Shown in pieces: positions 1 to 64,000 of a stretch of 64,000 nucleotides of DNA; position 1 is the first letter of the stretch, and every line of letters begins with the position of its first letter. Source of the DNA: Crambe crambe (Eukaryota > Porifera > Demospongiae > Poecilosclerida > Crambeidae). Position numbers and translations under genes: made by a program. Under the pieces are notes generated by a model that saw nothing but the letters and a program-made list of their open reading frames with translations, did no database searches and had not been told where the DNA came from. The DNA is taken from assembly GCA_963924555.1 (NCBI GenBank), contig OZ004584.1, positions 6,323,001 to 6,387,000 of the forward strand, written 5' to 3'.

Positions 1-926
1 AGTTAGTCTATTGATGTTTTAGTCTTATGAAATGCCACATTTCTAAATGTTGGACTTTTAGAAGCTGCCTGGCAATGGCAGAGTTTCCATAACTAAACTA
101 TCAAAATCAATGATGATAAGAAGATGAAAAGTGTGTCTTTTGAGGCTGTATATGAAGCAAGAGTACTCCAATTCAAAATCCACTGTGCTGGTCTCACATA
201 TCATGTATAAGCACATGAATTAACTAATTATTGTAATAATGTGTGAATGGTATTTTCCAGCCTATAGGTCAAGCATTACTTTGTTCTATTGAATTTGTCC
301 CACTATGGAAATAGCTATACGTACATTAGTTTATAAAGTATGACTAAATAGATATAATATTATAGTGTCTGTCTTTGGGGCGAAATATGAAGCAAAAACA
401 AAATTGTGCTGATTTCCTAAATTATTTTCAGAAGAGTTTTTGGCATTCGAGTTGTGGTAGCTACGTAAACATGTTTTTCAGTTTCAAAGATGATCCTTAT
501 CCACTGTATCATAACTTGTGACATATAGTGGATAATATTGAACATTATATTAATAGTCCTGTAAATATAATTTCAGTTTTGGGGGGGGGGGGGGGGGGCA
601 AAATGCCCCTTTGCCTACAGATAAAAAAAAATCTGTCTATCCAAGGAAACTATACATGACAGGCCAGGATACTTCAGTTTTTGAGCACCATGAATAGTGA
701 CACATCAGGAGAGCCATGTTCTAATGAGGCACTAGCTATAGCTCAATCATGAAGGTCCATAAGGGAGAGGAATTTTGTGGCATTGAATATTGAATAGTCG
801 TCCCTGACAGCACTTTAATCTCAACAGCTATTGAAGTATACAAAAATTTTTTTTCTAAAAAAAGAAGAAAGACTCTCTATCTATTATATGCATCATTGTT
901 TATAAAACAGGAGGATAAGTTGCATT
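1..926. other. Intergenic: 5' flank of an off-window paralog, then 3' flank of R1
   Basis: The first ~500 bases match the 5' flank of R4 (from about 9257), including the TTAGTCTTATG..AATGCC stretch that lies about 33 bases upstream of the R4 start codon. Another minus-strand family member therefore probably starts just left of the window. Positions 590-840 match 24640-24890 (AAATGCCCCTTTTGCCTAC and following). No coding sequence is seen. Confidence 0.6.
581..598. repeat. Poly-G tract, 18 bases
   Basis: An uninterrupted run of 18 G sits in the 3' flank of R1. The same position in related flanks (near 24640 and 56130) lacks the run, so it is a local expansion. Assemblies often get the length of such runs wrong. 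Confidence 0.9.
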
Positions 927-2276
927 CTATTGTACATAAAGCTCCAACAGCTGGACAGGTGTATCATCTGAATTTCCATGATTACAGATCCTGACCTCCA
1001 GGTCATCAGTGGTGGACTGGGTGAGGGTCTTACAGAACCAAGGAGGCTTGTTGAATCGGCAGCAGGTGCTATCGGAACCACACCCATGGCCGTCCCAGAG
1101 AGGGTCATTGGAGTGGAAGATACCCGGGATTTTCTTAAGATGATTGCCGGAGTCACAGAAGTAATCCTCTCCTACAAATAAAGTTGAATTTGTCCAGTTG
1201 TTGCTGTTACTGCATGCACATAGCCAATATGTGCGAAAGGGACCTTCTTCACCAATAGCACTGGCAAAGGACCAGATATGTTGACGAGACCCCACACTGC
1301 CGTGAGTCAGAGAGACACCATCAACATACGGTTCATCTATATCAGAGTAGAAGACTAGTCCCTTAAAGGCGTCAGTGTTTCCATTTTGATAGGCTATTAT
1401 GCGTCCACACACACGACCATAGGTCAGTCCAAAAGTGGAGTAGAATACTGAATCGCAACTGGTTTCATTCTTTATCACTCTTCCACATGTCCTCACAGGG
1501 GTAGAGATGGTGGTCCAGTTGCTGGGACAAACCTGGTTGGGGTCTGACATGTTGAGGAATGCCACACGAGTCCATCCACTTGGTCCATCACAACCACACT
1601 TCTTGTTGAACTCACAGTACACACGCACAGCAGAGCCATTGGAGGACTTGATCCAGTAGTGACCTGATGGGGAGGAGGAATTCAACTGCAAGATATGGGG
1701 ACATGAAGTAGCAGGTAAGTTTGAATATTGTCCACTCAGTGATTGAATGATATTATAATCAGAAGACAAAAATCGTGAAACATTACTTCGGAGATCATTT
1801 ACAGAGTTCTGGAGCTGCAGGATTCTTCCTTCAAGTTCTGATGTTCTATCATTCATAGAAACTTGTAGTCTTTTGAGTTCAAATTTGCTGCTGTTCATGT
1901 AAGTCTGAAGCATAGTTATCATCCGATCATATTTAGCAGCATTAGATATGCTATCATTTATAGCCGTTTTTTGATTGTTGACTTGTGAGATATTCCACAC
2001 TGTAAGAGCCAAGCTAGCAAATGTTGCACTACCTACTAAGATGAATCCAACTAGTCCACACATGCACAACCAACTACGAACAGGCTTCTTCAACTTGGAC
2101 TTATCTTGACGAGGAGCTGCTGATGTGGACACACTTACTGGTGTAAACTTCGATGGCATTTCATACTGGGAATTCCCATCACAGGACACAACAGGAGTTG
2201 ATGGCATTTGATACTGAGAATTACCTCCCCCAGCTCCCTTGAGATTTGGCAATTCATAAATGTGTTCCTCTTCCAT
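927..2276 (-). CDS. R1: class A type II transmembrane receptor-like protein, 449 aa
   Basis: Single-exon, intact. The start at 2276 is the family start (MEEEH) in a good Kozak context (ACCATGG). The cytoplasmic tail is unusual in holding three Y-x-x-P motifs (YELP at 7, YQMP at 21, YEMP at 38) instead of two. A basic KSKLKKP patch precedes one transmembrane helix at about 69-93. The stalk (about 95-190) is the NDSISN-type helix shared with R4, R23 and R31, with several N-glycosylation sites. The head starts near SCPHIL and has the fibrinogen-like SGHYWIKSSNGSAVRVYC segment, then the Cys-rich class A region ending DLEVRIC...LELYVQ. A cell-surface recognition role is inferred from the architecture only; the ligand is unknown. 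Confidence 0.88.
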   Translation of the reverse strand: MEEEHIYELPNLKGAGGGNSQYQMPSTPVVSCDGNSQYEMPSKFTPVSVSTSAAPRQDKSKLKKPVRSWLCMCGLVGFILVGSATFASLALTVWNISQVNNQKTAINDSISNAAKYDRMITMLQTYMNSSKFELKRLQVSMNDRTSELEGRILQLQNSVNDLRSNVSRFLSSDYNIIQSLSGQYSNLPATSCPHILQLNSSSPSGHYWIKSSNGSAVRVYCEFNKKCGCDGPSGWTRVAFLNMSDPNQVCPSNWTTISTPVRTCGRVIKNETSCDSVFYSTFGLTYGRVCGRIIAYQNGNTDAFKGLVFYSDIDEPYVDGVSLTHGSVGSRQHIWSFASAIGEEGPFRTYWLCACSNSNNWTNSTLFVGEDYFCDSGNHLKKIPGIFHSNDPLWDGHGCGSDSTCCRFNKPPWFCKTLTQSTTDDLEVRICNHGNSDDTPVQLLELYVQ

Positions 2277-3062
2277 GGTTTAACTCGGAGAAGCTCGAAG
2301 TTCTATATTGATCTTTTAGTCTTATGCAATGCTAGTATTGGTGCAAAAATAAGGACTTTTAAGCCAAAAAAATCTGTTTACAGGTCTTATATTAACAGTG
2401 TTTTCATAACTATATATAATAAATTATAAAATGATGTATAAAGCATGTACGTATGCACATGAAACAAAAAGTATAAAGTTCACTGTGGTTGATCTAATAT
2501 ATCTCTCTCTTCTCTGATCAAAGTGAATGGTATAAATCCAGCAACGTTACTTGGTTGTTGACCCACTATGCAAATAGCTACATGATTTCATGTCTTTGGG
2601 GCTGAATATGAAGCAAAAAAGCAACAACAAAAAACAGGAAGTTCAATATGCTGACTCCAAATGTAAACTATTGGCTGAAACTCTTGAATACAAGCAAATA
2701 TCACTACATTTTAGGTATGGGGGCATGAAGTAGAGTGTACACTAAACTCTGGGACTGTAAGTTGCAAATCTATTCTTTCATGTAAGGGGAAATAGGCACA
2801 CAAAACCAAAACAGGCTAAAACAGGCTGGTATGGGTGTTCTAGCAGCAAAAAAATTTGCTTCTTGCACGAGTAAGGTGATGAAATTACTAGCTATGCTAT
2901 GGACCACAAGCTCGGAATAACAAGTGGTGAGGGCAAGATGGCCAGAGATCTATAAACTTCTTCCACACAAGTCCTGTACTAAGGGATGAGTTCATGGAAC
3001 TAATGAACACATACACAACCAATTAACTATAAATATACATTAGATACCGAGACCAAGGGATC

Positions 3063-3165
3063 TACGGTCGATTTAGAAACCTGAGAGCCCTAGTGCAGCG
3101 AGGGCGCTACTAAGGGCCAGAAGGTTTCTAAACAGACTGTAGATCCCGTTGGTTGAGGTGTCTAA
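3063..3165. repeat. MITE-like element with imperfect inverted repeats
   Basis: The left arm GGATCTACGGTCGATTTAG (about 3059) pairs with a right arm whose reverse complement is GGATCTACAGTCTGTTTAG (ending about 3150), giving about 25-bp arms with a few mismatches. It lies in sequence missing from homologous intergenic regions. I see no transposase. The family is not recognised and the boundaries are approximate. Confidence 0.5.
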
Positions 3166-3329
3166 CTTATTTAGACTATAGCCAATCACCGGAGTTGTTT
3201 ATCTTGCTTCAACACACACTTGGAAACAATAACCATGGTTTTTAAATGCAGTCAGAGCACACCTAGAAACGATAACTGTGGCCACTGCGATGTGTTGCTA
3301 GAAAATTAAAGGACCAGACCATCTTTATC

Positions 3330-3364
3330 GGGTTTTCTAAGTGCCAGCAGCACTTAGAAAACCC
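3330..3364. repeat. Perfect 15-bp hairpin
   Basis: GGGTTTTCTAAGTGC, a 5-base spacer CAGCA, then the exact reverse complement. It lies in the same inserted region as the neighbouring inverted repeat, so it may be part of a transposable element. A structured RNA is also possible but nothing else supports it. Confidence 0.7.
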
Positions 3365-3655
3365 ACTCGGGAGGGCTCTACAGGATTTAGAGTCCCCTTA
3401 ACTGACCAATCAGATAATTTGGATGGCATGAGGTAGAGCTAATATGCGTCCATTCTCCACATTGAATCTCTCCCATTTTCCACTCCATAACAAGTCCCTT
3501 GGATCTTGCTATAAATAACTTTTCCAGAAGTAGACACAAAACATAGTATGGCATTACTAAAATGAACTAGTACAAAGAAAGGACAGTCATGATTCAAAGT
3601 CACACACACACATCAATATGAAGTTATTAAACTTGTCAATTTAGAAAGTCATATT

Positions 3656-4903
3656 TTACTGGACATACAGTTCCACGAGCTGAATAGGTATATCTTCATC
3701 ACTAGCAGTTTTACAGATCCTGACTTCCAGGTCATCAGTGGTGGACTGGGGGAGGGTCTTGCAAAACCATGGAGGGTTGTTGAACTGGCAGCAGGTGCTG
3801 GAAGGACCACATCCCTGGCCGTCCCAGAGAGGGTCACCATTGTAAAATATAGTAGAAGATGTTGTACTAGCATGGTTGCCAGAGTCACAGAAGTAGTCAT
3901 TTCCAACGAAAGATGTTGAATATGGCCAAGGATAGCTGCTACTGCATGCACAAATAAAGCCTGAAGAGATCACTTCTCCTCCAGCACTGACGAATGACCA
4001 GATATGTTGTCGAGATCCATCACTGCCATGAGTCAGGGAGACACCATCAATGTAGGTTTCATTGATGCTATATCCAGAATTAAAAGCATCAGGAATGCCA
4101 TGTTGATAAGCTATTATGCGTCCACACACTCGAGTATAGGTCATTCTAAAAGTGGAATAGAACACTGAATTGCAACATCTTCCACTGATCTTTCCCATAC
4201 CACATGTCCTCACGGGGGAAGCAATGGTGGTCCAGTTGCTGGGACAGACCTGGTTGGGGTCGGACATGTTGAGGAAGGCCACACGAGTCCACCCACTTGG
4301 TCCATCACAACCGCACTGCCGGTTGAAGTCACAGTACACATGCACAGCAGAGCCATTGGAGGACCTGATCCAGTAGTGACCTGATGGGGAGGAGGGATTC
4401 AACAAGATTTGGGAACACGAAGAAGCAGGATTGATTGAGTCTCTTCCAAGCAGACTATATGACAATTGTTCGATGCGATCATTTAGAGAATTTTGTATCT
4501 GCACTATTCTTTCAAGCTCAGATGCACTATCATTCAGAGAATTCTGAAGCTGCTTTATTATACTTTTACATTCAGATATGCTACCATTCACAGAATTTTC
4601 AAGTCCAGATATAGTGTTCTGAAGCTGCATTGTCATGTGCTCCATCTCAAGCTTAGCACTCTGGTGGTTGACTTGTAAAGAATTCCACACTGTAAAAGCC
4701 AAGCTAATAAATGCTGCACTACCTACTAAGATGAATCCAACTAGTGCACACATGCACAACCAACTATAAATAGGCTTCTTCAACTTAGATTTGGATGTAG
4801 AAATTGTTACACTTTTAGGTTCAAATTCTTCATAGCATGGATTGTTCTTCAAGGAGATAGCACCTTCTGAATTTGGGAATTCATAGACATGTTCTTCTTC
4901 CAT
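3656..4903 (-). CDS. R2: class A type II transmembrane receptor-like protein, 415 aa
   Basis: Single-exon and complete, starting MEEEH at 4903. The tail carries a YEFP motif and a second, altered YEEF motif, a variant shared only with R3. KSKLKKP precedes the transmembrane helix (about 47-72). The stalk contains ISGLENSVNGSISE-type modules. The head runs from SCSQIL through the fibrinogen-like YWIRSSNGSAVHVYC to DLEVRIC and LVELYVQ. The promoter-side flank (4904-5090) is duplicated upstream of R3, so R2 and R3 arose as a tandem pair. The function is inferred only as cell-surface binding. Confidence 0.88.
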   Translation of the reverse strand: MEEEHVYEFPNSEGAISLKNNPCYEEFEPKSVTISTSKSKLKKPIYSWLCMCALVGFILVGSAAFISLAFTVWNSLQVNHQSAKLEMEHMTMQLQNTISGLENSVNGSISECKSIIKQLQNSLNDSASELERIVQIQNSLNDRIEQLSYSLLGRDSINPASSCSQILLNPSSPSGHYWIRSSNGSAVHVYCDFNRQCGCDGPSGWTRVAFLNMSDPNQVCPSNWTTIASPVRTCGMGKISGRCCNSVFYSTFRMTYTRVCGRIIAYQHGIPDAFNSGYSINETYIDGVSLTHGSDGSRQHIWSFVSAGGEVISSGFICACSSSYPWPYSTSFVGNDYFCDSGNHASTTSSTIFYNGDPLWDGQGCGPSSTCCQFNNPPWFCKTLPQSTTDDLEVRICKTASDEDIPIQLVELYVQ

Positions 4904-4971
4904 GATTCAGTTCAACTTGCTACAAAATTATTTAACTTTGTGGTCTATTAAACATATTATAGCAATTGTTT

Positions 4972-5769
4972 TTACAAACATAAATAACTGCATAGTGACA
5001 CAATCCTCACTCCTATCCAACTGGAGAGAGTCAATGGAGCAGTAAGGGGAGGGGCCACAGAACTATAAAATGATGATGTCAGTCTGAGCTGTCTTTCCAC
5101 TTTTCCACATGTCCTCACAGGGGTAGAGATTGTGGTCCACTTGCTGGGACAGACCTGGTTGGGGTCGGACATGTTGAGGAAGGCCACACGAGTCCATGCA
5201 CTTGGTCCATCACAACCACACTGCCTGTTGAACTCACAGTACACACGCACAGCAGAGCCATTGGAGGACCTGATCCAGTAGTGACTTGATGGAGAGGAGA
5301 GGTTAAACAGCAAGACATGGGAACATGAAGAAGCAGGATTGATTGAGTTCCTTCCAAGGAGACTGTATAGTTCGATGCAATCATTTAGAGAGTTTTGTAT
5401 CTGCAATATTCTTTCAAGCTCAGATGCACTATCATTCAGAGAATTCTGAAGCTGCTTTATTATACTTTTACATTCAGATATGCTACCATTCACAGAATTT
5501 TCAAGTCCAGATATAGTGTTCTGAAGCCGATGGTTGACTTGTGAAGAATTCCACACTGTAAGAGCCAAGCTAGCAAATGCTGCACTACCTACTAAGATGA
5601 ATCCAACTAGTGCACACATGCACAACCAACTATAAATAGGCTTCTTCCATTTAGATTTGGATGTAGAAACCGTTACACTTTTAGGTTCAAATTCTTCATA
5701 GAATGGATTCTTCTTCAAGGAGATAGCGCCTTCTGAATTTGGGAATTCATAGACATGTTCTTCTTCCAT
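4972..5769 (-). CDS. R3: truncated class A receptor-like protein, head cut short by a duplication breakpoint
   Basis: The family start MEEEHVYEF is at 5769; an in-frame ATG 15 bases further upstream is less likely. Tail, transmembrane helix, a short stalk (one ISGLE module plus linker) and the start of the head are intact up to PVRTCGK. The frame then leaves the family and continues about 40 codons through sequence homologous to the R3 5' flank (compare 4980-5090 with 5836-5945). About 190 residues of Cys-rich head are missing. The result is a shortened ectodomain with an unrelated tail, most likely a non-functional or altered by-product of unequal crossing-over. Confidence 0.75.
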   Translation of the reverse strand: MEEEHVYEFPNSEGAISLKKNPFYEEFEPKSVTVSTSKSKWKKPIYSWLCMCALVGFILVGSAAFASLALTVWNSSQVNHRLQNTISGLENSVNGSISECKSIIKQLQNSLNDSASELERILQIQNSLNDCIELYSLLGRNSINPASSCSHVLLFNLSSPSSHYWIRSSNGSAVRVYCEFNRQCGCDGPSAWTRVAFLNMSDPNQVCPSKWTTISTPVRTCGKVERQLRLTSSFYSSVAPPLTAPLTLSSWIGVRIVSLCSYLCL

Positions 5770-6479
5770 GATTAAGTTCAACATGCTACAAAATTATTTA
5801 ACTTTGCGGTCAATTAAACAATTGTTTTTACAAACGTAAATAACTGCATAGTGACACAATCCTCATTCCTATCCAACTGGAGAGAGACAATGGAGCAGTA
5901 AGCGGAGGGGCCACAGAACTATTCTATGATGATGTCCCTCTGAGCTGGAATATGAACAAGCTAACATTCACCAACTAGATGTGATCAGATGTGAGAAGGA
6001 GATGGTGAAAGATTAAGTAATATTAAAAGCATCAGGAAACCCATTATTATATGTGACTCAATTAGGAAAAGGGACTACTTCACGCAAGATACATTTTTGA
6101 GGTTTAAACTTGCCATAGATAAAAAAATCTTTTATCCACTTCTTTTTTCTTGCCTCCACAGTATCTTCAGTCCTTTATCTAACTTCCTGCTAAATTTCAG
6201 GAAGTGGGAAGGCTTTTAAGTGGACAAGTGCTCGAGTTAAAGTCACCTACGTGCCCAAATTTCAATTACGGAGGATGCATGAGCATATTGAGCAAATAAG
6301 GGAAATTCCCCACACATATTGATGATTTCTAACTACAGATAGGAAGAGATTGTGGTAGGAGCCATCCATCTTCACAGGTCAGAAGATCCAGATCTATAGG
6401 TGTTGGATTAGGACAGTTGAAACACTGGCCTGATCCTACCAGTGTCTAGATTCCAACTCAGAGTAACACTGCTTCCACT

Positions 6480-6640
6480 GAAGCTACCTGACATATATGT
6501 AGGAATTGTTGGCTGGATATACAGAACAAAGATTGATCCCACTTCATACCTACCTTTGTTTCCTTATCTTTTAGAGCAATCATCATACATACATTTTTCA
6601 TTTAACGGAAATGTTTTTTCCCTCATGCTAAATAAAAAGG
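6480..6640. repeat. MITE-like element, inverted copy of the one near 57070-57230
   Basis: The stretch beginning ATATGTAGGAATTGTTGGCT and running through GGATATACAGAACAAAG matches the reverse complement of about 57070-57230 over more than 100 bases. The end motif GTAGGGATTGTT belongs to the GTAGGGAT-ended group seen at several places in the window. It is non-coding. Confidence 0.6.
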
Positions 6641-6689
6641 CCATAATAGGTTTCTGTGAACAAACATCAAAATTATGCTGCCTTCAATA

Positions 6690-6765
6690 ATAATCCTTAC
6701 ATCACTGCCTCCCACCAAGCTGTTCATGTTAGTGTAAAAGTGTTCTGCATGGTTTAGATTTAGGT
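6690..6765. repeat. Half copy of the TGCTGCC..CATCACTGCC MITE
   Basis: GCTGCCTTCAATAATAATCC and the following TACATCACTGCCTCCCACCA match one end and the interior of the element at 31790-31910. The opposite inverted repeat is not recognisable here, so this is a truncated or decayed copy. Confidence 0.55.
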
Positions 6766-7910
6766 TTGGTTTGCATTGATATATCCACTGGGCTGCAAAC
6801 AACATTGTGTGTATATATAAAAAATTTCTTTTAATGTGCAATAACCACAATTATGGTGTATACCGCCACCTTAACGCTCTATTCAACTTCCATATATTGG
6901 AGAAGCCAAATAGCTAGTTGTAAGAAAACTTTAAACTGGCAGGAATATGAGGGATTCTGAACCGTTTGCACACTGTTGACTGAATGAACTTGAACTACAC
7001 CGAGTGCACTTTTAGTTTAACATGCTCCACATACTGTAGCATCTATAGCACAATGATACTCGGAAATATAAAACCATATCATAATGAGAGTATACTGATC
7101 AGTTTACTGTGTACTTAAAATTAGAAGAATTTTGTGGAATTGAATATCGAATAGCTAGTGGTCTCTGATAGCACTTTAAATCTTCATCTTAAACATGAAC
7201 AGCTACTGAAGCATACTAAATGTATAGGCCAAATTTAAGTAGAAAAAAAAACATAATGTAATCTAAATAAATAAAATCTAATCAAAGCAGATTTCTTCCC
7301 TGAGTACCTCAGCGCTTCGCTGCCATCACAGATCTCTAAAGCAACTTCATCCTTCTTCATGCTATTAACTTAGAGCGCCTAACTCTACTTCATTTTGGAC
7401 TGCGCATCAGGTCAGAAATTGCACTACCGTCTCCATGTTGACGATCTTTATCATACTTTTAAAGAACATGTGCGAGCAGAGTTCTTTAGCTTTCTCCTGT
7501 AGCGGCAAGCCTTGATAGCAGACAGAGATGAGATTCTGCTAAGCAGTGTGTACAGGCATTATGTGGTTCAGATGAGTATCTAGTCAGCTTTAACTATCAT
7601 CCGTATTAATAGCTGACAAAAAGCTAACCAGCTGTGGAAATGTTTCCTGTCTTTTATCAGGTTTTATGGCTTTCCAGCATGTGATTGGGACACTAGTGAG
7701 AGAGTAGAGTTGTGCTTCTATTTTTAATGATTGAAATAATTATTGCCTTGATAGCTTGACACATCTGTTATGTAAAAAAAGCATACATTGTAAATATGAA
7801 GTAAACTCTTATTGCCTGCTTTTTTCTGGTCAACTCTTAAAGAAAAATTAAAAGACTCTCTATCGATATAAACTTAGCATCATTGTTAAAACAGGAGGAT
7901 AAGTTGCATT

Positions 7911-9224
7911 CTATTGTACATAAAGCTCCAACAGCTGGACAGGTGTATCATCTGAATTTCCATGATTACAGAGCCTGACCTCCAGGTCATCAGTGGTGGA
8001 CTGGGTGAGGGTCTTACAGAACCAAGGAGGCTTGTTGAATTGGCAGCAGGTGCTATCAGAACCACACCCCTGGCCGTCCCAGAGAAGGTCCTTGGAGTGG
8101 AAGATACCCGGGATTTTGTTAAGATGATTGCCGGAGTCACAGAAGTAATCCTTTCCAACGAATAAAGTTGAATTGGTCCAGTTATTGCTGTTACTGCATG
8201 CACATAGCCAATATGTTTGAAAGGGACCTTCTTCTCCGATAGCACTGGCAAAGGACCAGATATGTTGACGAGACCCCACGCTGCCATGAGTCAGAGAGAC
8301 ACCATCAACATACGGTTGATCTATACCAGAGTAGAAGACTAGTCCCTTAAAGGCGTCGGTGTTTCCATTTTGATAGGCCATTATGCGTCCACACACACGA
8401 CTATAGGTCAGTCCAAAAGTGGAGTAAAACACTGAATCGCAACTGGTTTCATTCTTTCTCACTTTTCCACATGTCCTCACAGGGGTAGAGATTGTGGTCC
8501 AGTTGCTGGGACAGACCTGGTTGGGGTCTGACATGTTGAGGAAGGCCACACGAGCCCACCCACTTGGTCCATCACAACCACACTGCCTGTTGAAGTCACA
8601 GTACACACGCACAGCAGAGCCATTGGAGGACCTGATCCAGTAGTGATCTGATGGGGAGAATAGCAAAATTTGGGAACATGAAGCAGCAGGTAAGTTTGAA
8701 TACTGTCCACTCAGTGATTGAATGATATTATTTATCTCAGAAGACAATGATCGTGAAACATTACTTTGGGATTCGTAGTGATCATTCACAGAGTTCTGGA
8801 GCTGCAGGATTCTTTGTTCAAGTTCTGATGTGCTATTGTTCATAGAAACTTGTAGTCTTTTGAGTTCTAATTTGCTGCTGTTCATGAGAGTCTGAAGCAT
8901 AGTTATCATCTGATCGAATTTAGCAGCATTAGATATGCTATCATTTATAGCCATTTTCTGAAGGTTGACTTGTGAGATATTCCACACTGTAAGAGCCAAG
9001 CTAGCAAATGCTGGACTACCTACTAAGATGAATGCACACATCCACAACCAACTACAAACAGGCTTCTTCAACTTGGATTTATTTTGAGGAGGAGTTGCTG
9101 ATGTAGACGTATTCACTGCAGTATAAACATCGCAAGGACTGTCATACTGAGAATTCCCAGCCTGAGATGTGATAGATTCCTTGAGAAGTAATTCGTAAGC
9201 ATGTTCAGTGTGTTTCTCTTCCAT
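7911..9224 (-). CDS. R4: class A type II transmembrane receptor-like protein, 437 aa
   Basis: Single-exon, complete. It is the closest relative of R1 in stalk, head and 3' flank. The N-terminus (MEEKHTEHAYELLLKES) has lost the proline of the first tyrosine motif, and the second reads YDSP, so the tail motifs are degenerate. A few residues are missing at the start of the membrane helix (CSWLWMCAFILVG). The stalk carries NDSISNAAKFDQM and many N-glycosylation sites. The head has one deletion before YWIRSSNGS (LFSPSDHYW) and is otherwise class A to DLEVRLC and LLELYVQ. Confidence 0.87.
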   Translation of the reverse strand: MEEKHTEHAYELLLKESITSQAGNSQYDSPCDVYTAVNTSTSATPPQNKSKLKKPVCSWLWMCAFILVGSPAFASLALTVWNISQVNLQKMAINDSISNAAKFDQMITMLQTLMNSSKLELKRLQVSMNNSTSELEQRILQLQNSVNDHYESQSNVSRSLSSEINNIIQSLSGQYSNLPAASCSQILLFSPSDHYWIRSSNGSAVRVYCDFNRQCGCDGPSGWARVAFLNMSDPNQVCPSNWTTISTPVRTCGKVRKNETSCDSVFYSTFGLTYSRVCGRIMAYQNGNTDAFKGLVFYSGIDQPYVDGVSLTHGSVGSRQHIWSFASAIGEEGPFQTYWLCACSNSNNWTNSTLFVGKDYFCDSGNHLNKIPGIFHSKDLLWDGQGCGSDSTCCQFNKPPWFCKTLTQSTTDDLEVRLCNHGNSDDTPVQLLELYVQ

Positions 9225-10307
9225 GGTTTAACTTGAAGAAGGAAATCTGGCTCAGTTTGTCTACTGATGTTTTAGTCTTATGCAATGCCAGTAATGGAAA
9301 CATTTCTAAATATAGACTTTTAGAAGCTATCTGGCCTTAAAAAATGTGTTTACAGCGACAGTTTCCATAACTATGATATTAATGATGATAAGAGGATGAA
9401 AGACTTGTCTTTGTGGCTGCATTGAAGCAATGAAGAGAAAATTATACTCCAATTCAAAGTTCACTGTGCTGGTCTCACATATCATGTATGAGTACATGAA
9501 TTAATAATAATGTGAAATCCAGCCTATAGGTCAAGTATTAGTTTGTGGTATTAAATTTGTCCCATTATGGAAATAGCTACACATTAATTTATAAAGTATG
9601 ACCAAATAGATATGTCTTTGGGGCTAAATATGAAGCAAAAACACAAATTTGCTGACTTCATAAATAACTATCTTGAAAGTGTTTTTGGTGTTTGAGTTGT
9701 AGTAGCTAAAAAAACATGTTGACATGGTTTCTTGTTCGAAAATAATCTTTTTACCTGTAAATAACCTGTCTATAATGGAAACACATATTATAGCCACCAT
9801 CAAAACAAGGAAGCCCAAGGGAACTTTACTTGAAGTTCTAACTAGTCCATGCATGGTCTTCAGCATAATAATAGATAGGGTCAAGAAACTCAAGTAGCTA
9901 TAGGAGAGCTAATTTGAATCTTGACAGTTTCAGCATGCAATGATATCAAATATAAGTAATGATTCCATATGCACATGTGGCAACATGCAGGTGCATCAGT
10001 AGGAACAGAGGAAGTCACAGTCAACATGCATATATTAATATCTTTTGCTCCACTGGAAGTCTTCAGGTCACTCAGATATTGAGTGATGCTGCATTAAAAT
10101 ATAATATTGTATTCCAATACATATTCCAATCCAATATGTATTCCATTCAAAATTAATGATTCGCCCACATGGGAATGAACACATGTAACAAGTGTAAGAG
10201 TTATGTAGCTACACTAGAGGAAATCACAAAAGGTATGTGTGTGAATTAAGCTCAAGTAAAAATATAAGTCTATGGATGATTTATTGTCAACTGCATAGTT
10301 AAAATTC
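9225..10307. other. Intergenic: R4 5' flank and R5 3' flank
   Basis: The whole stretch is homologous to 15558-16680, so this flank was duplicated together with the class B gene (R5/R8). It resembles window positions 1-560 at its left end. I see no coding sequence. Confidence 0.6.
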
Positions 10308-11703
10308 TCACTGGACATAAACTTCAAATGCTTGAATTGCAATGTCTTCATCATCATGAGGTTGGTCACAACACACTCTCATCTCTATGTTGTCAGAGGC
10401 GAGTTCTGGAAGCCATCTGTAGAACCATGGAGGATCACTGTGAGTGCAATTCACATTGAACCCACAGTCTTCCCCAACCCATAGAGGAGATTCCTCATAA
10501 CACCCATCACGATATGTGCTGAGAATTCCACCACAAAAATAACTGTTTTCAACAAATGAAGGTTGAATAGAATCACACTGCCCCATACCTATACAATACT
10601 CAACATGACTGTAACAGATTAAAATAGTGGGGGGTTTGTAATACAGTTCCCATACATTTCAGCCCACAGTAACATTAAAATGTATACTTTAATTTACCAA
10701 AATGGTCAGCAGCAAAAGTCCAAATGTGCTGCCTCATGGGAGGCACTCCATAGGTTAGACTCACACCATCAACATAGTTAGAGTTGATCTCAAGGGGCCT
10801 CTGTCTTCCATGATGAGAAAATGCATCAGGTGTCCTATATTGATAGGCTCTGATCATCCCACATACATGGGTATAGTGAAGACCATGTGAAGTGTAACTA
10901 TTTGAAGAACATTTTCCATTTGGAGAGTTTGTACCAATTTCACATGTTGGTTCAGAATTGCAACTATCCCCCATCCTGAGACCACTGGGACACTGGCTAC
11001 TGTTGTCTCTCATGTCCAGATCAGCCACTCTCATCCACCCTCCAGTGATGTTACCACATGACCTGGTCATGTCACAATACACACGTACAGCAGAGCCATT
11101 GGAGGATCTGATCCAGTAGTGACCTGATGGAGAGGAGGGATTCATCTGCAAGATATGTGAACAGGAAGCAGCAGGGTTCAACTGTAGTAGGATATCATCA
11201 ATTCTTATTTCCAATGATCTTGAAACATTTGCTTGAAGTTCATTGAGATCATTAACAGAATTTTGAAGCTGTTTTATTCTTCTTTCATATTCAGATACGC
11301 TACCATTCACAGTAGTATCAAGTCCAACTATAAAATTCTGAAGCAATGTTGTTCTTCTTTCATATTCAGATATACTACTGTTCACAGAAAATTTAAGTCC
11401 AGATAGAGACCTCTGAAGCTGAACTATAACAGAACTCCGATGGTTGACTTGTGAGATATTCCACACTGTAAGAGCCAAGCTAGCAAATGCTGCACTACCT
11501 ACTAAGATGAATCCAACTAGTGCACACATCCACAACCAACTACTAACAGGCTTCTTCAACTTGGACTTATCTTGATGAGGAGTAACTGATGCATTCACAT
11601 TTCCTGAAGTACAATTAGATGGAATTTCATACTGAGAATTCACATCACAGGATGCAACAGCTTCCTTGAGATTTGGTAATTCATAAGTGTGTTCCTCTTC
11701 CAT
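10308..11703 (-). CDS. R5: class B type II transmembrane receptor-like protein, two exons, 428 aa
   Basis: Exon 1 is 10698-11703 and exon 2 is 10308-10588. The intron is 109 bp with donor G|GTAAAT and acceptor TATAG|GT, phase 1; the joined frame is exactly 429 codons with stop. The tail has YELP and YEIP. The transmembrane helix is at about 55-81. The stalk has three SSISEYERR or NGSVSEYERR modules. The class B head reads YCDMTRSCGNITGGWMRVA, then NYVDGVSLTYG, HIWTFAADHFG, and in exon 2 SYFCGG, DIEMRVCCDQ-like sequence (here NIEMRVCCDQ) and FEVYVQ. The splice sites are at identical positions in R8, psi20, psi21 and R26, which supports the model. Confidence 0.87.
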
Positions 11704-12437
11704 GGTTTAACTTGAAGATTCAGCTCATATAGATAATTTGCCTCTTAATCTTCTTGTGCTATGCATGCAAAGCGGAGCACAGAGTTGAATGACCTAAAGC
11801 AATGCTTGCCATTGTTTCCATAAGTTATGATAAGTGAATTTCTCTTGGGACTACGTATTTACCAAACAATCCATAGAATCACTTTCAAGTCTTTCTTTAA
11901 AAGAATAATGTGAATGAATACAAATCTAGCTAAAAGGTTATTTATCATAACTTATATATACTCTACATATCATCATAAAGTTACATGTGTGATAAAGTGC
12001 AAGAGGCTAAGAATCAATCCATAGCTAGCTATCATATGTAACAAAAAACTCAACTGATGAACCTTTGCCTACATTGGCAGATCACACAAGCATAATAAGT
12101 AGGACTCACTATCATCACACTCAACGTAAACTACATAAAGTTCGCCTGCAAAATGGAGTGTAAATACCAAAGAGTTTTGGGTAAATTTCTACTGGACAAC
12201 ATATGAGCAGCCCTACATATGTATTGAATTCTCAGGTCACTATTCCTTAGACTCTGCACTGCGACTTCAAGGATGAATTCAGCAGCAATACATGGGAACA
12301 GGAAGCAGCTGTACCAAATTTACAATCTCAATAGTGGAAGAGAGTTGACATTGTGTTGGCATTAGAGGGAGACATGGTGATGGTTTGCAATGTAATATTC
12401 CTGCTGTGCTATATTAGTGACATCCTTTGAAACCACA

Positions 12438-12582
12438 TTACACTGACATGAATTAAAGCAGCTTGGTGGGAGGCAGTGATGTAGGGGATATTATTAGGCA
12501 GCATAGAAATTTAGTTATTCAGATCACTGGCCATCTTGCTCTCACCACTTACTACTCCGAGCTTGTCCTATAGTTGGTGGTA
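12438..12582. repeat. Segment inverted relative to the duplicate copy at 31711-31854
   Basis: From TTACACTGACATGAATT to TATAGTTGGTGGTA this is the reverse complement of 31711-31854, while the sequence on both sides is in the same orientation in the two copies. The copy at 31711 is collinear with a third relative near 35870 (TATAGGACAAGCTCGG), so the inversion happened in this copy. Confidence 0.85.
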
Positions 12583-12639
12583 GCTTGGTTTAGGCAGTGA
12601 TGTAGGGATTATTATTGAATGCAGCATAATTTTGATGTT

Positions 12640-13255
12640 TGTTCACAGAAACTGCTACAGGTAAAAGTACAGACTAACCCTACATGGCCTTTTTCCCCTT
12701 CACTTGTTTGTTTACTTTTTATATAACCCTTTACTTGCTGTATCAACTTATGCTTAGATACTTATTAATTTGCTGTGCACATGATCATAACAGATATGTG
12801 CGCAAATGATGTCATTAAAATGGTTGACATTGTATCGTTTATAACGAAAAGTCGTTTGATATGACTGACTGATTATTTTGGAGGAAATCTCTGTGGATAA
12901 CGATGGTAAAAGCACGATATGTGGTTCTAACTGTACAAGTTGATATGAATTTGATTGTCGTAAGTGAAAGGATCATGAAGTTACAGCCATCAAAGAAGAT
13001 GAATCTGATGATGATGAATGAATCATAAAAATTTTAGATTTAGACGGCAGCTGGTACCGATCGTTGACGCTGTTCTGGAGGAGTTTGAACAGACATATCA
13101 TCATCTTCTGCATTGTTTTCCAGATGTAAGCAGTTTAGTCGAGCCTGTAGCAAGAATAGAAGAAATACAGAGAGTCTAGTTTGTACTGTTCTAATGAGAG
13201 AAGCCAAGCCCATTCCAGACTAACCCTACATAGAGAGTGCTATTGCACTCTCTGG
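12640..13255. repeat. Non-coding inserted element ending in a 9-bp hairpin
   Basis: Both ends carry AGACTAACCCTACAT (near 12670 and 13216). The right end has AGAGAGTGC, a 4-base loop, GCACTCTCT. The 22740 region, which is homologous just beyond the element, lacks it. A second copy is at 31930-32540, and a related end occurs at 58690-58890. No transposase is seen, so this is probably a non-autonomous DNA element. Confidence 0.5.
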
Positions 13256-13457
13256 CAATAGTGTGTACAAATACAGCCTGGGTACACACCTTAAATAAGA
13301 GTGAGTGCGACCTATTCATTATGTTTTCATAATTGCGTAAATGACACTCAAAATAATCATGAAAGTAGACACACATTCACTTATGGCTATAAAACTACTA
13401 AAAGACATGTTTAAAAAGCAAACAGTCATTCACTTGACAATGTAAACATTCATTCTT

Positions 13458-13978
13458 TACTGAACATACAGCTCTACAAGCTGGACAGGTATGTCTTCAT
13501 CAGTACCACCCTGACTTCCAGGTCATCAGTGGTGGACTGGGATAGGGTCTTGGAGGGTTGTTGAACTGGCAGCAGGTACTGGAGGGACTACATAACTGGC
13601 CATCCTAGAGAGGATCACCAGAGTAGAAGGTAGAGCTGGGAGATGTACTTCTATTGTTACCGTCGTTTGGCTGCATGAAGTTATTACAACTTTTGAATGC
13701 ACAAATTGAAGATTCGTATCTAGCATTGACAAAAGACCAGATGTGTTGTCGAGATCTAATACTGCCATGAGTGAGAGAGAGAGACCATCCATATAGGTCC
13801 ATCAATTAGACTGGAACATGAGGAGTAACCATCAGGAATGCAAGCTATTATATGTCCACACACACGACTATAGGTAAGTGGAATAGAATACCAAAACTTC
13901 TGTTCTGTGTCCTTCCACATGTCCTTACAGGGGTAGAAATGGTGGTCCAGTTTCTGGGACAGACCTGGTTGGGGTCAT
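13458..13978 (-). pseudogene. psi6: class A head remnant
   Basis: Class A C-terminal sequence is recognisable (SRQHIWSFVNARYESSICA and LVELYVQ-type end) but frameshifted several times. Part of the C-terminal coding sequence is deleted near 13500 and 13550. It stops abruptly at DPNQVC-like sequence, so tail, membrane helix, stalk and the start of the head are absent. It is the counterpart of psi16 (32732-33655), and its nearest intact relative is R11. Confidence 0.85.
13765..13769. other. Empty insertion site matching the solo LTR at 33060-33432
   Basis: psi6 has a single CCATG here. The duplicate psi16 has CCATG on both sides of a 373-bp insertion (33055-33059 and 33433-33437). This is the pre-insertion allele. 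Confidence 0.8.
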
Positions 13979-14127
13979 AAAATCAGTCATAAAATCAGTC
14001 CATATAATATGTAAGTAACTTTTCAAATAAATCAAATAAATTTGGAAATAGACACGAGTCATACTACTATATTATAAAAATAGTTTGTTTCAAACTAGCA
14101 CTAAGAAAGGACAATAATGATTCAAAT

Positions 14128-14132
<5 letters not shown>

Positions 14133-14159
<27 letters not shown>
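14133..14159. repeat. (CA)n microsatellite 3' of psi7
   Basis: About 13 CA units directly downstream of the class A 3' end. The same location relative to the gene is occupied by CA repeats 3' of R17, psi19, R23 and psi25. Confidence 0.95.
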
Positions 14160-14181
14160 AATGTAGTTATAAAAAAGTCCA

Positions 14182-14187
14182 TTTATT
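14182..14187 (-). promoter_or_regulatory. AATAAA directly after the psi7 stop codon
   Basis: On the minus strand the stop TAG is followed at once by AATAAA (TAGAATAAA). The same arrangement is found at R17 and R23. It is a good match to the polyadenylation hexamer, but the implied 3' UTR would be very short. Usage is inferred. Confidence 0.5.
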
Positions 14188-15417
14188 CTACTGGACATAC
14201 AGTTCCACAAGCTGAATAGGTATATCTTCATCACTAAAGTTTTTACAGACCCTGACCTCCAGGTCATCAGTGGTGGACTGGGGGAGGGTCTTACAGAACC
14301 ATGGAGGGTTGTTGAACTGGCAGCAGGTGCTGGAGGGACCACATCCCTGGCCGTCCCAGAGAGGGTCACCATTGTAAAATATAGTAGAAGATGTTGTACT
14401 AGCATGGTTGCCAGAGTCACAGAAGTAGTCATCTCCAATGAAAAATGTTGAATATGGCCAAGGATTGCTGCTACTGCATGCACAAATAAAGGATGAAGAG
14501 ATCACTTCTCCTCCAACACTGATAAATGACCAGATGTGTTCTCAAGATCCATCACTGCCATGAGTCAGGGAGACACCATCAATGTAGGCTTCATTGATGT
14601 TATCAGATACAGTATTAAAAGCATCAGGAATGCCATGTTGATAAGCTATTATGCGTCCACACACTCGAGTATAGGTCATCCCAAAAGTGGAATAGAACAC
14701 TGAATTGCAACCTCCTCCACTGGTCCGTCCCCTCCCACATGTCCTCATGGGGGAAGAGATGTACGTCCAGTTGCTGGGACAGACCTGGTTGGGGTCTGAC
14801 ATGTTGAGGAAGGCCACACGAGTCCACCCACTTGGTCCATCACAACCACACTGCCTGTTGAAGTCACAGTACACACGCACAGCAGAGCCATTGGAGGACC
14901 TGATCCAGTAGTGACCTGATGGGGAGGAGGGATTCAACTGCAAGATTAGGGAAGAAGCGGGATTGATTGAGTCTCTTCTAAGTTGTTCGATGCGATCATT
15001 TAGAGAATTTTGTATCTGCACTATTCTTTCAAGCTCTGATGCACTATCATTCAGAGAATCCTGAAGCTGCATTATATTTTCTTTAAGTTCAGATATGCTA
15101 CCATTCACAGAAATTTCAAGTCCAGATATAGAATTTGGAAGCTGCATTATAACTATCTCAAGCTTAGCACTCTGATGGTTGACTTGTGAAGAATTCCACA
15201 CTGTAAGAGCCAAGCTAGCAAATGCTGCACTACCTACTAAGATGAATCCAACTAGTGCACACATCCACAAACTATTATAAACAGGCTTGGACTTATCTTG
15301 ACGAGGAGTAGCTGACGTGGACACACTTGCTGGTGTAAACTTTGATGGAATATCATACTTGGAATTCTCATCACGTCCCTCGAGATTTGGTAGTTCGTAA
15401 GTGTGTTTCTCTTGCAT
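14188..15417 (-). pseudogene. psi7: class A receptor-like gene with a single nonsense codon
   Basis: The frame is open from MQEKH at 15417 to the family stop at 14188 (409 codons) except for one TGA at 14542-14544, where relatives have CGA (Arg of SRQHIW). That is a C-to-T change at a CpG. Upstream parts are normal: YELP and YDIP tail motifs, membrane helix, two short stalk modules, full fibrinogen-like segment. Downstream the head continues in frame to DLEVRVC and LVELYVQ. If translated as is, the 291-residue product lacks the distal head. It could be a recent null allele, a sequencing error or a read-through codon. Confidence 0.85.
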
Positions 15418-16680
15418 GGTTCAATAGACACAAAGTTCTTTGATAGCTATGCCTCCTGATCTCTTCTGAGCTATATATTTTCCTTTGGGATTTATGTAAA
15501 CATGGCCCAAATCTGTTTATCAAACAGTATATTAATATAATTATGTTACTCTTCCATGGTTTAACTTGAAGAAGGAAATCTGGCTCAGTTTGTCTATTGA
15601 TGTTTCAGTCTTATGCAATGCCACATTTCTAAATTATGGACTTTTAGAAGCTATCTGGCCTAAAAAGATGTGTTTACAGCGACAGTTTCCGTAACTATAA
15701 TATTAATGATGATAAGAGGATGAAAGACTTGTCTTTGTGGCTGCATATGAAGCAAATGAAGAGAAAAGTATACTCCAATTCAAAGTTCACTGTGCTGGTC
15801 TCACATATCATGTCTAAGTACATGAATTAAAAGTTAGTAATAATGTGAAATCCAGCATATAGGTCAAGTATTACTTTGTGGTATTAAATTTGTCCACCAT
15901 GGTAATAGCTAGCTACACATTAAGTATGACCAATAGATATGAAGAACCTGTCTTTGGGGCTAAATATGAAGCAAAAACACAAATTTGCTGACTTCATAAA
16001 TAATTCTCTTGAAAGTGTTTTTGGGTGTTTGAGTTGTAGTAGCTAAATAAACATGCTGATATGGCTTCCTGTTCAAAAATAATCTTTTTACTTGTAAATA
16101 ACCTAGCTGTCTATAATGGAAACACATATTATTATAGCCACCATCAAAACAAGGAAGCCCAAGGGAACTTTACTTGAAGTTCTAACTAGCCCATGCATGG
16201 TCTTCAGCATAATAATAGATAGGGTCAAGAAACTCAAGCTAATTTGAATCTTGACAGTTTTAGTATGAAATATGAGTAATGATTCCATATGCACATGTGT
16301 GGCCACATGCAGGTGCATCAGTAGGAGCAGAGGAAGTCACAGTCAACATGAGCTTAATTAACTGTGGTACATTCCTGCATACATATAATATCTTTTCCTC
16401 TACTGGAAGTCTTCAGGTCACTGGTGTCATTCGTACTCAGATATTGAGTGATGCTCGGGCATTACAACTATAATTATGAATCATATATTGTATTCGTATC
16501 CAATCCAATACTTATGTATTCCATTCAAAATTAATGATTTGCCCACATGGGAAAGAACACACATAACAAGTGTAAGATTTGTAGCTACTCTAGAGGGAAT
16601 CACAAAGGTATGTGCGTGAAGCTCAAGTAAAATGTAAGGCTATGGCTGATTTAATGTCAACAGCATAGTTAAAATTCTCA
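15418..16680. other. Intergenic: psi7 5' flank and duplicated R4-type 5' flank
   Basis: Positions 15418-15545 are the psi7 5' flank, matching that of R10 at 21077. From 15549 the sequence starts with the last bases of a family start (CTCTTCCATGGTTTAACTTG) and then follows 9225-10307 to the class B gene. The gene that should sit to the left of this flank has been deleted up to its first three codons. Confidence 0.65.
15549..15557 (-). pseudogene. Start-codon remnant of a deleted class A gene
   Basis: Only ATGGAAGAG (first three codons) remains in front of an R4-type 5' flank that is otherwise collinear for over 1 kb. The rest of the gene was replaced by the psi7 side. It marks a recombination breakpoint. 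Confidence 0.6.
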
Positions 16681-16754
16681 CTGGACGTAAAATTCAAATG
16701 CTTGAATTGCAATATCTTCATCTTTGTGAAGTTGGTCACAACACACTCTCATCT

Positions 16755-18080
16755 CTATGTCGTCAGAGGTGAGTTCTGGAAGAACCATGGAAGATCACTG
16801 TGAGTGCAATTCACATTGGACCGACAGTCTTCCCCAACCCATAGAGGAGATTCCTCATGACACCCATCACGATGTGTGCTGAGAATTCCACCACAAAAAT
16901 AACTGTTTTCAACAAATGAAGGTCGAATAGAATCACACTGCCCCATACCTACACAATATTCAACATTGTAATAAATCTTAATAGAGAGGGGAGGTTTGTA
17001 ATAATTATGTTTCCCACTTTTGTCAACACAAAAAATACACTGAAGTGAGGTAGCTAATGTATAATTTGATTTACCAATATGGTCAGCAGCAAAAGTCCAA
17101 ATGTGCCGCCTCATGGGAGGCACTCCGTAGGTTAGACTCACACCATCAACATAGTTAGAGTTGATCCCAAGGGGCCTCTGTCTTTCATAATGAACAAATG
17201 CATCGGGTGTCCTAACTTGATAGGCTCTGATCATCCCACATACATGGGAATAGTGAAGACCATGTGAAGTGTAACTATTTGAAGAACATTTTCCAGTTGG
17301 AGAGTTTGTACCAATTTCACATGTTGGTTCAGGATCGCAACTATCTCCCTGCCTGAGACCACTGGGACACTGAGTACTGTTGTCTCTCATGTCCAGACTA
17401 GCCACTCTCATCCACCCTCCAGTGATGTTACCACATGACCTGGTCATATCACAGTACACACGTATAGCAGAGCCATTGGAGGACTTGATCCAGTAGTGAC
17501 CTGATGGGGAGGAGGGATTCATCTGCAAGACATGGGAACAGGAAGCAGCAGGGTTCAGCTGTAGTAGGATATCATCAATTTGTATTTCCAAAGATCTTGA
17601 AGCATTTGCTTGAAGTTCATTGAGATCATTAACGGAATTCTGAAGGTGCTTTATTCTTCTATCATTTTCGAATATGCTACCATTCACAGTAGCATCACGT
17701 CCAACTATAGAATTCTGAAGCAATGTTATTCTTCTTTCATATTCAGATATGCTACTGTTCACGGAAAATTCAAGTCCAGATAGAGACCTCTGAAGCTGAA
17801 CTATAACAGAACTCTGATGGTTGACTTGTGAAGAATTCCACACTGTAAGAGCCAAGCTAGCAAATACTGCACTACCTACTAAGATGAATCCAACTAGTGC
17901 ACACATGCACAACCAACTACAAACAGGCTTCTTCAACTTGGACTTATCTTGATGAGGAGTTGCATAAGCAGACACACTTACTGGTATAAACTTTGATGGA
18001 ATTTCATACTGAGAATTCCCATCCTTGGATGTAACAGCTTCCTTGAAATCAGGTAATTCATAAGTGTGTTTCTCTTCCAT
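16755..18080 (-). CDS. R8: class B receptor-like gene with a frameshifted C-terminus, 399 aa spliced
   Basis: Exon 1 is 17075-18080 and exon 2 is 16755-16948; intron 16949-17074 (126 bp, G|GTAAAT ... TGTAG|GT). The intron is a multiple of three with no in-frame stop, so an unspliced message would also read through. The tail has YELP and YEIP; the class B head is intact to PWF. Compared with R5, 10 bases are missing near 16780 (CCATCTGTAG in R5). This shifts the frame, so the last ~30 residues (LTSDDIEMRVCC...EVYVQ-type end) are replaced by FQNSPLTT. The old family stop is still visible near 16681. Confidence 0.75.
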   Translation of the reverse strand: MEEKHTYELPDFKEAVTSKDGNSQYEIPSKFIPVSVSAYATPHQDKSKLKKPVCSWLCMCALVGFILVGSAVFASLALTVWNSSQVNHQSSVIVQLQRSLSGLEFSVNSSISEYERRITLLQNSIVGRDATVNGSIFENDRRIKHLQNSVNDLNELQANASRSLEIQIDDILLQLNPAASCSHVLQMNPSSPSGHYWIKSSNGSAIRVYCDMTRSCGNITGGWMRVASLDMRDNSTQCPSGLRQGDSCDPEPTCEIGTNSPTGKCSSNSYTSHGLHYSHVCGMIRAYQVRTPDAFVHYERQRPLGINSNYVDGVSLTYGVPPMRRHIWTFAADHIGKSNYTLATSLQCIFCVDKSGKHNYYKPPLSIKIYYNVEYCVGMGQCDSIRPSFVENSYFCGGILSTHRDGCHEESPLWVGEDCRSNVNCTHSDLPWFFQNSPLTT

Positions 18081-18892
18081 GGTTTAACCCGAAGAAGACG
18101 ATTCAGCTCAAAGTTCCCTGATGAGTTTGCATCTTGATATCGAAAATTTTGCGTTATGCAGTGCCACTGATGGGGATTTATGACTTTATGGAGTTACAGC
18201 CTGCCTAAAATAGTGTTGACAAGTCTTTTCTTAATGGATTGAACCATTCCCATTACTTACATCAACTACACATCACAAACAAACTAAGAATTATTGTAAC
18301 AAAAATATTATTTCAATCACTACATCTTAAATACTGAATTTATTATACATGTGTAATATTTATCACACTGACAGATGTCCTCAATCCATAGTTCAAAAGT
18401 TCACTGAGCTGGCCTCATAACACTTCTCAAATTCTAAACAATATACCCCTCTTTGTATAAGCATTAATGGTGTGCATGAGTGTGTGCTATTGGACATGTT
18501 CATCATACTTTAGGGCAAAGTGCAGTTTCAATTATGGCATCTATGGTATGCCATAATGAGTCAATCAATCATTGGCATTATCTCCCCTCAACATCCTTCC
18601 ATTGATTAGATGCAAAGGAAAGATCTTGAGACATTGTTTTCATCATTGTTAATACAGCACTAGTAAAGGAATTGTAGAATTACCACCCTTGGAAACTTGT
18701 TCTGAACATCTCTCATAGTTATGACAATTCTTATTCAAATGGTAAAGGGTCATAATGATAATATACAAATTAAAAGCGTCTTCATGAAATTGATGATTCC
18801 TTACCGTTTCTGTTCTTGTTCCCCATTTTCCAGTTGCCATAAAAAGAATTCTTCATTTATTAAAGTTTGTTGTTAAACACAAAAAAGGTTCA
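18081..18892. other. Intergenic: R8 5' flank
   Basis: Homologous to 42858-43633 upstream of psi21, with small indels. No coding sequence is recognised. Confidence 0.6.
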
Positions 18893-19560
18893 TTTGTATT
18901 CCAGTACATACTAGGGAAGGGTCTTACAGAACCATGGAGGGTTGTTGAACTGGCAGCAGGTACTATTGGAATCACACCCCTTATAATTTCAGAGAGGGTC
19001 ATTGGAGAGGAAATGAAGTAGTATATTATTACAACCATGATGCCGGAGTCACAGAAGTAATCTTTTCCAACAAATGCAGCTACTGCTACTGCATTTTCAT
19101 AGCCATGCTGTATGAAAGGAGCCTCTTTCTCTGATAACACTGGCAAAGGACCAGATATTCTTCAAGATTCCACACTGCCATGTGTCAGGGAGACATCATC
19201 AACATTATAGTCCTTCAATCTGATGGAAGGAGAAGCAAAAATGTGTCAGTGTATCTATCTTGATAGGCTATTATGCGTCCACACACATGGTTATAAATCA
19301 GTCCAAAAGTGGAATAGAACATTAATTTGCAACTACCATTGCTGTTTCGTTCCCTCCAGCATGTCCTAAAGAGGAAAGCCAGTAGCTGGGAGGCATGTAC
19401 TACTTGGTCCATCACAACCACACTGCCTGTTAAAGTCACAGTACACACACACACAATAGAATTACAGGACATGATCCAGTAGTGACCTGATGGGGAGAAG
19501 GAATTCAATATCAAGACATGCATGGTAACATAAAGTAACAGGGTTATTGAATTGAACACT
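18893..19560 (-). pseudogene. psi9: decayed class A head remnant
   Basis: Head sequences are detectable in shifting frames: PWFCKTLP-type sequence near 18920, the VCGRIIAYQD segment near 19265, and SPSGHYWIMS near 19480. There are many frameshifts and internal deletions, and no tail, membrane helix or stalk. Its counterpart is psi22 (43634-44110), so it was already broken before that block was duplicated. Confidence 0.8.
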
Positions 19561-19897
19561 GACTTCACAAAGTAAAACAGGCTAATGAACTCCAAGATAT
19601 CGATAAAATTTAATGTCTATTCCTGAAATCAAGATCTTTGCTTGAAGTAGCTATATTTGCAGATTCCTGTCTTGCAGGACCTTATAATAATTAGACCATT
19701 GAGTGTGTGTGGTCTACAATATAAAATCAGTCCCAATAATAATGCAAGTAACTTTTCGAATAATGCAAAAATAGATACGAGACATACTATGGCATTACAA
19801 AAATAGTTTGTGTCAATCAGGCACTAAGAAAGGACAGTCAAGATTCAAATCACATACACACAAACACAAAAAAAGTGTAGTCAGCTATTAAACTATT

Positions 19898-21076
19898 CTA
19901 CTGGACATACAGTTCCACAAGCTGAATAGGTATATCTTCATCGTTAAAGCTTTTACAGATCCTGACTTCCAGGTCACCAGTAGTGGATTGGGGGAGGGTC
20001 TTACAGAACCATGGAGGGTTGTTGAATTGGCAGCAGGAGCTGGAGGGACCACATCCTTGACCGTCCCAGAGTGGGTCACCACTGTAGAATGTAGATGTAG
20101 ATAATGTGTTAGCATGGTTGCCAGAGTCACAGAAGTAGTCATCTCCAACGAAAGATGTAGAATGTGGCCAAGGATTGCTGCTACTGCATGCACAAATAAA
20201 AGATGAAGAGATCGCTTCTCCTGCAGCACTGACAAATGACCAGATGTGTTGTCGAGATCCATTATTGTCATGAGTCAGGGAGACACCATCAATGTAGACT
20301 TCATTGATATCATCAGATCCAGTATCAAAAGCATCAGGAATGCCATCTTGATAAGCTATTATACGTCCACACACACGAATGTAGGTCATCCCAAAAGTGG
20401 AATAGAACACTGAATTGCAACCATCTCTGCTGGTTTGTCCCTTCCCACATGTCCTCACAGGGGAAGAGATGTACGTCCAGTTGCTGGGACAGACCTGGTT
20501 GGGGTCTGACATATTGAGGAAGGCAACACGAGTCCACCCACTTGGTCCATCACAACCACACTGCCTGTTGAAGTCACAGTACACACGCACAGCAGAGCCA
20601 TTGGAGGACCTGATCCAGTAGTGACCTGATGGGGAGGAGGGATTCAACAAGATTTGGGAACATGAAGAAGCAGGATTGATTGAGTCTCTTCCAAACAGAC
20701 TATATGATAATTGTTCGATGCGATCATTTAGAGAATTTTGTATGTGCATTATTCTTTCAAGCTCAGATGCACTATCATTCAGTGAATTCTGAAGCTGCTT
20801 TATTAAACTTTTACATTCTGATATGCTACTGACTTGTGAAGAATTCCACGCTGTAAGAGCCAAGCTAGCAAATGCTGTACTACCTACTAAGATGAATCCA
20901 ACTAGTGCACACATCCACAAACTATTACAAACAGGCATCTTCAACTTGGACTTATCTTGACGAGGAGTAACTGATGTGGACACACTTGCTGATGTAAAAT
21001 CTGATGGAATATCATACTCGGAATTTTCATCACATCCCTCGAGATTTGGTAGTTCGTAAGCGTGTTTCTCTTGCAT
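19898..21076 (-). CDS. R10: class A receptor-like protein with the shortest stalk, 392 aa
   Basis: Single exon, intact, starting MQEKHAYELP at 21076. Tail motifs YELP and YDIP. The basic patch is KSKLKMP. The membrane helix is followed by WNSSQVSSISECK, where relatives have an extra ~25-residue module after SQVNH, so the stalk is reduced to about 60 residues. The head is complete from SCSQIL through YWIRSSNGS and FYSTFGMTYIRVCGR to DLEVRIC and LVELYVQ. It is the distal gene of the R8-psi9-R10 block. Confidence 0.88.
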   Translation of the reverse strand: MQEKHAYELPNLEGCDENSEYDIPSDFTSASVSTSVTPRQDKSKLKMPVCNSLWMCALVGFILVGSTAFASLALTAWNSSQVSSISECKSLIKQLQNSLNDSASELERIMHIQNSLNDRIEQLSYSLFGRDSINPASSCSQILLNPSSPSGHYWIRSSNGSAVRVYCDFNRQCGCDGPSGWTRVAFLNMSDPNQVCPSNWTYISSPVRTCGKGQTSRDGCNSVFYSTFGMTYIRVCGRIIAYQDGIPDAFDTGSDDINEVYIDGVSLTHDNNGSRQHIWSFVSAAGEAISSSFICACSSSNPWPHSTSFVGDDYFCDSGNHANTLSTSTFYSGDPLWDGQGCGPSSSCCQFNNPPWFCKTLPQSTTGDLEVRICKSFNDEDIPIQLVELYVQ

Positions 21077-21338
21077 GGTTCAATAGACACAAAGTTCTTT
21101 GATAGCTATATTCCTCCTGATCTTTTGTGAGCTACACATACATTTGGAATTTTTTCCTTTGGAAATTATGTATACATAGCCTGAATCTGTTTATAAAACA
21201 CTTCATTATGTAGCTTCTGAGCATGTCCCATAGAGAATTGTAGTATCGTCTAGGCAATATTTGCATAATTTTAAAGTTAATAAAGTTCACTGTTTTGCAG
21301 TACTGATAAGTTCATAACTGTTCAGATATAATTATGTT
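21077..21338. other. R10 5' flank
   Basis: Matches the psi7 5' flank (15418-15545) close to the gene, then becomes unique. No motif beyond the shared flank can be supported. Confidence 0.5.
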
Positions 21339-22460
21339 CTAGAAACGTTCTGTTGGGTCCATGTATTGCTTGATGATAGTCCCAACATTTATCATACAGC
21401 CTGTTAAAGTAGCACCTGGAAAAAAGGACTGGTAAGATTGGTCGTTCACATCTCCAAGGCCAAAGGGTGTGGGAGCTGAATATGAACTCAGTACATGACT
21501 TGATGTGTCCTTTTGCTGTTCCATGGATGCCTTTTTATAAGAATTTAGACTCTGAAGGTTATTGTGACTAGTGAGCTGAATCACTTGAGTCTCAGGTACG
21601 TTAATGTTGGTAAGTGCTGTAACTGATGGTTTTTCGTACTGTAACCATGGTTTTTCATGCCAAGTGGTTAGTTTATTTCCCCATGCAGTTACTCCTGCAC
21701 TATACACCATTCTCTTCATAATAGAACCAATTCTATCTTCCCCCACTCGCTGCCATTTGTACCACAGATCATCACAAGAGGCTTTGTAAGTTGATTAAGG
21801 TGAGCCAACTTCACACAGTTCTGAAGGTCTCTTTTGTAAATATTTTTCAAAAATTCTTACAGGACATTTGTCAGGATCAAGAGGTGTGCTCCACATCTTG
21901 GGTTTGAATGCTCGAACAGCACTAGACTCACCAGTTCTAGTTTTTGTATCATGTTCATTAAATCTGTAATTATCTTCAGTGGATTGTATGTTGAAATCAC
22001 CATACTGAAGCTTATAATGCTCACCTTGACCATTCCCATATATGAAGAAACTAAACCATAATCTCTGGTGTAGAATCTCCTAGAACTCCAACACTCCATT
22101 TTTTCCCCTTCGATATCTGCATTTTCTTAAGGCTCAGACACATTTGTCATGTTCCTTTTGCCTAACATTTTCCTGGTTGCTTACAGCTTTTCACGAGATG
22201 AGGCAAACTGAATATCACGTATCTTGCCTGTCAATACTCCTTTGAAAACCTGTTTCTGGTTCATATGTATGTAGATCATCAGCTTTTCTCACTTTGCAGT
22301 AAAAGTGGCCAAGTAGCCAATCTAACTCACTAGGAAACATTTCTCCTATTTTTCTCATTAACGGATAAACACAATGTATACCATTTTCAAAGTCAGTCCC
22401 TATTTTTATCTTAGTATTTATTGTTCTTCTTGGACTTGGACTTATCTCGATACTATTCGA
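21339..22460 (-). pseudogene. Decayed Crypton-type (DUF3504) tyrosine-recombinase-like gene
   Basis: The minus strand encodes pieces typical of the DUF3504/KIAA1958-ZMYM type of domesticated or mobile tyrosine recombinase, in order: LDWLLGHFYCKVRKAD and YEPETGFQRSIDR (about 22225-22340, N-terminal SAM-like part), HDTKTRTGESSAVRAF (about 21920), DPDKCPVRIFEKYLQKRP (about 21850), a WYKWQRVGEDRIGSIMKRM stretch (about 21740), and SHNNLQSLNSYKKASMEQQK (about 21540, carrying the C-terminal His and Tyr). Frame changes and stops separate the pieces. The H-x-x-R box is broken by a frameshift and a CGA-to-TGA stop near 21660. It is the only non-family coding relic on the minus strand and sits between receptor genes. 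Confidence 0.75.
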
Positions 22461-23003
22461 TGAAATTTCAAACTCAAAATCAATACAACAGCTTCCACAA
22501 GAAAGGGTAATACATAAGTGTATTCCCCTTCAAAGTCCATGACTTACCTGAAGGAAATCTGGTGGATCAGATTTCTTGTTTGCCTCTTGATCTGTTAGTG
22601 TTATACTAGGGGAAAATGAATAAGGAGTTCCAGAAGTTTGTATTTTATTATTCACAATAATTATTATCAAGTAGTGAAAAATGGGATAAAGCTCGTCATA
22701 AGAAAAGTTCAAAGTTCACTGTCCTGATCACGTTAAGTTCATTGAAATAGTAATGTGTACAAATACAGCCAGGGGAAAGTGGGTACACACCTTAAATAAT
22801 AGTGAGTGCGGCCTATTCATTATGTTTTCCAATGTAAGTTTAATAATGGCGTAAATGACACTCGAAATAAACATGAAAGTAGACATACATTTCATTAAAA
22901 CACTTATGGCTGTAAAACTAGCTAGTCATAGCAGTACTAAAAAAATGTTTAAAAAGCAAACAGTTATTCACTTGACAATGTAAACATTAAACTTTTCCAC
23001 ATT
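22461..23003. other. Intergenic: R11 3' flank
   Basis: Positions 22740-23000 match 13250-13455 and 32545-32730, the 3' flanks of psi6 and psi16, without the inserted element found there. Nothing coding is seen. Confidence 0.55.
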
Positions 23004-24260
23004 TTACCCAACATACAGCTCTACAAGCTGGAGAGGTATGTCTTCATCAGTACCATCTTTACAGATCCTGACCTCCAGGTCATCAGTGGTGGACTGGGGG
23101 AGGGTCTTGCAGAACCATGGAGGGTTGTTGAACTGGCAGCAGGTACTGGAGGGACCACATCCCTGGCCATCCCAGAGAGGATGACCAGAGTAGAAGGTAG
23201 AGCTGGAAGATGTACTTCCATTGTTACCAGAGTCACAAAAGAAGTTGTTTCCTACGAAAGATATATTACGACTAATACATGCACAAATTGAAGATTCGTA
23301 TCTAGCATTGACAAAAGACCAAATGTGCTGTCGAGATCCAACACTGCCATGAGTGAGAGAGACACCATCCATATAGCTTCCATCAATTTGATTAGAACAT
23401 GAGGAGTAACCATCAGGATCACCATGTTGATAAGCTATTATACGTCCACACACACGAGTATAGGTCATCCCATAAGTGGAATAGAACACCGAATTGCAAC
23501 CACAACGTCTATTCTGTGTCCTCCCACATGCCCTCACAGGGGAGGAGATGTTCCAGTTGCTAGGACAGACCTGGTTGGGGTCTGACATGTTGAGGAAGGC
23601 CACACGAGTCCACGTACTTGGTCCATCACAACCACACAGCCTGTTGAAGTCACAGTACACATGTACAGCAGAGCCATTGGAGGACCTGATCCAGTAGTAA
23701 CCTGATGGGGAGGAGGGATTCAACTGCAAGACATGGGAACAGGAAGCAGCAGGGTTCAATCGTAGAAGAATATCAGTTCGTCCTGAAACACTTGCTTGAA
23801 GCTCATTGAGATTATTAACAAAAATTTGAAGCTGATTTATTTTTCTTTCATATTCAAATATGCTACCATCCACAAAAGTAGAATTCTGGAGCTGCATTAT
23901 TCTTCTCATATATTCAGATATGCTACCATTTACAAAAGTTTCAAATCCAGATATAGTGTTCTGAAGCTTCATTATCATGTGTTCCACCTCAAGCTTAGCA
24001 CTCTGATGGTTGACTTGTGAAGAATTCCACACTGTAAGAGCCAAGCTAGCAAATGCTGCACTACCTACTAAGATGAATCCAACTAGTGCACACATGCACA
24101 ACCAACTACAAACAGGCTTTTTCAACTTGGAATTATCTTGATGAGGAGTTGCTAATGCACCTGAAGTACTATTAGATGGAATTCCATACTGAGAATTCAC
24201 ATCACAGGATGCTACAACGTCCTTGAAATTTGGTAACTCGTAAGTGTGTTCCTCTTCCAT
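23004..24260 (-). CDS. R11: class A receptor-like protein, 418 aa
   Basis: Single exon, intact, start MEEEHTYELP at 24260. The second tail motif is YGIP. Membrane helix at about 49-75. The stalk has ISGFETFVNGSISEYMRR, a partly deleted FVDGSIFEYERK module and a final NNLNELQASVSGR helix. The head is class A with NARYESSICACISRNISF in place of the usual SAGGE...CSSSNPWP region. The protein ends LVELYVG instead of YVQ. psi6 and psi16 are broken relatives of this head type. A TATA box lies 38 bases upstream of the ATG. Confidence 0.88.
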   Translation of the reverse strand: MEEEHTYELPNFKDVVASCDVNSQYGIPSNSTSGALATPHQDNSKLKKPVCSWLCMCALVGFILVGSAAFASLALTVWNSSQVNHQSAKLEVEHMIMKLQNTISGFETFVNGSISEYMRRIMQLQNSTFVDGSIFEYERKINQLQIFVNNLNELQASVSGRTDILLRLNPAASCSHVLQLNPSSPSGYYWIRSSNGSAVHVYCDFNRLCGCDGPSTWTRVAFLNMSDPNQVCPSNWNISSPVRACGRTQNRRCGCNSVFYSTYGMTYTRVCGRIIAYQHGDPDGYSSCSNQIDGSYMDGVSLTHGSVGSRQHIWSFVNARYESSICACISRNISFVGNNFFCDSGNNGSTSSSSTFYSGHPLWDGQGCGPSSTCCQFNNPPWFCKTLPQSTTDDLEVRICKDGTDEDIPLQLVELYVG

Positions 24261-24297
24261 GGTTTAACTTGAAGAAAGAAATTCACTATACACAACG

Positions 24298-24306
24298 TTT
24301 TATATA
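24298..24306 (-). promoter_or_regulatory. TATA box of R11
   Basis: TATATAAAA on the minus strand, 38 bases before the ATG. The same box at the same distance occurs upstream of R14 and psi20, and as TATATAAG upstream of R12, in an otherwise conserved ~90-base flank. The conserved position supports a core promoter. Confidence 0.65.
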
Positions 24307-24898
24307 CACTACATTACTAAGTGGATTGCTCTTGGGACTGCATAAAACAATTATTGTTGGAATCACTTTCAAGTTATTAATAAACCTGACTTATATACAT
24401 GTACGAGTAATGGAGATGTTTTCCTTTAGGATTTAAGTATACATGGCCTAATGGTAAATCATTTAATCAATTATACATTCAAAAGCATGTGACTTCTGTA
24501 TTGATAACTGAAGTGAGCCCAATACTGTAGTGATGATGACCTTTCACCCTCATATGCAAACATACATTTTAATAATATCTTGTACGTACATTCTAGATCT
24601 AATGTGCAGCTTCTTTGCGTGATGACCTTGAGCACCTGTAACAAAATGCCCCTTTTGCCTACACCTAAAAAAACTGTCAGCAAGGAAGCCCAAGAGAACT
24701 TCACATGATAGGCCAGGATACTTCAATTTTGAGCACCATGGATGGTGTCACATTAGAACAGCCATGTTCTAATAAGGCACTAGCTTTAGCTCATGCATAT
24801 ACCTAAAGGAGGAATTGTGTGGAATTGAATATCGAATAGTGGCCTCCAACAGCACTTTAATCTCAACAACTATTGAAGTATAATTTTTTCCAAAGAAA

Positions 24899-24942
24899 CA
24901 ACTTCTTTGAGATTTGGTAATTCATGTGTGTTCCTCTTCCAT
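24899..24942 (-). pseudogene. Isolated 5' coding remnant of a family gene
   Basis: Reads as the first ~15 codons of a family member (MEEEH followed by a YQ/ELPN..KE-like stretch with a small deletion), preceded by an R5-type 5' flank. The rest of the gene is absent; what follows is R11 5'-side sequence. Confidence 0.65.
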
Positions 24943-25380
24943 GGTTTGACTTGAAGATTCACCTCTTAATCTTCTCGTGCTATGCATGCTAAGCAGAGCA
25001 TTTTAAATACGGAGTTGAATGAGCGTATTTGAGTTCCATAAGTGTATCTTGCCTAACACAATGCTTGCCATTGTTTCCATAACCTATTTACACACTACAT
25101 TACTGAGTTATAATAAGTGGATTCAGAATAAATGAAAGAGGACATTCTGAATTATGGATTCTTTAAGTAAAGGACATAAATGGAGTTGGTTTCTACATGA
25201 GAGGTTCTACTGTTAGGGCCATGAGTGGAAGTGAACATCATAACATTATAGGTAGCAATCATTGACACTTTAATTAGCTACTCTCAAACATAAACAGCTA
25301 CTAGAGTATAAAGATAAAGAGGAAAAACGAAAAGGTTCTCTACAAAATCTTTTTTGTAAAACAGGAGGTTAAGTTGCATT

Positions 25381-26817
25381 TTACTGTACATAAAGCTCCA
25401 AAAGCTGGATAGGTGTATCATCAGAATTTCCACCATTACAGATCCTGACCTCAAGGTTGTTGGAGGTGGAGTTGAGGAGGGTCTTACAGAACCATGGAGG
25501 GTTGTTGAGCTGGCAGCAGGTGCTATTGGGACCACACCCCTGGCCATCCCAGAGAGGGTCGTTGGGATGGAAAATTCCTGGAATATCATTGACCTGATTG
25601 CCAGAGTCACAGAAGTAATTATTTCCAACAAAAGAAGTCGAATGTGGCCAGTTATTGTTGTTACTGCATGCACATAACCACCATGTGCGAAAGGGACCTT
25701 CTTCTCCGATAGCACTGGCAAAGGACCAGATATGTTGACGAGACCCCACACTGCCATGAGTCAGAGAGACACCATCAACATATGGTTGATCTATATGACT
25801 GTAAAAAACTAGTCCCTTAAAGCCATCGGTGTTTCCATTTTGATAGGCTATTATGCGTCCACATACACGACTATAGGTCAGTCCGAAAGTGGAATAAAAC
25901 GTTGATTTGCAACTACCATTACGGTTTTGTCCCCTCCCACATGTCCTCACAGGGGAAAGGATGGTGGTCCAGTTGCTGGGACAGACCTGGTTGGGGTCTG
26001 ACATGTTGAGGAAGGCCACACGAGTCCAAGCATCACTTAATCCACCACAACCACACTGCCTATTGAAGTCACAGTACACACGTACAGCAGAGCCATTGGA
26101 GGACCTGATCCAGTAGTGACCAGATGGGGAGGAGGGATTCAACCACAAGACATGTGAACAGGAAGCAGCAGGGTTCAACTGTAGTAGGGTATCAGTTTGT
26201 CCTGAAAAACTTGCTTGAAGCTCATTGAGATCATTAACAAAAATTTGAAGATGATTTATTCTTCTTTCATATTGAGATATGCTACCATTCACAGGAGTAT
26301 CAAGTCCAAATATAGAATTCTGAAGCTGCATTGCTCTTCTTTCGAGTTCAGAAATGTTAAGATTCACAGAAGTATCAATAGATACCTGAAATGGGTTTAT
26401 TCTTCTTTCATATTCAGATATGCTACTATTCACCAAAATTTCAAGTCCAGATATAGTGTTATGAAGCTGTTTTATCCTTCTTTCATATTCAGATATGCTG
26501 CCATTTATAAAGGTTTCAAGTCCAGATATAGTGTTCATTATCATGTGTTCCATCTCAATCTTAGCACCCTGATGGTTGACTTGGACGATATTCCATACTG
26601 TAAGAGCAGATGCTGCACTACCTACTAAGATGAATCCAACTAATGCACACATGCACAACCAACTACAAACAGGCTTCTTCAACTTGGATTTATTTTGATG
26701 AGGAGTACCTGATGCACCTGAAGTACTATTAGATGGAATTTCATACTGAGAATTCACATCACAGGATGCAACAGCTTCCTTGAAATTTGGTAACTCGTAA
26801 GTGTGTTCCTCTTCCAT
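25381..26817 (-). CDS. R12: class A receptor-like protein with a long four-module stalk, 478 aa
   Basis: Single exon, intact, the longest copy in the window. Tail motifs YELP and YEIP. The membrane helix is slightly shortened (VGSAASALTVW). The stalk (about 85-230) has four tandem modules: NTISGLETFINGSISEYERR, NTISGLEILVNSSISEYERR, a VSIDTSVNLNISELERR variant, and NSIFGLDTPVNGSISQYERR. These are followed by the NDLNELQASFSGQ helix. The head is the FKGLVFYSHIDQPYVDGV subtype shared with R1, R4 and R29, so an ISGLE-type stalk is here joined to a head type also used with the other stalk. Confidence 0.88.
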   Translation of the reverse strand: MEEEHTYELPNFKEAVASCDVNSQYEIPSNSTSGASGTPHQNKSKLKKPVCSWLCMCALVGFILVGSAASALTVWNIVQVNHQGAKIEMEHMIMNTISGLETFINGSISEYERRIKQLHNTISGLEILVNSSISEYERRINPFQVSIDTSVNLNISELERRAMQLQNSIFGLDTPVNGSISQYERRINHLQIFVNDLNELQASFSGQTDTLLQLNPAASCSHVLWLNPSSPSGHYWIRSSNGSAVRVYCDFNRQCGCGGLSDAWTRVAFLNMSDPNQVCPSNWTTILSPVRTCGRGQNRNGSCKSTFYSTFGLTYSRVCGRIIAYQNGNTDGFKGLVFYSHIDQPYVDGVSLTHGSVGSRQHIWSFASAIGEEGPFRTWWLCACSNNNNWPHSTSFVGNNYFCDSGNQVNDIPGIFHPNDPLWDGQGCGPNSTCCQLNNPPWFCKTLLNSTSNNLEVRICNGGNSDDTPIQLLELYVQ

Positions 26818-27299
26818 CGTTTAACTTGAAGAAAGAAATTCACTATATACAACTTATATACACTACATTACTGAGTTATGAGTTATAATAAATGGATTGT
26901 TCTTGGGACTGCATAATCCATAATATTTTGGGAATCATTTTCAAGTGATTAAAAATTTTTTAAAAATTGTAATAATAATGTGAATGAATAAAAAGGTTAT
27001 TTATCATAATACAGTGCAAGTAATGGAGATTTTTGTCCTTTGGGATTAAACTTTAAGTATACGTGGCATAAATCTGTTTAAGAAAACACTATTGATAATT
27101 AGAATTTAAATAGTATACCCAAAAATTGCTTTTAAAAGCATGTGATTTGTGTATTGATAACTGAAGTGAGCCCAAAATTGTAGTGCATGATGATGACCTT
27201 TCACCCTCATATGCAAGCATGCAGTTTTTGAGTGTGATATATTGATATCTTGTACGTACATTACAGATCTAATGTGCAGCTTCTTTTAGTGATGACCTT
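26818..27299. other. Intergenic: R12 5' flank
   Basis: Shares the R11/R14 promoter flank, with TATATAAG at 26853-26860 on the minus strand. The rest matches 24450-24620 loosely. No coding sequence. Confidence 0.55.
26853..26860 (-). promoter_or_regulatory. TATA box of R12
   Basis: TATATAAG, 36 bases upstream of the ATG. A few bases are deleted relative to the R11 and R14 flanks but the position is kept. Confidence 0.55.
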
Positions 27300-28066
27300 G
27301 GCATGCACGCTCGCCCCACAATGCTTTGGAGGGACACACCCCTGGCCGTCCCAGAGAGGGTTGTAGGAAAGTAAATATTTGGATTAGTTCGACCACGATT
27401 GGCGGAGTCACAGAAATAATCATTTCCAATAAATGCAGTCGAATGTGGCCAGTTAGTGCTGTTATTTCATTCACATAACCATGCTGTATGAAGGGAACCT
27501 CTTTCCCCAATAGCTCTGGCAAAGGACCAGATATGCTTCCAAGATCACATACTGATATGGTCCTTCAATCTGTCCAAAAAAGGCATCAGTGTTTCTATTT
27601 TGATAGGCTATAATGCATCCACACACGCCATTATAGGTCAGTCCAAAAGTGGAATAGAACGTTGATTTGCAATCACCATTGCTGTTTCATCCCCTCCCAC
27701 ATGTCCTTAAGGGGGAAGTGATGGTAGTCCTATTGCTGGGACAGATCTGTTAGGGGTCTGACATGTTGAGGAAGGCCACACAAGTCCACGTACTTGGTCG
27801 ATGAATTTATTATTCTTTCATATTCCAATATGCTACCATTCAACTAAGATGAACCCAACTAGTGCACACATGCACAACAAACTACAAACAGGCTTCTTCA
27901 ACTTGGACCTAACTTGATGAGGAGTAACTGATGCATACACATTTCCTGAAACACAATCACACTGAGAATTCACATCACAGCATGTAACAGCTTCCTTGAG
28001 ATTTGGTAATTCGTAATTGTTCTTCAAATAGTTACACTTCACATGGTCTTCACTATTGGCAAGCAT
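27300..28066 (-). pseudogene. psi13: class A gene with large deletions
   Basis: An N-terminal piece (27833-28066) encodes YELPNLKEAV, a basic KLKKP patch and the start of the membrane helix (CMCALVGFILV), then jumps directly to head sequence. The stalk and the fibrinogen-like start are deleted. Head fragments (27300-27800) include CVPPKHCGA-like debris, the FYSTFGLTY region and an SNIFTFLQ-type stretch related to R34, with several frameshifts. The normal MEEEH start is replaced by unrelated sequence. Confidence 0.8.
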
Positions 28067-28084
28067 TGTTTTAAACTAGATACA

Positions 28085-28190
28085 CTTATAGTATGCTCAT
28101 TCAACTCCGTATTTAAAATGCTTTGCATGCATTGCTCAAGAAGATTAAGAGGCAAATTATGAGCTGATAAACCATGGAAGAGGAACACAC
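28085..28190 (+). pseudogene. Inverted 5' end of a family gene (plus strand)
   Basis: ACCATGGAAGAGGAACACAC at 28171-28190 is a family start (MEEEHT) reading on the plus strand, opposite to every other gene-scale copy. The ~85 bases before it are the reverse complement of the R5-type 5' flank (11704-11790). Only six codons remain before the sequence switches to R14 head. It marks an inversion breakpoint. Confidence 0.8.
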
Positions 28191-29101
28191 TTTCCACTTG
28201 GAGAGTTTGTATCGATTTCACATGTTCGTTCAGGATTGCAACTATCCCCCTGCCTGAGACCACTGGGACATTGGCTACTGTTGTCTCTCATGTCCAGACT
28301 AGCCACTCTCATCCACCCTCCAGTGACTCCACCACATGACCTGGTCATGTCACAGTACACACGCACAGCAGAGCCATTGGAGGACCTGATCCAGTAGTGA
28401 TCTGATGGGGAGGAGGGATACATTGCAAAGAGAGCAGAACATGAAGCAGCAGAATCATTAGGTAGTTTTCCCATTTGTGTACAATAAACACGTACAGAGC
28501 CATTGGAGGAACTGATCCAGTAGTAACCTGATGGGGAGGAGGGATTCAACCACAAGACATGTGAACAGGAAGCAGCAGGGTTCAATCGTAGAAGAATATC
28601 AGTTCGTCTTGAAATACTTGCTTGAAGCTCATTGAGATTATTAGCAGGAATTTGAAGCTGATTTATTCTTCTTTCATATTCAGATATGCTACCATTCACA
28701 GAAGTTTCAAGCCCAGATATAGTGTTCTGAAGCTGCATTACTCTACCTTTAAGTTCAGAAATGTTAACATTCACAGAAGTTTCAAGTCCAGATAAAGAAT
28801 TCTGAAGCTTCATTATCATGTGCTCTGTCCCAGTCTTAGCACTCTGATGGTTGATTTGTGAGATGTTCCACGCTGTAAGAGCCAAGCTAGCAAATGCTGC
28901 ACTACCTACTAAGATGAATCCAACTAGTGCACACATGCACAACCAACTACAAACAGGCTTCTTCAACTTGGACTTATCTTGACGAGGAGCTGCTGATGCA
29001 CCTGAAGTACTATTAGATGGAATTTCATACTGAGGATTCACATCACAGGATGCAACAGCTTCCTTGAAATTCGGTAACTCGTAACTGTGTTCTTCTTCCA
29101 T
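28157..29101 (-). CDS. R14: chimeric receptor-like protein, class A stalk and truncated class B head, about 314 aa
   Basis: Starts MEEEHSYELP at 29101; an extra ATG lies one codon upstream. Tail YELP/YEIP, membrane helix, two ISGLETSVN modules. The fibrinogen-like segment occurs twice: a first SPSGYYWISSSNGSVRVYC, then a short linker TQMGKLPNDSAA and a second SPSDHYWIRSSNGSAVRVYC. This leads into class B sequence (DMTRSCGGVTGGWMRVAS). The frame ends early at NSPSGKC followed by VPLPWFISS, which is the antisense of the inverted start-codon fragment at 28157-28190. About half the head is missing. It is open and has a TATA box, so expression is possible. Confidence 0.75.
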   Translation of the reverse strand: MEEEHSYELPNFKEAVASCDVNPQYEIPSNSTSGASAAPRQDKSKLKKPVCSWLCMCALVGFILVGSAAFASLALTAWNISQINHQSAKTGTEHMIMKLQNSLSGLETSVNVNISELKGRVMQLQNTISGLETSVNGSISEYERRINQLQIPANNLNELQASISRRTDILLRLNPAASCSHVLWLNPSSPSGYYWISSSNGSVRVYCTQMGKLPNDSAASCSALFAMYPSSPSDHYWIRSSNGSAVRVYCDMTRSCGGVTGGWMRVASLDMRDNSSQCPSGLRQGDSCNPERTCEIDTNSPSGKCVPLPWFISS

Positions 29102-29104
29102 CAT

Positions 29105-29367
29105 TTAACTTGAAGAAAGAAATTCACTATACACAACGTTTTATATACACTACATTACTAAGTGGATTGCTCTTGGGACTGCATAAAACAATCCATTATT
29201 ATAAATACTGTTGAAATCATTTTCAAAAAAAAATTAGTGAATGAATAAAAAAGGTTATCATAACTCATATAGATTTTTCCATTGGGACTTATGTATAAAA
29301 ACACTATTGGTAATCAGCATTTACCCCAAAAATTGCACCTAAAAACATTATTATTATGATCAAGGGT
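29105..29367. other. R14 5' flank
   Basis: Shared R11/R12/psi20-type promoter flank followed by sequence resembling 27000-27120. No gene. Confidence 0.55.
29139..29147 (-). promoter_or_regulatory. TATA box of R14
   Basis: TATATAAAA on the minus strand, 37 bases upstream of the MEEEH ATG, in the same flank context as R11. Confidence 0.6.
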
Positions 29368-29687
29368 GTATCGACCCGCCAAAGGCAGGGAGAGGGCATG
29401 CAACTCCTGTACAGGCTGCATAGCCACTGAATAGATTTCAGCGCGCTATGTGATGACGTGTGGTGAGCTCATGAAATCAGCTGATCATTATCATGACGTA
29501 GCTACACTAGCTAGCTAATACTATAAGTACTATAGTACAGCCCTACAGATCAAGATGGAGTCACCAGGACTCCAACACAGCTTGCTGCAAGGAATGTGTT
29601 GAAGAAGTACAAGCAACTGTAGAGTTGATCCGACTTCATCAGAAGTTGCTGACTTAGTTTGTCTTTTGGCGGGTTGATATGATTGTG
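29368..29687. mobile_element. Non-autonomous DNA element with ACCCGCCAAA inverted ends
   Basis: The left end GTATCGACCCGCCAAAGGCA pairs with a right end whose reverse complement is ATCAACCCGCCAAAAGACA. The ~320 bp between them interrupt a flank that is continuous at 27120-27160. No transposase is encoded. The superfamily cannot be told from this copy. Confidence 0.65.
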
Positions 29688-29923
29688 TATTGATAACTAA
29701 AGTGAGCCCAACACTGTAGTGATGATGACCTTTCACCCTCATATGCAAAATATGTGGTTATTGTGTGTGATATTTCTTATGTACGTACGATATAGATCTA
29801 ATGTGCAGATTCTTTGCATGATGACCTTGTGTAAACTGCTCACCCTATTCCCTGCATTTTACAAGACTGCAACATGTCATGTAGTTAGTACATGAACCAA
29901 TAGCAACACAGTACAAAGTATTA

Positions 29924-30507
29924 CCGTAAGGGTATGAATTTTCGAGGTGATTTTATTTTCGTGGTTTTCGCGGTCCTTCTGAGTCCACGAAATTTATTCT
30001 TTGTGCACGCATCATAATACACATCACGCATAAGCATTAAATTGACCTTTGAACCTTAGACGTAACCACGTGATTGACGCGACAACACCTCGACTGTCAT
30101 GGCTCTTTTCAAATACTATCATCCAGAAAAAGCAGCTTCTGTTCCAAATGAAGTCAGTAAACAAGTGAGAGAAATTCAACTGAAAGGAAGACAGTGGCCA
30201 ATATGCTAAGGTACCACAGAAGAATAAACTAGCTATAGCAAAGTATGCCAGTGAAAATGGGGTGGCTAGAGCTGTAAGACATTTTACAGAAGATAATTTG
30301 AAAGAAAGCAGCATAAGAGATTGGAAAAAAGCCTAGGTGTGCTTTACTTGGAGAGGAGGTGGTTGTGAAAGCATTACCAGTTAAGAAACGTGGAAGACCA
30401 CCTCTTTTAGGTGAAAGAGTAGATAAGTACTTGCAAGAGTTGATAACATCCATGCGGAGCCGTGATAGCACGGAATTTTGAACCCTTGAAAATTCCTACC
30501 CTTACGG
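29924..30507 (+). mobile_element. Decayed pogo-like (Tc1/mariner superfamily) element
   Basis: Terminal inverted repeats CCGTAAGGGTATGAATTTTC and, from the other end, CCGTAAGGGTAGGAATTTTC lie next to a TA dinucleotide on both sides, the hallmark target of this superfamily. Inside, the plus strand keeps transposase pieces in several frames: a start at 30099 (MALFKYYHPEKAASVPNEV), a helix-turn-helix stretch (KYASENGVARAVRHFTEDN, LKESSIRDWKK) and an AT-hook-like KKRGRPPLLGERVDKYLQ. Stops and a frameshift separate them. The catalytic DDE part is missing, so it cannot move by itself. The length is about 584 bp. Confidence 0.8.
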
Positions 30508-30533
30508 TATACAAGATCTGCAGCTAACTAATC

Positions 30534-30963
30534 ATCAGTGGTGGACTGGAAGAGGGTCTTACAGAACCATGGAGGGTTGTTGAACTGGACCACACCCCTG
30601 GCTGTTGGGGTCTGATATGTTGAGGAATGCCACACGGGTCCATCCACTTGGTCCAAGTCCAGATAGAGACCTCTGAAGCTGAACTATAACAGAACTCTGA
30701 TGGTTGACTTGTGAGATATCCCACACTGTAAGAGCCAAGCTAGTGAATGCTGCACTACCTACTAAGATGAATCCAACTAGTGCACACATGCACAACCAAC
30801 TACAAACAGGCTTCTTCAACTTGGACTTATCTTGATGAGGAGTTGCATATGCAGACACACTTACTGGCGTAAAATTTGATGGAATTTCATACTGAGAATT
30901 CCCATCCCTGGATGCAACAGCTTCCTTGAGATTTGGTAATTCATAAGTGTGTTCCTCTTCCAT
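30534..30963 (-). pseudogene. R15: internally deleted family gene, 134-codon open frame
   Basis: Starts normally (MEEEHTYELP at 30963; YELP, YEIP, KSKLKKP, membrane helix). After SLSGL most of the stalk is lost and the frame jumps to head residues GPSGWTRVAFLNISDPN. It then jumps again, out of frame, to GCGP/QQPSMVL (antiparallel to the NNPPWFCKT region) and stops at 30559. The product would be a membrane anchor with almost no ectodomain. The pogo-like element lies immediately 3' of it. Confidence 0.75.
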
Positions 30964-31789
30964 GGTTTGACTTGAATATTCAGGTCATATAGATAATTAA
31001 TTTGCCTCTTAATCTTCTTGTGCTATGCATGCAAAGCGGAACACAGAGTTGAATGACCTAAAGCAATGCTTGCCATTGTTTCCATAACTTATTTGAGTTA
31101 TGATAAGTGAATTTCTCTTGGGACTACGTATTTACCAAACAATCCATAGAATCACTTTCAAGTCTTTCTTTAAAAGAATAATGTGAATGAATATAAATCT
31201 AGCTAAAAGGTTATTTATCATAACTTATGTATACTCTACATATCATCATAAAGTTACATGTGTGATAAAGTGCAAGAGGCTAAGAATCAATCCATAGCTA
31301 GCTATCATATGTAACGAAAAACTCAACTGATGAACCTTTGCCTACATTGGCAGATCACACAAGCATAATAAGTAGGACTCACTATCATCACACTCAACGT
31401 AAACTACATAAAGTCCGCCTGCAAAATGGAGTGTAAATACCAAAGAGTTTTGGGTAAATTTCTACTGGACAACATATGAGCAGCCCTACATATGTATTGA
31501 ATTCTCAGGTCACTATTCCTTAGACTCTGCACTGCGACTTCAAGGATGAATTCAGCAGCGATACATGGGAACAGGAAGCAGCTGTACCAAATTTACAATC
31601 TCAATAGTGGAAGAGAGTTGACATTGTGTTGGCATTAGAGGGAGACATGGTGATGGTTTGCAATGTAATATTCCTGCTGTGCTATATTAGTGACATCCTT
31701 TGAAACCACATACCACCAACTATAGGACAAGCTCGGAGTAGTAAGTGGTGAGAGCAAGATGGCCAGTGATCTGAATAACTAAATTTCTA

Positions 31790-31910
31790 TGCTGCCTAAT
31801 AATATCCCTACATCACTGCCTCCCACCAAGCTGCTTTAATTCATGTCAGTGTAATAAAAGTGTTCTGCTTGGTTTAGGCAGTGATGTAGGGATTATTATT
31901 GAAGGCAGCA
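31790..31910. mobile_element. MITE with about 32-bp inverted repeats
   Basis: Starts TGCTGCCTAATAATATCCCT and ends with the near-exact reverse complement (GTAGGGATTATTATTGAAGG, CAGCA). It is about 121 bp long and non-coding. In the duplicate at 12471-12625 the two ends point the same way because one half was inverted. Confidence 0.75.
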
Positions 31911-31929
31911 TAATTTTGATGTTTGTTCA

Positions 31930-32540
31930 CAGAAACTGCTACAGGTAAAAGTACAGACTAACCCTACATGGCCTTTTTCCCCTTCACTTGTTTGTTTACT
32001 TTTTATATAACCCTTTACTTGCTGTATCAACTTATGCTTAGATACTTATTAATTTGCTGTGCACATGATCATAACAGATATGTGTGCAAATGATGTCATT
32101 AAAATGGTTGACATTGTATCGTTTATAACGAAAAGTCGTTTGACATGACTGACTGATTATTTTGGAGGAAATCTCTGTGGATAACGATGGTAAAAGCACA
32201 ATATGCAGTTATAACTGTACAAGTTGATATGAATTTGATTGTCGTAAGTGAAAGGATCATGAAGTTACAGCCATCAAAGAAGATGAATCTGATGATGATG
32301 AATGAATCATAAAAATTTTAGATTTAGACGGCAGCTGGTACCGATCGTTGACGCTGTTCTGGAGGAGTTTGAACAGACATATCATCTTCTGCATTGTTTT
32401 CCAGATGTAAGCAGTTTAGTCGAGCCTGTAGCAAGAATAGAAGAAATACAGAGAGTCTAGTTTGTACTGTTCTAATGAGAGAAGCCAAGCCCATTCCAGA
32501 CTAACCCTACATAGAGAGTGCTATTGCACTCTCTGGTAAT
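31930..32540. repeat. Second copy of the 12640-13255 element
   Basis: Same AGACTAACCCTACAT ends and the same AGAGAGTGC/GCACTCTCT hairpin at the right end. It travelled with the block duplication and is not an independent insertion. Confidence 0.55.
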
Positions 32541-32731
32541 AGTGTGTACAAATACAGCCTGGGTACACACCTTAAATAAGAGTGAGTGCGACCTATTCAT
32601 TATGTTTTCATAATCGTAATCATGAAAGTAGACACACATTCACTTATGGCTATAAAACTACTATAACACTACTAAAAGACATGTTTAAAAAACAAACAAT
32701 CATTCACTTGACAATGTAAACATTCATTCTT

Positions 32732-33655
32732 TACTGAATATACAGCTCTACAAGCTGGACAGGTATGTCTTCATCAGTACCATCTTTACAGATCAGGTCA
32801 TCAGTGGTGGACTGGGGTAGAGTCTTGGAGGGTTGTTGAACTGGCAGCAGGTACTGGAGGGACCACATCCCTGGCAATCCCAGAGAGGATCACCAGAGTA
32901 GAAGGTAGAGCTGGGAGATGTACTTTCATTGTTACCGTCGTTTCCCATGAAAGATGTTGGCTGCATAAAGTTATTACAACTTGTGAATGCACAAATTAAA
33001 GATTCGTATCTAGCATTGACAAAAGACCAGATGTGCTGTCGAGATTCAACACTGCCATGTGTGACATCCAAGCATACCAAATACTTCAACTGTAAGACTA
33101 TAATGTTTACTTTTTGTTCATTATTTAGTTATTGTTGGTTACAAGCAATTCATTGTGTGCATTTGTTACTTCTGTTGTGGTTATTGTAATTAGTACATTG
33201 GCTTGTGATTCTAACATCATTCCTACATGTATTCTTATCATTATGTCATCTCTAATTCTATTGGTCTGCTATATATATATCTCAATCCTATTGGCCATTC
33301 CTATCCTTAAATTCATATCTCCTTTCAGTTCTGTGTCTTGACTCACCTTCTACCTGTATGTAACTTCTAATTAACATTTTTATTGTTGCTACCGCTTGGA
33401 CATTAGAGGGTGGGCAAGTGCGCAAACTCACACCATGAGTGAGAGAGATACCATCCATATAGCTTCCATTGAACATGAGAAATAACCATCAGGATTGCCA
33501 TGTTGATAAGCTATTATACACGAATATAGGTCATCCCATAAGTGGAATAGAATATCGAATTGCAACCACAACTTCTGTTCTGTGTCCTTCAACATGTCCT
33601 TACAGGAGTAGAGATGGTGGTCCAGTTTCTGGGACAGACCTGGTTGGGGTCATAA
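32732..33655 (-). pseudogene. psi16: class A head remnant interrupted by a solo LTR
   Basis: Duplicate of psi6, with the same truncation at the DPNQVC position and the same R11-like head type (ESRQHIWSFVNARYES). Frameshifts near 32800 and 32940. It is split by the 373-bp insertion at 33060-33432. It keeps slightly more of the C-terminal coding than psi6. Confidence 0.85.
33060..33432. mobile_element. Probable solo LTR, 373 bp
   Basis: Begins TGTGACATCC and ends AACTCACA (TG...CA ends), and is flanked on both sides by CCATG. The duplicate psi6 has a single CCATG at 13765-13769, so the insertion boundaries are fixed by comparison. Inside are ATTGG boxes and a TATATATATA stretch near 33270, as in an LTR promoter. 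No internal retroelement genes are present, which fits LTR-LTR recombination. A short DNA element with a 5-bp target duplication is the alternative. Confidence 0.75.
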
Positions 33656-33804
33656 AATCAGTCATAAAATCAGTCCCTATAATATGTAAGTAAATTTTTC
33701 AAATAAATCAAATAAATTTGGAAATAGACACGAGACATACGTACTACGGCATTACAAATAGTTTGTGCCAAACTAGCACAAAGAAAGGACAGTCATGATT
33801 CAAA

Positions 33805-33805
<1 letters not shown>

Positions 33806-33843
<38 letters not shown>
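33806..33843. repeat. (CA)n microsatellite 3' of R17
   Basis: About 19 CA units at the conserved position downstream of a class A gene. Confidence 0.95.
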
Positions 33844-33845
<2 letters not shown>

Positions 33846-33865
33846 TGTAGTTATAAAACTGTCCA

Positions 33866-33871
33866 TTTATT
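33866..33871 (-). promoter_or_regulatory. AATAAA directly after the R17 stop codon
   Basis: TAGAATAAA on the minus strand, with no gap between stop and hexamer, as at psi7 and R23. Polyadenylation use is inferred. Confidence 0.5.
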
Positions 33872-35284
33872 CTACTGGACATACAGTTCCACAAACTGAA
33901 TAGGTATGTCTTCATCGTTAAAGTTTTTACAGATCCTGACCTCCAGGTCATCAGTGGTGGACTGAGGGAGGGTCTTGCAGAACCATGGAGGGTCGTTGAA
34001 CTGGCAGCAGGTGCTGGAGGGACCACATCCCTGGCCATCCCAGAGAGGGTCACCATCGTAGAATGTAGTTGTAGATGTTGTGTTAACATGGTTGCCAGAG
34101 TCACAGAAGTAGTCATCTCCAACAAAAGATGTAGAATGTGGCCAAGGATTGCTGCTACTGCATGTACAAATAGAGCCTGAAGAGATCACTTCTCCTCCAG
34201 AACTGACAAATGACCAGATGTGTTGTCGAGATCCATCACTGCCATGAGTCAGGGAGACACCATCAATGTAGACTCCATTGATGTCATTTCCAGTATTAAA
34301 AGCATCAGGTGAACCATGTTGATAAGCTATTATATGTCCACACACACGAGTATAGGTCATCCCATAAGTGGAATAGAACACTGAATTGCAACCTCCTCCA
34401 CTGGTCCGCCCCCTCCCACATGTCCTCATGGGGGAAGAGATGTATGTCCAGTTGCTGGGACAGACCTGGTTGGGGTCTGACATGTTGAGGAAGGCCACAC
34501 GAGTCCACCCACTTGGTCCATCACAACCACACTTCTTGTTAAAGTCACAGTACACACGTACAGCAGAGCCATTGGAGGACCTAATCCAGTAATGACCTGA
34601 TGGGGAGGAGGAATTAAATAACAAGATATGGGAACATGAAGAAGCAGGATTGATCGAGTTCCTTCCAAGCAGACTATACGACAATTGTCTCTGAAGCTCA
34701 ATGCGATCATTTAGAAAATTCTGTATCTGCACTATTCTTTCGACCTTAGATATGCTATAATTCAGAGAATTCTGAAGCTGCATTATATTTCCTTTCATTT
34801 CAGATATGCTACCATTCACAGAAGTTTCAAGTCCAGATATAGAATTCTGAAGCCTTCTTTCATATTCAGATATGCTACCATTCACAGAAGTTTCAAGTCC
34901 AGATATAGAATTCTGAAGCCGTGTTATTCTTCTTTCATATTCAGATATGCTACTATTCAGAGACTTTTCAAGTCCAGATATAGTGTTCTGAAGCTGCATT
35001 ATCATGTCCTCCATCTCAAGCTTAGCACTCTGATGATTGACTTGTGAAGAATTCCACACTGTAAGAGCCAAGCTAGCAAATGCTGCACTACCTACTAAGA
35101 TGAATCCAACTAGTGCACACATCCACAGCCAACTACAAACAGGCTTCTTCAACTTGGACTTATCTTGATGAGCTGCTGATGCAGACACACTTACTGGTGT
35201 AAACATCGATGGAATTTCATACTGCGAATTCCCTTCCACAGCTTCCTTGAGATTTGGCAATTCATAAATGTGCTCCTCTTGCAT
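33872..35284 (-). CDS. R17: class A receptor-like protein with a multi-module stalk, 470 aa
   Basis: Single exon, intact. The ATG at 35284 (MQEEHIYELP) is chosen because the seven further in-frame codons upstream start with TTG. Tail motifs Y7-ELP and Y22-EIP; membrane helix about 51-77; stalk about 80-205 with ISGLEKSLNSSISEYERR, two nearly identical ISGLETSVNGSISE modules (DNA copies at about 34800-34860 and 34866-34920) and an NDRIELQRQLSYSLLGR helix. The head is complete to DLEVRIC and FVELYVQ. Adjacent near-identical modules show recent tandem duplication within the stalk. Confidence 0.9.
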   Translation of the reverse strand: MQEEHIYELPNLKEAVEGNSQYEIPSMFTPVSVSASAAHQDKSKLKKPVCSWLWMCALVGFILVGSAAFASLALTVWNSSQVNHQSAKLEMEDMIMQLQNTISGLEKSLNSSISEYERRITRLQNSISGLETSVNGSISEYERRLQNSISGLETSVNGSISEMKGNIMQLQNSLNYSISKVERIVQIQNFLNDRIELQRQLSYSLLGRNSINPASSCSHILLFNSSSPSGHYWIRSSNGSAVRVYCDFNKKCGCDGPSGWTRVAFLNMSDPNQVCPSNWTYISSPMRTCGRGRTSGGGCNSVFYSTYGMTYTRVCGHIIAYQHGSPDAFNTGNDINGVYIDGVSLTHGSDGSRQHIWSFVSSGGEVISSGSICTCSSSNPWPHSTSFVGDDYFCDSGNHVNTTSTTTFYDGDPLWDGQGCGPSSTCCQFNDPPWFCKTLPQSTTDDLEVRICKNFNDEDIPIQFVELYVQ

Positions 35285-36222
35285 GGCTGAACTTGAAGAA
35301 GGCAATACACCTCGATCACGTCTTGATCTCTGTTATGCAGTGCAAGTAATGGAGATTTGTGGAGTTTCATAAGTACATCAGTGCTTACGTGTCTTAAACA
35401 AACTCTTTTAATGGTTGGCATAACTTACATCAACTAAACAAAGTTGGAACTCATCTTAAAACAGCAAGGGGCTAAGAAACAATTATTCTTTAGCTACCAC
35501 ATCCAAAAACATGATTGTGCAATCAGGAAAAAATACTAAATAAAACAGACAAATAGGGATGGCTGTGTGTAAAGTTCAAAAAATAAGAGAGCCTACCCCT
35601 TCTAATTTCAATAACCACACATTACGTATCCCTACTTCACTCCCACATGAATGCTCTCATGGATAGATAGAGTAAAGGTCTTTAGTACAGCTGCTATGCA
35701 TGTGCATACTGAAGAATTAAGCAACAATACATGGAAATAGGAACCAGTTATACCAAAGTTTCAATTTCGATAGCAGAATTAAGATAGTTGACATGGCATT
35801 AGAGGCAGACATGGCGATGGTTTATGATCGAATATTCCTGTTGTGCTTTATCCTTTCAAGCCACATACAACCAAGTATAGGACAAGCTCGGAATAGTAAA
35901 TGGTGAGGGCAGGATTGCTAGTGATCTATAAACTTCTTCCACAAAGGCTAGCAAGTGCTGTACTAAAGGATGAGTCCAACTAATAATGCACACATACACA
36001 AGTAGACACAAGTAGAGGGAAATTCATCTTTGGAGGTGGAGTTGATATATGCCCATTCTCCACACTGAGATTTTCACTCCAGCAAGTATTATTATTTTTT
36101 ACATAAGTAACTTTTCAAATAAATTCAGAAGTAGACACGAGACATGTGACATTATTAAAATGAACTACCAGATTCGAAGTCAAACACACAGATTAATATG
36201 TAGCTATTTAGTAAGTCATATT
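35285..36222. other. Intergenic: R17 5' flank and psi18 3' flank
   Basis: 35285-35480 is an R26-type 5' flank. 35700-36000 matches 36780-37030 and 2880-3030 in part. No coding sequence. Confidence 0.55.
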
Positions 36223-36378
36223 CTACTGGACATAAAGTTCCACAAGCTGAATAGGCATATCTTCATCATCAGCAGTTTTGCAGATCCTGACCTCCAGGTC
36301 ACCAGTGATGGACTGGGGGAGGGTCTTGCAGAACCATGGAGGGTTGTTGAACTGGCAGCAGGTGCTGGAGGGACCACA
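36223..36378 (-). pseudogene. psi18: last ~52 codons of a class A gene
   Basis: Encodes CGPSSTCCQFNNPPWFCKT, the DLEVRIC motif and LVELYVQ with a proper stop, all in frame. Everything upstream is lost at the junction at 36378, where an inverted intergenic segment begins. Confidence 0.85.
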
Positions 36379-36392
36379 CAGTAATAATTTGA

Positions 36393-36574
36393 TAAACAAC
36401 CTTTTAGCTAGATCATTATTCATTCACATTATTATTATAATCTTTCAAAGTTTATTAATCACTTGAAAGCGATTCTAACAGTCTTTACATTTATGGAGTT
36501 TCAATCCCAAGAGCAATTCACTTATGGTTCACTTCTACAGACGACTTCCAGAACTCACCTCTGATGACATGCTT
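36393..36574. repeat. Segment inverted relative to 46640-46815
   Basis: Reverse complement of the sequence at 46640-46815 and 61760-61930. Sequence from 36575 on is again collinear with 46820 on. It includes about 45 bases of class B exon 2 (LPELTSDD region) now pointing to the plus strand at 36530-36574. It lies exactly at the end of psi18. Confidence 0.8.
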
Positions 36575-37259
36575 AACTTATGTGTATCCTCTACATATTA
36601 TCATGAAGTGACATGTGTGATAAAGTGGAAGAGGCTAAGAATCAATCCATAGCTATGTAACAAAAAACTCAACAGATGAACCTTTGTTAACATTGGCAGA
36701 CAACACATGCATAAAAGTAGGACTTAATATCATGATACATGTTATACTGTTAAAGTTAGCCTGCAAAATGGAGTGTAACTACAAAGAGTTTTGGGGAAAA
36801 TTCTACTGGACAACAGTATAGCTTATGAGCAGCCCTACATATGCATTGAATTCTCAGGTCACTAGTTCTTTAGGCTCTGTTATGCATGTGCACTATGACT
36901 TCAAGCTATATAGGTGGAGTAGTAAGTGGTGAGGGCAGCATGGCCAGTGATCTATAAACTTCTATGAGAGGCTTCCAGCTCTAAAGGATGGGTCCAACTA
37001 ATAATGCACACATACACAACAACCATATGACAGGCTATAATGAGGGAGATTCTTCTTTGGAGGTGGAGCTGCCCATTCTCAACACTGAATCACTCCCATT
37101 TTCCACTCCATAATAAATGAACAGCAAGCAGCAAGTATACATTTCTTGGATCTTGCTACATAAGGAACTTTTCAAATAAATTCAAAAGTAGACGAGATAT
37201 AGTATGGCATTAGCTACTAAAATGAACTAGCACAAAGAAAGGACAGTCATGATTCAAAG

Positions 37260-37260
<1 letters not shown>

Positions 37261-37316
<56 letters not shown>
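37261..37316. repeat. (CA)n microsatellite, left part
   Basis: About 28 CA units, separated from a second CA run at 37966 by the inserted segment. Confidence 0.95.
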
Positions 37317-37317
<1 letters not shown>

Positions 37318-37965
37318 GCTACAACCAGATAATTTACACTACATACCACAAACTTATACATTATGCATGAAAATTAAATGACGTGCAGTAGAACACATGA
37401 TGACAGAAAAAAAGAAAAGACTGACATGAGAATCCTCAGCCATCAGGTACATAATCTAAGTCTATGTAGTACAACACACAATAACAACTACTCAGACTCA
37501 CATTTAGATAGAGAAAGTGTAGGCAACTAAGTAAACCCATAATCAAACCCTAAGAATCAACCAACATGGTAGCATGCACACCAAAAACCAACAGACTAAG
37601 TCACAAGACAGGATAAAACCGTCTTGAGAACTACAACATTCAAGTTCAAGAGGCGTATCCTACAATGACACAGTCCAAACTCCTGTGGGAGTGGTCCCGC
37701 CCTCTTTGTAGCTGGCCATAGGTCGGGAGACTAATGGGACCGAAACCAATGGTTCCTGATGACTGGATAAGAAGTTCTCAACGAAAAGAAAAACTCAAAC
37801 AACTCAGTAGAATCATCTCACAATCATACCATTTCAACATAAGTATAGTAATGGTCTTAAAGGGTTAGTTATTAAGTTAATTTGATAAAGCTCCCAATAG
37901 GTGACCTCTAACTGTGATAAATCAATGGACAAATGTCTTACCAAACTTTTTCTCTTATGATTCTA
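37317..37965. mobile_element. Unclassified ~650-bp element inside a CA microsatellite
   Basis: In R17 and R23 the 3' flank runs GATTCAA(A)TCACACAC... (CA)n ... TAGTTAT without interruption. Here and at 47546-48194 the CA run is split by this non-coding segment, which reads AAGCTACAACCAG at the left and ATGATTCTAA at the right. No open frame or clear terminal repeat. It was either inserted into the microsatellite or brought by recombination between CA tracts. Confidence 0.5.
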
Positions 37966-37991
37966 ACACACACACACACACACACACACAC
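37966..37991. repeat. (CA)n microsatellite, right part
   Basis: About 13 CA units directly 3' of psi19. Confidence 0.95.
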
Positions 37992-38032
37992 TAATATATA
38001 GTTATTAAACTTGTCAATTTGAGTAAGTCATA

Positions 38033-39150
38033 TTCTACTGGACATAAAGTTCCACAAGCTGAATAGGTATATCTTCATCATTAGCAGTTTTACAGATCCT
38101 GACCTCCAGGTCATTAGTGGTGGACTGGGGGAGGGTCTTGCAGAACCATGGAGGGTTGTTGAACTGGCAGCAGGTGCTAGAGCTGGCCATCCCAGAGAGG
38201 ATCACCATTGTAGAATGTAGATATAGAGGTTGTATGTATTAACATGGTTGCCAGAGTCACAGAAGTAGTCCTCTCCAACGAAAGATGTAGAATGTGGCAT
38301 AGGATTGCTACTACTGCATGCACAAATCTGGTGTTGTTTCTCCTCCAGCACTGACAAATGACTAGATGTGTTGTCAATGCCATGAGTCAGGGAGACACCA
38401 TCAAGATAAATTCCATTGATATCACTTCTAGTAGCATCAGGTGAGCCATGTTGATAAGCTATTATGCGTCCACACACACGAGTATAGGTCATTCCAAAAG
38501 TGGAATAGAATACTGAATTGCAACCTCTTCCATTGCTCAGTCCCCTCCCACATGTCCTCACAGGGGAAGAGATGTATGTCCAGTTGCTGAGACAGACCTG
38601 GTTGGGGTTTGACACAAGTCCACGTACTTAGTCCATCACAACCACACTGCCTGTTGAAGTCACAGTACACACGTACAGCAGAGCCATTGGAGGACTTGAT
38701 CCAGTAGTGACCTGATGGGGAGGAGGAATTAAATAACAAGATATGGAAACATGAAGAAGCAGGATTGATTGAGTTCCTTCCAAGCAGACTGTATAGTTCA
38801 ATATGATCATTTAGAGAATTTGGCATCTGCACTATTCTTTCAAGCTCAAATGCACTACCATTCAGAGAATTCTGAATCTGCAGTACTGTTCTTTTAAGAT
38901 CAGATATGCTACCATGCACAGAAACATCAAGCTGCATCATAACCGTCTGAAGCTTAGCACTCTGTTGATTGACTTGTGAAGAATTCCACACTGTAAGAGC
39001 CAAGCTGCACTACCTACTAAGATGAATCCAACCAGTGCACACATCATGCACGACCAACTACAAACAGGCTTCTTTTTCAACTTGGAGTTATCTGAATGAT
39101 GTGGACACACACTTGCTAGTGTAAAATTTGATGGAAGTTCATCATTAGAA
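38033..39150 (-). pseudogene. psi19: class A gene with several frameshifts
   Basis: All regions are present in order: C-terminal LVELYVQ-type end, head (FGMTYTRVCGRIIAYQHG at about 38450-38500), fibrinogen-like YWIKSSNGSAVRVYC, stalk, membrane segment MMCALVGFILVGSA. An 11-bp deletion near 38183 and losses near 38340 and 38610 (FLNMSDPNQ region) shift the frame, and the helix is cut at its extracellular end. The start codon region is lost. psi25 shares all these lesions. Confidence 0.88.
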
Positions 39151-39402
39151 GATAAAAACAGTTCACAAGGAATATTGTACAAACATGCCACTGCTTAGTG
39201 GGAATAAAAAGAAACAGTAACAGGTAGAAGTTATGTGATCATAAAAGGAAATCATAGTTGTAGTCACACCAGTTATTTGAAAGTACAAACCAAAGTACAG
39301 CGTGATGTGCCATATGTGACCTTAATTATTAAACATACAAGGTATGTGTGTGTGAAACTAAATTTGAAGTGTAATTCATTGACCACTGCCTTGTTTGAAT
39401 TT
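39151..39402. other. Intergenic spacer between psi19 and psi20
   Basis: Identical in content to 49405-49655. No feature recognised. Confidence 0.5.
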
Positions 39403-40962
39403 TCACTGAATGTAAATTTCAAATGCTTGAATCGCGACGTCTTCATCATTGTGAGGTTGGTCACAACACACTCTCATCTCTATGTCATCAGAGGTGAGTT
39501 CTGGAAGTTGTCTGTAGAACCATGGAGGAGTGCAGTCCACATTGGACTCACAGTCTTCCCCATCCCATAGAGGAGATGCCTCGTAACAGCCAGCATTTCC
39601 TGTGCTACGAACTCCATCACAAAAATAATTGTTTTGAACAAATGAAGGTCGATTAGAGTCACAGTGCTTCATATCTATGCACAATTGTAACACATTAATT
39701 ATAGTGTGAAGGAAAATATTGCGGTTTTCAGTAAATAAATTACTATTATGGTTTCTACTTTTCACCTACAAAAATTCCCCATGAGGTAGCTAGTGAATAA
39801 TTAACAATTTACCTGAATAGTAAGCAGCAAAAGTCCAAATGTGTTGCCTCAAGGGAGGCACTCCATGAGTCAGACTCACACCATCAACATAGTTGGAGTT
39901 TATATTGGCTGACATCCCTCTGTTATTGCCTCTAAATGCATCGACTGTCCTAAACTGAAAGGCTCTGATCATCCCACATACATGGGAATAGTGAAGACCA
40001 TGTGAAGTGTAACTATTTGAAGAACAACTTCCAGTTGGAGAGTTTGTACCAAGTTTACATGTTTGTTCAGAAGTGCAACTATCCCCCTGCCTGAGATCAC
40101 TGGGACATTGGCTACTGCTGTCTCTCATGTCCAGATCAGCCACTCTCATCCACCCTCCAGTGACTCCACCACACGACCTGGTCATGTCACAGTACACACG
40201 TATAACAGAGCCATTGGAGGACCTGATCCAGTAGTGACCTGATGGGGAGGAGGGATTCAACTGCAAGACATGTGAACAGGAGTCAGCAGGGTTCAATCGT
40301 AGTAGGATATCAATTTGTCCTGAAACACTTGCTTGAAGCTCATTGAGATTATTAACAGAAATTTGAAGCTGATTTATTCATCTTTCATATACAGATATGC
40401 TACCATTTACAGAAGTTTCAAGTCCAAATATAGAATTCTGAAGCTGCATTACTCTTTCTTCAAGTTCAGTAATATTAACATTCACAGAAGTATCAATAGA
40501 TATCTGAACCTGGTTTATTCTTCTTTCATATTCAGATATGCTACCATTGACAGAAAATTCAAGTCCAGATAGAGAATTCTGAAGCTGTGTTATTCTTCCT
40601 TCATATTCAGATATGCTACCATTCACAGAAATTTCAAGTTCAAATAGAGATTTCTGAAGCTGCGTTATCATGTGCTCCATCTCAAGCTTAGCACTCTGAT
40701 GGTTGACTTGTGAAGAATTCCACACTGTAAGAGCCAAGCTAGCAAATGCTGCACTACCTACTAAGATGAATCCAACTAGTGCACACATCCACAACCAACT
40801 ACAAACAGGCTTCTTCAACTTGGACTTAACTTGACGAGGAGCTGCTGATGCATACTCATTTCCTGAAGAACTATTAGATGGAATTTCATACTGAGAATTC
40901 ACATCACAGGATGCAACAGCTTCCTTGAAATTCGGTAACTCGTAACTGTGTTCTTCTTCCAT
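39403..40962 (-). pseudogene. psi20: class B gene with a single nonsense codon
   Basis: Exon 1 is 39813-40962 and exon 2 is 39403-39674; the splice sites match R26 (G|GTAAAT, GCATAG|AT) and the joined frame is 474 codons. The only lesion seen is TGA at 40378-40380 where R26 has AGA (Arg of YERRINQLQ, in the fourth stalk module). The tail (MEEEHSYELP, YEIP, with NSSSGNEYASAAPRQ) differs completely from R26, while stalk and head are nearly the same. A TATA box lies upstream. As it stands the product would be a 194-residue tail, membrane and partial stalk. Confidence 0.87.
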
Positions 40963-40999
40963 TGTTTAACTTGAAGAAAGAAATTCACAGTACACAACG

Positions 41000-41008
41000 T
41001 TTTATATA
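41000..41008 (-). promoter_or_regulatory. TATA box of psi20
   Basis: TATATAAAA on the minus strand, 38 bases upstream of the ATG at 40962, as at R11 and R14. Confidence 0.6.
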
Positions 41009-41062
41009 CACTACATTACTAAGTGGATTGCTCTCGGGACTGCATAAAACAATTATTATTAC

Positions 41063-41322
41063 AAGAAAAAACATTTATTCAATAAATGAAGTTGATGTAG
41101 GGATGACTAGTTAACTGGTCAAAAAGAGTTGGAACAAGAGCTCAATGGATGAGATTATGCATGGATGAAATCAAATGTGGGTACGTCACCTAGTGATCGC
41201 ACACGAATTCGACTTCATCCTTGCATAATCTCATCCATTCAGCTCTTATTCCCACTCTTTTTCGACCAATTAACTAGTCATCCCTACATCAACTTCATTT
41301 ATTGAATAAATGTTTTTTCTTT
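41063..41322. mobile_element. Fold-back MITE with about 108-bp arms
   Basis: The left arm begins AAGAAAAAACATTTATTC and contains GATGTAGGGATGACTAGTTA. The right arm is its reverse complement with a few mismatches and one 1-bp indel. About 40 bp of non-repeated centre. It interrupts a promoter flank that is continuous at 24340 and 29190. Non-coding. Confidence 0.8.
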
Positions 41323-41481
41323 ACTTGTTTCTGTTTAAAATGGGATTCTTTGCAGGAGGTCATTAGTGCTAAAATATCTCATTATAGCTTCTTGTTATGC
41401 CACTTCTTTCTGAAGGAGGTGGTCAGTGCTGTTATTATTATTGCGGGGGTTCATTCACCCACCCTTGGCAATGGTTCGTGC

Positions 41482-42857
41482 CATCAGGTGTCCTATATTG
41501 ATAGGCTCTGATCATCCCACATACATGAGAATAGTTAAGACCATGTGAAGTGTAACTATTTGAAGAACATTTTCCAGTTGGAGAGTTTGTACCAATTTCA
41601 CATGGACCCACAGTCCTCCCCGTCCCATAGAGGAGATTCCTCATAGCTCCCATCATGATGTGTGCGGACAATTCCATCACACTGTTTTCAACTAATGAAG
41701 GTCAAATAGAATAACACTGCCCCATACCTATACAATATTCAACATTGTAACATATCAAAATAGGCCATAGGTTTGTGATAATTATGGTTCCCACTTTTGT
41801 TAACACAAAAAATATACTGAAGTGAGGTAGCTAATGTATACTTTAATTTACCAATATGGTCAGCAGTAAAAGTCCAAATGTGCTGCCTCATGGGAGGCAC
41901 TCCGTAGGTTAGACTCACACTATCAACATAGTTAGAGTTGGTCTCAAGGGGCCTCTGTCTTCCATGATGAGAAAATGCATCAGGTGTCCTATATTGATAG
42001 GCTCTGATCATCCCACATACATGGGAATAGTGAAGACCATGTGAAGTGTAACTATTTGAAGAACATTTTCCAGTTGGAAAGTTTGTACCAATTTCACATG
42101 TTGGTTCAGGATCGCAACTATCTCCCTACCTGAGACCACTGGGACACTGAGTACTGTTGTCTCTCATGTCAAGACTAGCCACTCTCATCCACCCTCCAGT
42201 GACTCCACCACACGACCTGGTCATATCACAGTACACACGTATAGCAGAGCCATTGGAGGACTTGATCCAGTAGAGACCTGATGGGGAGGATGGATTCATC
42301 CGCAAAAAATGGGAACAGGAAGCAGCAGGGTTCAACTGTAGTATGATATCCTCAATTTGTATTTCCAATGATCTTGAAATATTTGCTTGAAGTTCATTGA
42401 AATCATTAGCGGAATTCTGAAGTTGCTTTATTCTTCTATCATATTCGAATATGCTACCATTCACAGTAGCATCACGTCTAACTATAGAATTCTGAAGCAC
42501 TGTTATTCTTCTTTCATATTCAGATATGATACTGTTCACAGAAAATTCAAGTCCAGATAGAGACCTCTGAAGCTGAACTATAACAGAACTGTGATGGTTG
42601 ACTTGTGAAGAATTCCACACTGTAAGAGCCAAGCTAGCAAATACTGCACTACCTACTAAGATGAATCCAACTAGTGCACACATGCACAACCAACTACAAA
42701 CAGGCTTCTTCAACTCAGACTTATCTTGATGAGGAGTTGCATATGCAGACACACTTACTGGCATAAAATTTGATGGGATTTCATACTGAGAATTCACATC
42801 ACAGGATGTAACAGCTTCCTTGAAATTAGGTAATTTGTAAGTGTGTTTCTCTTCCAT
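41482..42857 (-). pseudogene. psi21: class B gene with one nonsense codon and a rearranged exon 2
   Basis: Exon 1 (41852-42857) has the same length as R5 and R8 and starts MEEKHTYKLP; the first tail motif is YKLP. It carries one TAG at about 42126-42128 where relatives have CAG (Gln of GLRQGDSC), then stays in frame to HIWTFTADHIG. The intron is 41728-41851. Exon 2 begins normally (GMGQC) but has a stop in ENS-adjacent sequence. At about 41604 it is joined to a second piece of class B exon 1 (CEIGTNSPTGKCSSNSYTSH) running to 41482. The proper C-terminus is absent. Confidence 0.83.
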
Positions 42858-43633
42858 GCTTTAACTCGAAGAAGATAATTCAGCTCAAAGTTCCCTGATG
42901 ATTTTGCATCTTGATTTCGAAAATTTTGCGTCATGCAGTGCTGATGGGGGTTTATGACTTTATGGAGTTACAGCCTGCCTAAAATAGTGTTGACAAGTCT
43001 TTTCTTAATGGTTTGACCATTATTCCCATTACTTACATCAACTGCACATCACTAATAAACTAAGAATCATTGCAATAAAAATATTATTTTAATCTACCAC
43101 ATCTTAAAAACTAAATCTATTGTACATGTGTAATGTCCTCAATCCATAGTTCAAAAGTTCACTGAACTGGCCTCATAACACTTCTCAAATTCTAAACAAT
43201 ATACCCCTCTTTGTATAAGCATTAATGGTGTGCATGAGTGTGTGTTATTGGACATGTTCATCATACTTTATGGCAAAGTTTCAATGGCATCTGTGGTATG
43301 CCATATGAGTCGATCAATCATTGGCATTCTCTCCCCTCAACATCCTTCCGTTGATTAGATGCAAAGGAAAGATCTTGAGACATTGTTTTGCATCATTATT
43401 ATCAACACAGCACTAGTAAAGGAATTTTAGAATTACCACCCTTGGAAACTTGTTCTGAACATTTATGGCAATTCTTATTCAAATGGTAAAGGGTCATAAT
43501 GAAAGCTAGCTAGCTTTTAATAAAAGCGTCTTCATGAAATTGATGATCCCTTCCCGTTTCTGTTCTCGTTCATGCTTTTTCAGCATTTTCCAGTTGCCCT
43601 ATTGTTAAACACAAAAAAAAGTTAATTTGTATT
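42858..43633. other. Intergenic: psi21 5' flank, duplicate of 18081-18892
   Basis: Shared with the R8 flank, including CGAAAATTTTGCG near 42918. No gene. Confidence 0.6.
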
Positions 43634-44110
43634 GCAGTACATACTAGGGAAGGGTCTTACAAAACCATGGAGGGTTGTTGAACTGGAAGCAGGTGCTATT
43701 GGAATCACACCCCTGATGATTTCAGAGAGGGGCATTAGAAAGGAAATAAAGACAACCATGATTGCCGGAGTCACTCACAGAAGTAATCCTTTCCAACAAA
43801 TGCAGTTGAATGTGGCCAGTAACAACTGCTACAGCATTTACGTACATAGCCATGCTGGCCTCTTTCTCTGATAGCACTGGCAAAGGACCAAAGATTCCAC
43901 ACTGCCATGAGTCAGGGAGACACCATCAACATATTATAGTCCTTCAATCTGACGGAAGGAGAAGCAAAAGGTGTCAGTGTATCTATCTTGATAGGTTATT
44001 ATGCGTCCACACACATAGTTATAGGTCAGTCCAAAAGTGACATAGCAACTACAGGACCTGATCCAGTAGTGACCTGATGGGGAGGAGGAATTCAATATCA
44101 AGACATGGGA
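43634..44110 (-). pseudogene. psi22: decayed class A head remnant
   Basis: Counterpart of psi9, with further deletions (for example the segment between the FYSTFGLTY region and YWIR is gone near 44042). It retains recognisable SLTHGS, SDGRRSK-side and SPSGHYW-type sequence in different frames. No tail, helix or stalk. Confidence 0.78.
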
Positions 44111-44325
44111 CCAAACTGAGGGAGGATCTTACAGGACCTTATATAATTAGCCCATTACTTAGATTTGAAAGAATCAAATCCAAGTGTGTGTGGTCTACAA
44201 TATAAAATGAGTCCCAATAATAATGTAAGTAATTTTCGAATAAAATCAAGACACAAGATATACTACAGCATTACAAAAATAGTTTGTGTAAACCTAGCAC
44301 TAAGAAAGGACAATCATGATTCAAA

Positions 44326-44326
<1 letters not shown>

Positions 44327-44382
<56 letters not shown>
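44327..44382. repeat. (CA)n microsatellite 3' of R23
   Basis: About 28 CA units. Confidence 0.95.
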
Positions 44383-44384
<2 letters not shown>

Positions 44385-44403
44385 GTAGTTATTAAACTGT
44401 CCA

Positions 44404-44409
44404 TTTATT
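44404..44409 (-). promoter_or_regulatory. AATAAA directly after the R23 stop codon
   Basis: TAGAATAAA on the minus strand, same layout as psi7 and R17. Usage is inferred. Confidence 0.5.
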
Positions 44410-45708
44410 CTACTGGATATACAGTTCCACGAGCTGAATAGGTATATCTTCATCGTTAAAACTTTTACAGATCCTGACCTCCAGGTCCTCAGTGGTGGAC
44501 TGGGGGAGGGTCTTACAGAACCATGGAGGGTTGTTGAACTGGCAGCAGGTGCTGGAGTGACCACACCCTTGACCATCCCAGAGAGGGTCGCCGTCATAAA
44601 ATATAGAAGAAGATGTTGTACTAGCATGGTTGCCAGAGTCACAAAAGTAGTCATCTCCAACAAAATATGTAGAACGTTGCCCAGGATTGCTGCTACTGCA
44701 TTCACAAATACGGTTACGGTTAGAAGGAACTGTTTCTCCTCCAGCACTGACAAATGACCAGATGTGTTGTCGAGATCCATCACTGCCATGAGTCAGGGAG
44801 ACACCATCAATGTAGACTTCATTGATGTTATCGGATCCAGTATTAAAAGCATCAGGAATGCCATGTTGATAAGCTATTATGCGTCCACACACACGAGTGT
44901 AGGTCATCCCATAAGTGGAATAGAATACTGATTTGTAACCTATTCCGCTTCTCAGTCCCCTCCCACATGTCCTCACAGGGGAAGCGATGGTGGTCCAGTT
45001 GCTGGGACAGATCTGGTTGGGGTCTGACATGTTGAGGAAGGCCACACGAGTCCACCTACTTGGTCCATCACAACCACACTGCCTGTTGAAGTCACAGTAC
45101 ACACGTACAGCAGAGCCATTGGAGGACCTGATCCAGTAGTGACCTGATGGGGAGGAGGAATTCAACAGCAAGATTTGGGAACATGAAGCAGCAGGTAAAT
45201 TTGAATACTGTCCACTCAGTGATTGAATGATATTATTCATTTCAGAAGACAATGTTCGTGAAACATTACTTTGGAATTCATTGTGGCCATTCACAGAGTT
45301 CTGGAGTTGCAGGATTCTTTTTTCAAGTTCTGATGTGCTATCATTCATAGAAACTTGCAGTCTTTTGAGTTCAAGTTTGCTGCTGTTCATGAAAGTCTGA
45401 AATATAGTTATCATCTGATCAAATTTAGCAGCATTAGATATGCTATTGTTGACTTGTGAGATATTCCACACTGTAAGAGCCAAGCTAGAAAATGCTGCAC
45501 TACCTACTAAGATGAATCCAACTAGTGCACATATCCACAACCAACTACAAACAGGCTTCTTCAACTTGGACTTATCTTGATGAGGAGCTGCTGATGCGGA
45601 CACACTTACTGGTGTAAACTTTGACGGCATTTGATACTGAGAATTCCCTTCCCAGGACGCTACAGCTTCCTTGAGATTTGGCAATTCATAAATGTGTTCT
45701 TCTTCCAT
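44410..45708 (-). CDS. R23: class A receptor-like protein, 432 aa
   Basis: Single exon, intact, MEEEHIYELP start at 45708. Tail Y7-ELP and Y25-QMP; basic patch 47-52; membrane helix about 55-81; NDSISN-type stalk 86-172 with sequons at 108, 122 and 148; head from 176. The fibrinogen-like part is at 176-205 and the final motif DLEVRIC at 408-414. The head subtype (GSDNINEVYIDGV) is that of R10 and psi7, not of R1/R4, which share its stalk. A usually conserved Cys (GCNSVF) is Tyr here (GYKSVF, residue 258), so one disulfide may be lost. Ends LVELYIQ. Confidence 0.9.
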   Translation of the reverse strand: MEEEHIYELPNLKEAVASWEGNSQYQMPSKFTPVSVSASAAPHQDKSKLKKPVCSWLWICALVGFILVGSAAFSSLALTVWNISQVNNSISNAAKFDQMITIFQTFMNSSKLELKRLQVSMNDSTSELEKRILQLQNSVNGHNEFQSNVSRTLSSEMNNIIQSLSGQYSNLPAASCSQILLLNSSSPSGHYWIRSSNGSAVRVYCDFNRQCGCDGPSRWTRVAFLNMSDPNQICPSNWTTIASPVRTCGRGLRSGIGYKSVFYSTYGMTYTRVCGRIIAYQHGIPDAFNTGSDNINEVYIDGVSLTHGSDGSRQHIWSFVSAGGETVPSNRNRICECSSSNPGQRSTYFVGDDYFCDSGNHASTTSSSIFYDGDPLWDGQGCGHSSTCCQFNNPPWFCKTLPQSTTEDLEVRICKSFNDEDIPIQLVELYIQ

Positions 45709-46544
45709 GGTTCAACTCAGAGAAGGAAGTCTGGCTCGAAGTTCTCTAGTGACCGTTTGTCTATTGATCTTTGAGACTTATGCAATGAACTAAAAAAAAA
45801 AAAGGATTTTTAAGCTATCTGGCATAGTTTACATGTCATAGATCAACAGTGTTTGTATAACAATCATTGAATATGAAAAGCATGTCTTTATAATTATGAA
45901 AAAAAAAGTATAAAGTTCACTGTGCCTGGTCTCACATATCTAAGTGCACTGATTAATATTGTAATAATGTGAATGGTACAAATCCAGCCGTGTTACTTGG
46001 TTGTTGACCCACTATGGAAATAGCTACATAATTTACTTTCAAAATGAAATATCTATCTTTGGGGCTGAATATGAAGCAAAAATAATATGCTGACCTCATA
46101 AAGTATTTTGGTGTTTGAGATGTGGTAGCTAAAATTGAGTGCAAAAAATTTCTTCGAAATAAAAAGGTTAAGTAGCTAGCTAAGGATGGTGTAAAATCTA
46201 GTTGGGCTATGTATAAATGTACTGCAGCCTCATATGAAATCAATCCCTACATTTACATCCATTGCCTATAGCTAGCTGATGGCCGGTAAGTAGGCTCATA
46301 CAATCATGTCATGACTAGTGGGAAGTTTATTCAATTGGTGAGCGAGAGATAGCTATTCCAATACTTCCATATTGGCGTGCAAAAGAAGAAAGTCTTTTTC
46401 TGTCAACAATATTATACCAATCTTCATGATTAGGAGGTGCACACCAATAATAATAATATCACAAGAGTAATTAGTATGTAATTTATAAAGGAAATCATAA
46501 AAGGTATGTGTGGTTAAGCATTACTGTCTTGTTTAATTTTTGCT
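45709..46544. other. Intergenic: R23 5' flank
   Basis: Closely matches 60837-61660 upstream of R31. Includes a decayed copy of the palindrome-type MITE at 46140-46240 (AAAAAATTTCTTCGAAATAA). No gene. Confidence 0.6.
46140..46240. repeat. Decayed relative of the 57654-58092 palindrome element
   Basis: AAAAAATTTCTTCGAAATAA, the AAATCTAGTTGGGCTATGTA region and a CTGCAGCCTCAT segment follow in the same order as in the left arm at 57654-57865 with large deletions. The R31 flank at 61170 lacks nearly all of it. Confidence 0.55.
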
Positions 46545-46658
46545 GGACATAAATTTCAAATGCTTGAATCGCAATATCTTCATCCTTGTGATGTTGGTTA
46601 CAACACACTCTCATCTCTATGCCATCAGAGGTGAGTTCTGGAAGTCGTCTGTAGAAGT
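46545..46658 (-). pseudogene. psi24: last ~37 codons of class B exon 2
   Basis: Encodes FYRRLPELTSDGIEMRVCC, the DEDIAIQAFEIYVQ end, and then loses the stop (CAGCAAAAA). Only this 3' fragment remains. The flank beyond 46658 is unrelated to class B. The same fragment is at 61662-61775. Confidence 0.8.
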
Positions 46659-47494
46659 GAACCATAAGTGAATTGCTCTTGGGATTGCATAATTATGAAA
46701 CTCCATAAATGTATCATTATAAAGACTGTTAGAATCGCTTTCAAGTGATTAATAAACTTTGAAAGATTATAATAATAATGTGAATGAATACAGATCTAGC
46801 TAAAAGGTTGTTTATCATAACTTACAGTATGTGTATCCTCTACATATAATCATGAAGTGACATGTGTGATAAAGTGGAAGAGGCTAAAAATCAATCCATA
46901 GCTATGTAACAAAAACTCAACTGATGAACCTTTGTCTACATTGGCAGACAACACATGCATAAAAGTAGGACTTAATATCATGATACATGTTATACTGTTA
47001 AAGTTAGCCTGCAAAATGGAGTGCAACTACAAAGAGTTTTGGGGAAAATTCTACTGGACAACAGTATAGCTTATGAGCAGCCCTACATATGCATTGAATT
47101 CTCAGGTCACTAGTTCTTTAGGCTCTGTTATGCATGTGCACTATGACTTCAAGCTATATAGGTGGAGTAGTAAGTGGTGAGGGTAGCATGGCCAGTGATC
47201 TATAAACTTCTATGAGAGGCTTCCAGCTCTAAAGGATGGGTCCAACTAATAATGCACACATGCACAACAACCATATGACAGGCTATAATGAGGGAGATTC
47301 TTCTTTGGAGGTGGAGCTGCCTATTCTCAACACTGAATCACTCCCATTTTCCACTCCATAATAAATGAACAGCAAGTATAGCTACTTTCTTATATCTTGC
47401 TACATAAGGAACTTTTCAAATAGTAGACGAGACATAGTATGGCATTAGCTACTAAAATGAACTAGCACAAAGAAAGGACAGTCATGATTCAAAG

Positions 47495-47495
<1 letters not shown>

Positions 47496-47545
<50 letters not shown>
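47496..47545. repeat. (CA)n microsatellite, left part of second copy
   Basis: About 25 CA units; counterpart of 37261-37316. Confidence 0.95.
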
Positions 47546-47546
<1 letters not shown>

Positions 47547-48192
47547 GCTACAACCAGTTAATTTACACTACATACCACAAACTTATACATTATGCATGAA
47601 AATTAAATGACGTGCAGTAGAGCACATGATGACAGAAAAAAAGAAAAGACTGACATGAGAATCCTCAGCCATCAGGTACATAATCTAAGTCTATGTAGTA
47701 CAACACACAATAACAACTACTCAGACTCACATTTAGATAGAGAAAGTGTAGGCAACTAAGTAAACCCATAATCAAACCCTAAGAATCAACCAACATGGTA
47801 GCATGCACACCAAAAACCAACAGACTAAGCCACAAGACAGGATAAAACCGTCTTGAGAACTACAACAGTCAAGTTCAAGAGGCGTATCCTACAATGACAC
47901 AGTCCAAACTCCTATGGGAGTGGTCCCGTCCTCTTTGTAGCTGGCCATAGGTCGGGAGACTAATGGGACCGAAACCTATGATTCCTGATGACTGGATAAG
48001 AAGTTCTCAATGAAAAGACAAACTCAAACAACTCAGTAGAATCATCTCACAATCATACCATTTCAACATAAGTATAGTAATGGTCTTAAAGGGTTAGTTA
48101 TTAAGTTAATTTGATAAAGCTCCCAATAGGTGACCTCTAACTGTGTTAAATCAATGGACAAAGGTCTTACCAAACTTTTTCTCTTATGATTC

Positions 48193-48194
<2 letters not shown>
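47546..48194. mobile_element. Second copy of the ~650-bp element inside CA repeats
   Basis: Same content and borders as 37317-37965 with few differences. Carried by the block duplication. Confidence 0.5.

Positions 48195-48246
<52 letters not shown>
48195..48246. repeat. (CA)n microsatellite, right part of second copy
   Basis: About 26 CA units, twice the length of the first copy's right part, which shows microsatellite change since the duplication. Confidence 0.95.
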
Positions 48247-48249
<3 letters not shown>

Positions 48250-48289
48250 TATATAGTTATTAAACTTGTCAATTTGAGTAAGTCATATT

Positions 48290-49404
48290 CTACTGGACAT
48301 AAAGTTCCACAAGCTGAATAGGTATATCTTCATCATTAGCAGTTTTACAGATCCTGACCTCCAGGTCATTAGTGGTGGACTGGGGGAGGGTCTTGCAGAA
48401 CCATGGAGGGTTGTTGAACTGGCAGCAGGTGCTAGAGCTGGCCATCCCAGAGAGGATCACCATTGTAGAATGTAGATATAGAGGTTGTATGTATTAACAT
48501 GGTTGCCAGAGTCACAGAAGTAGTCCTCTCCAACGAAAGATGTAGAATGTGGCATAGGATTGCTACTACTGCATGCACAAATCTGGTGTTGTTTCTCCTC
48601 CAGCACTGACAAATGACCAGATGTGTTGTCAATGCCATGAGTCAGGGAGACACCATCAAGATAAATTCCATTGATATCACTTCCAGTAGCATCAGGTGAG
48701 CCATGTTGATAAGCTATTATGCGTCCACACACACGAGTATAGGTCATTCCAAAAGTGGAATAGAATACTGAATTGCGACCTCTTCCATTGCTCAGTCCCC
48801 TCCCACATGTCCTCACAGGGGAAGAGATGTATGTCCAGTTGCTGAGACAGACCTGGTTGGGGTCTGACACAAGTCCACATACTTGGTCCATCACAACCAC
48901 ACTGCCTGTTGAAGTCACAGTACACACGTACAGCAGAGCCATTGGAGGACTTGATCCAGTAGTGATCTGATGGGGAGGAGGAATTAAATAACAAGATATA
49001 GAAACATGAAGAAGCAGGATTGATTGAGTTCCTTCCAAGCAGACTGTATAGTTCAATATGATCATTTAGAGAATTTGGCATCTGCACTATTCTTTCAAGC
49101 TCAAATGCACTACCATTCAGAGAATTCTGAATCTCCAGTACTGTTCTTTTAAGATCAGATATGCTACCATGCACAGAAACATCAAGCTGCATTATAACCA
49201 TCTGAAGCTTAGCACTCTGTTGATTGACTTGTGAAGAATTCCACACTGTAAGAGCCAAGCTGCACTACCTACTAAGATGAATCCAACCAGTGCACACATC
49301 ATGCACAACCAACTACAAACAGGCTTCTTTTTCAACTTGGAGTTATCTGAATGATGTGGACACACTTGCTAGTGTAAAATTTGATGAAAGTTCATCATTA
49401 GAAG
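48290..49404 (-). pseudogene. psi25: duplicate of psi19
   Basis: Carries the same 11-bp deletion, the same loss of the FLNMSDPNQ start and the same missing start region as psi19, so the gene was broken before the block duplicated. A few substitutions separate the two. Confidence 0.88.
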
Positions 49405-49655
49405 ATAAAAACAGTTCACAAGGAATATTGTACAAACATGTCACTGCTTAGTGGGAATAAAAAGAAACAGTAACAGGTAGAAGTTATGTGATCATAAAAG
49501 GAAATCATAGTTGTAGTCACACCAGTTATTTGAAAGTACAAACCAAAGTACAGTGTGATGTGCCATATGTGACCTTAATTATTAAAAATACAAGGTATGT
49601 GTGTGTGAAACTAAAATTGAAGTGTAATTCATTGACCACTGCCTTGCTTGATTTT
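49405..49655. other. Intergenic spacer between psi25 and R26
   Basis: Duplicate of 39151-39402. Nothing recognised. Confidence 0.5.
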
Positions 49656-51221
49656 TCACTGGATGTAAATTTCAAATGCTTGAATCGCGATGTCTTCATC
49701 ATTGTGAGGTTGGTCACAACACACTCTCATCTCTATGTCATCAGAGGTGAGTTCTGGAAGTTGTCTGTAGAACCATGGAGGAGTGCAGTCCACATTGGAC
49801 CCACAGTCTTCCCCATCCCATAGAGGAGATGCCTCGTAACAGCCAGCATTTCCTGTGCTACGAACTCCATCACAAAAATAATTGTTTTGAACAAATGAAG
49901 GTCGATTAGAGTCACAGTGCCTCATATCTATGCAATATTCCACACAATTGTAACACATTAATTATAGTGTGAAGGAAAATATTGCGGTTTTCAGTAAATA
50001 AAATTTACTATTATGGTTTCTACTTTTCACCCACAAAAATTCCCTGCCATGAGGTAGCTAGTGAATAATTAACAATTTACCTGAATAGTAAGCAGCAAAA
50101 GTCCAAATGTGTTGCCTCAAGGGAGGCACTCCATGAGTCAGACTCACACCATCAACATAGTTGGAGTTTATATTGGCTGACATCCCTCTGTTATTGCCTC
50201 TAAATGCATCGACTGTCCTAAACTGATAGGCTCTGATCATCCCACATACATGGGAATAGTTGAGACCATGTGAAGTGTAACTATTTGACGAACATTTTCC
50301 ACTTGGAGAGTTTGTACCAATTTCACAAGTTCGTTCAGAAGTGCAACTATCCCCCTGCCTGAGACCACTGGGACATTGGCTACTGCTATCTCTCATGTCC
50401 AGATCAGCCACTCTCATCCACCCTCCAGTGACTCCACCACACGACCTGGTCATGTCACAGTACACACGTACAGAAGAGCCATTGGAGGACCTGATCCAGT
50501 AGTGACCTGATGGGGAGGAGGGATTCAACTGCAAGACACATGAACAGGAGTCAGCAGGGTTCAATCGTAGTAGGATATCAATTTGTCCTGAAACACTTGC
50601 TTGAAGCTCATTGAGATTATTAACAGAAATTTGAAGCTGATTTATTCTTCTTTCATATTCAGATATGCTACCATTCACAGAAGTTTCAAGTCCAAATATA
50701 GAATTCTGAAGCTGCATTACTCTTTCTTCAAGTTCAGTAATATTAACATTCACAGAAGTATCAATAGATATCTGAACCTGGTTTATTCTTCTTTCATATT
50801 CAGATATGCTACCATTGACAGAAAATTCAAGTCCAGATAGAGAATTCTGAAGCTGTGTTATTCTTCCTTCATATTCAGATATGCTACCATTCACAGAAAT
50901 TTCAAGTTCAAATAGAGATTTCTGAAGCTGCGTTATCATGTGCTCCATCTCAAGCTTAGCACTCTGATGGTTGACTTGTGAAGAATTCCACACTGTAAGA
51001 GCCAAGCTAGTAAATGATGCACTACCTACTAAGATGAATCCAACTAGTGCACACATGCACAACAGACTACAAACAGGCTTCTTCAACTTGGACTTATCTT
51101 GACCAGGAGTTGTCAATGTAGACACACTTGCTGGAGTAAACTTTGATGGAATTTCATACTGGGAATTCCCTTCCACAGCTTCCTTAAGATTTGGCAATTC
51201 ATAAGTGTGTTCCTCTTGCAT
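49656..51221 (-). CDS. R26: class B receptor-like protein, two exons, 470 aa
   Basis: Exon 1 is 50081-51221 and exon 2 is 49656-49927; intron 153 bp, donor CAG|GTAAAT, acceptor GCATAG|AT, phase 1, joined frame 471 codons. The ATG at 51221 (MQEEHTYELP) is preferred over a TTG seven codons upstream. Tail YELP and YEIP. The stalk has four modules (for example NSLSGLEFSVNGSISEYERR and NSIFGLETSVNGSISEYERR) plus a NNLNELQASVSGQ helix. The head has GGVTGGWMRVADLDMRDSSS, then NYVDGVSLTHG; exon 2 ends DIEMRVCCDQ and FEIYIQ. It is the intact counterpart of psi20, but with an R17-like tail. Confidence 0.9.
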
Positions 51222-51789
51222 GGCTAAATCTGAAGAAGGCAATACAGTTCAAGCATGTCTTGATCTCTGTTATGCAGTACAAGCAATGGAGATTTGTGAC
51301 TTTTATGGAGTTTAATAAAATTTTGTTTATGATAATTATTATGTTATTGATGTAAGTTATGTCAACCATTATGTGTAAGGAAGGTGGATACTTATAAAGC
51401 TCATCTTAAAACAGCAAACCATCCATATGTAACAAAAAATATTAGCTATTCTCTTTTAGCTACCACATCTGAAAACATGTGTGACAGTCGTGGGTAGAAA
51501 TCAAATGTTATTCACGTTTTAGTCCATGTTTACTTTTGTGACTGATACTTTACAATAAAAATTTTTGCCTTTCAAACTTTTTTTTGCTAAAGTAGAAAGA
51601 TGCATTTGATTTCTACACTCGACTGTAAACAGGGTGTAGCACTAGTATGGCTGTTCATCAAGTACTGAACAACATACCCTCTACCCACTTTGGACGTACC
51701 TATAACTGTGTGCATGTGGAAGTATACCACATGCTCACCACACCCATTTGTGCATATGCACACAGGGAGAATTCTGCACTTCGATATGC
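51222..51789. other. Intergenic: R26 5' flank
   Basis: Near the gene it matches the R17 5' flank (35285 on). From about 51480 it is unique in the window and contains short hairpins such as CATGTGG/CCACATG near 51715. No gene. Confidence 0.5.
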
Positions 51790-52000
51790 ACAAGCCCAGA
51801 TATAGAATTAGGAAGCTGCATTACTCAGTTCAGATATGCTACCATTCACAGAAATATTAAGTCCATATATAAAATTCTGTATTATTCGTTCATATAATTA
51901 TACCATTCACAGAAATTCAAGTCCAGATACTGTATTTTCAGGTGTTCCATCTCAAGCTTAGCACTCTGATGGTTGTATTGTAGAGCTAAGCTAGCAAATG
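51790..52000 (-). pseudogene. psi27: stalk and membrane-helix remnant
   Basis: Stalk module sequence (ISGLE/NGSISE type, AGATATGCTACCATTCACAG near 51832) is seen two to three times with deletions, followed by the AKLEMEH-like stretch and a trace of the SLALT helix. No head and no tail. Confidence 0.75.
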
Positions 52001-52223
52001 CTGAAAATGCTATAAATTTTGAGTATAATGGATGAAAAGTGTCACATCAGGACAATAGTCAATCAAATAGTGGCCTCTGACAGCACTGTACATGAATCTT
52101 AATCTCAAAAATAAACAGCTATTGAAGTATACAAAAACACACACACAAAAAACAAAAAAAAAACAACAACAAAAGAAAACAAAACAAAATGAAGCTATGA
52201 CCCAAAAGACTCTCTATCAATGA

Positions 52224-52307
52224 AACCTTAGTAAGCCTTAGTAAAGCCTTAGTAAAACCTTAGTAAAACCTTAGTAAAACCTTAGTAAAACCAAACCTTA
52301 GTAAATA
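52224..52307. repeat. Tandem repeat, 11-bp unit CCTTAGTAAAA
   Basis: Seven to eight copies, some shortened, in the 3' flank of psi28. Confidence 0.9.
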
Positions 52308-52329
52308 TTTGTAAAACAGGAGGATAAGT

Positions 52330-53032
52330 TAATTGCATTCTGTTGCACATAAAGCTCCAACAGCTGGACAGGTGTATCATCTCCTGACCTCAAGGTCATC
52401 ATCAGTGATAGACTGAGGGAGAGTCTTACAGAACCATGGAGGGTTGTTGAACTGGCAGCAGGTGCTATTGGAACCACACCCCTGGCCGTCACAAAGATAC
52501 CTGGAACAACCTTAAAATGATTGCCGGAGTCACAGAAGTAATCCTTTCCAACAAAAGAAGTTGAATGTGGCCAGTTATTGCCGTTACTGCATGCACATAG
52601 CCACCATGTGCGAAAGGGACCTTCTTCACCGAGAGCACTGGCAATTCTGTGCTATTCTTTCAAGCTCAGATGCACTATCATTCAGAAAATTATGATGCTA
52701 CCATTTACAGAAGTTTTAAGTCCAGATATAGTGTTCTGAAGCTGCATTATCATGTGCTCTATCTCAAACTTAGCACTCTGATGGTTGACTTGTGAAGAAT
52801 TCCACACTGTAAGAGCCAAGCTAGCAAATGCTGCACTACCTACTAAGATGAATCCAACTAGTGCACACATGCACAACCAACTACTAACAGGCTTCTTCAA
52901 CTTGGACTTATCTTGATGAGGAGTAGCTGATGTGGACACACTTGCTGGTGTAGAATTTGATGGAATATCATACTCGGAATTCTTATCACGTCCCTCGAGA
53001 TTTGGTAGTTCATAAATGTGTTCCTCTTGCAT
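52330..53032 (-). pseudogene. psi28: class A gene with most of the head deleted
   Basis: The 5' part (52682-53032) is open: MQEEHIYELP, YDIP, KSKLKKP, helix, first stalk module, then a frameshift (GSIIIF). The 3' part (52330-52640) keeps LLELYVQ-type end, PWFCKTL and the FVGKDYFCDSG region with deletions. The section from mid-stalk through the fibrinogen-like segment to the HIWSFASA region is gone. A product of 116 residues could be made from the 5' part. Confidence 0.82.
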
Positions 53033-54335
53033 GGTTCAAATGATAGCAAAGTTCTTTGATGGCTATATGTCTCCTGATCTTTTCTGAGCAATATATTGGA
53101 ATTTTTCCTTTGGGATTTATGTATACGTGACCTAAATCCGACTATTTTTGTATAATTATACCCAAAAAATCATGTGATTGACTATTGATAATTGGGTGAG
53201 CGCCACACCAGTGATGACAACCTTGTATGAATATATTGTACATACACTCTAGATCCAATGTTTGGTTATTCGATATCATGAATGTGAAAACTATGGCCTC
53301 ACATAATAAGAAATCAAGTCTATAATGATGGAGTCCACATCTTAAACACTATAACTGCATGAAGATTTGTTTCCATTGAAAGCAGTCAGTACTGGTGATT
53401 AACTGTCATCGAAGTTCAAAGGTCACTGTGGTGGCCTCATAAACTACTAAATTAATGGGTGTGGCGATCATGCACATGGGCACATCACATGATTTACACA
53501 TGCTCATCAATCATCACAGACTGCATGTACTATTACATCAATGTAATATCATAACCACCTTGTGCACAAATGTGTGTAGCTATCATGTGAACATTGTGCC
53601 TTTGGACACCTTGCCAACTTGGACAGGTCACATGATTTACACATGCTTGTTAGAGTCACCACTATAGCTATAGATTGTGAAGTATTTAGTAGAAAATTTC
53701 TGCTGGCAAACAGTAAAAGATATACTTAGCAGCCCTACACAGTGAAAACAGATCCCAAGATAAATCATCATAATATTTTTCTGTCTCAGTAACATAAATG
53801 TTTATAATTTGTTTATTATAATTATTTCATATAAATATGAAAATGATGCATATAATTACAAGATAACATTATCAGCAATGATAATCCATTTCTTTCAGTG
53901 TAGCTACATGCGCGTGATTTCTGGTCCCACCCAATCGAGGCATGGGGTCATAGTAAAAAAAAAAAAAATGCATGTTACATAATGGTCTGCAATAATTATT
54001 ATGTAATACAGTTCACATGCTATAACTTACTGTACATCAATTACATACCAATTAAGTTGCTATAAAGTGGATATAGCAAAAGGAGTTAAGAAACAATCCA
54101 CAAAAAATTAATATTTTAGCTATATTATATTTTTGCTAAAATTAGTCAGGGAGTGGTGGTACTGTGTGGAATTAGTCAGGGAGTGGTGGTACTGTGTGAA
54201 ATTGAACATCAAATAGTGGAACTTTAAGTGAATTTTTATCTCAAATTAAACAGATACTAAAAAATGCACACAAAAAAAAAACAAAAAAGACAAAAAGTAA
54301 CCAACAAACCAAAAGACTCTCTATTAAGTTGCATT
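53033..54335. other. Intergenic: psi28 5' flank and R29 3' flank
   Basis: A short direct repeat around CACATGATTTACACATGCT occurs near 53487 and 53632, and a 30-bp direct repeat at 54140. No coding sequence is supported. Confidence 0.55.
54140..54200. repeat. 30-bp direct repeat, two copies
   Basis: ATTAGTCAGGGAGTGGTGGT plus the next 10 bases, repeated once head to tail. Confidence 0.9.
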
Positions 54336-55646
54336 CTATTGTACATAGAGCTCCAACAGCTGGACCGGTGTATCATCAGAATTGCCACTATTACAGATCC
54401 TGACCTCCAGGTCATCAGTGGTGGACTGAGGGAGAGTCTTACAGAACCATGGAGGGTTATTGAGCTGGCAACAGGTGCTATTGGAACCACACCCCTGGCC
54501 GTCCCAGAGAGGATCATTGGAGTGGAACATAAGTGGAATAGCCTTAAGATGATTGCCAGAGTCACAGAAGTAATCGTTTCCAATAAAAGAAGTCGAATGT
54601 GGCCAGTTATTGCTGTTACTGCATGCACATAACCACCATGTGCGAAAGGGACCTTCTTCACCGAGAGCACTGGCAAAGGACCAGATATGTTGACGAGACC
54701 CCACACTGCCATGAGTCAGAGAGACACCATCAACATACGGCTGATCTATATGAGAGGAGTGGACTAGTCCCTTAAAGGCGTCAGTGTTTCCATATTGATA
54801 GGCTATTATGTGTCCACACACACGACTATAAGTCAGTCCAAAAGTGGAGTAGAACACTGAATTGCAACTACTGTTCCTCCCACATGTCCTCACGGGGGAA
54901 GCGATGGTGGTCCAGTTGCTGGGACAGACCTGGTTGGGGTCTGACATGTTGAGGAAGGCCACACGAGTCCACCCACTTGATCCATCACAACCACACTGCC
55001 TGTTGAAGTCACAGTACACACGCACAGCAGAGCCATTGGAGGACCTGATCCAGTAGTGACCTGATGGGGAGGAGGAATTCAACAGCAAGATTTGGGAACA
55101 TGAAGCAGCAGGATTAATTGAGTCTCTTCCAATGCGATCATTTAGAGAATTTTGTATCTGCACTATTCTTTCAAGCTCAGATGTACTATCATTCAGAGAA
55201 TTCTGAAGCTGCACTATACTTCCTTTAAGTTCAGATATGCTACAATTCACAGAAATTTCAAGTCCAGATATAGAATTCTGAAGCTGTGTTAGTCTTCTTT
55301 CATACTCAGATATGCTACCATTCACAAGTCCAGATAGAGATCTCTGAAGCTGCATTATAACCATCTCAAGCTTAGCACCCTGATGGTTGACTTGTGAAGA
55401 ATTCCACACTGTAAGAGCCAAGCTAGCAAATGCTGCACTACCTACTAAGATGAATCCAACTAGTGCACACATGCACAACAAACTACAAACAGGCTTCTTC
55501 AACTTGAACTTATCTTGATGAGGAGCTGCTGATTCAGACACACTTACTGGTGTGAACTTTGATGGCATTTCATACTGTGAATTCCCTTCCCTGGATGCAA
55601 CAGCTTCCTTGAGATTTGGCAATTCATAAATGTGTTCCTCTTCCAT
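54336..55646 (-). CDS. R29: class A receptor-like protein, 436 aa
   Basis: Single exon, intact, MEEEHIYELP at 55646. Tail YELP and YEMP. KFKLKKP replaces KSKLKKP before the helix. The stalk has a shortened SGLVNGSISEYERR module, then ISGLEISVNCSISE (an unusual Cys in place of Gly) and NDSTSELERIVQIQNSLNDR. The head is of the FKGLVHSSHIDQPYVDGV subtype and complete to DLEVRIC and LLELYVQ. A stalk Cys could allow a covalent dimer; this is inference. Confidence 0.9.
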   Translation of the reverse strand: MEEEHIYELPNLKEAVASREGNSQYEMPSKFTPVSVSESAAPHQDKFKLKKPVCSLLCMCALVGFILVGSAAFASLALTVWNSSQVNHQGAKLEMVIMQLQRSLSGLVNGSISEYERRLTQLQNSISGLEISVNCSISELKGSIVQLQNSLNDSTSELERIVQIQNSLNDRIGRDSINPAASCSQILLLNSSSPSGHYWIRSSNGSAVRVYCDFNRQCGCDGSSGWTRVAFLNMSDPNQVCPSNWTTIASPVRTCGRNSSCNSVFYSTFGLTYSRVCGHIIAYQYGNTDAFKGLVHSSHIDQPYVDGVSLTHGSVGSRQHIWSFASALGEEGPFRTWWLCACSNSNNWPHSTSFIGNDYFCDSGNHLKAIPLMFHSNDPLWDGQGCGSNSTCCQLNNPPWFCKTLPQSTTDDLEVRICNSGNSDDTPVQLLELYVQ

Positions 55647-56613
55647 GGTTAGTTACCTTGGAGAAGGAAAACTGGCTCAAGGTTCTCTAGCAACTGTTTG
55701 TCCTTTAGTCTTATGCAATGCTGATAATGGACTAAAAATAAGGATTTTAAACCTTAAAAATGTGTTTACAGGTCTTAGTTCAACAGTGCTTTCATAATTA
55801 TAATTATTACTATCAAATGATGTGAAAAGCACGGTTTAGGGGCTGCAAAGTATAAAGTTCACTGTACTCATCTCACATATCTAACTGCACTGTTTAATAT
55901 TGAATGGTATAAATCCAGCCGATCACTTGGGAGAATAGCTACACAATTTACTTTCAAAATAAATAAATATAAAAACACTTTTCTTTGGGGCTGAATATGA
56001 AGCAAAAAAACAGGAAGTTCAATGTGCTGACCTCATGGTGTTTGAGATATATGGTAGCTATATTATCCTGTTTCGAAAGACAATCCATTTTGTGTTAGTG
56101 GATGGTACTAAACCAATAGACCTGTAAACATAATTTTAGGAGGCAAAGGGCAAAATGTCCCCTTTGCCTCCATCTAAAAAAAAAAAAAAGGAAATATACA
56201 GGTAACATGTTATATTATTACTGAATCTAAAACTATGAAGGATAGAATTCAAAATCACACATTCAGTTCACTAAACTCATCAAGTTACATTATGGTGAAT
56301 TTGGCGAGTATTTGGTGAGTATTGCTACTGCTATGCTAATCACAATACATGTCACATTTAATACGAATGCCCATATGTTCATTTGACCTCCGACCCCACA
56401 ACAAACAGCTAGAGCTTATTGCTTTCTACAGCATTTTGTCATAGAGGTGCTAGACTTATCTAAGTAGATTGTAGGCGCTTGGCTTTCTAAGTACTTGTGG
56501 TAAGCATTATACAGCTTCCTGTGTATGCAGCTGACAGCAATATCTTAGCCTAAGAAGTTGAAGTACAAATGACTTTCACCAACTGCTTCACTCAAACACC
56601 CTAGTATTATGGC
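55647..56613. other. Intergenic: R29 5' flank
   Basis: The first 320 bases match the R1/R23/R31-type 5' flank. GGCAAAGGG/CCCCTTTGCC near 56143-56168 forms a short hairpin. From about 56250 it is unique. No gene. Confidence 0.55.
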
Positions 56614-56690
56614 TAGTCCTTGCACTAATTGAAGATTTGTATGCTGCATTAAAAAAAGAAGACGCGCTATCGAGATCCAAGTCAAGAGAG
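56614..56690 (-). pseudogene. psi30: very decayed class A head fragment
   Basis: About 75 bases resemble 23275-23345 of R11 (the CACAAATTGAAGATTCGTAT region through GTCGAGATCCA) with many substitutions. Too short and divergent to be certain. Confidence 0.45.
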
Positions 56691-56958
56691 TGATGAACCG
56701 TGACCTTTACAATATTCTGTGTAATAAAAGTCCACATTTTAATCGAGACTCTAGTAGGAGATAGAGTGCCAGCTATACTTCATGGCCAATAGGAAAAAGA
56801 TTTCAAGTGATCCTGAATGCATGTGACTCGGAGTTCTGATATATCATCACAGCAAGGGAACTTCATATGAGCTCCTAATAAGCCTATGCTCTTACAATAG
56901 AAAGAATGTGCCACATATTGTCGACATAATGTACTTTGAACATACCATGTGCACTTTT

Positions 56959-56959
<1 letters not shown>

Positions 56960-56992
<33 letters not shown>
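56960..56992. repeat. (CT)n microsatellite
   Basis: About 15 CT units. Confidence 0.95.
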
Positions 56993-56994
<2 letters not shown>

Positions 56995-57069
56995 CATACT
57001 GGATGCACAAATGTATAATAGTGCAATAATACTCTAATATATAAAACCATGACATAATAGCAAGCATAC

Positions 57070-57230
57070 CGATCAATGCATTATGTATAAGGGAAAAAGC
57101 ATTTCGTGAAATGAAAAAAAGATGTAGGGATGACCACTGCTCAAAAAAGTAAGGAAACAAGAAGGATGGAAATGGGATCAATCTTTGTTCTGTATATCCA
57201 GCCAACAATCCCTACATATACGTAGCTACA
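57070..57230. repeat. MITE-like element, partner of 6480-6640
   Basis: GATGTAGGGATGACC at about 57121 and, inverted, ATGTAGGGATTGTTGGC at about 57220 form partly matched ends. The interior matches the reverse complement of 6480-6560. Confidence 0.6.
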
Positions 57231-57653
57231 TACATTACTACACTATAATCTGAAGCTACCAGACTATTGATAATTGGGGCAAGCTTTGCACTGGTGCATA
57301 ATGACGACCTTTCACCCTCATATACAAATGTAAATAGCTGTGTATAATAATTTTATCATAATTATGTACATTCTAGATCCAACGTTGCAGTTGGCCCGTT
57401 TGCAAACTTTGTTATTCAACGTCATGTATGTGAAACTGGCATCACATAAAACGTACTCATGAAGGAGTTTAGTACCTTTTGATAGTGGTCTTTAGGAGTT
57501 TGGTGAATAATGATCATTCTGAGACCTTCCCTTGGATATGTTTATCACTATATTTCATTATTATATAGTATACAATAACCACGAACATTTTTTTTTTTGA
57601 TCATGAAAAGTCCAAAGATCGAGTTGAATAATAGTGTGATGTTCCTTTTTTTA

Positions 57654-58092
57654 TGAGCGTAAAAAATTTCTTCGAAATAAAAATGTGAAGTAGGGATGCT
57701 ATTATAACTGCAGCTTCATTATGAAAATCAAGTACTGCAGCATCGAAGCAGTATGGCCCAAAAATCTAGCTGGAATATGTATTATAACTGCATGCAAGAG
57801 AGTGAATTTAGTGAAGTGACCCTTACCCATCATCAAGTACAAGATACTATTCCTACTTCACTCCCTTGGCCCTTGATCATGGGAGTGAAGTAGGAATAGT
57901 ATCTTGTACTTGATGATGGGTAAGGGTCACTTCACTAAATTCACTCTCTTGCATGCAGTTATAATACATATTCCAGCTAGATTTTTGGGCCATACTGCTT
58001 CGATGCTGCAGTACTTGATTTTCATAATGAAGCTGCAGTTATAATAGCATCCCTACTTCACATTTTTATTTCGAAGAAATTTTTTACGCTCA
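57654..58092. mobile_element. Near-perfect palindrome, 212-bp arms, 15-bp spacer
   Basis: Left arm 57654-57865 and right arm 57881-58092 are reverse complements with no mismatch that I can find on reading. The spacer is TTGGCCCTTGATCAT. The arms begin TGAGCGTAAAAAATTTC and include GTGAAGTAGGGATGC. No coding sequence. Partial, decayed relatives are at 46140 and 59185, so this is a repeat family. The near-identity of the arms suggests a recent origin or arm-to-arm gene conversion. Confidence 0.85.
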
Positions 58093-58615
58093 CTTGTTTC
58101 TATCCTTTTTCTTAGTGCTTGAAGTTGAATGAGGGAGGCTACAGTACAGTACTATACAAAGCCAGCTCTACATAAACCTCTTTTGTAGGTACATACAGTG
58201 TCTCTGGTTGAAGAATTTGTTTAGCTATTTAAGTTTTGTTGATATAAAACTTTACAGCAACAGCAATGTAAATGACATGTACACGGCATGGTGAAGTGAG
58301 CTGACTACACTACAGCCAAGTACTGGCTATAATGCTACTATAGGATGAGCATCAGCAAGGAGTGACTGGAACATCATCAGATAATGAATGAAGACCTTGG
58401 CTATAGCTAAACTTAAGCTTACGTGGCTCCGCCCATAAGCCCCGCCCCCTTCAAAATGGCGTAGAAAGATTAGCAGCTGTGTTCCGAGTGCTATCGAATA
58501 GTGAAGTAGAGCCTTAGTCAAAACTAATAGCAAAAGATCAGCCTCTAGGTGCCGCTCTAACAGATGGCCAAAGCAGAATTTTGATGACTATAGCCAGTAA
58601 GTCGGTACGTCGATC

Positions 58616-58656
58616 TTATTATTATTATTATTATCCTTATTATTATTATTATTATA
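58616..58656. repeat. (ATT)n microsatellite, interrupted
   Basis: About 12 TTA units with one CC interruption. Confidence 0.9.
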
Positions 58657-58689
58657 AAGAAAAAGAACGAAAAGTCAATTTTAGAACTC

Positions 58690-58890
58690 GTTTTTTTCTT
58701 ATGTTGGCGAATGAATTTTTGGCTTTTGAACATTCTCCTCTCTTCTTTGTAGATATAATAATTCACTGTAGCCTTCTGAGAACCTGTAGAGTAAGGGTAG
58801 AAGAGAAAGAAGAGTTTTTAGTTTATACTGTCCTATGGACTTTGACCTGCCATCCCTACTTAGAGAGTGCTACCGCACTCTCTGATATTA
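58690..58890. repeat. Fragment related to the 12640-13255 element
   Basis: Ends CATCCCTACTTAGAGAGTGC, a 4-base loop and GCACTCTCT, and before that AGAACCTGTAGAGTAAG and GTTTATACTGTCCTA, in the same order as 13140-13250. Confidence 0.5.
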
Positions 58891-59000
58891 TTCTCTTGTC
58901 AAGGGATTTTGTAAGGAATTTACACAAGTTTGTGCATATAGCTAATTATAATTAGAGCCTGCCCAAAATATAAAGTAGTGGCCACAAAATGAATCATGTA

Positions 59001-59184
59001 CTATGACTGCAGCATCATATCAAACAAAACCCTAAGATGCAGCATCATATCAAACCAAACCCCCTATGGTGCAGCATCATATCAAACCAAACCCTATGGT
59101 GCAGCACCATATCAAACAAAACCCTATGGTGCAGCATCATATCAAACCAAACCCACTATGGTGCAGCATCATATCAAATCACAT
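59001..59184. repeat. Minisatellite, six copies of a 30-33 bp unit
   Basis: The unit reads TGCAGCATCATATCAAACCA followed by AACCCTATGG. Copies differ by a few bases. It is followed by ACATTTTTATTTAGAAGAAA, which resembles the end of the palindrome element, so the array probably expanded inside an old copy of it. Confidence 0.9.
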
Positions 59185-59519
59185 CACTTAACATTTTTAT
59201 TTAGAAGAAATTTTACTTTCTCTACCAGAGAAGTGTACTCAAGGGATTTGTACGGAATTAACATAGTTTGGTGCATATAACTATAATTAGGACCTGCCCA
59301 TAATACACTAAATAGAGGAAGTTGAAAGGATGAGAATAAAATAACTTCTGCCTACAATAAAGGAATATTATTACTTTCACAATAAAAACATGGAGGTAGA
59401 CGAGATATAAAAACACCTAGAGCTACATAAAACTAGCCATAGCTCTAAAAAAGATATGATTCAAAACACACTTATAAGCAGCACATTAAACTTGTCCACA
59501 ATCATTAGAAGTAACATTT

Positions 59520-60836
59520 TTATTGGACATACAGCTCTACAAGCTGGATAGGTATATCTTCATCATTATAATTCTTACATATCCTGACCTCCAGGTCATC
59601 AGTGGTGGAATGAGGGAGGGTCTTACAGAACCATGGAGGGTTGTTGAAGTGGCAGCAGGCACTGGAGGGACCACAACCCTGACCATCCCAGAGAGGGTCA
59701 TCAGAGTAGAATGTAGTTGTAGATGATGCATTAGCATGGTTGCCAGAGTCACAGAAGTAGTCATCTCCGACGAAAGATGTTGAATGTGGCCAAGGATTGC
59801 TGCTACTGCATGCACAAATGGAAGCGCTTTCAAAGAAGCTTCCTTCTCCTCCAGCACTGACAAAGGACCAAATATGTTGCCAAGATCCATCACTGCCATG
59901 AGTCAGGGAGACACCATCGAGATAGGTTCCATTGATATAAAGTTCAGGATTAAAAGCATCAGGAAAGCCATCTTGATAAGCCATTATACGTCCACACACA
60001 CGAGTATAGGTCATCCCATAAGTGGAATAGAACACTGAACTGACACCACCACTATTGGTCCGTCCCCTCCCACATGTCCTCACAGAGGAAGCGATGGTGG
60101 TCCAGTTGCTGGGACAGATCTGGTTGGGGTCTGACATGTTGAGGAAGGCCACACGAGTCCACCCACTTGGTCCATCACAACCACACTGCCTGTTGAAGTC
60201 ACAGTACACACGTACAACGGAGCCATTGGAGGACCTGATCCAGTAGTGACCTGATGGGGAAGAGGAATTCAACAGCAAGATTTGGGAACATGAAGCAGCT
60301 GGTAAGTTTGAATACTGTCCACTCAGTGATTGAATGATATTATTTATTTCAGACGACAAAGATCTTGAAATATTACTTTGGAATTCATTGTGATCATTCA
60401 CAGAGTTCTGGAGCTGCAGGATTTGTTGTTCAAGTTCTGACGTGCTATCATTCATAGAAACCTGTATGCTTTCGAGTTTGTATTTGCTGCTGTTTATGAA
60501 TGTCTGCAGCATAGTTATAATCTGATCAAATTTAGCAGCATTAGATATGCTATCATTTATAGCCATTTTCTGATGGTTGACTTGTGAGATATTCCACACC
60601 GTAAGAGCCAAGCTAGCAAATGCTGCACTACCTACTAAGATGAATCCAACTAGTGCACATATCCACAACCAACTACAAACAGGCTTCTTCAACTTGGACT
60701 TATCTTGATGAGGAGCTGCTGATGCGGACACACTTACTGGTGTAAACTTTGACGGCATTTGATACTGGGAATTCCCTTCCCAGGACGCTACAGCTTCCTT
60801 GAGATTTGGCAATTCATAAATGTGTTCTTCTTCCAT
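59520..60836 (-). CDS. R31: class A receptor-like protein, 438 aa
   Basis: Single exon, intact, MEEEHIYELP at 60836. The first ~80 residues (YELP, YQMP, helix) are almost identical to R23. The NDSISN-type stalk also matches R23 and R4, with NHQKMA retained. The head differs: LYINGTYLDGV and GEGSFFESASICACSSS segments. The GCNSVF Cys is replaced (GGVSSVF), the same loss as in R23. Ends LVELYVQ, with the stop inside CAATAAAA, so the hexamer AATAAA overlaps the stop codon. Confidence 0.9.
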   Translation of the reverse strand: MEEEHIYELPNLKEAVASWEGNSQYQMPSKFTPVSVSASAAPHQDKSKLKKPVCSWLWICALVGFILVGSAAFASLALTVWNISQVNHQKMAINDSISNAAKFDQIITMLQTFINSSKYKLESIQVSMNDSTSELEQQILQLQNSVNDHNEFQSNISRSLSSEINNIIQSLSGQYSNLPAASCSQILLLNSSSPSGHYWIRSSNGSVVRVYCDFNRQCGCDGPSGWTRVAFLNMSDPNQICPSNWTTIASSVRTCGRGRTNSGGVSSVFYSTYGMTYTRVCGRIMAYQDGFPDAFNPELYINGTYLDGVSLTHGSDGSWQHIWSFVSAGGEGSFFESASICACSSSNPWPHSTSFVGDDYFCDSGNHANASSTTTFYSDDPLWDGQGCGPSSACCHFNNPPWFCKTLPHSTTDDLEVRICKNYNDEDIPIQLVELYVQ

Positions 60837-61661
60837 TGTTTAACTCAGAGAATGAAATTTGGCTCAAAGTTCTCCAGTGACTGTTTGTCTATTGATCTTT
60901 GAGTCTTATGCAATGAACTTTAAAAAAAAAGGACTTTTAAGCTATCTGGCCTAGTTTACAGGTCAAAGATCAACAGTGTTTGTATAACAATCATTGAATA
61001 TGAAAAGCATGTCTGTATAACTATGACAAAAAAGTCTAAAGTTCATTGTGCCCAGTCTCACATATCTAAGTGCACTACTTAATATTGTAATAATGTGAAT
61101 GGTAGAAATCCAGCCGCATTATTACTTGGTTGTTGACCCACTATGGAAATAGCTACATAATTCACTTTCACTCATATGAAATCAATCCCTACATTTATAT
61201 CCACTGCCTATAGCTAGCTAATGGCTGGTAAGCAGGCTCATACAATCATGTCATGACTAGTGGGAAGCTTATTCAATTGTTGAGCGAGAGATAGCTTTTC
61301 CAATACTTCCATATTGGCGTGCAGAAGAAGAAAGGTCTTTTTCTGTCAACGATTCTGTCTCCATGGCATGTGTACTGGAAATGATAATATACATAATACC
61401 AATTCTCATGATTAGGAGGTGCACACCAATAATAATAATTATCACAAGAGTAGTTAGTAGCTAACTCTGGTCCGGTGAAAACCGGACCAACCGGAGTGGT
61501 GGATACACCCCTGTATAAACTAAACAGCAAAATCTTCTAAAGAATTGTAGCACTAAAGAATGCTTGCTCGCTCGCTGTCAACTGAATGTTGAACATTGCC
61601 CAAGGAAATTATAAAGGTATATGTGGTTAACTATTACTGTCCTGTTCAATTTTTTTACTGG
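60837..61661. other. Intergenic: R31 5' flank
   Basis: Duplicate of the R23 flank at 45709-46540 without most of the MITE remnant at 46140. Has a small extra segment at about 61460-61560. No gene. Confidence 0.6.
61468..61487. repeat. Perfect 8-bp hairpin with GAAA loop
   Basis: GGTCCGGT-GAAA-ACCGGACC, in a segment not present at the corresponding place near 46475. Possibly a remnant of a short insertion. Confidence 0.7.
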
Positions 61662-61775
61662 ACATAAATTTCAAATGCTTGAATCGCAATGTCTTTATCC
61701 TTGTGATGTTGGTTACAACACACTCTCATCTCTATATCATCAGAGGTGAGTTCTGGAAGTCATCTGTAGAAGTGA
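61662..61775 (-). pseudogene. psi32: last ~37 codons of class B exon 2
   Basis: Same fragment as psi24 (IEMRVCCNQHHKD and AIQAFEIYVQ), here with the normal stop kept (CAGTAA). The upstream part is lost at the same point, near 61775, so psi24 and psi32 share one breakpoint. Confidence 0.8.
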
Positions 61776-61992
61776 ACCATAAGTGAATTGCTCTTGGGAT
61801 TGCATAATTATGAAACTCCATAAATGTATCATTATAAAGACTGTTACGTAGAATCGCTTTCAAGTGATTAATAAACTTTGAAAGATTATAATAATAATCT
61901 GGATGAATACAGATCTAGCTAAAAGGTTATTTATCATAACTTACAGTATGTGTATCCTCTACATATTATCATGAAGTGACATGTGTGATAAA
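61776..61992. other. Intergenic, same as 46659-46860
   Basis: Collinear with the sequence after psi24 up to AGTGACATGTGTGATAAAG, where psi33 begins abruptly. Confidence 0.6.
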
Positions 61993-62560
61993 GCAGGGGC
62001 CTTCTTCACCGAGAGCACTGGCAAAGGACCAGATATGTTGACGAGACTCCACACTGCCACGAGTCAGAGAGACACCATCAAAATACGGCTGATCTATATG
62101 AGAGGAGTGGACTAGTCCCATAAAGACGTCAGTGTTTCCATTTGATTGTCCACACACACGACTATAGGTCAGTCCAAAAGTGGAATAGAATGTTGATTTA
62201 CAGCCACCATTGCTGGGACAGACCTGGTTGGACCCTGACATGTTGAGAAAGGCCACACGAGTCCATGTACTTGGTCCATCACAACCACACTGCCTGTTGA
62301 AGTCACAGTACACACGCACAGCAGAACCATTGGAGGACTTGATCCAGTAGTGACCAGATGGGGAGGAGGAATGAAATAAAAAGACATGGGAACATGAAGA
62401 AACAGGATTGATCGAGTTCCTTCCAAGCAGACTACATGACAATTGTCTCTGAAGTTCAATGCAATCATTTAGAGAATTCTGTATCTGTGCTATTCTTTCC
62501 AACTCTAATGCATGCACTATCATTCACAGATTTCTCAAGTCCAGATAGAGATTTCTGAAG
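61993..62560 (-). pseudogene. psi33: class A fragment, stalk to mid-head
   Basis: Open from about 62523 to 61969 but incomplete at both ends. No start, tail or helix; it begins in stalk (ELERIAQIQNSLNDC). The fibrinogen-like YWIKSSNGSAVRVYC is intact. A deletion removes WTT...GRGQ between QVCPSN and GGCKSTFYS, another cuts VCGQSNGN. Head sequence ends at FASALGEEGP, where it joins the 61776-61992 flank. Confidence 0.82.
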
Positions 62561-62851
62561 CAAACATGCAGTTTTTGTGTAAATATCTTATATGTAGTTT
62601 ACAAATTTAATGTGCAGTGATTACCTTGGGTAAACTGCATGATCATGCATTACTGAATCAAAAGTACAAGTGGTATCATCTATGCATACATCTGTAGGTT
62701 AGGCCATGAGTGGAATTGAATATCAAATAGCAACCATTGATAGTGAATCTACATGTAATCTCAAAGATTAATGAACTACTAAAGTATAGGTGAGTGAGAG
62801 AGAGAGAGAGAGACGGCAAAAAGGCTTTCTACCAGTTATAATTATTATATT
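62561..62851. other. Intergenic: R34 3' flank
   Basis: Includes a short (GA)n run at about 62788-62811. No gene. Confidence 0.55.
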
Positions 62852-64000
62852 CTATTGTACATAAAGCTCTAACAGCTGGATAGGTATATCATCTAAACTT
62901 CCATGATTACAGATCCTGACCTCCAGGTCGTCAGTGGTGGAATGGGGGAGGGTCTTACAGAACCATGGAGGGTTGTTGAACTGGCAGCAGGTGCTGGAGG
63001 GACCACACCCCTGGCCGTCCCAGAGAGGGTCGTCGGAGAAGAAAATATTTGGAATAATACGACCATGATTACCGGAGTCACAGAAGTAATCATTTCCAAC
63101 AAATGCAGTCGAATGTGGCCAGTTACTGCTGTTACTGCATTCACATAGCCATGCTGTATGAAAGGAGCCTCTTTCTCCGATAGCACTGGCAAAGGACCAG
63201 ATATGCTCTCGAGATCCCACACTGCCATGAGTCAGGGAGACACCATCAACATATGGTCCTTCAATCTGACGGGAGGCGAAGACTAGTCCAAAAAAGGCGT
63301 CAGTATTTCTATCTTGATAGGCTATTATGCGTCCACACACGCGATAATAGGTCAGTCCAAAAGTGGAATAGAACGTTGATTCGCAACTACCGTTGCTATT
63401 TTGTCCCCTCCCACATGTCCTCACGGGGGAAGCGATGGTGGTCCAGTTGCTGGGACAGACCTGGTTGGGATCTGACATGTTGAGGAAAGCCACACGAATC
63501 CACCCACTTGATCCATCACAACCACACTGCCTGTTGAAGTCACAGTACACACGCACAGCAGAGCTATTGGAGGACCTGATCCAGTAGTGACCTGATGGGG
63601 AGGAGAGGTTAAACAGCAAGATATGGGAACATGAAGAAGCAGGATTGATTAAGTTCCTTCCAAGCAGTTCGATGCGATCATTTAGAGAATTTTGTATGTG
63701 CATTATTCCTTCAAGCTCAGATGCACTATCATTCAGTGAATTCTGAAGCTGCTTTATCATACTTTTACATTCTGATATGCTACCATTCACAGAATTTTCA
63801 AGTCCAGATATAGTGTTCTGAAGCTGATGGTTGACTTGTGAAGAATTCCACACTGTAAGAGCCAAGCTAGCAAATGCTGCACTACCTACTAAGATGAACC
63901 CAACTAGTGCACACATGCACAGCCAACTACAAACAGGCTTCTTCAACTCGGACTTATCTTGACGAGGAGCTGCTGATGTGGACACACTTACTGGTGTAAA
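62852..64000 (-). CDS. R34: class A receptor-like protein, 5' end beyond the window (383 codons present)
   Basis: The frame is open to the window edge, reading FTPVSVSTSAAPRQ, which is residue ~30 in relatives, so only about 30 N-terminal codons with the tyrosine motifs are missing. KSELKKP, membrane helix, a short stalk (ISGLENSVNGSISE, then NDSASELEGIMHIQNSLNDR) and a full head follow. The head subtype has FFGLVFASRQIEGPYVDGV and ECSNSSNWPHSTAFVG, also seen in fragments of psi9, psi13 and psi22. Ends DLEVRIC and LLELYVQ. Confidence 0.88.
   Translation of the reverse strand, partial: FTPVSVSTSAAPRQDKSELKKPVCSWLCMCALVGFILVGSAAFASLALTVWNSSQVNHQLQNTISGLENSVNGSISECKSMIKQLQNSLNDSASELEGIMHIQNSLNDRIELLGRNLINPASSCSHILLFNLSSPSGHYWIRSSNSSAVRVYCDFNRQCGCDGSSGWIRVAFLNMSDPNQVCPSNWTTIASPVRTCGRGQNSNGSCESTFYSTFGLTYYRVCGRIIAYQDRNTDAFFGLVFASRQIEGPYVDGVSLTHGSVGSREHIWSFASAIGERGSFHTAWLCECSNSSNWPHSTAFVGNDYFCDSGNHGRIIPNIFFSDDPLWDGQGCGPSSTCCQFNNPPWFCKTLPHSTTDDLEVRICNHGSLDDIPIQLLELYVQ

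Follow-up and report, generated by a model that had tools for sequence, protein, structure and literature searches.

FIBCD1 is a type II membrane receptor of vertebrates that carries a fibrinogen-related domain, and FREPs are secreted proteins in which a fibrinogen part is joined to immunoglobulin domains. In the mammalian NK complex, type II lectin-like receptors are clustered and vary in copy number, and their short tails carry tyrosine motifs; Hydractinia Alr is an allorecognition locus of an invertebrate. To our knowledge, the genes behind recognition in sponges are largely unidentified. Here, we analysed a stretch of 64,000 nucleotides from Crambe crambe (the window), which forms the central part of a demosponge gene cluster. 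Amphimedon queenslandica was rejected as the source on the evidence of the mitochondrial contig (19,532 bp), which contains atp9 and, by ARAGORN, 22 tRNA genes, trnR(ucu) among them. In the literature, we found no description of this family or of the array. Judged from the sequences, we lean towards reading the cluster as a diversifying set of cell-surface recognition receptors, whose most likely role in a filter feeder would be the sensing or capture of microbes and particles.

Chained profile matches identified 33 copies of one family, fragments included, in the window, all on the minus strand, in agreement with the approximately 33 one-strand copies that an earlier note had reported from the letters alone. 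The 13 intact members of that note were confirmed as well. They comprise 11 single-exon F-type genes, located (positions are those of the window, and all copies lie on its minus strand) at 927–2276 (449 aa), 3656–4903 (415 aa), 7911–9224 (437 aa), 19898–21076 (392 aa), 23004–24260 (418 aa), 25381–26817 (478 aa, with a long stalk), 33872–35284 (470 aa, also with a long stalk), 44410–45708 (432 aa), 54336–55646 (436 aa), 59520–60836 (438 aa, the copy used for the structure model) and 62852–64000, the last being cut by the window end with its start codon just beyond it and counted here because it is intact in the genome (425 aa). The other two are M-type genes with two exons each, at 10308–11703 (exons 10698–11703 and 10308–10588, intron 10589–10697) and at 49656–51221 (exons 50081–51221 and 49656–49927, intron 49928–50080); their splice sites are our proposal, and the spliced frames are open over 428 and 470 aa, respectively.

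The remaining 20 of the 33 copies are broken or fragments. Among the F-type copies, one has an in-frame stop within the head (14188–15420), one is broken into four ORF pieces (38038–39194) and one consists of two chained pieces (48293–49264). The M-type copies include one whose frame ends early near the C-terminus and in which the splice donor motif of the intact M genes was not found (16681–18083), one interrupted in the stalk (39403–40965) and one broken into two chained pieces (41441–42860). Further broken copies run from the tail through the early head only (4972–5793), fall into three ORF pieces (27272–28075), are truncated with a doubled head start (28157–29104), retain the tail, the helix and a short piece of the head (30562–30984), or lack much of the stalk and head (52301–53035). 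Head fragments are located at 13608–13805, 18856–19616 (several pieces), 32796–33128 and 43937–44128, C-terminal head fragments at 36226–36423 and 46498–46692, and a fragment of stalk and head at 61972–62523.

The whole array covers about 190 kb (6.256–6.446 Mb), extends beyond the window to both the left and the right, and brings the number of copies or fragments on the minus strand to 77. When both strands were searched, no plus-strand copy turned up within the window; the two plus-strand groups found both lie to its left. Homologues of the family amount to 3,209 proteins, with no fewer than 144 matches within the same genome, so that the family is not a product of chance.

In 11 window genes, the proteins have the receptor-like layout that had been described for them, running from an N-terminal tail through one hydrophobic helix and a helical stalk to a cysteine-rich head. 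The single helix follows the short tail (hydropathy peaks of 2.0–2.5 at residues 51–74), a lysine-rich stretch (KSKLKKP) lies on its N-terminal side, and the stalk, with 1–6 N-glycosylation sequons, and the head, with 15–18 cysteines, are C-terminal of it. No N-terminal signal peptide was seen on inspection by eye, and the proteins look like type II membrane proteins with a predicted N-inside topology. In the intact window genes, the head is preceded by the stalk, which is of the coiled-coil type, and not by the collagen triple helix that COLFI follows; no collagen Pfam match was present among the matches listed for 10 proteins (for two of them, among the best 25). In the stalk, a search pattern picked 18 units of 25 residues, with a hydrophobic residue at position 4 in all 18 and at position 22 in a fraction of 0.89. 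Because the pattern itself prescribed certain residues at positions 1, 8, 12, 15 and 19, coiled-coil spacing is independently backed by positions 4 and 22 only.

The tail carries two conserved tyrosines, the first in a YxxP/hydrophobic and the second in an NxxY context. Tyr7 is present in all 25 aligned F-type genes and Tyr25 in 23, the second tyrosine having been lost in two, and mean column conservation in the tail is 0.80. In a set of 118 sequences with predicted N-terminal tail and helix, drawn from database proteins and array genes that partly overlap, Yxx[ILVMPF] occurs in 107 and NxxY in 93. Some relatives at other places in the genome (L031 and L024 among them) are without one or both motifs. 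P0080 has the same layout and the tail VYAEV...NICYEG; it probably derives from another species because its best match in this genome is only 53% identical. The ITAM consensus is YxxI/L-x6-12-YxxI/L. It does not describe the modelled copy, in which 18 residues separate the two tyrosines and proline occupies +3 of the first.

The start of the head resembles a fibrinogen or collagen C-propeptide domain and is followed by a beta-sandwich not covered by any Pfam model. COLFI (PF01410) is the top Pfam match in nine of 10 proteins and exceeds the curated cut-off in three of the 10, the match spanning only 45–70 of 233 positions. COLFI is also the best PDB profile match (E 1.7e-5), with fibrinogen chains matched by PDB profiles as well, and the procollagen C-propeptide accounts for the first 16 fold matches of the whole-protein model, with low TM-scores (at most 0.46 among the matches listed). 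NF040941 (“fibrinogen-like YCDxxxxGGGW”) matches five of six proteins tried, scoring above the cut-off in one M-type protein (44.2 versus 30 bits), just below it in two window F-types (29.0 and 28.2 bits) and lower in P0080 and P0088; it is absent from P0058, the sixth protein. The fibrinogen-related beginning proposed for the head is thus borne out, as seen with COLFI and NF040941, but the head is not a complete domain of this kind, since none of 10 window proteins has a PF00147 match, the full fibrinogen C-terminal domain, up to an E-value of 10. The head core is also present in proteins of other layouts (P0058, P0038).

As the procollagen C-propeptide is a trimerisation domain of matrix proteins, these matches, together with the constraint on the conserved strands, would suit a family of trimeric membrane proteins that hold cells to the matrix or to each other and have expanded for dosage or tissue differences. 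However, three of the proteins tested appear to be missing from this genome (see below), and in our judgement this, together with the many decayed copies and the mosaics, exceeds what is usual for a structural family. On these grounds, and given the conserved tyrosines of the tail, we regard an adhesion or matrix role as unlikely.

The tail, stalk and head all show pN/pS below 1, which indicates constraint. Averaged over the head, the constraint is purifying, with a pooled pN/pS of 0.42, a maximum of 0.75 among 25 windows of 15 codons each, and a value of about 0.65 in seven recent duplicate pairs (mosaic pair excluded). Purifying selection across the head is the outcome that the earlier note had named as speaking against a recognition role, and in its plain form it is what the counts give, although variation is still concentrated in loops: mean entropy is 0.72 in 167 loop columns of the head versus 0.32 in 93 strand or helix columns (P 1.5e-5). 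Such an excess of variation in loops over strands also occurs in many proteins that have no recognition role. Positive selection as a driver was found neither in the pooled pairwise counts nor in the recent pairs; the ratio of 2.3 for the membrane helix in these recent pairs depends on a single synonymous change and was set aside. The helix and the head start show low silent divergence, which we read as homogenisation by exchange, with codon constraint as the alternative.

Exchange between copies is supported by 87 of 291 gene pairs that share an identical run never reached in 1000 shuffles. In one mosaic pair (genes at window positions 930 and 65603), the tails are identical while the heads differ by 70 synonymous and 102 nonsynonymous changes, which bears out the proposal of shuffled parts in a cluster with many intact and many broken copies. 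The seven largest direct blocks (2.7–7.4 kb) are 97–99% identical and show recent duplication. These near-identical blocks, and the share of broken copies in the window, could also point to a passenger expansion in which the array grows and decays through duplication and few copies are used; as the minus strand carries 31 full-length single-exon frames at 6.277–6.446 Mb, and as all three protein parts show constraint, we hold this to be very improbable.

Comparison with other sequences of the same species suggests that the array exists in more than one form. One contig, 826,340 bases long, accounts for 38 of the listed proteins. Eleven of these have a 100% identical match here, always at 6.256–6.300 Mb, whereas none of the 24 with a best match beyond 6.30 Mb does. 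When four proteins were searched genome-wide, none of P0005, P0010 and P0013 was matched at more than 86% in any part of this genome, and the fourth had a match of 94–95%. The listed proteins of two other contigs thus appear to fit two structurally different array versions with different copy sets, an argument based on contig sizes, a protein list clustered at 90% and the four genome-wide searches. Little variation in copy content had been put forward as a refutation of the recognition idea; instead, content appears to differ between the two versions.

Differing copy content would also be expected of an allorecognition locus, in which heads are matched against a neighbour's heads or other ligands and haplotype differences set fusion or rejection. 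Sponges specifically reject non-self grafts, and this specificity is taken to reflect a polymorphic genetic system (PMC5450542). The mostly purifying variation of the head, and the presence of its core in other layouts, which suggests broader tasks, make allorecognition a distinctly improbable main function.

For the favoured reading as receptors for microbes and particles, we propose the following mechanism. The protein would sit N-inside in the membrane, with the stalk gathering chains, probably into trimers, and variable loops of the head would bind glycan or protein ligands. Ligand clustering may then cause the YxxP/hydrophobic and NxxY tyrosines to be phosphorylated and SH2- or PTB-type adaptors to be recruited, trigger uptake, or do both. 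Through unequal exchange and gene conversion, copies would trade tails, stalks and heads, and individuals may thereby come to carry different sets. A bolder version, which we offer as a tentative possibility, is that the array represents an undescribed haplotype-variable type II receptor complex, in which the head domain is new and the signalling tail combines YxxP with NxxY, and that it decides self/non-self or symbiont/pathogen identity as an independently evolved analogue of the NK complex; such a complex would have been missed by Pfam-based immune surveys because the head core has no Pfam model. With its many copies, conserved tyrosine tail and apparent haplotype differences, the array is a concrete candidate locus for sponge recognition, and it illustrates that a large family can escape surveys that count known Pfam domains.

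Among described proteins, FIBCD1 shares the short N-terminal tail, the single helix, the coiled coil and a fibrinogen-like C-terminal head; the sponge family differs in its lack of PF00147 (no match at E-values up to 10 among 10 proteins), its large array and a beta-sandwich core outside Pfam. The C-propeptide of fibrillar collagens, a trimer-forming domain according to PDB titles, provides the top Pfam, PDB-profile and fold matches of the sponge head, but the resemblance is confined by the short span of the match and the low TM-scores given above. Mollusc FREPs and other fibrinogen-related immune proteins are likewise diversified families with a fibrinogen-like part, proposed to act in defence (PMC12074976), whereas the sponge proteins are predicted to be membrane-anchored and to have a coiled coil. 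The NK complex resembles the array in its clustering, its variable copy number and the tyrosine motifs that its type II receptors carry in a short tail; in contrast, the sponge head is unrelated by the searches made, and the tail motifs of the array genes are neither ITIM nor ITAM. Finally, Botryllus fuhc and Hydractinia Alr are polymorphic cell-surface genes of sessile animals, as the array genes would appear to be, but their protein families differ from that of the sponge array.

The array lies on C6, a 9.08-Mb contig of the 143-Mb genome (119 contigs), where chained family-profile matches gave 77 copies or fragments on the minus strand between 6.256 and 6.446 Mb, 33 of them in the window, which covers bases 6,323,001–6,387,000 of C6. 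With both strands examined, the plus strand of the window contained no family copies; left of the window, that strand carries three genes whose tails differ, plus a small number of fragments. The intact genes of the window comprise 11 single-exon genes, one of which extends beyond the window end, and two two-exon genes. F-type heads carry CDFNRQCG and are single-exon in the array; M-type heads carry CDMTRSCG and are proposed to contain an intron, 109 or 153 bases long. More clusters of family matches are found on C6 at about 1.2, 3.4, 4.9, 5.5, 5.9 and 7.5 Mb. Such clusters, in either orientation, are concentrated on this 9-Mb contig. Among the matches listed for an F-type query, all were on C6 except for one gene on C12, and other queries also gave matches on C1, C3, C8, C12, C15, C17 and C21. 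Genome-wide family counts are to be read as “at least”, with 88 of 749 candidates scored in one search and 105 of 612 in another.

Between two receptor genes, the minus strand at window positions 21339–22529 contains ORFs, one of which matches DUF3504 (PF12012, E 7.9e-6, under the curated cut-off). We take DUF3504 to be associated with the tyrosine-recombinase-like domain of mobile elements, and the ORFs are probably mobile-element remains with such a domain. A 30-base minisatellite of 5.6 copies, open in one plus-strand frame, lies between receptor genes at 59008–59178. Elsewhere in the genome (G000), the mitochondrial contig contains atp9 and 22 tRNA genes including trnR(ucu) (ARAGORN), a gene content that speaks for a demosponge and against Amphimedon queenslandica; nuclear ATP-synthase-C matches besides mitochondrial atp9 (G000:C20:2084965-2085144, G000:C3:2378437-2378625) may stem from gene transfer or mitochondrial insertion, or may encode other subunits.

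For evolutionary comparison we used 25 full F-type array genes out of 31 single-exon genes, six having been excluded ahead of alignment because they were divergent or had their head start doubled. Pooled pN/pS over the 25 genes was lowest in the head (0.42), followed by the tail (0.49), the stalk (0.58) and the helix (0.90). The maximum among 25 head windows was 0.75, and seven recent duplicate pairs gave about 0.65 for the head (mosaic pair subtracted). Silent divergence was about 0.04–0.06 in the helix, 0.09–0.15 at the head start and 0.2–0.57 in most remaining parts, as would be expected if exchange homogenised some modules while others stayed diverse. The genes at window position 930 and at 65603, past the window end, have identical tails and strongly different heads. 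Of 291 pairs in a run-length test, from which nine pairs more than 90% identical had been set aside, 87 shared a run longer than any in 1,000 shuffles. The seven largest direct blocks span 2.7–7.4 kb at 97–99% identity. An account of the array as a passenger expansion appears very unlikely to us.

Database homologues, assigned to their source contigs by listed contig size (826,340 vs 391,627 bases) and counted among the proteins listed (at most 120 rows) after clustering at 90% identity, fit two versions of the array. Of 38 proteins listed for the 826,340-base contig in the first search, 11 are 100% identical to the genome, all at 6.256–6.300 Mb; for 24 the best match lies in the 200 kb past 6.30 Mb and is never identical, and three match 6.296 Mb at less than full identity. 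None of six further listed proteins of this contig had an identical counterpart in the 200 kb, a stretch without runs of N. A whole-genome search with four proteins placed P0001 at 94–95% identity to two copies and gave no match above 86% for P0005, P0010 and P0013, all three from this contig. For the 391,627-base contig, 15 of 17 listed proteins are 100% identical, at 6.315–6.411 Mb, and the other two come from outside the examined stretch; because ten of the 15 are the window's own proteins, independent support comes from five (P0017, P0027, P0122, P0123, P0149). On the simplest reading, the genome would represent one haplotype up to 6.30–6.315 Mb and another beyond, the haplotypes holding different receptor copies. 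Allorecognition as the role of the array strikes us as unlikely.

The modelled copy, an intact F-type gene at window positions 59520–60836 (minus strand), has its tail at residues 1–52, helix region at 53–82, stalk at 83–178 and head at 179–438. The head-only model reached a pTM of 0.88 and a mean pLDDT of 89.1. The first 45–70 head residues match COLFI, fibrinogen and intelectin in sequence, and no noteworthy Pfam match was obtained for the ~200 residues that follow; P0058, a homologue consisting mostly of two such head cores, gave no Pfam hit with E at or below 0.01. Procollagen C-propeptides were the top structural matches (Foldseek E 5.1e-5 with the whole model and 1.1e-4 with the head on its own) with low TM-scores, and carbohydrate-binding modules and meprin scored equally well over the beta-sandwich. 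The head may be described as a COLFI/fibrinogen-like start with a predicted beta-sandwich of unsettled membership. We regard an adhesion or matrix role of the array as rather unlikely. Head variation is greater in loops than in strands, a sign of recognition that is only suggestive because such a pattern is common in proteins. In homologues P0038, P0042, P0046, P0058, P0061, P0070, P0071, P0076 and P0084, the head core occurs two or three times per protein, and the sequences read over their whole length lack the fibrinogen-like start. Others (P0063, P0086, P0088, P0092, P0105, P0113) have the same head and, replacing the tyrosine tail, an N-terminus that is signal-peptide-like by eye; these are possible secreted counterparts.

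In the tail, YELP holds Tyr7, kept in all 25 aligned genes, and NxxY holds Tyr25, kept in 23 (mean over 49 counted tail columns 0.80). Genes of other clusters have YEIV...NPCYEV and YEMI...NQCYNV tails, and some, for example L024 and L031, are without one or both motifs. Homologue P0080, with a best match of 53% in this genome, has the same layout and a VYAEV...NICYEG tail, and the two-tyrosine tail is therefore probably common to more than one species. Several copies contain 75-base tandem repeats in the stalk, each a 25-residue unit with a hydrophobic spacing of 3-4-4-3-4-3-4, i.e. 7+11+7, part of which was already included in the search pattern. With this spacing, whole units could be inserted without disrupting the coiled coil.

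No published description of the family was found in the literature searched, most subscription papers being outside its reach. A sponge immune survey (PMC12909245) tallies Pfam domains, PF00147 among them; a family lacking matches of that kind would escape that approach. The type II layout, a stalk changing by whole units, head variation focused on loops, the conserved tyrosines of the tail and the fluid organisation of the array agree with a recognition-receptor cluster, and we lean towards recognition of microbes or particles as its role. The tail motifs are similar to consensus SH2-binding, PTB-binding or uptake signals and unlike an ITAM.
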